Part shown: positions 1-22,268 of the stretch, piece by piece | Layout: each line of letters starts with the position of its first letter | Position numbering within the stretch: the first letter of the stretch is position 1 | Virus record (IMG/VR): IMGVR_UViG_3300015360_000216 | Span: 1-22,268 of that record | Reading direction: 5' to 3' (one strand) | Source of the DNA: a virus | DNA length: 22,268 nucleotides | The notes under the pieces: model-generated | The model's input: the letters and a program-made list of their open reading frames with translations, nothing else | Told to the model about the DNA's origin: nothing | Database searches by the model: none | Translations under genes and position numbers: made by a program

Positions 1-1385
1 AAAAGCGCACTCGCTGAGACTGCGGTCCCGCCAAAGGCCGCACTACCGTTTAAAAATAAATTTCCTACTCCTGTGCCACTCGCGAAACCGATCGAAAAAA
101 TGACGGCTGTATCTGAAAATCTTCTCACTTCAAAATGATTTGCGGACGGGGAGTTACTTGCACCACGAACAATCAGACCAATATCAGAAGCTGATGCGCA
201 GCGAATTTCTATGCCCGCCGCTGGAGCTAATTCGTTGAAACCAGTTCGTCCATTATTCAAAGTTGACCACGCAACCGTCGCGCCGTTATTGCCCACGCGC
301 GCGCTTACAGCGGTAGAAGTTGCCGTCCCATTTCCCGTCGTGCCTTGGAGCAAAAGCGCATTAGTGACTGCCGCGCCGCCGGAGATTGTCGTGCCCGCTT
401 CCCCAAAAATATCGCCGCCAATGTACATGTTTCCTGCATTGCCAAATCCGCCAGAATTTACTAACGAGCCTGTGCCCGAAGACGTGCTTGCTGTACTTGA
501 TAAAACGAATACTCCACCAGTTGTGAAATCCCCAGAATTGCCGCTGAGAAATAGCGACTCCCCGATTGACGGTGAGCCGACCATAAAAGTCCCACCCAGT
601 CGGCCCGTGAGCAGCGCGTATTGAGTGTGCAAATCACCCGTCGTCAAATTCGTAAGCAAATTATGATTTAAGCTACCTGAAAGTGTGGCGTAGCTAACCG
701 ACACTAAAGATTTTGACCCGTCGGTGACTACCGGTAGCGAAGCTGTAAGGGCGGTAACAACTGGCGCGAGGGTAAATGTTTTTACTCCCGCAAAAGTTTG
801 AGCCGCGGTAGTAACAACACCGCCAAAAGAATCAGACGCGGGCTGCAAATTTAAAGTAGTGCCCGTAATAGTTGCGGCATTAGCATTTGGTGTCGCACCG
901 ATCGCAGACAAAGCGTCAACCTTGGTGCCTAGTGCGGTCACTAAACCTGTAACTTGCGATTGCGCTAGTACAATCGCCGCTTGTGTGAAATGAATTGTCG
1001 AATCTGCTATGTGAGTATCGATCTGTGCGTGGGTGTTGGTTCCTATTAAACTTAAATCAGAGTGTGAACCACTCGTAGCAACGGTCGCCAATCCTGACAC
1101 CGCCGCCGCTGAAATTGCAATTGCCACGTTAGCCGCGAGAGTAATTCTCCCTTGCGCATCTACAGTGAGCTGAGAGACTTGTGAAGCACTGCCGAAAATG
1201 CCAGGAGTCACGGCGGTGTTTGCTAAGGCGTATGCTAAAGATCTCGCAGCCGAACTGCCTGTCACTGTAATGATGCCGTCAGATGTTATCGTCAAAGTAT
1301 CTGAATCGCTCAACGCCATAGGGTCAGTCCCAAGTGGAGCGTCAATCGTTTTAAAGCTAAATTTCTTTTTGGTTACTTTACTCAA
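1..1385 (-). CDS. Tail fibre protein, N-terminal 461 codons (C-terminus beyond left edge)
   Basis: Probable receptor-binding or side fibre. The minus strand is open for 461 codons from a TTG start and leaves the window without a stop. The start is chosen because AGGGAG lies at 1392-1397, six bases upstream, and the TTG overlaps the TGA of the preceding gene (TTGA). The first ATG in frame, at codon 23, has no visible ribosome site. The composition is rich in Gly, Ala, Ser and Thr with few charges. It contains segments common in phage fibres: NTHAQIDTHIADSTIHF near residue 118, LNLQPASDSFGGV followed by AQTFAGVKTF, and GDLHTQYALLTGR near residue 250, the last resembling the widespread DDHTQYxLLxGR block. 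The N-terminal TIDAPLGTDPMALSDSDTL is also typical of a fibre attachment segment. Alanine codons are often GCG here. Fibre identity is fairly sure; the receptor is unknown. Confidence 0.82.
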   Translation of the reverse strand, partial: MSKVTKKKFSFKTIDAPLGTDPMALSDSDTLTITSDGIITVTGSSAARSLAYALANTAVTPGIFGSASQVSQLTVDAQGRITLAANVAIAISAAAVSGLATVATSGSHSDLSLIGTNTHAQIDTHIADSTIHFTQAAIVLAQSQVTGLVTALGTKVDALSAIGATPNANAATITGTTLNLQPASDSFGGVVTTAAQTFAGVKTFTLAPVVTALTASLPVVTDGSKSLVSVSYATLSGSLNHNLLTNLTTGDLHTQYALLTGRLGGTFMVGSPSIGESLFLSGNSGDFTTGGVFVLSSTASTSSGTGSLVNSGGFGNAGNMYIGGDIFGEAGTTISGGAAVTNALLLQGTTGNGTATSTAVSARVGNNGATVAWSTLNNGRTGFNELAPAAGIEIRCASASDIGLIVRGASNSPSANHFEVRRFSDTAVIFSIGFASGTGVGNLFLNGSAAFGGTAVSASAL

Positions 1386-1705
1386 CGCTTGCTCCCTATA
1401 TAATATCCAGTTACTAAAGTAGCTCCGGCTATCATTATGAATACAGATGCAGTTTGAAACCATGCTGGGGCTATGTATTCACTCTTCATACACTTAGATA
1501 AAGCCGTCTCAGTTGACTTTAGATTGCTTTTATTAAGTTCACAGCTCTTTATAAAAAGAGCTAAATTCTTTTGCTCAATATCGTCTAAATATAAATAACC
1601 AGCCGGAGACATAGCTCCGATATTTTTACTCGCTATTGTTTGCAATGGAACGCACGATATCAGCATTAGACTTATTTTTATGGCGAGCCTCAACGTCCAG
1701 CTCAT
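1382..1705 (-). CDS. Spanin-like protein: lipobox plus C-terminal membrane segment
   Basis: Predicted lysis protein of about 107 residues. The N-terminus (MSWTLRLAIKIS) is basic then hydrophobic and ends in LISC at residues 15-18, which fits a lipobox. A hydrophilic stretch of about 60 residues follows, then a hydrophobic segment at about 79-103 and a basic tail (GSKR). An outer-membrane lipid anchor plus an inner-membrane C-terminal helix is the architecture known for unimolecular spanins such as phage T1 gp11. The first 80 bases overlap the preceding coiled-coil gene in the +1 frame, as Rz1 genes overlap Rz. The start is uncertain: ATG at 1705 lacks a good ribosome site, ATG at 1798 has AAAGGG upstream, and TTG at 1693 is possible. 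Alternatives are a two-helix class II holin or a non-lysis membrane protein. Confidence 0.5.
   Translation of the reverse strand: MSWTLRLAIKISLMLISCVPLQTIASKNIGAMSPAGYLYLDDIEQKNLALFIKSCELNKSNLKSTETALSKCMKSEYIAPAWFQTASVFIMIAGATLVTGYYIGSKR
1392..1397 (-). promoter_or_regulatory. Ribosome binding site that decides the TTG start of the tail fibre
   Basis: AGGGAG on the minus strand, six bases before the TTG at 1385-1383. It supports a non-AUG start that overlaps the stop of the upstream spanin-like gene. Confidence 0.6.
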
Positions 1706-1862
1706 TTTGCAGCTTTTGATTTTCAAGAATAAGTTTGTCCACATCTTTTTCAGTGTCATGAACTTGCTTAATAAGATGTTTTTTATGCATTTCTTCATAA
1801 AGCCCTTTCATGTAGTTCACTATGCTTCTTAAAATTATCCAATCTAATATTTTAGACAGCAT
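1626..1862 (-). CDS. Small coiled-coil protein of the lysis cassette, possible Rz-like partner
   Basis: A 78-residue protein. Its first 20 residues (MLSKILDWIILRSIVNYMKG) form a hydrophobic or amphipathic helix interrupted by Asp and Arg, so a true transmembrane anchor is doubtful. Residues about 30-62 are a charged heptad-like coil (KDVDKLILENQKLQNEL). Its ATG directly follows the TAG of the holin-like gene, which suggests coupled translation, and its 3' end overlaps the spanin-like gene in another frame. Position and coil suggest an inner-membrane spanin-like or accessory lysis role, but I do not recognise the family. Confidence 0.5.
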   Translation of the reverse strand: MLSKILDWIILRSIVNYMKGLYEEMHKKHLIKQVHDTEKDVDKLILENQKLQNELDVEARHKNKSNADIVRSIANNSE

Positions 1863-2174
1863 CTATTTCTTTCTCTGCACGACTTTATCTAACAAGCCGC
1901 TAGATTTTAAAAATATAGAAGAAAGTTTTTGCAACGCTAACGCGGCGACAAGCAACACTGATCTTGGTTGAGCCGATGGAACAACTCGAACTAATATCTC
2001 AATCAATAATGTCACGGCCATCAAAACCCAACCAGCAAGCTCTAAAGGAATTGCTTTGTCAACTTTGTCGAGATTTTCTAGAAGAGACTTGCCAGTCTCC
2101 ACAACTTCAGGAGCGCCTTGCGCCAGAGCAAAAAAGCTCAAAAGACTAATGGTTAATATTGTCAATAATTTCAT
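1863..2174 (-). CDS. Holin-like membrane protein with N-terminal signal-like segment
   Basis: A 103-residue protein. The start is ATG at 2174 with GGAGG at 2180-2184, five bases upstream, lying inside the last codons of the endolysin gene (29 base overlap). The frame extends further upstream but lacks such a site. Residues 1-18 (MKLLTILTISLLSFFALA) look like a cleavable signal peptide with an ALA|QG site, or a first transmembrane helix. Two further hydrophobic segments lie at about 44-66 and 72-90, followed by a basic C-terminus (QRKK). Placement directly after an endolysin that has no secretion signal supports a holin role, releasing the endolysin to the cell wall. The family is not recognised, so function rests on topology and context. 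Confidence 0.55.
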   Translation of the reverse strand: MKLLTILTISLLSFFALAQGAPEVVETGKSLLENLDKVDKAIPLELAGWVLMAVTLLIEILVRVVPSAQPRSVLLVAALALQKLSSIFLKSSGLLDKVVQRKK

Positions 2175-2673
2175 AAATACCTCCGTATTTTTTAATGTTT
2201 TCATAAGACATAGGCAAATACACTTGCTTCTCGACACTTCCGACCATTTCTTTAATGCCAATCCAGCGCGAATGTTTATAATTTAACGTAGCGTCAGAAT
2301 CTCTAATCAAAGGTCGCATATCTAAATGCAGACCGTTGCCTCGTTTGCCCTTAAATTGCCAATCTGGATAGTACCCGATACCTGTAAAACCAAAACGAGA
2401 TGCATCTATGATAAGATCATATGCATTGAACTTGTATTCAGGCAAAATGACGTCTACTGCGCAAGCACCGTTTTCTCGATAGTGATAAGACTTTTTTGAA
2501 TGTCCTCCAGTTTCAACTCCAGACGTAACATGGACAGGACAATTAACATAGCCACGAAAATCATCAAGAGCCAAAAGCAAAATTTCACTAATCGCATTTA
2601 CGTCACCCCAGTTGTCTGCGCCGCCGAGAGGCTTAAAATGTTTTAATTTTTTCCAAACTTCATCCGATGCCAT
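2146..2673 (-). CDS. Endolysin, M15-type zinc peptidase (cell-wall peptide cleavage)
   Basis: A 175-residue peptidoglycan peptidase of the D-Ala-D-Ala carboxypeptidase/VanY type (Peptidase_M15_3-like). The probable zinc ligands are H64 in SYHYRENGACAVD, D74 at the end of that motif, and H116 in GLHLDMRP. The preceding VTSGVETGGHS matches the usual strand-turn before the first His. Residues 98-105 (GIGYYPDW) fit the loop before the last ligand. There is no signal peptide or separate wall-binding domain, so it probably needs the holin-like protein encoded next. It overlaps the upstream coiled-coil gene by 14 bases and the downstream gene by 29. A role in tail-tip wall penetration is less likely given the cassette context. 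Confidence 0.85.
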   Translation of the reverse strand: MASDEVWKKLKHFKPLGGADNWGDVNAISEILLLALDDFRGYVNCPVHVTSGVETGGHSKKSYHYRENGACAVDVILPEYKFNAYDLIIDASRFGFTGIGYYPDWQFKGKRGNGLHLDMRPLIRDSDATLNYKHSRWIGIKEMVGSVEKQVYLPMSYENIKKYGGIYEIIDNINH

Positions 2674-3061
2674 TTTTTTTATTCCTAATCATTATTAGCT
2701 GGTGAGTTAAATTTGTGACTTCGGTTTTAATCTGATTGCGTATCTTCTCGTTGAACCCTTGCGAATGCATATCTAAAATTTTGTTAGTTTCTGCAAGCTT
2801 CTCTTTTAGTGAAGCGATGTCAGCTTTGTGAGAGAGCATACCGCTAGACAGATTTCTTAACTGCTCTCGAATGTTATCAATCGCTGATCTGAAATTCTTA
2901 ACCTCTTCATCGAGTCGATTAAGAGCTAGTTGAGTGTTTGCTTTTTTAAGTTTTTCGATTTCCTCTGCTTTTTTAGACCAATCGTTTATTAGCCACTTAA
3001 CAGCGGGAACAAGTAGGACAATCGCAGCTATAATTGCACCAACAGCTTCCTTAAAATCCAT
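2660..3061 (-). CDS. Membrane-anchored coiled-coil protein beside the endolysin
   Basis: A 133-residue protein with one hydrophobic segment at about residues 6-25 (AVGAIIAAIVLLVPAVKWL), followed by a long charged helix with heptad character to about residue 105 (AEEIEKLKKANTQLAL, NIREQLRNLSS, ASLKEKLAETNKIL). The ATG overlaps the upstream TAA by one base (TAATG). One N-terminal anchor plus a coil is the layout of inner-membrane spanins and of XhlA-type holin accessory proteins. Its place directly before the endolysin fits either. No sequence motif lets me choose. Confidence 0.6.
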   Translation of the reverse strand: MDFKEAVGAIIAAIVLLVPAVKWLINDWSKKAEEIEKLKKANTQLALNRLDEEVKNFRSAIDNIREQLRNLSSGMLSHKADIASLKEKLAETNKILDMHSQGFNEKIRNQIKTEVTNLTHQLIMIRNKKNGIG

Positions 3062-3381
3062 TACTCGCCGACCTGAGCTGTAAGCTTTCCGATAAATAGA
3101 TCGATATCAGACTGAAGCAAGTTAACTCCGTCTGGTGCCAAGTCTAGAAGCAGAAGCCGTAAGTTCATAGCAAGTGCGACTTGCGCGATGGACTCATATT
3201 CAGCTTCATACATATCTTTTTTTGCTTGGTTGAAAACTAACTCACCATTTACTACATCGTGATAGAGAGGGCTTTTGTTGCTAATCTCATAGCAAGCCTG
3301 ACCCTCGGCTAACTCACAGGCTGCTTTGTCTGCGTAGGTTTTGTTTGCGCCTACTTTACCAACTGGAAAATAATTACTCAT
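3061..3381 (-). CDS. Unknown 106-residue protein between fibre-type and lysis genes
   Basis: The ATG follows an AAGGGGTG ribosome site, and the end overlaps the next start (TAATG). The N-terminal half has the pattern YFPVGKVGANKTYADKAACE, then EGQACYEISNKSPLYHDVV, with two cysteines about eight residues apart. The C-terminal half is predicted helical and Leu-rich (ALAMNLRLLLLDLAPDGVNLL). There is no signal peptide. Placement downstream of a fibre-type gene could fit a fibre chaperone or a small tail protein, but I do not recognise the family. Confidence 0.65.
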   Translation of the reverse strand: MSNYFPVGKVGANKTYADKAACELAEGQACYEISNKSPLYHDVVNGELVFNQAKKDMYEAEYESIAQVALAMNLRLLLLDLAPDGVNLLQSDIDLFIGKLTAQVGE

Positions 3382-3391
3382 AAATCACCCC

Positions 3392-5347
3392 TTATTGTGG
3401 ACCTGTGCATGATATGAAAAACGGGATATTATCAAGTGCTCCACCCGTTGTTGAGTTACTAGTTCTCGCCCTAACAAACGTGCTTGAAATTGGCGTACTA
3501 GACGAAATGCTGCATTTGTCATTTAAATTAGGGCTGTATGATGTGCATTGGCAATTCGGGCTGCTACTGAAAATTTGTGCCCCTAAATTTAAACTTGTGT
3601 CACCAGCGCCATTATCTACCACTGAAGAGATCCACGCCCCATCCTGCGCCGTAATTGTAGGCACTGAAGCCGCCACAGTTATTAAAGCGGTTACAGTTCT
3701 AAAATTACCGCTAGTAGAGCCCTTCATTAAATTCTGCAATGCCGTGAAAATCGGAGCAGGCAATTGTTCGCCAGACTTATTTATTCTTATGTAAATCGGT
3801 GGATCAGCAGTGAAACCGGTTACATATACAATACCCCCTGTGCCCCCGGATTTTGAACCGTACAATTTTATGCTGTTTCTCCCGGAGATCAGCGCAAATG
3901 TGCCCTTGACCCTAAGCGAAGCCCTGGCTTGATCTGTGTCACTCGATGGATCACTAATATAAGTTATGTCGTTGCCGTCAAGCACAACGGTGTCGCTACC
4001 CTCCGCTGTAGTAACTAATTTTAGCTGACTCTCAGAAGTTATGCTTTCTAGAGGAACAGTAAACTCAACATCATAAGTGCCCGCCGTGGGTACATTACAA
4101 GTTACGCCCACTTGTTCTGTTCCTGCGCAAGTTGTGCCGGTTGACGAAGCAGCATCGCAAGTTATCTCACAGGTGTTTACATTATTCGTAAGAGTTAGAT
4201 TTGCGTTAGTTACTTTGCTCATTGTCACGAGTGACGTAGTAAGAGGAACGTCAGCCGTTCCTAAAATTGAGCCTTCGTATCTCCATGCGGTGGTCTCGAA
4301 AGTCAGAGCCTCAGCTGAAGAGAGTGGATAACGAACCACTTCAAAAGATAATGACCCAGATGACGTGCCTAATGTCGTCCCATCTGTGTTCGAGATATTA
4401 ACGCTTCCGGCACCGTCTTCAAGGGCCTGAAGCTTAAAGGTTTTTGCCGAGGCATTCGCAATATTAACGTACATACTGCAAGACATCATTTCGCCGCCGT
4501 TTCCACCGGTTGCGGTCACTTGATCGTGAACACAAATTGGCCCACTCGTCGCACCGTCCGTAACTCTAAATTGTCGAACGTTAGACACGGCTGAAGAGTA
4601 AGAAGATGTAAAAGTAACTCTGACAACATAGGCACCAGGCGAAAGTGACGGGAAAACAATTTGCGGCAAGTCAGTGTCAGTTGTTGTTACTGTCTGTGAA
4701 GAATATGCAACTGTGATGGCAGGACATGATGCATCTGTTGGAAAGTCTGCAAATGTCGCCGAATTTAGCGGCCAATCACAATCCGCAGTCGGCGCAAAAC
4801 TTGCCCTTGCGACAAGAGTTGTTTGACTTAATTGAAGAGAATTTCTATCGCTTCCGATGAAAGCATTATCAACGCGAATCAACCCAGGGTTTGCCACATT
4901 CGCAATAAGTCTTAACGTGAGAGTATCTGTCGATACAGTAGGGCAATCAAAGTACGCAGTTACAGCCAACCCAACATTCGGGCTTGTTGTAGATGCAACA
5001 TCTGCTTCGGCAACAACTGTTGTGCCGTTTAGAAATGCTTGTATTTTATAATCCGCGCTAGCGCCTGTAGAGTATTGATATTTCAATTCACCAGCACATT
5101 TTCTGCCGATAAGACCAATCCCAGACGCCTTTGCCGAGGTGCTTAAAGTTTGATTTAAAGCTGAGGCATCCCAAGTTCCGGAGTGTTTACCATAAAGCTG
5201 AGTCGCGCTATCAGTGAGAAATGCGCCACCACTTGCCACCCATTCAGCTCGACGAGCTTCAAAATTACCATTCTTAAGTAAATTTGTTTCCTGCGCATTG
5301 GCAAAACAACCAAATAAAAAAGTTATTAAAAATATTAAATTACCCAA
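3392..5347 (-). CDS. Large Cys-rich exported protein with carbohydrate-binding-like N-terminus, in tail-fibre position
   Basis: A 651-residue protein. The start is TTG at 5347, supported by AGAGGTG at 5352-5358, and overlaps the previous gene by 8 bases. Residues 1-18 (MGNLIFLITFLFGCFANA) are a strongly hydrophobic signal peptide with a canonical ANA|QE site, although the n-region lacks Lys or Arg. The mature start NLLKNGNFE...W (residues 22-36) resembles the beginning of CBM4/9-like galactose-binding modules. The rest is Ser/Thr/Gly-rich and probably beta-sandwich, with 14 cysteines in the mature part, including close pairs (TCEITC, NCQC). The neighbouring 435-residue tail protein has one cysteine. 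Its position between the fibre base and lysis genes suggests an adhesin or fibre. LFGC could also be read as a weak lipobox. Confidence 0.75.
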   Translation of the reverse strand: MGNLIFLITFLFGCFANAQETNLLKNGNFEARRAEWVASGGAFLTDSATQLYGKHSGTWDASALNQTLSTSAKASGIGLIGRKCAGELKYQYSTGASADYKIQAFLNGTTVVAEADVASTTSPNVGLAVTAYFDCPTVSTDTLTLRLIANVANPGLIRVDNAFIGSDRNSLQLSQTTLVARASFAPTADCDWPLNSATFADFPTDASCPAITVAYSSQTVTTTDTDLPQIVFPSLSPGAYVVRVTFTSSYSSAVSNVRQFRVTDGATSGPICVHDQVTATGGNGGEMMSCSMYVNIANASAKTFKLQALEDGAGSVNISNTDGTTLGTSSGSLSFEVVRYPLSSAEALTFETTAWRYEGSILGTADVPLTTSLVTMSKVTNANLTLTNNVNTCEITCDAASSTGTTCAGTEQVGVTCNVPTAGTYDVEFTVPLESITSESQLKLVTTAEGSDTVVLDGNDITYISDPSSDTDQARASLRVKGTFALISGRNSIKLYGSKSGGTGGIVYVTGFTADPPIYIRINKSGEQLPAPIFTALQNLMKGSTSGNFRTVTALITVAASVPTITAQDGAWISSVVDNGAGDTSLNLGAQIFSSSPNCQCTSYSPNLNDKCSISSSTPISSTFVRARTSNSTTGGALDNIPFFISCTGPQ

Positions 5348-6647
5348 ATTTCACCTCTGTTGTAGATGGTACCATTCTTAATTCATTAGTATCTTCAGAT
5401 CCTGCCGGAGCTATTCTTGTCAGCTCAACCCGCAGCATATCCCCTGGATTAACTGCAAATCCATTTATTAAACCAGATGCGTCTGTTAAATTAGTTGTTA
5501 TTTCTCGAAACTCATTTGCATTGTCGTTCGTAATATCACCACTGTTTTGAGTATGCTGATTAGTGCTTGAGTTTACAGCGTCCTGGTTTTTTCTTGCCAA
5601 ACTAGTCACCGTTTGCATTTTCCATTGGAGAGTTGCGCTTGGGCTATATAAACCTAAAAACATTTTAATTTGCCGACCTGTTAAATAACCTTGAGGCACT
5701 TTTAAATATAGAGTTTCTTTTTGGCTTAAGCCTTGAGCAAATTTTTTAACCTCTTGGTCAAATTCTTCTTCAGCTAATGAATCACCGATCCATCTTGCGC
5801 CGCCACCGCCACCGCCGCCACCGGAACCAACCGGAGTAACAGTTCCTCCAGATTCTCTTACGAATAAGAGTCCACCTTTATTATAAATTCTAATGTTAGA
5901 TGCCGCCGGAGCCGCCGGATCAGTAACTCTGTCTAAAAAATCATTTTGTCTAGAAGTTCCGTCTCTTAATAACCCGTCTGCTTCAGACAAGGCTTGTTGA
6001 ATTGTAAGAGCAGCACTTGGAGTTAATTTTACAAAAGCAAGAGAGTTTACAGTTGCAGATCCAGCAACGGGTAAAAGGGTCCGAGTATCTGTTACCGCGC
6101 CAGCCCCTGACATTCCAGTTACCGCAGTTACTAATAAATTGGCAATTTTAATATATCCAGCCGGAGTAGATGGAATCGCCGGAGCGCCAGAAGGAGTACC
6201 ATCTACAACCAAAAACTCAGCTTGCCATTCTTTAGAAACAACTAAATTTTGATTACTAATTACTGAAGTAACGGGAGCTTTATATTTTCTCGATTCTGTA
6301 GATCCATCAACTCTAGCCGCTTTTACGCAAACAATATCAATTCTATTGTTCGTAAGATCAGGAGCAGATAAATTTAATGTTGTCGAACCAGATCTATATA
6401 AAAGCCTTCTCGTTGGCTCAGGATCAACTTGTGTTCCATCAGTTTGGAATCCAGCCCCAGCATTGGCTGAAACTGAAGTAGGCGACACATAGCTAACAAT
6501 CATGCTATCAGAAAAAAAAGCATTTCCAGCTCTTTGCAGCATTTCATATATGACCCTGTCGTAAAGCTCTCGCTCTACAGTAGCCCCAACCTTGTTTAAA
6601 TCTTCAAATACGACCTCTTGGCCGTCATTAAAATTTCGTCTTGCCAT
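5340..6647 (-). CDS. Tail fibre base / baseplate-distal structural protein with Gly8 linker
   Basis: A 435-residue protein directly following tail protein I with a two-base gap (TAA AA ATG). The N-terminal part (NDGQEVVFEDLNKV) resembles the start of fibre-connecting proteins that bind the baseplate. Residues about 240-272 (DPAAPAASNIRIYNKGGLLF) match a segment frequent in phage fibre-type proteins. An eight-glycine run at 276-283 separates this from a C-terminal beta-rich domain (LTDASGLINGFAVNPGDMLR near the end). It has no signal peptide and only one cysteine. It probably links receptor-binding proteins to the baseplate. The general structural assignment is good; the exact position in the virion is inferred. 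Confidence 0.72.
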   Translation of the reverse strand: MARRNFNDGQEVVFEDLNKVGATVERELYDRVIYEMLQRAGNAFFSDSMIVSYVSPTSVSANAGAGFQTDGTQVDPEPTRRLLYRSGSTTLNLSAPDLTNNRIDIVCVKAARVDGSTESRKYKAPVTSVISNQNLVVSKEWQAEFLVVDGTPSGAPAIPSTPAGYIKIANLLVTAVTGMSGAGAVTDTRTLLPVAGSATVNSLAFVKLTPSAALTIQQALSEADGLLRDGTSRQNDFLDRVTDPAAPAASNIRIYNKGGLLFVRESGGTVTPVGSGGGGGGGGARWIGDSLAEEEFDQEVKKFAQGLSQKETLYLKVPQGYLTGRQIKMFLGLYSPSATLQWKMQTVTSLARKNQDAVNSSTNQHTQNSGDITNDNANEFREITTNLTDASGLINGFAVNPGDMLRVELTRIAPAGSEDTNELRMVPSTTEVKFG

Positions 6648-6649
6648 TT

Positions 6650-7264
6650 TTAGCCCGCCCTCTCAATTAGTCGGTATAATGTCCCTAATGCTTTATTTCT
6701 ATTCACTGACTCAATTATTCTATTAAACAAATCTAATCCAGAATCATTTCTGCCTATAAAATCTTCTCGATCCACAAAGTATTCTCTACTATAGAAAGAA
6801 TATGGCGCGTGAACCTGTCTGTCTACAATGATCGAAAACGTGTTTATTATCGCATTTATTAAAATGTCGCCCCTGTCGGAAAAATACTCTCTATCAAAAA
6901 AAGGCCCACCGTTGAAATCTTCTCTTATTTCTGCAAAACCCACCTCGAGCAGAGCGTCAACAATTTCTTTAATTGCTGGGCAATTAGTAGTGTTCGTTAT
7001 GTTTTTTATGCGTATTGCAAAAGCCGGATCTAACTCCGCGTCATATCTGAAAAGATTTCTTTCAAATCCATGCTCTGACAAATAAGCGGCTTGGGCTTGG
7101 CATATATATGTTTCTTTTGTGTGATCGTCTACTGCCTGTCCAAGCCTCTCTAATATAGCGGCCATGCCGTATAAAACAGCCTCTTGATTCTCTACTTGCT
7201 CAAACCACCATTGCGGTAGCCAACCCTTGAGCGATAAATACCAATCGTCTTTTGATTTAGACAA
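6650..7264 (-). CDS. Baseplate/tail protein I-like (P2 gpI, Mu gp48 type)
   Basis: A 204-residue protein encoded after baseplate J, the place of gpI-like proteins that join the baseplate to tail fibres. It starts at TTG 7264, overlapping the J stop by eight bases. The N-terminal helices (WLPQWWFEQVENQEAVLYGM) and the Tyr/Phe-rich repeats FFDREYFSDRGD and YSREYFVDREDFIGR are visible. The C-terminal NRIIESVNRNKALGTLYRLI is typical of the family's final helix. The similar REYF-DR blocks look like an internal duplication. Assignment rests on length, order and fold-type pattern. Confidence 0.75.
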   Translation of the reverse strand: MSKSKDDWYLSLKGWLPQWWFEQVENQEAVLYGMAAILERLGQAVDDHTKETYICQAQAAYLSEHGFERNLFRYDAELDPAFAIRIKNITNTTNCPAIKEIVDALLEVGFAEIREDFNGGPFFDREYFSDRGDILINAIINTFSIIVDRQVHAPYSFYSREYFVDREDFIGRNDSGLDLFNRIIESVNRNKALGTLYRLIERAG

Positions 7265-8441
7265 TAGTCACCGTCCCTGGAATTATCTTATCTGTTGCTG
7301 TGGCCGACACATTGCCGACCGGAACGCTAGTATTAAAATCAGTCAAATCATTAGTGCCTGACGGCCCCCAAATAGCCATAATTGCCAACTTTGCCAGCCC
7401 CTTGTCGAATCCTGTGCCAATGGGCCTATCTCTTAGATATTGAGCCATTGAATCTATAATTCTTTGTGGATCGCTGGCAAATTCAGTAAAACTTGGCCCA
7501 CTTGGATTAAGAACAATTGATGCGCTCCAGTTAATAGAAAGCGCAACCGCGCTTATAGTTTCAACCTTCACGCCGCAAGCTCTAATCACCAAAACAGCAG
7601 CATCAACAAGATTTATAAGAGCTAGAGACGCCACCCCGTTAATATCAGCAACAAAAAGTCTTACTCTTGGAATCCTGAAATAAGTCCCAACATTCGTGCT
7701 TGTTGCTATATCCCACTCCCTAACCGCAATAGAATCCTCTATGGCTGTGGCCGTCTCAATGCCTGGCACGTTAAGAGCCGCAGCCTCAATAGCCGCCTTC
7801 GTAGCGCCCCGAAGTGTTTCAATCTTATTTCTAATGAACTCTCGATATTCTGCATCGGTATCTTCTTGTTCTCCGCCAGAAAATATGGCCGCGTTTGTCA
7901 CAACAACAGTAGGATCCGTTAAAGCTGTCTGTATTACTATTACTTGGCCAATCCCGACATTTCCGTCTGCCCCAGCTACAGAAGCCTGAACCGAGGCGTT
8001 TATTGTCAATCCCGTCATTGTAACATTTGAAATGGTCGCAAAACTTTGCTCTACTCCATTGGCGTTTTTCTTAGTTTTAACTATTGTTCCGGCTAAAATA
8101 GATACGTTTCCAGCTCCCGTTGTCGGCCTAGAAAAATTAGCCACCCCAACAGCCGGAGCCGCAGGAGGACGAGCAAAAGAAGTGCCGAAATGATCCGTAG
8201 CCAAAAGCTCAAGATCATCAGGCCCACCCGTCACCTCTGGCCCGTTTGAAGTAGCGAAAAAAGTCTTTGCAAACTGATCTATAATTAACTTGGTTACTTC
8301 TTGCCCGGCAGTACTAAAACCTCCGCCAAGAGAATCAAGTTTTGAACCATCTTCAAAGTCGGTTAGATCAGGGTTTCTAGCCTGAACCTCATTTTTAAAA
8401 AGATCGTATAATTCTTGCTGACTTGGTACTTGTGTTGCCAT
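7257..8441 (-). CDS. Baseplate J-like protein (gpJ / Mu gp47 / T4 gp6 family)
   Basis: A 394-residue wedge protein that builds the baseplate ring. The opening (QQELYDLFKNEVQARNPDLT, then EDGSKLDSLGG) is characteristic: a long N-terminal helix followed by a GS-D loop. The centre has RPPAAPAVGVANFSRPTTGA and VSILAGTIVKT, typical of the family beta domain, and GEQEDTDAEYREFIRNKIET followed by LRGATKAAIEAAALNVPGI, the conserved helix motif of J proteins. It follows the gp25-like gene with a TAATG overlap and precedes tail protein I, the standard order. Confidence 0.9.
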   Translation of the reverse strand: MATQVPSQQELYDLFKNEVQARNPDLTDFEDGSKLDSLGGGFSTAGQEVTKLIIDQFAKTFFATSNGPEVTGGPDDLELLATDHFGTSFARPPAAPAVGVANFSRPTTGAGNVSILAGTIVKTKKNANGVEQSFATISNVTMTGLTINASVQASVAGADGNVGIGQVIVIQTALTDPTVVVTNAAIFSGGEQEDTDAEYREFIRNKIETLRGATKAAIEAAALNVPGIETATAIEDSIAVREWDIATSTNVGTYFRIPRVRLFVADINGVASLALINLVDAAVLVIRACGVKVETISAVALSINWSASIVLNPSGPSFTEFASDPQRIIDSMAQYLRDRPIGTGFDKGLAKLAIMAIWGPSGTNDLTDFNTSVPVGNVSATATDKIIPGTVTIV

Positions 8442-8842
8442 TATTCATTCTCCAAAAAAGGCTTAAACAAAAGCTCAATTTCATCATAACCGATTGCCTT
8501 TATTCTGACAAAAATCTTAACCACTTCGGGTCTGTTATCATCTACTATTATCTTAATGCCTGTAACAGCCTCAACTCTAAAATCTTTCCGGAATTGTTCG
8601 TCTATTTCACTAGCTAATCGGCGTTGGTTATCCAAACTATTAAGAGCATTTATAAAATCCTTTAAACTAACCCCGTAGTCTGGCCTATGGACTAAGCTCC
8701 CTTTTTGAGTTATCAGACGATGGTATAATGCCATCCTTAGATTATTAAGGCCAGAAACAACGTCCAAATCGCCGTCCGCTGATTTAATTAAGTCTTTATC
8801 GTGCACCAAATCCAATAAATATGCTTCTGCTATGTTTGCCAT
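8441..8842 (-). CDS. Baseplate wedge protein, gp25/gpW-like
   Basis: A 133-residue protein matching the small gp25-like wedge family that nucleates the sheath and contacts J. It shows the pattern GDLDVVSGLNNLRMALYHRL followed by TQKGSLVHRPDYG, where the loop before PDYG is the family hallmark, and a C-terminal beta strand region (VKIFVRIKAIGYDEI). Usual family length is about 110-140 residues. It sits between the 71-residue protein and J with one-base overlaps (TAATG) on both sides. Confidence 0.88.
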   Translation of the reverse strand: MANIAEAYLLDLVHDKDLIKSADGDLDVVSGLNNLRMALYHRLITQKGSLVHRPDYGVSLKDFINALNSLDNQRRLASEIDEQFRKDFRVEAVTGIKIIVDDNRPEVVKIFVRIKAIGYDEIELLFKPFLENE

Positions 8843-9057
8843 TAGGTTATTGTCCCCGTTCCTGTAACTGGACCAGCGTTTTGAGGAGCTAATAAAGCCG
8901 TTGGGTTAACAACCGCATTTGACTTAATTTCATCAACAACAGCTTTTGCTATCGCATTGGCAAACTTTTGAAGCATAGCAGCATCATCCGGAGCACCAGA
9001 CAGGGCTATAATTTCAGTCTGAATCTTTGTCGATAGACTTGCTTGTGTTAATGCCAA
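8842..9057 (-). CDS. Small baseplate-associated protein (71 residues)
   Basis: It starts at TTG 9057, directly after the spike stop codon (TAG TTG), with CGGAG about six bases upstream. The sequence has a helix with Ala-rich character (MLQKFANAIAKAVVDEIKSN) and ends in a Gly/Thr tail (APQNAGPVTGTGTIT). Small proteins with this helix plus GPVTGxGxIT ending are common between spike and wedge genes of contractile-tail phages. Their function is unknown to me. A structural or assembly role in the spike region is inferred from position. Confidence 0.7.
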   Translation of the reverse strand: MALTQASLSTKIQTEIIALSGAPDDAAMLQKFANAIAKAVVDEIKSNAVVNPTALLAPQNAGPVTGTGTIT

Positions 9058-9669
9058 CTATTTCTCCGTCTTACTTAAATCAGACAACATCACTGCGTCA
9101 TCTACCGGACTAGATTTTATAGCCGTAAATGCAGCAGCATTATCTGGAACAGCCGTTAAATACCCAAGATTACCTATATGCTTATGCGCCGCAGTAGCGG
9201 CCAAATCTGAGCTGTATGACGCTTTAAACGTATCCCCAAGAACAAGTCGCTCATTTCCCGCCAGATCTCCTCTGACTAAATTTATCTCATTCGGGCTAGA
9301 TATAAAAGCCTTCTTATTAGGTAGCGTTTTCATAACTAAATGGCCGTTAATGGCCTGTAAAGGTATTTTATCCTCTGTGCTAGTGCATCGTCTTAATATA
9401 AAGGCTTCATCTGCTTGTCCGTCCAAATAGCCAACTATTACCAAATCATTAACGCTTGGAAACTGGAATATTCCCGCCTCTGGCCCAACAGCCTCCCATG
9501 ACATAGTGCAAATCATCTTTATTTCGTCCGGAAATATATTAACCTTGGCTTTTAGTGAAGATCTGTCAGCGGAAACGCTTAATTGCACAATTACGCCAAT
9601 TGCAAGGTGGAGCCTATCGTCCCTAAAAACCTCTCGCAACTCTTGCAGACCCAATGACTTATTTGCCAT
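9058..9669 (-). CDS. Baseplate spike / assembly protein, gpV-like
   Basis: A 203-residue protein with an N-terminal OB-fold-like domain: LAIGVIVQLSV begins it, WEAVGPEAGIFQFPSVNDL and VIVGYLDGQADEAFILRR complete it, and the latter block is a conserved gpV/Mu gp45 feature. The C-terminal part is beta-rich (INGHLVMKTL, NEINLVRGDLAGNERLVLGD), consistent with a short trimeric spike, and ends in an AHKHIGNLGYLTAVP segment often seen in these proteins. It would cap the tail tube and pierce the cell envelope. It follows the hub gene by a TAATG overlap. There is no lysozyme domain. Confidence 0.85.
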   Translation of the reverse strand: MANKSLGLQELREVFRDDRLHLAIGVIVQLSVSADRSSLKAKVNIFPDEIKMICTMSWEAVGPEAGIFQFPSVNDLVIVGYLDGQADEAFILRRCTSTEDKIPLQAINGHLVMKTLPNKKAFISSPNEINLVRGDLAGNERLVLGDTFKASYSSDLAATAAHKHIGNLGYLTAVPDNAAAFTAIKSSPVDDAVMLSDLSKTEK

Positions 9670-11198
9670 TATTTGCTCTCCACAAGATTCTGCGGAATTT
9701 CGATAAAATTTATAAATGATATATCCATATCAAAACCATTGTCCTGCGACAGCTTAAAGTTCACCGACTTAGTAAAAAAAGGCGTGTCAAATCTGGTCAA
9801 CGCCTCTGCCATAGCATCGGCTATTTGCGCCCTCTTGCCAACATATCCTCTAGACCTTAAAAAGTTCGCTATCGCCTTTCTACGGCCCTCGATGCTCTCT
9901 GGCTTCTCTTTGTCTTTCTGTCTATCCCTAGCCGCTGGCGGCAATAGCTTGTTCAGCCCTTCCATGTCGCCCTGGTCTATCCTAATTTCCAAAGGTGTTC
10001 CAACTCTAAACTTAGTAGAGTCAAAAAATCTGTCTGCTCCGCTATTAGACTCAGGGCTAAATATCTTCATTTCTCTTGTAGATAATTTTCCCTCAATCTG
10101 CTGTCTGCCAAGCTCCTCATAAATCTTTTCGCCAATTGAAACAAGGCGCTCTTTGCTTACAAGTGCAAGCGATACTTTAAAAGTAATATATGGAGCCACT
10201 TCACCGTCTGGCTCTCCAGTTGCCCCTGGCTCTGTGTTGCCTTTTCCACCAGCCTTTGCAACTGGAAGCATAACTGGCTTTCTGCTAACGCCAATTTCTT
10301 TCGACCATGCCTCTGTAGCTTCTTCAGGAATCCTTGCTATTTCTAATTTTTTTCCATCTGCGTTTAATGCTACAATTTTAATGTTAAAGCCTTTTTGCCT
10401 ACCTAACTTTCTTTCAAACTCCAATGACTTTACGTTTCTGCCATAAATAAAAACCTTAGATTTAGACCTGTCATATAAATTTCTTGGCTTTGTTATAATT
10501 AGCTTATTGAGTGATATAAAAGCTATCAAACCAGAATCATTTATAAGGCCCTGGATGATGTCCCAATAACTTCTGCTTTTTCTGCCATTCTTTGCGCCGT
10601 CCATTTCGCCTTTTCCAGCAGTTTCTCCAGCTAGAATTGGCAAATCTTTTTCGGTTAAACCCTGAAGCTCTATTTCTATTCCCTGCCTTGGATCTGCAAT
10701 ATCAAATTTTGTCGAAGGTAATTGATCCAGCAAATCCCTGATAAGTTTGTCAACTGGCTTTGTCAGAAGAATTGGCTCGCCCAGATATTCTCTGTCAATT
10801 AAAAGAGCCGTAAAATCTCTGCCCTCGATAGTAACAAGTCTGTTTTCTTCGTCTAACTGAATCCTGTCACTATCTGCGTACCCCTGAAATACAAGATTAT
10901 TTTTGCTAGGAATAATAGTATCAAGCGACCTACTACCGTCTTGCTTAAAAATAGCCTTCTTGTTCTCTATGTGAATAGAAACTCCTAGAGATCTAATAAT
11001 TCTTGGATCAAATGGCAAATTTCTATAATCAATTGTGGCGCTAAAAGTATCGGCTTCATTATAGCTATTTAAATTTACGTCAAGATCCTTAGCCACCGCA
11101 GTAAACTCGTAAGGCTTTTGAAGCCTTACAGACTTACTGCTGAAGTCCTCAAGCAGAACCCTTAAAACTATAACTCCCTGTGGGTAGTAGGCGCTCAT
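9669..11198 (-). CDS. Baseplate hub protein, late control D (gpD)-like
   Basis: A 509-residue protein of the P2 gpD/Mu gp44/T4 gp27 hub type that links tail tube and spike. Evidence: an N-terminal beta domain (YNEADTFSATIDYRNLPFDP); the central segments ENRLVTIEGRDFTALLIDRE and YWDIIQGLINDSGLIAFI, typical of gpD-like proteins; KVFIYGRNVKSLEFERKLG; and a C-terminal strand region (FDTPFFTKSVNFKLSQDNGF). A low-complexity Gly-rich insert (AGGKGNTEPGATGEPDGE) and a charged Lys/Arg region near residues 410-450 make it longer than many homologues. Neighbours are the LysM baseplate gene and the gpV-like spike, the expected order. Confidence 0.85.
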   Translation of the reverse strand: MSAYYPQGVIVLRVLLEDFSSKSVRLQKPYEFTAVAKDLDVNLNSYNEADTFSATIDYRNLPFDPRIIRSLGVSIHIENKKAIFKQDGSRSLDTIIPSKNNLVFQGYADSDRIQLDEENRLVTIEGRDFTALLIDREYLGEPILLTKPVDKLIRDLLDQLPSTKFDIADPRQGIEIELQGLTEKDLPILAGETAGKGEMDGAKNGRKSRSYWDIIQGLINDSGLIAFISLNKLIITKPRNLYDRSKSKVFIYGRNVKSLEFERKLGRQKGFNIKIVALNADGKKLEIARIPEEATEAWSKEIGVSRKPVMLPVAKAGGKGNTEPGATGEPDGEVAPYITFKVSLALVSKERLVSIGEKIYEELGRQQIEGKLSTREMKIFSPESNSGADRFFDSTKFRVGTPLEIRIDQGDMEGLNKLLPPAARDRQKDKEKPESIEGRRKAIANFLRSRGYVGKRAQIADAMAEALTRFDTPFFTKSVNFKLSQDNGFDMDISFINFIEIPQNLVESK

Positions 11199-12400
11199 TA
11201 TGCCCTCGGTATTTCGAGCACATCACCGATATTAAGATCTGTGGAGGTTAATTTATTATGATCAAAAATATTTTCCCATTTACTAGAATCATTATAGTAA
11301 ATCATAGCAATAGTTTGAAGCGTATTACCAGAAACTATTCTATGTCGGGCTATTGGAATCGTTTGAGTAATTGCCTTGAGCTGTGGAATCATAGAAGCCA
11401 TTAAAGCCATTATTGAGTTTACACCAGACAAAGAAGCCGCAGTAAATCCAGCGTTTGCATAAGATGCATTAATTCTTGTCGAATTTGCAAGACCGCCAGA
11501 AGGGGCAAGGTTGCCTATTCTTCTTTGAAACTCTGTGCATTTATTTCTGGCGTTTTTAACAAGACCAATTGCCCTTTGAACCGATCCCTTGATGCTGTCA
11601 ACTTCTCCTAAAATAGTGTCTACAAATCCAGTAACAAGATTAACCGCACTAGCCACATCTGAAATAGCTACATTAATCTGATCAGAAAATCCCTTTGGCA
11701 TAGACTCTGGAGCATTTCCAAAAGTGTTGTTCAGAATAAATGCCATGTTTCTAGCAAGCTCTTTGTTTTTGTTGTAAGGAATTGATTCAAGGCTTTCATC
11801 TCTTACTATGTAGTCCTTTGGCTGATTAAAACCCACTATCAGAAAAGTTACTTCGTACTCAATATCTGCAAGCGTGTCCATATTGAAAACTGCTTGCTGA
11901 ATAAACCCAAATCTCTGCCACTCTCCTAAAACAATTCTCACCAATAAACCTGAAACTCTAATTGCCTCGATGCTTTCTTGAATATACTGAGGATATTTTC
12001 TCAATTCTTCTTTGTCGTCGGCTGGCCCTATCTTCATTCTTTTAGATTTTAGTCTGCCCTTAATAGTTACATCGTTTTCCTGCGGGCCAATAACCTGAAC
12101 TGTCGGCTCTGAATTACCAGGATAATAATCCTTAACTATTTTCTGCTGTCCACCAAATATAAAAGGCTGATGAGGCATTGCATCTGCAAGCAAGTAAACA
12201 ATATCATTTTTTAATGGCTTACCATTTTTACCATAAGGAATAATTGTAAAACCATTTTTGAAATCATGTCTTTCGTGCGCTCCCTTAAGCTCCTCTTTAA
12301 CTATCTCTGCACTTTTGAATCTATCAAAAGGGCTTTTTAATTTCTGCGCTATTACGTCAACGCCGCCCTTAAAGCTAAAGTTACTAAGAGGATTAGCCAC
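11198..12400 (-). CDS. LysM-containing baseplate/tail-tip protein
   Basis: A 400-residue protein encoded between tape measure and hub. The start is GTG at 12400 with GGGAGG five bases upstream, overlapping the tape measure stop by eight bases. The C-terminus (about 350-399) is a LysM-like domain: RHRIVSGNTLQTIAMIYYND, then SSKWENIFDHNKL and LNIGDVLEIP. The first 220 residues have beta patterns (YEVTFLIVGFNQPKD) like other LysM baseplate proteins that cap the tube below the tape measure. A middle region (about 240-300) is helical. Comparable proteins include the gpX/gp53-type LysM tail proteins. Confidence 0.82.
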   Translation of the reverse strand: MANPLSNFSFKGGVDVIAQKLKSPFDRFKSAEIVKEELKGAHERHDFKNGFTIIPYGKNGKPLKNDIVYLLADAMPHQPFIFGGQQKIVKDYYPGNSEPTVQVIGPQENDVTIKGRLKSKRMKIGPADDKEELRKYPQYIQESIEAIRVSGLLVRIVLGEWQRFGFIQQAVFNMDTLADIEYEVTFLIVGFNQPKDYIVRDESLESIPYNKNKELARNMAFILNNTFGNAPESMPKGFSDQINVAISDVASAVNLVTGFVDTILGEVDSIKGSVQRAIGLVKNARNKCTEFQRRIGNLAPSGGLANSTRINASYANAGFTAASLSGVNSIMALMASMIPQLKAITQTIPIARHRIVSGNTLQTIAMIYYNDSSKWENIFDHNKLTSTDLNIGDVLEIPRA

Positions 12401-14207
12401 TACTGCCTCCCGTCGCTAATTTCTGCGAACTGCCGAAATTCGTGACCTTAGAGCCTGTAGAGTTCATAGCCGCCTTTAATAATTGATCTCTAATTGTAAA
12501 AGCAACTCTGTCTGGCTCCATAAGATCTTTGAAGTCGTTTTTAATTTCTACTTTGCCTATGTTGACAGTCTGACCAGAAAGACCAGTGCCGTCATCTATT
12601 TTTGATGCGATTTCAGGAAAAAGATCGGCAAGCATATCCTGAGTACCAATATCAAAAGCATCTCCAAGTGCTGAACTTTCAAGAAGCTCAGTGATAGGTT
12701 TATCCATAATTAGACTAATCATAGTACCTACTCCTTGAAGTGTCGACATAGCAAGGGCAACTGCCTTAGTTACAAAATGTAAGCTTGAAACAAACTTATC
12801 TAAAAACCAGAAAAGCATATCCATAACCGGACTAACAGCAGCGAGTCTTGCCAACTCATCAAATCCCGCAATAAACACTGCGGATATCCTGCCCATTAGA
12901 AGCCCAATCTCTGTAAATCTATTCATAAAACCAAGAAGCGTTTCTGCAAATATAATTTTTACCTTTGCAGCAACCCTGGAAAGGAATTGCAGCACACCAA
13001 TAACGAGAAGGAGGGGAACGAAAACTTTAGTTAATACAACAAAAAATCCATTTAGAAAACCAAGAAATCCTTTGGCTGGGCCAGCTAAAAATACCCCCAT
13101 CTTGCCGCCGATGACACTTTTGCTAAAAAAGTTTACAACCTTTATAAGACCAGCAAGCGCAGTACTTACAACAGGGATTTTTATACCAAGCCAAGCAAGC
13201 GCTTCACCAATCCCTACTAATGCCCCAATTTTGAAAATAAATGAGCCGGCGCTATTCAAATCACTCTTTAAAGACCTTAATTGCATAATAGTAGCGTAAA
13301 GACTTTTTAGATCTCTAGTAAACGGCTCTATAACTAATGCTAATCTTTGAACAGCAATAGCCAAATCATTTTGAATAAATTTATTAACTTTTGTTAAAAT
13401 CTGAACAATAGTTCGAGATAAAACATCACCCAACGTCTTAAGAATAGAACCTAGTCCGGTCAGTGAGTCTTTGAGAATCTGCATCTGGCCGCCTACAGAA
13501 TTTATCATTCTTTCGACAACCGCCGTATCACCAGAAAATTCCTCTAATGCAGCAGTTAATAGTTTAATTCTCTCTAAAAGAGGTAATTTTCTAAACTTCT
13601 CAGCATTATTTATGTAGCCTTGCATTGCTTTTGTGTCCTGTGTCAGTGTCATAAATAACTGATCTCCGGCATCTATGTTTCCAAGCATAGCCCTCTGCAA
13701 ATTATCTTGAGCCATAAAAGGGTCCATTCCAAGAGTCGGCGCAGCCTTTAAGAATGATCTGCCTAGATCGATTGATGTATCAATTGCCTTCGAACCACCT
13801 AATTTTGGAGCTAGAATTGGAGTCAGAACCTTAGTTATTCCAGCTAATGCCTCTGCTGGTAAACCAAACTCTCGCGCCTTCGCTATAATAGAACCCATTT
13901 TTTTATCAGCAAAATCCATTCTATCAGCAAAAGATCCAGAACCTCTACCGAGAACATTAGCCAAGGCAACTTGTGTTTGAAGAAACTTCTCGGAGCTTTG
14001 AATTGCCGTCGCGAATATGCCTAATATGCCGCCGCCACCAGTAAAACTTGCTCCGATTCCTAGTGTTAATTTTTCAAATGAGATTAGTGCTTGGTCTGCC
14101 GCATTTGATACGCCCTGAACTGCGCTCTGAAGCGCGCCAGTGTTCGCAATGGCAGATCCAGCTTCAAATCTAAACTCTGTTAGTACGGTAAAGGCCTTAT
14201 TAATCAC
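12393..14207 (-). CDS. Tail tape measure protein
   Basis: A 604-residue protein that sets tail length and is threaded through the tube. Its GTG start at 14207 has GGGAG at 14214-14218 and lies two bases after the stop of the frameshifted chaperone. It is mostly helical and Ala/Leu/Gly-rich, with a large hydrophobic middle (about residues 330-420; FLNGFFVVLTKVFVPLLLVI). Position after the chaperone pair is diagnostic. With the usual rule of about 0.15 nm per residue, the tail would be near 90 nm, which is an inference. No lytic domain is seen. Confidence 0.88.
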   Translation of the reverse strand: MINKAFTVLTEFRFEAGSAIANTGALQSAVQGVSNAADQALISFEKLTLGIGASFTGGGGILGIFATAIQSSEKFLQTQVALANVLGRGSGSFADRMDFADKKMGSIIAKAREFGLPAEALAGITKVLTPILAPKLGGSKAIDTSIDLGRSFLKAAPTLGMDPFMAQDNLQRAMLGNIDAGDQLFMTLTQDTKAMQGYINNAEKFRKLPLLERIKLLTAALEEFSGDTAVVERMINSVGGQMQILKDSLTGLGSILKTLGDVLSRTIVQILTKVNKFIQNDLAIAVQRLALVIEPFTRDLKSLYATIMQLRSLKSDLNSAGSFIFKIGALVGIGEALAWLGIKIPVVSTALAGLIKVVNFFSKSVIGGKMGVFLAGPAKGFLGFLNGFFVVLTKVFVPLLLVIGVLQFLSRVAAKVKIIFAETLLGFMNRFTEIGLLMGRISAVFIAGFDELARLAAVSPVMDMLFWFLDKFVSSLHFVTKAVALAMSTLQGVGTMISLIMDKPITELLESSALGDAFDIGTQDMLADLFPEIASKIDDGTGLSGQTVNIGKVEIKNDFKDLMEPDRVAFTIRDQLLKAAMNSTGSKVTNFGSSQKLATGGSSG

Positions 14208-14209
14208 TA

Positions 14210-14664
14210 TTAGCTCCCGCCAGACTCTCGCTCAATTATTTCTGCGAGAACTTCTGATAAAATCTTAAACTGATAAGGCTCCAGGTCTAAAACGTCTACA
14301 GGTCTAAGACTTGTATATCTGCAAATCCATGTTATATGCTTCCAGAGGTCATAATTTCTATTTCCGGTACGTTTCCCAAATCACCAACATCAGTGATCTT
14401 TCCCATTACGCCCATTAGCTGCATATATTCTTGATATGTTAATATTGCGTCCAAGTCTTCTTTTTCAACTGCCTTGATCGTTTTACCGTCAACTTCAACT
14501 AGAAGAATTTTTAATAACTCTTTTTGCATGGCTATTGCCATCGCAATTTTATTATCGTCTCCGTGACGGCCACAAGCCTTTGCTGCAAGCTCTTGATCTT
14601 TGATCTTAATTTGCCTGAGCACTATTTCTTTTTTAGATGATAATACCACCTTATAAACGTCCAT
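14210..14664 (-). CDS. Tail assembly chaperone, -1 frameshift (GT-like) fusion
   Basis: Ribosomes slipping one base back at 14371-14380 read 98 residues of the short form plus 53 new residues, ending at TAA 14210-14212 (151 residues in total). The -1 frame has a TGA immediately before the slippery site and is then open to the end. The extension contains TWICRYTSLRPVDVL and LEPYQFKILSEVLAEIIERE, resembling the T part of chaperone fusions in other phages (Trp, Cys, Tyr-Thr and helix pattern). Its stop lies two bases before the tape measure start. Frameshifted chaperone pairs are a well-established feature of tailed phages. Confidence 0.82.
14332..14664 (-). CDS. Tail assembly chaperone, short (G-like) form
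   Basis: A 110-residue protein between tube and tape measure. AAGGAG at 14673-14678 supports the ATG. It shows a mixed start (VYKVVLSSKKEIVLRQIKIK), helices in the centre and a C-terminal acidic segment. This is the place and size of the gpE/gpG-type chaperone that coats the tape measure while the tube polymerises. Most ribosomes would end at TAA 14332-14334 and give this form. A slippery site near codon 97 gives a longer form. Confidence 0.82.
   Translation of the reverse strand: MDVYKVVLSSKKEIVLRQIKIKDQELAAKACGRHGDDNKIAMAIAMQKELLKILLVEVDGKTIKAVEKEDLDAILTYQEYMQLMGVMGKITDVGDLGNVPEIEIMTSGSI
14371..14380 (-). promoter_or_regulatory. Tandem -1 ribosomal frameshift slippery sites
   Basis: The minus strand reads TTTGGGAAAC in the chaperone frame as T TTG GGA AAC. 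It contains two overlapping in-frame X XXY YYZ heptamers, TTTGGGA and GGGAAAC. The second differs from phage lambda's GGGAAAG by the last base. The -1 frame is closed by TGA just upstream and open for 53 codons downstream. I did not find a convincing downstream pseudoknot. Confidence 0.82.
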
Positions 14665-14694
14665 AACATTAACTCCTTGTTAACTATTAACTTA

Positions 14695-15120
14695 TTAAAT
14701 TGCTATTCGACCAGACGCTTGAAAATCAAGACGCTTAGTCATTTTCTCAGTCATTCCTGATTGACGCTTGCTCATTTTCCACTGAACGTCAAAATATACA
14801 TAAGAACGCATTGTGCCGTTTCCGTATTCCTCAGAACTAAGGAAAGTATAATCACTGACACCGATGCCATTTAGATTATTAGTAATAAGCGCGTCAATAA
14901 ACTCATCAACAGAAGCATCTTTTACTTCCATCTCAAGAGAACCTGACCAACCGTCTATGCTTTGGTCTCCCTCTGCGAGTGGTCGCCCAACATAGAATGT
15001 TCTTTGAAAACTTGCGTCCATACTTACATCTACCGACGTAATGTCCACAATGTTAGATAACTGACCGTTTTCAAAAATTTTGAATTGACCCTTATGACCG
15101 CGAATACTTGGATTAGCCAT
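14695..15120 (-). CDS. Tail tube protein
   Basis: A 141-residue protein directly downstream of the sheath, as in most contractile-tail phages. It is a beta-rich tube monomer: GHKGQFKIFENGQLSNIVDI opens the first strands, followed by DVSMDASFQRTFYVGR with DGWSGSLEMEV, and the end KRLDFQASGRIAI fits the family's closing strand. The tube is the inner channel for the tape measure and DNA. GGAAGGAAA upstream of the ATG is a fair ribosome site. Confidence 0.88.
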   Translation of the reverse strand: MANPSIRGHKGQFKIFENGQLSNIVDITSVDVSMDASFQRTFYVGRPLAEGDQSIDGWSGSLEMEVKDASVDEFIDALITNNLNGIGVSDYTFLSSEEYGNGTMRSYVYFDVQWKMSKRQSGMTEKMTKRLDFQASGRIAI

Positions 15121-15121
15121 T

Positions 15122-16552
15122 TTAATTTCCTTCCGTTACTACGACAGATTCACCGATCTCTGCTGTCAGTACAATGTACCGCATAGAGCTGAAGATCCTG
15201 CGCTTGTATAAAATTTTAAACATTCCCGAAGCAACTACCGCATCCGTGTTAAGACTCTCCGTATCAACTAGAAGGGGAGCACCACCTTTAACATCTTGCG
15301 AACCTGGCAAAATGCCATCACGCACCAGCCTAGTATCAAATTCTAAAATAGCACCTTTAACTTCTGTTCTTTTTTCTAAGCTATTCACATCATTTTGATA
15401 ATTCTTCAAGAAAAAGGCGATTGAATCCTGTAGGAAATCTGCCATTCTTCGGCGCAAAATTGTTCTTTTTGAACTACTTGCAATCTGAGTAGTTACCGCG
15501 TTTTTAACCAAGAACCCAATGTCTGAATCAAGCTCAAGTGAGCAAACACCAGCCGCATCCAAAGCTATAAAGCCATTTCTTGACTCTTTATACTTAAGAT
15601 CAGTTATGCCACTTAAAAATTTAGTGTTTTGAGTAAATGACAAAGCAACGTGTGGGCTTATTTGTGTAAAGATCGCAGCAAGCCAAGACGCCGGAGGAGT
15701 AAATTCTAAAACCCCATCCACTCTTGTTTGCACATAAGGCCAAGCGTAGATAATTCGACCGTCTGAGTCTCTATTGTTTGCTGCATCTAAAATCGCCGCA
15801 GCTCTATTGTCACCCTCTGCGCCGCAAGCAATAACCATCTTATCTTGCGTTTCTGCCGCGTGAACTTTTAGATAACCATTTCTTACCGAATTGTAAACAT
15901 CTAAGAAAAGAACATTTCCTGCCTTTTCCACTCCAGCTTTAGCAATTGCCGTCTCATAATCAACATTCGCAATGGTGCCATCTGCCCCTGTAGCCAACAC
16001 TGTAGCTACTTGGTTCGCTGGCTCTGATGCGGTGCTTAGAACAGTAACATCAACCAACTTTGATTCAGCAAATGTTAGCGAAGTTACACCAGCAATCAAA
16101 ACATCATCATATACTTCAACTGGCAAAACAGCCCCAACCCCAGTGTCTTGAATCGTGTATTTTTTGCCAACATTTGATCCTGCAGCTATTGTCACTTTAA
16201 TGTCATTACCGTAAGCGCCGACATATTTAGCGTCAAATTTAATCTTAGTGTCTGCCGTCTGAGTAGCCTTAACAGCCAAAGCCGCAGCAGCCCTGATAAT
16301 TCTCAATTGGCCAAACTTTTTGTTCTTTAATTGCTTATTTCCAGAATAAGCACTCTTACCGTAAAGTTCTAAAAATTCACCTATCGAAGAAATCGGCAAA
16401 GATAACTCCAGTGGCCCTCTTTGAAACTGACCAACTAAAATTCCTACATTCGCGGCTACGCCACCAATCGACGGAGGTGGAGCTTGCTCATCTATAATAA
16501 TCCCATCAATGTCATCAAACTGAGTAGGATCGTTTGTTCTAAAAATTCCCAT
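15122..16552 (-). CDS. Contractile tail sheath protein
   Basis: A 476-residue sheath subunit of the Phage_sheath_1 type. Hallmarks are the N-terminal VGILVGQFQRGPLELSLPIS with IGEFLELYGKS, a beta-rich inserted domain (about 85-210), and the C-terminal core: GFIALDAAGVCSLELDSDI, then RRRMADFLQDSIAFFLKNYQ and the closing strands ILEFDTRLVRDGI and MRYIVLTAEIGESVVV. AAGGGAG at 16559-16565 precedes the ATG. Its presence establishes a contractile (myovirus-type) tail. Confidence 0.93.
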   Translation of the reverse strand: MGIFRTNDPTQFDDIDGIIIDEQAPPPSIGGVAANVGILVGQFQRGPLELSLPISSIGEFLELYGKSAYSGNKQLKNKKFGQLRIIRAAAALAVKATQTADTKIKFDAKYVGAYGNDIKVTIAAGSNVGKKYTIQDTGVGAVLPVEVYDDVLIAGVTSLTFAESKLVDVTVLSTASEPANQVATVLATGADGTIANVDYETAIAKAGVEKAGNVLFLDVYNSVRNGYLKVHAAETQDKMVIACGAEGDNRAAAILDAANNRDSDGRIIYAWPYVQTRVDGVLEFTPPASWLAAIFTQISPHVALSFTQNTKFLSGITDLKYKESRNGFIALDAAGVCSLELDSDIGFLVKNAVTTQIASSSKRTILRRRMADFLQDSIAFFLKNYQNDVNSLEKRTEVKGAILEFDTRLVRDGILPGSQDVKGGAPLLVDTESLNTDAVVASGMFKILYKRRIFSSMRYIVLTAEIGESVVVTEGN

Positions 16553-16571
16553 TATTTTCTCCCTTTAATCT

Positions 16572-17177
16572 TTAATTTGTTACAACAACCTTAGTAGAAA
16601 TTTCACTTTCTGGAACTGCTTCTATTTGTGCAGGAGTTGGAGTCACAGTTATAATAAATTCTTTCCTGTCTCTTATCGCTTTGCAAGTAGCAAGTAACGA
16701 AAGCGTGGCTCGCCACTCATCCCGCTGCGACCTTTCATCACTGTCGGCGAACTCATGACCCACATAAAGATAATCACACAACGAATCAAAATACTCATTA
16801 AGTTTTAATGTTAAGCCCATAGGACTAATCTTTGGGTTTAATGAATTAAACGTAGCGTCAAAAAGATCATCTCTTTCTTCTTTAGATCCGGCCCAGATAT
16901 CTAGTTGTATTCCAACTTCGTAGTCTCCTACAACGTATAAGACCTTTGCCTTGTTGTTAACAATTGTTCCTGTACTTATTCGATAAGGACTCATCTCTGG
17001 CGAAAACTCATAGTTTTTAGAAATAATAGAAACACTTGGCATTTTAAATGCGACGCTTGCATTAGGAAACTCATCGTAAAATTCTTTAATGCCAGGAACA
17101 TTTAATTTTAAATATTCGCCAAGAGCTTTTGGCAAAACCTCACTTATAGACTCATTTGATAATGTGCTATCTGACAC
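16572..17177 (-). CDS. Tail terminator-like (tail completion) protein
   Basis: A 201-residue protein directly upstream of the sheath. It starts at GTG 17177, which overlaps the previous gene by 11 bases, with AAGGAAG nine bases upstream. The pattern ALGEYLKLNVPGIKEFYDEF, then MPSVSIISKNYEF, and particularly VGDYEVGIQLDIWAGSKEER with DLFDATFNSLNP, matches tail terminator proteins that cap the tube and join it to the neck. The C-terminal 50 residues (after RDEWRATLSLLAT) are Glu/Thr/Pro-rich and may be flexible. Assignment is by pattern and position. Confidence 0.7.
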   Translation of the reverse strand: MSDSTLSNESISEVLPKALGEYLKLNVPGIKEFYDEFPNASVAFKMPSVSIISKNYEFSPEMSPYRISTGTIVNNKAKVLYVVGDYEVGIQLDIWAGSKEERDDLFDATFNSLNPKISPMGLTLKLNEYFDSLCDYLYVGHEFADSDERSQRDEWRATLSLLATCKAIRDRKEFIITVTPTPAQIEAVPESEISTKVVVTN

Positions 17178-17625
17178 GTTTTAATTCTTCCTTAATATTA
17201 TCAATAATCATTGGAATGGCCTTCTCTAATATATTCCTTGGCTTCATTCCCACTCTTGAGATCTTGTTCTGCACTCCTCGGGCCAAACCCCAAACTTCTT
17301 TAGAGTATTTTGGTGGCTGGCTCGAATCTTTCAAAACTCTTTTTGCCCAGGCAAGAAGTGGAGCAATTGGAGGCGTAAATGGCCTTGCACCCTTCTCTAT
17401 AATCGGCGCGTGAGGCGCATAATTTCCCAAAATAGCACTTGTTTCTGTTTCAGTAAAATCCCAACTTGAAGCATACGATCCCGTATCAACTGGGCTTGCC
17501 GCCACAAGGTCAGGAATTGATCTCATAATTCCACTAACAACAGACGCCTTTTGTTCCTTCAGCGTAGCCTCTGAAAACTCCTTAATTTCTCTTGAAAAGT
17601 TTTCTAGCTGTACCGTTTTGGCCAT
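17167..17625 (-). CDS. HK97 gp10-like head-tail joining / neck protein
   Basis: A 152-residue protein. The central block ASPVDTGSYASSWDF, GNYAPHAPIIEKGARPFTPP and the following LLAWAKRVL is the standard gp10-like pattern (PVDTG loop, xYAxxxExG turn, helix). The C-terminal PRNILEKAIPMIIDNIKEEL is the final helix. Such proteins act at the head-tail interface or in tail completion. The ATG directly follows the upstream TAA. Location before the terminator-like gene is as expected. Confidence 0.82.
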   Translation of the reverse strand: MAKTVQLENFSREIKEFSEATLKEQKASVVSGIMRSIPDLVAASPVDTGSYASSWDFTETETSAILGNYAPHAPIIEKGARPFTPPIAPLLAWAKRVLKDSSQPPKYSKEVWGLARGVQNKISRVGMKPRNILEKAIPMIIDNIKEELKRVR

Positions 17626-18096
17626 TTAAAACCCTGTAGATTGTTTCTTTATATGCGCCCATTCCTTATAAGCTCTCTGCGTAGCTGCGCCGAGAGGAGC
17701 CGGAGCTTTTTTCTTGTCTATTTTCTCTCCAACTAAGTCTTTTGCAGCCATTCTTCTAACTTTAGAAGAAGTTGATCTTCCCTCGGCGAATCCATAAAGG
17801 CTAAGTGCAGACATTGCACCAATTCCAGCAACAAGCAATCCCATGCCCTTGTGCTTTGTAAACTTTGAAGCGACAGCTCCAGCAGCCGCAACAACTAACG
17901 AAGCACGACCAGCCTTTACGCCCTGTTTTGATAATTTTTCGTCCCTCTTTGCCGTTTTCTTCATGTATTTGGATCCCATTTTACCAATAGCAACGCCTTT
18001 TAATGCCTTCTGAACAGTCGCCTTACCATCATCTTTTATAGGGATAACCTTGCCTCTAACTCTTATAAATCGAACCTTACCCTCTTGAGCAGCCAT
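17626..18096 (-). CDS. Basic membrane-like protein with RFIRVRGKVIPI motif, neck gene cluster
   Basis: A 156-residue protein, strongly basic, with an N-terminal KVRFIRVRGKVIPIKDDG at residues 7-24. I associate this motif with other phage-encoded proteins of unknown function. Two hydrophobic segments follow, about 65-79 (ASLVVAAAGAVASKF) and 85-105 (GMGLLVAGIGAMSALSLYGF), compatible with a transmembrane hairpin or a protein released during DNA entry. The C-terminal part is Lys/Ala-rich. It has no signal peptide. It lies among neck genes, where a membrane protein is unexpected. Function unknown. Confidence 0.65.
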   Translation of the reverse strand: MAAQEGKVRFIRVRGKVIPIKDDGKATVQKALKGVAIGKMGSKYMKKTAKRDEKLSKQGVKAGRASLVVAAAGAVASKFTKHKGMGLLVAGIGAMSALSLYGFAEGRSTSSKVRRMAAKDLVGEKIDKKKAPAPLGAATQRAYKEWAHIKKQSTGF

Positions 18097-18097
18097 A

Positions 18098-18310
18098 TTA
18101 CTTACCTACTTTTGGCTCCAGTGCGCCCTGAACCATAACAATACCGCCGCCCAATTTCTGAGCTTCTTGGCCTCTGGGATTAGACACGCCCATTACAGTC
18201 TGACCCTTTAATGCCCCGCCTAGTCCCTGTGGACCTACTGCATGACCGAATGCAACTGGCTTCTCATAATGTCCTGACCCTGGTTTTCCTGCCTCATTTG
18301 ATCCATCCAT
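18098..18310 (-). CDS. Small glycine-rich protein, neck gene cluster
   Basis: A 70-residue protein. I chose ATG at 18310 because GAGGGG lies just upstream. TTG at 18316, overlapping the previous stop as TTGA, would add two residues. It is rich in Gly, Pro and Val (HAVGPQGLGGALKGQTVMGV, KLGGGIVMVQGALEPKVGK) with no cysteine. It does not match the PAAR spike proteins I know and I recognise no family. The conserved-looking spacing and coupling suggest a real gene of unknown function. Confidence 0.6.
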   Translation of the reverse strand: MDGSNEAGKPGSGHYEKPVAFGHAVGPQGLGGALKGQTVMGVSNPRGQEAQKLGGGIVMVQGALEPKVGK

Positions 18311-18312
18311 AC

Positions 18313-18738
18313 TCAACCCCTCTCGGTTTCATCTTGACTTACTTTTCTAATTTGAACATCCCATGTAACTAATTTCTCAACCACATTAACACAAGTGTAA
18401 TAGTGTTTTCCTAACTTATAAAACTTTTCTTTGTTCTTAGTATTAGTGATAGTCTTTAGTTGGCTCTCAGTGTATTTCGGCGAAATACCCTTTAAAATTA
18501 AGTCACCGGACTTAACCGCACCTGCCTCAGTTATATTTACATTATGGCTATAATCCATAATGCCAGGCGTAGGCATAATACGAGTCAAAACATCAGTAAA
18601 CGTACCGTCACCTTGCCGCTGACCGCTCCAAGTCCGCTCAACAATATCAACATACGATAGCTGTGCGCCAATGCCCTCTCTAATGCCTAGAATCTTGTCT
18701 ATGCAACCAGAAAGGCTTGCGCGTAAATTACCACTCAC
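18313..18738 (-). CDS. Probable head-closure / connector protein
   Basis: A 141-residue protein starting at GTG 18738, which overlaps the previous stop (GTGA). The pattern GIREGIGAQLSYVDIVERTW, a loop with GDGTFTDVLTRIMPTPGI, then GAVKSGDLILKGISPKYTE and a final strand (TWDVQIRKVSQDE) fits small beta-barrel head-closure proteins encoded after the capsid. Position between the 119-residue connector and the gp10-like gene agrees. Family identity is inferred from order and fold-type pattern. Confidence 0.6.
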   Translation of the reverse strand: MSGNLRASLSGCIDKILGIREGIGAQLSYVDIVERTWSGQRQGDGTFTDVLTRIMPTPGIMDYSHNVNITEAGAVKSGDLILKGISPKYTESQLKTITNTKNKEKFYKLGKHYYTCVNVVEKLVTWDVQIRKVSQDETERG

Positions 18739-19094
18739 GACACCACCGATACCATATTTCCGCTAGATTTCGTAATAGGTATGTCCAAGTGATCTGAAAG
18801 CTCTCGAATCAAGCGCATACGCTCCTTCTTGAGCATTTCAACCTCTCGTGGATTCATATCAATGTTGTCCACGCTCGAAGCGGCAAGCCTACACTTAGCT
18901 TCGTCCAAGCATTTGTCATACATCTCAAGGCGCTCTAATAGCCCTTTGGCTATGTTCTCAATGTCTATGTTAAGAGTAGACCCCAGCCGATTATTTACTA
19001 TTGAATTGTACTGACTAGACCCACTCACTAAAGTGAGTCCAGACCAGCCAAGATAGAAAACGACTTTATGCTTTTGCTTGCTTGTTAGGGCCAC
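18735..19094 (-). CDS. Probable head-tail connector protein
   Basis: A 119-residue mainly helical protein, first in the neck series after the capsid and decoration-position genes. It starts at GTG 19094 with AGAGG upstream, inside the end of the Lys-rich mini-gene. KQKHKVVFYLGWSGLTLVSG opens it, similar to the start of many connector proteins, followed by helices (IENIAKGLLERLEMYDKCLD, EVEMLKKERMRLIRELSDHL). It would bind the portal and extend the channel. Assigned by position and helical pattern only. Confidence 0.58.
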   Translation of the reverse strand: MALTSKQKHKVVFYLGWSGLTLVSGSSQYNSIVNNRLGSTLNIDIENIAKGLLERLEMYDKCLDEAKCRLAASSVDNIDMNPREVEMLKKERMRLIRELSDHLDIPITKSSGNMVSVVS

Positions 19095-19185
19095 GCTTTT
19101 TTACCTCTTGCTTTAAAATAGGTTCCTCTTTTTTCTTCGGAGGAGCCATCTTCTTTTTATTGCGGTTTCTAAGCATCATTCCCAT
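19066..19185 (-). CDS. Lys-rich mini-protein (39 residues)
   Basis: A short ORF whose ATG follows the stop of the exported protein by one base (TAG C ATG) and which ends inside the connector gene, overlapping it by 29 bases. The product starts MGMMLRNRNKKKMAPPKKKE and is extremely basic, with a Pro-Lys-rich middle and KKRGPNKQAKA at the end. No ribosome site is obvious, so translation would be coupled. It fills an otherwise empty 92-base gap. It could bind DNA or the connector; function unknown. Confidence 0.5.
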   Translation of the reverse strand: MGMMLRNRNKKKMAPPKKKEEPILKQEVKKRGPNKQAKA

Positions 19186-19186
19186 G

Positions 19187-19630
19187 CTATTTTACCGCAT
19201 AGTGAACGCAAAGCATAGCTCCGGTCAAAGCAACATTTGTTCCAGCATCGGTTTCATCATAAACAACCGTTAGAATAGCGCCTGAAGCAATGTCTCGTTG
19301 AGCAGTAACTAAATTAAGCGGCTCTAAAGTGTTTGCAAGAAGTCCACTTTCATGAGCAGCTCTTGAATCAAGTTCTGCTACAACAGTCGCTCCTCTTCGC
19401 AACTCAACACTCACGTAATTAGTATCACTTGCGGTAACAGTACCACCGTTTACAAGAGAAACTGATAAAACTCTCCAGCCCTTACCGCCGACTGCGCCAC
19501 CCAAGAGAGTAGCATCTACGCTAGGGCTTCCTAGAGCAACACATCTAGCCTGTGGGTTATTCTCGTTATTTAAAGCGGCGTTAGCCACACACATTGTAAA
19601 CATCACCATTAAACTTAATAAATATTTCAT
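19187..19630 (-). CDS. Exported beta-rich protein in the capsid-decoration position
   Basis: A 147-residue protein. The start is ATG at 19630 with AGGAG at 19636-19640, five bases upstream. An in-frame ATG at 19675 would start inside the terminator stem and is rejected. Residues 1-18 (MKYLLSLMVMFTMCVANA) are a classical signal peptide: Lys, hydrophobic core and an ANA|AL site. The mature part is beta-rich (WRVLSVSLVNGGTVTASD, NYVSVELRRGATVVAELD, SGAILTVVYDETDAG) like small capsid decoration proteins, with two cysteines, C30 and C141, near its ends that could form a disulfide. The gene follows the capsid gene after a terminator. The secretion signal is unexpected for a decoration protein. Confidence 0.72.
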   Translation of the reverse strand: MKYLLSLMVMFTMCVANAALNNENNPQARCVALGSPSVDATLLGGAVGGKGWRVLSVSLVNGGTVTASDTNYVSVELRRGATVVAELDSRAAHESGLLANTLEPLNLVTAQRDIASGAILTVVYDETDAGTNVALTGAMLCVHYAVK

Positions 19631-19635
19631 TTTTT

Positions 19636-19640
19636 CTCCT
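19636..19640 (-). promoter_or_regulatory. Ribosome binding site that decides the start of the exported protein
   Basis: AGGAG followed by five A residues and ATG at 19630. It excludes the longer reading frame start at 19675 and places the signal peptide at the true N-terminus. Confidence 0.7.
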
Positions 19641-19641
19641 A

Positions 19642-19672
19642 AAAAGATAAAATAGCGGGGATTATTCCCCGC
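19642..19672 (-). terminator. Intrinsic terminator after the major capsid gene
   Basis: On the minus strand the capsid stop is followed by a perfect seven-base-pair GC-rich stem, GCGGGGA and TCCCCGC (19655-19661 with 19666-19672), with a four-base loop and then TATTTTATCTTTTT. This is a good Rho-independent terminator. Being inside the late operon, it is likely a partial terminator that raises capsid output over downstream genes. Confidence 0.75.
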
Positions 19673-19678
19673 CATTAA

Positions 19679-20524
19679 TTATGTATAAACCAACTTGGCC
19701 GTTTTAAGATCATTCGAATCAATCTTGCTGTGGAAAGATTTTACAGCATACCATTGGTTACCTGTGAAAACCCACTCTCGCGCAAGAATGTCATAGTCTG
19801 ACTCAAGCTCCATGTCTTGCTTCAAAATGTAACCATAAGGATCTAGCTTATGAACATAAGAAGTGCCCGCAGCTACTGAATCAACTTCAAAAACCGCCAT
19901 GCCCAATAATCGGCCAGCATAACCTGGAACCTGAATCATCGGATCAAGCGCATCTGCCTTTAACAGACCCGCAGTTGAATCGTTCATTACGTCAAGCATG
20001 TCTAGAGAGTTAATATGCAAAGCAACTGCATCTTTATGCAAATCGCCGAACGCAGTAACTTTACCGCTGTTTATTGATCTAACATTCTTTCCCGTAACAG
20101 ACATTGTTGGCGCAATAAAGTTACCAACAGAAGACAACTCAGTTAAAAGATCAGCGTCAAGCTTCTCAGCATGAACACGACCAATTTGAGAGGTGATCTC
20201 TTGAATAACTCGCTCTGTTCGAGCTGCACTTACTTTGAATGATTTTTTTGTGATACCAACTGCCTTACCCACTTCTTTTACAGTCGCGCTAAAAGAATCA
20301 TCAGACAAAGAATCAACGCTCAATGACGCTGACTCTGCTGGCTCTTCTGCCGCACCTATCTTTTTAAAGTAAGGAAAGTTAATTGTTGTACCCGGCTCTT
20401 GCGTAAGACTGTCGTCGTTCATTGCAATTGCCCCAAAAACTAACTTTGAACGAAAATACGCTGAAATATGTTCTTTCCACACCTTCGGTGCGAAAACGAA
20501 ATCTGTACTTGCTGTAGCGGCCAT
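19679..20524 (-). CDS. Major capsid protein, HK97-fold (N4 gp56-like)
   Basis: A 281-residue coat protein. AGGAG at 20531-20535 precedes the ATG by six bases. The N-terminus FAPKVWKEHISAYFRSKLVF with LTQEPGTTINFPYFKKIGAA is the N-arm/E-loop pattern of the N4 gp56-like family. DSFSATVKEVGKAVGITKKS and the long helix ERVIQEITSQIGRVHAEKLD are the spine-helix region. DLHKDAVALHINSLDMLDVM and the closing ESDYDILAREWVF complete the A- and P-domains. It lies between scaffold and neck genes and is followed by a terminator, consistent with the most abundant virion protein. Confidence 0.93.
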   Translation of the reverse strand: MAATASTDFVFAPKVWKEHISAYFRSKLVFGAIAMNDDSLTQEPGTTINFPYFKKIGAAEEPAESASLSVDSLSDDSFSATVKEVGKAVGITKKSFKVSAARTERVIQEITSQIGRVHAEKLDADLLTELSSVGNFIAPTMSVTGKNVRSINSGKVTAFGDLHKDAVALHINSLDMLDVMNDSTAGLLKADALDPMIQVPGYAGRLLGMAVFEVDSVAAGTSYVHKLDPYGYILKQDMELESDYDILAREWVFTGNQWYAVKSFHSKIDSNDLKTAKLVYT

Positions 20525-20537
20525 TTTAAACTCCTAT

Positions 20538-21203
20538 TTATTTTTTAACCTTAGCTGATCGCTCCTGAGAGACTAACTGCTTATATAGAGCTTCGTTTTT
20601 AGAAAATAAAAGACTTCTTTCGTTTATTCCCATAGCTGAAAATTGCTCCAAAGAAATACCGCCCTGCTGTTCAGGAGCCGCACCACCCTCTTCAACGCTA
20701 GTTGAAGTAGCGCGAGACCGTCTCGCACTCTTAGCAATAACATCTAAATCTTCTTCAGTTAATTCCCCGCCGTCCTCAAGACCGCCGAGTTTTTCCTGAA
20801 CAAGAAATTTGAAATAAGAAAAATCTTCTTTTAAAATACCGTACTCTAACGCAGCCTCAGTTAAGGCATTGTTAAGAACCAATTGTTCATTTTGACTTTG
20901 AATGGCTTCTAGTTTCTTCTCCGGTGGCATATCATCCTCCGTAGAATCACCAAACATTCCCTTAAGCCCCTTCTCTACTTTAGAAAATCGCTCTGAAAGA
21001 CCAGTATATTGAGTCTCTAACTCCTTAGACTTAGTTCTGTACTTAGCGTTTTCTTTTCTCAGATTGTCTATGTAGACCTTCTGATCTGTCGACCAACTTG
21101 GCTCCTGATTACCAGAATCAGTTGTTTCTGTGGTCGTCTCAGTCGTGGCCTTAGCCACAACATTTTCTGTGCTATCTACTGCCTGAGTAGTTTGCGATTC
21201 CAT
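20538..21203 (-). CDS. Scaffolding protein (capsid assembly)
   Basis: A 221-residue acidic protein directly upstream of the capsid gene. AAGGAG nine bases before the ATG is a good site. The N-terminus is Thr/Ser/Glu-rich and disordered (TTETTTETTDSGNQEPSW). Residues about 40-75 form a coiled coil (DNLRKENAKYRTKSKELETQ), followed by a helical region, and the C-terminus is basic (VSQERSAKVKK), as in scaffolds that bind the coat through a basic end. It would direct procapsid shape and then leave or be degraded. No protease motif is seen. Confidence 0.8.
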   Translation of the reverse strand: MESQTTQAVDSTENVVAKATTETTTETTDSGNQEPSWSTDQKVYIDNLRKENAKYRTKSKELETQYTGLSERFSKVEKGLKGMFGDSTEDDMPPEKKLEAIQSQNEQLVLNNALTEAALEYGILKEDFSYFKFLVQEKLGGLEDGGELTEEDLDVIAKSARRSRATSTSVEEGGAAPEQQGGISLEQFSAMGINERSLLFSKNEALYKQLVSQERSAKVKK

Positions 21204-21241
21204 AACTGTAACTCCTTCGGCGCCAGGCCGTTGTTAATGTT

Positions 21242-21268
21242 TATTCTAACATCTAAAATGCTAGAATA
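21242..21268 (-). other. RNA hairpin between head morphogenesis and scaffold genes
   Basis: An 11-base-pair inverted repeat, 21242-21252 with 21258-21268, with a five-base loop, lies five bases after the stop of the head morphogenesis gene. In the minus-strand RNA all pairs form, one of them a G-U pair. In the plus-strand RNA that position is a mismatch, so the hairpin suits the late transcript. No U-run follows, so it is not a clear terminator. It may be a stabiliser or an RNase processing site. Confidence 0.5.
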
Positions 21269-21273
21269 TTTAT

Positions 21274-22158
21274 TTAATATACTCGAAGCCTACCACCAGG
21301 CAAAAACCCAGCAGAACGCTTGTTCCAACTCTCTCTATATGGCACCAGGATTGAACGATCATTGGGCCTGTCCGGAGGAAATTGAAAGACTCTCTTCTTG
21401 CCATTCCATGTGAACACAAAAGGCTGATCAATGTCCACAACTGGATTATCTTTTGACAAAGCCTTGCTATCTTCACCCGTTCGCATATCCATCGGATGCA
21501 TTAGAGATTTCTTTAAGTCGGGTATAGTGTTTTCCTGAACCTTGATCATGCCCTTCATTTTAGAATAGTTGTAAACCTGATGCATCTCCGTTCTGACGAT
21601 CCTATTTAACTTCCACTCTTCACCCATGAAATATCGACCAACGTCTGACACTAAGCGGCTAACAGTTCTATCCTGTGTGTCCCGCATAATCATACTTTGA
21701 GCTATATTTGATGTTATTTGTGCTCTTAAAGCAGAAGAGTAGGCATCTATAGAAGCCTCATATTTATTAACCAAGAATGTTTTTGAATCAATAACTCCTA
21801 AGATAGCCTCGAAATTAAGGGGAGTGACAGAACCCTCGAAGTGCTTGCTCCATTTAGTGATTTCTTTAACAAGATGGCTTATTCCAACGGTTGCCATGAT
21901 CTCGCTTGAGTCAACCATGCCCCTTTTAAGGTCTCTATTGATCGCCCTGATCGCAGCATCGACCTGAATCAATGTCACATTCATTTGCTGCTCTGTAAAC
22001 GTGCCTGGCGGTATGGCAAGCAGCCTGTCCTGAAGCTCCTGGCGTACTTTTCTAAATATCTTCAAAAGCTTTCGCTGTTCGCTCTCCTCAAGGCTGTCCA
22101 CCTTCTCAATTGAGCTTTGCACTAAGTCCTGAACTGTTGAATCTTGGAAGAAACTCAT
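21274..22158 (-). CDS. Head morphogenesis / minor head protein (Mu gpF, SPP1 gp7 family)
   Basis: A 294-residue minor head protein that binds portal and internal head. The family motif appears at residues 189-197 (RTEMHQVYN) and continues as MHPMDMRTGEDSKAL at about 220-234 and FPPDRPNDRSILVPYRE at 260-276, matching the ...RTE...HDxxTxxxH...P.RPxxR pattern of Phage_Mu_F proteins. The N-terminal half is helical (RKLLKIFRKVRQELQDRLLA). The ATG overlaps the stop of the upstream gene (ATGA). The order minor head protein, scaffold, capsid is standard. Confidence 0.87.
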   Translation of the reverse strand: MSFFQDSTVQDLVQSSIEKVDSLEESEQRKLLKIFRKVRQELQDRLLAIPPGTFTEQQMNVTLIQVDAAIRAINRDLKRGMVDSSEIMATVGISHLVKEITKWSKHFEGSVTPLNFEAILGVIDSKTFLVNKYEASIDAYSSALRAQITSNIAQSMIMRDTQDRTVSRLVSDVGRYFMGEEWKLNRIVRTEMHQVYNYSKMKGMIKVQENTIPDLKKSLMHPMDMRTGEDSKALSKDNPVVDIDQPFVFTWNGKKRVFQFPPDRPNDRSILVPYRESWNKRSAGFLPGGRLRVY

Positions 22159-22268
22159 TTTCTATACTTCTTTGGTAATTGTTTAAGCATTGTCGTTGAA
22201 GTAATAAGTCTGCCTGTTGGGTTATTTTTAAGTATTTCCTTAGCCTCTTGACTTGTAACCCTTCTAGT
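22155..22268 (-). CDS. C-terminal fragment of upstream head gene (partial, runs off right edge)
   Basis: The last 37 codons of a gene whose start is outside the window. The peptide includes TSQEAKEILKNNPTGRLIT and ends LKQLPKKYRK, then TGA overlapping the next ATG (ATGA). It is basic and helical. A portal protein is usually encoded upstream of the Mu F-like gene, but these residues are too few to identify it, so it could also be a small accessory protein. Confidence 0.62.
   Translation of the reverse strand, partial: TRRVTSQEAKEILKNNPTGRLITSTTMLKQLPKKYRK

Follow-up and report, generated by a model that had tools for sequence, protein, structure and literature searches.

Some outer parts of the phages described here probably fold outside the host cytoplasm and then either join the particle or coat the cell. 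The window (the whole 22,268-base virus record IMGVR_UViG_3300015360_000216) comes, judging from its genes, from a contractile-tailed phage, and one of these genes matches an annotated tail sheath protein. Two genes in structural positions encode proteins with predicted N-terminal signal peptides: a capsid-cement-type protein next to the major capsid gene, and a cysteine-rich adhesin following the gene for a fibre base (Table 1). The original prediction was that both leaders end in ANA, that the mature proteins contain 2 and 14 cysteines, and that the 435-residue neighbour of the adhesin contains only one. All of this was confirmed, the two leaders to the base. The cement-type precursor reads MKYLLSLMVMFTMCVANA^ALNNEN... 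from an ATG start, with its cysteines at positions 30 and 141 of the precursor, and the adhesin precursor reads MGNLIFLITFLFGCFANA^QETNLL..., with one additional cysteine in the leader. On the sequence evidence below, we consider it very likely that both proteins are exported and very probable that their disulfides form.

Table 1. Positions of the features discussed, in window coordinates.
Feature	Position	Strand	Basis or remark
Predicted endolysin-type gene	2146-2673		PHROG endolysin family match
106-aa gene downstream of the adhesin	3061..3381	-	Leaderless in the window
Cys-rich multi-domain adhesin with signal peptide, 651 aa	3392..5347	-	Tail-fibre position
C-terminal beta domain of adhesin, residues 549-651	3395..3703	-	Cys C599, C601, C612, C647
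Second beta-rich domain of adhesin, residues 356-524	3776..4282	-	Family-conserved; C397/C407
TNF-like domain of adhesin, residues 176-340	4328..4822	-	Cys pair C190/C208; homologous to Bdellovibrio MAT fibre tip Bd2734
CBM4/16/22-like carbohydrate-binding domain of adhesin, residues 19-168	4844..5293	-	Cys pair C84/C135; VIA Z 15.1, rmsd 2.5 over 139 residues to 8ic1
Predicted signal peptide of adhesin, MGNLIFLITFLFGCFANA	5294..5347	-	TTG start; n-region without positive charge
Shine-Dalgarno GAGGTG of adhesin	5352..5357	-	Located inside the fibre-base gene, at its end
Fibre-base/tail protein, 435 aa, no leader, one Cys	5340..6647	-	Weak PHROG hits phrog_17470, phrog_3398
Capsid-cement-type jelly-roll protein; precursor of 147 aa with N-terminal signal peptide, mature form of 129 aa	19187..19630	-	
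Cys codon 141 (mature Cys123), last predicted strand	19208..19210	-	Alignment and model
Cys codon 30 (mature Cys12), first predicted strand	19541..19543	-	In 3/3 leader-bearing members; Ile in leaderless sister L008
Predicted signal peptide of cement-type protein, MKYLLSLMVMFTMCVANA	19577..19630	-	No counterpart in 22 leaderless relatives
Shine-Dalgarno AGGAG for the leader-bearing cement-type start	19636..19640	-	
Terminator-like hairpin separating capsid and cement-type genes	19651..19676	-	
Major capsid protein, no leader	19679..20524	-	phrog_544 major head protein E 2.5e-38; Pfam Phage_capsid_4

One domain of the adhesin is homologous to the tip of a surface fibre of a predatory bacterium. 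The adhesin model had a pLDDT of 73 and a pTM of 0.37, and we regard the domain identities assigned in Table 1 as hardly open to doubt. By model comparison, the first domain also resembled domains of phage tailspikes. When the profile of the TNF-like domain was compared with solved structures, 8OKW was the one strong match (E 7e-15; the next was 0.24), and the adhesin model aligned to 8okw_B with Z 18.9 and rmsd 2.2 over 148 residues. The 8OKW structure covers the C-terminal part of Bd2734, which belongs to the Bdellovibrio MAT (mosaic adhesive trimeric) fibres; the proteins of this group bear signal peptides and stand on the surface of the predator (PMC10769870). Naming Bdellovibrionota as the host from this homology would be only a guess; a host search of 168 genomes of the phylum of L031 gave a single marginal match besides the genome of L031.

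Judging from the gene that precedes it, the adhesin resembles the outer half of a tail fibre that is split between two genes. The adhesin start overlaps the end of the base gene by 8 nt (a gap of -8), and the gap ranged from -19 to +30 nt in 19 other loci measured. In three loci with no leader gene (L089, L094, and L097) the bases were longer (951, 561, and 743 aa, respectively) and had few cysteines. A relative of the base module in an isolated Bordetella phage is likewise short, so a short base is by itself no proof of a split fibre. Annotated tail fibres have an N-terminus that matches the L120 base module, and because of this match and the domain matches of the adhesin we read the latter as the putative exported distal part of such a fibre. 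We also considered an autonomous accessory gene for the adhesin, which is disfavoured by its contact with the base gene. Another long fibre-like reading frame, cut off by the contig end, lies at window positions 3-1463 on the minus strand.

Alternatively, the adhesin, and perhaps the cement-type protein too, could be exported and then either displayed on the infected cell or set free, without ever entering the virion. Such a protein may mask receptors, glue cells together, or act as a phage-encoded surface fibre of the Bdellovibrio type. That the proteins might stay on the surface of the dying cell had been suggested in the original prediction as a second outcome, and it gains real weight from the homology with the Bd2734 tip, which belongs to a fibre of predatory bacteria of the signal-peptide-bearing, surface-displayed MAT group (PMC10769870). 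The known relatives of the TNF-like domain, the Bdellovibrio MATs, function at the surface of bacteria and not on virions, and this counts against virion attachment. In addition, the adhesin gene sits between the structural and lysis genes, a common site for accessory genes. Against a fate restricted to the cell surface, in the window and in 19 of the 19 loci measured the adhesin start overlapped the gene before it or was no more than 30 nt away, and promoter-like sites were no commoner than in shuffled sequences, which argues against an independent accessory gene. The base gene was also shorter where a leader gene followed. A role as a surface adhesin is also hard to square with a capsid-cement fold. 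We regard the surface fate as possible, well short of an even chance.

Relatives of the adhesin were reached through gene order and a conserved 196-aa domain, by fetching contigs that extend past the baseplate gene. A direct search of viral contigs with the adhesin found no relative, and among annotated phages neither the adhesin nor the fibre base, the conserved 196-aa domain, or the L096 relative had a match. At the limits of PHROGs the window adhesin and those of seven relatives had no match, and the L091 and L113 adhesins matched unnamed families. For these adhesins, all Pfam matches fell below the cut-offs. A gene following the base and encoding a leader and several to many cysteines was found in L088, L090-L093, L095, L096, L098, L099, L100, and L113, and the search with the 196-aa domain gave further contigs with similar leader-bearing proteins. 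Other loci have several further leader-bearing candidates 3' of the adhesin. The product of the 106-aa gene is leaderless in the window and in L088; similar proteins of L095 and L121 bear leaders. At 3091-6606, L130 encodes a 1171-aa protein that follows a leader, matches Laminin_G_3, and has an odd number of cysteines (5).

The character of the leader was kept in the adhesin family, and its sequence was not. The family comprises about 20 uncultivated phages with leader-like N-termini throughout. Leaders were scored with a home-made script, not with SignalP, and were left uncalled in 2 of 25 members (L132 and L134), in which the script had shifted the start downstream; the N-termini from the first start were leader-like. 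The leaders were 15-27 residues long in most members, with small residues at -3 and -1 after a hydrophobic stretch, and leader identity was low beside a conserved mature start. Among the family members examined we saw no homologue without a leader. We rejected a lipoprotein reading of LFGC in the adhesin leader: of the 18 aligned members one has Cys14, and a Phe is unusual at -2.

The cysteines of the adhesin family varied in pairs. The mature count was even in 19 of the 20 complete members with a called leader, which share ancestry and are not independent. We scored co-occurrence of cysteines in an alignment of 18 rows. Columns 84 and 135 co-occurred in 16/16, columns 397 and 407 were present in 18/18, and columns 428 and 481 co-occurred in 17/17, the window being the one row of 18 without both. 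The pairs 190/208, 599/647, and 601/612 occurred together in 11/12, 14/16, and 5/6, respectively. The home-made scan called leaders in 43 of 500 open reading frames of at least 100 aa in related contigs. Among those of at least 200 aa with at least four cysteines, the ratio of even to odd mature counts was 25:1 with a called leader versus 35:16 without (Fisher p 0.004, which is not a strict probability because the rows are related).

The hydrophobic N-terminus might also remain uncleaved and serve as a membrane or virion anchor. Residues 2-13 of the adhesin are predicted, with low confidence, to form an N-terminal helix, and there is no Lys or Arg in the n-region; the lack of positive charge fits an anchor and counts against an export signal. 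The small residues at -3 and -1, the leader lengths, the low leader identity next to a conserved mature start, and the paired cysteines all argue for cleavage and export, and we consider an anchor improbable.

Export of the cement-type protein looks to have been gained once, judging from its relatives. Capsid searches gave 25 loci at first and more later, and in many loci the protein following the capsid has about 122-135 residues and often opens like MALNNENNP. In the window, L003, and L010 a signal peptide sits ahead of ALNN, whereas 22 members at the same locus are leaderless, begin at the mature N-terminus, and mostly have their own ribosome site. In a tree of these 25 members, the three with a leader formed one clade (support 98/91) with leaderless L008 as its sister (fork support 100/98); a single gain therefore fits. 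L008 has a cysteine near the C-terminus but Ile at the position of the first, and its upstream in-frame codons reach a stop before any start. Identity between the window and L003 was 6/18 in the leader and 91/129 in the mature part.

Homologues that lack the leader and start downstream at their own ribosome site, which the original prediction had set against export, were thus found for the cement family and not for the fibre-type protein. We take them to indicate derived addition of a leader and not a mistaken start, because the window gene has no start codon at its mature N-terminus. An artefact of start-site choice or assembly, with the real proteins starting downstream, is suggested by these leaderless homologues and is very improbable; we rejected it on the further grounds of the good Shine-Dalgarno sequence before the leader, a 100% identical copy of the gene in a second contig (L002), and the leaders of L003 and L010.

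The leader and the cysteine pair of the cement-type protein occurred together. Both cysteines were present in 3/3 leader-bearing and 1/22 leaderless members (Fisher p 0.0017, kinship ignored). The one exception, leaderless L023, has cysteines at both aligned positions and counts against a coupling of leader and cysteines, and the small number of leader-bearing members (n=3) weakens the cement case. The claim that the proteins are exported and oxidised gained strong support by comparison: the character of the leader is kept, cysteines are present or absent in pairs, and leader and cysteine pair come together in the cement family. The cement-type gene is absent from near relatives such as L005 and L007 and therefore is, on this genomic evidence, dispensable, which likewise weakens the cement case. 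In most relatives folded, a hairpin likewise lies between the capsid and cement-type genes. L045 has a tandem gene pair (6909-7292 and 7352-8101), both resembling the leaderless cement-type protein. Two capsid relatives have head-module genes of other families with leader-like N-termini (L053, 5348-5707 and 5694-6707; L068, 8390-8719 and 8716-10089).

By fold and gene position, the cement-type protein looks like a putative capsid binder. Its model (pLDDT 84) was nearly all beta, with the two cysteines in the first and last strands. The best VIA match was a chain of the KHP30 capsid (7dn2_1, Z 9.3, rmsd 3.1, 109 aligned). Capsid or cement chains of KHP40, BPP-1, Pam1, and GP4 were among the other matches, at Z 7.4-8.3; 7dou_4 reached Z 8.3 and 3j4u_H Z 8.2. 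CBM6 and plant-virus coats reached Z 7-8 too, so the jelly-roll fold alone is unspecific for cement.

We propose that these phages assemble in two compartments. Both proteins would leave via Sec, and their cysteines would pair as disulfides outside the cytoplasm. In the cement family, normally leaderless, one clade would have acquired a leader and a cysteine pair in the first and last strands. The fibre base would be made in the cytoplasm from the preceding gene, and the glycan-binding distal fibre would be translated beside it, often from an overlapping start, with a leader of its own. Once folded and oxidised in the periplasm, the outer parts would bind to completed particles as the envelope ruptures. 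Joining of particles in vitro is known for P22 tailspikes and lambda gpD. The two halves of the fibre would not come together until lysis, when proteins become diluted, and this counts against virion attachment. We judge attachment to be roughly an even call, and the explanation as a whole (export via Sec, oxidation, and outer parts joining finished particles) could equally prove right or wrong. The fuller proposal, with a core made in the cytoplasm, decoration and distal fibres exported, oxidised, and added at lysis, and cement export arising once, leader and disulfide together, is tentative, its chance falling somewhat below even.

Should the exported parts prove to join virions, the oxidising periplasm is a place where tailed phages can make disulfide-bonded outer parts. 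Should they remain on the cell instead, phages carry genes for surface fibres that are related to those of predatory bacteria. With either outcome, phage tail fibres and Bdellovibrio predation fibres are linked by a shared domain in leader-bearing genes. In a limited look at titles and abstracts of open-licence papers, we found none that describes tailed phages exporting outer parts of their virions. To our knowledge, a periplasmic oxidation route is known only for membrane-assembling phages, such as filamentous phages.

Filamentous phage coats (M13 pIII and pVIII) are likewise virion proteins made as preproteins using Sec; pIII is described as a Sec-dependent preprotein (PMC8310372). Filamentous phages are extruded without lysis, whereas the phages described here are tailed and have an endolysin-type gene. 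Lambda Lom and Bor and T5 Llp are late-expressed surface proteins of tailed phages with export signals, and in this they resemble the two proteins described here, but they lie outside the fibre and cement families. The cement-type protein shares with the jelly-roll cement proteins of Helicobacter phages KHP30 and KHP40, Bordetella phage BPP-1, cyanophage Pam1, and Ralstonia phage GP4 a similar predicted jelly-roll (Z 9.3-7.4), a mature size of about 125-135 residues, and a gene adjoining the major capsid gene, in an order kept in relatives. For such proteins, assembly in the cytoplasm without an export signal is the expectation; the 22 leaderless relatives conform, and the window clade departs by adding a signal peptide and a cysteine pair. 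As in YeP1, B23, and ST64B, whose tail fibre N-termini match the L120 base module, the adhesin gene follows baseplate genes. In those phages the matching gene encodes a longer tail or tail fibre protein, and in phage tail fibres the baseplate-attachment module is within the same chain; here the preceding gene supplies the base, and a separate leader-bearing gene supplies the distal part. The adhesin shares with Bdellovibrio MAT Bd2734 a signal peptide (the adhesin's by the home-made score), a phage-fibre-like make-up, and the homologous TNF-like domain, which is internal in the adhesin and the C-terminal tip in Bd2734. In MAT fibres the signal peptide is followed by a beta-rich domain that is conserved and spans about 130 aa. 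MAT fibres are encoded and used by the bacterium, whereas the adhesin is encoded in a phage structural operon.
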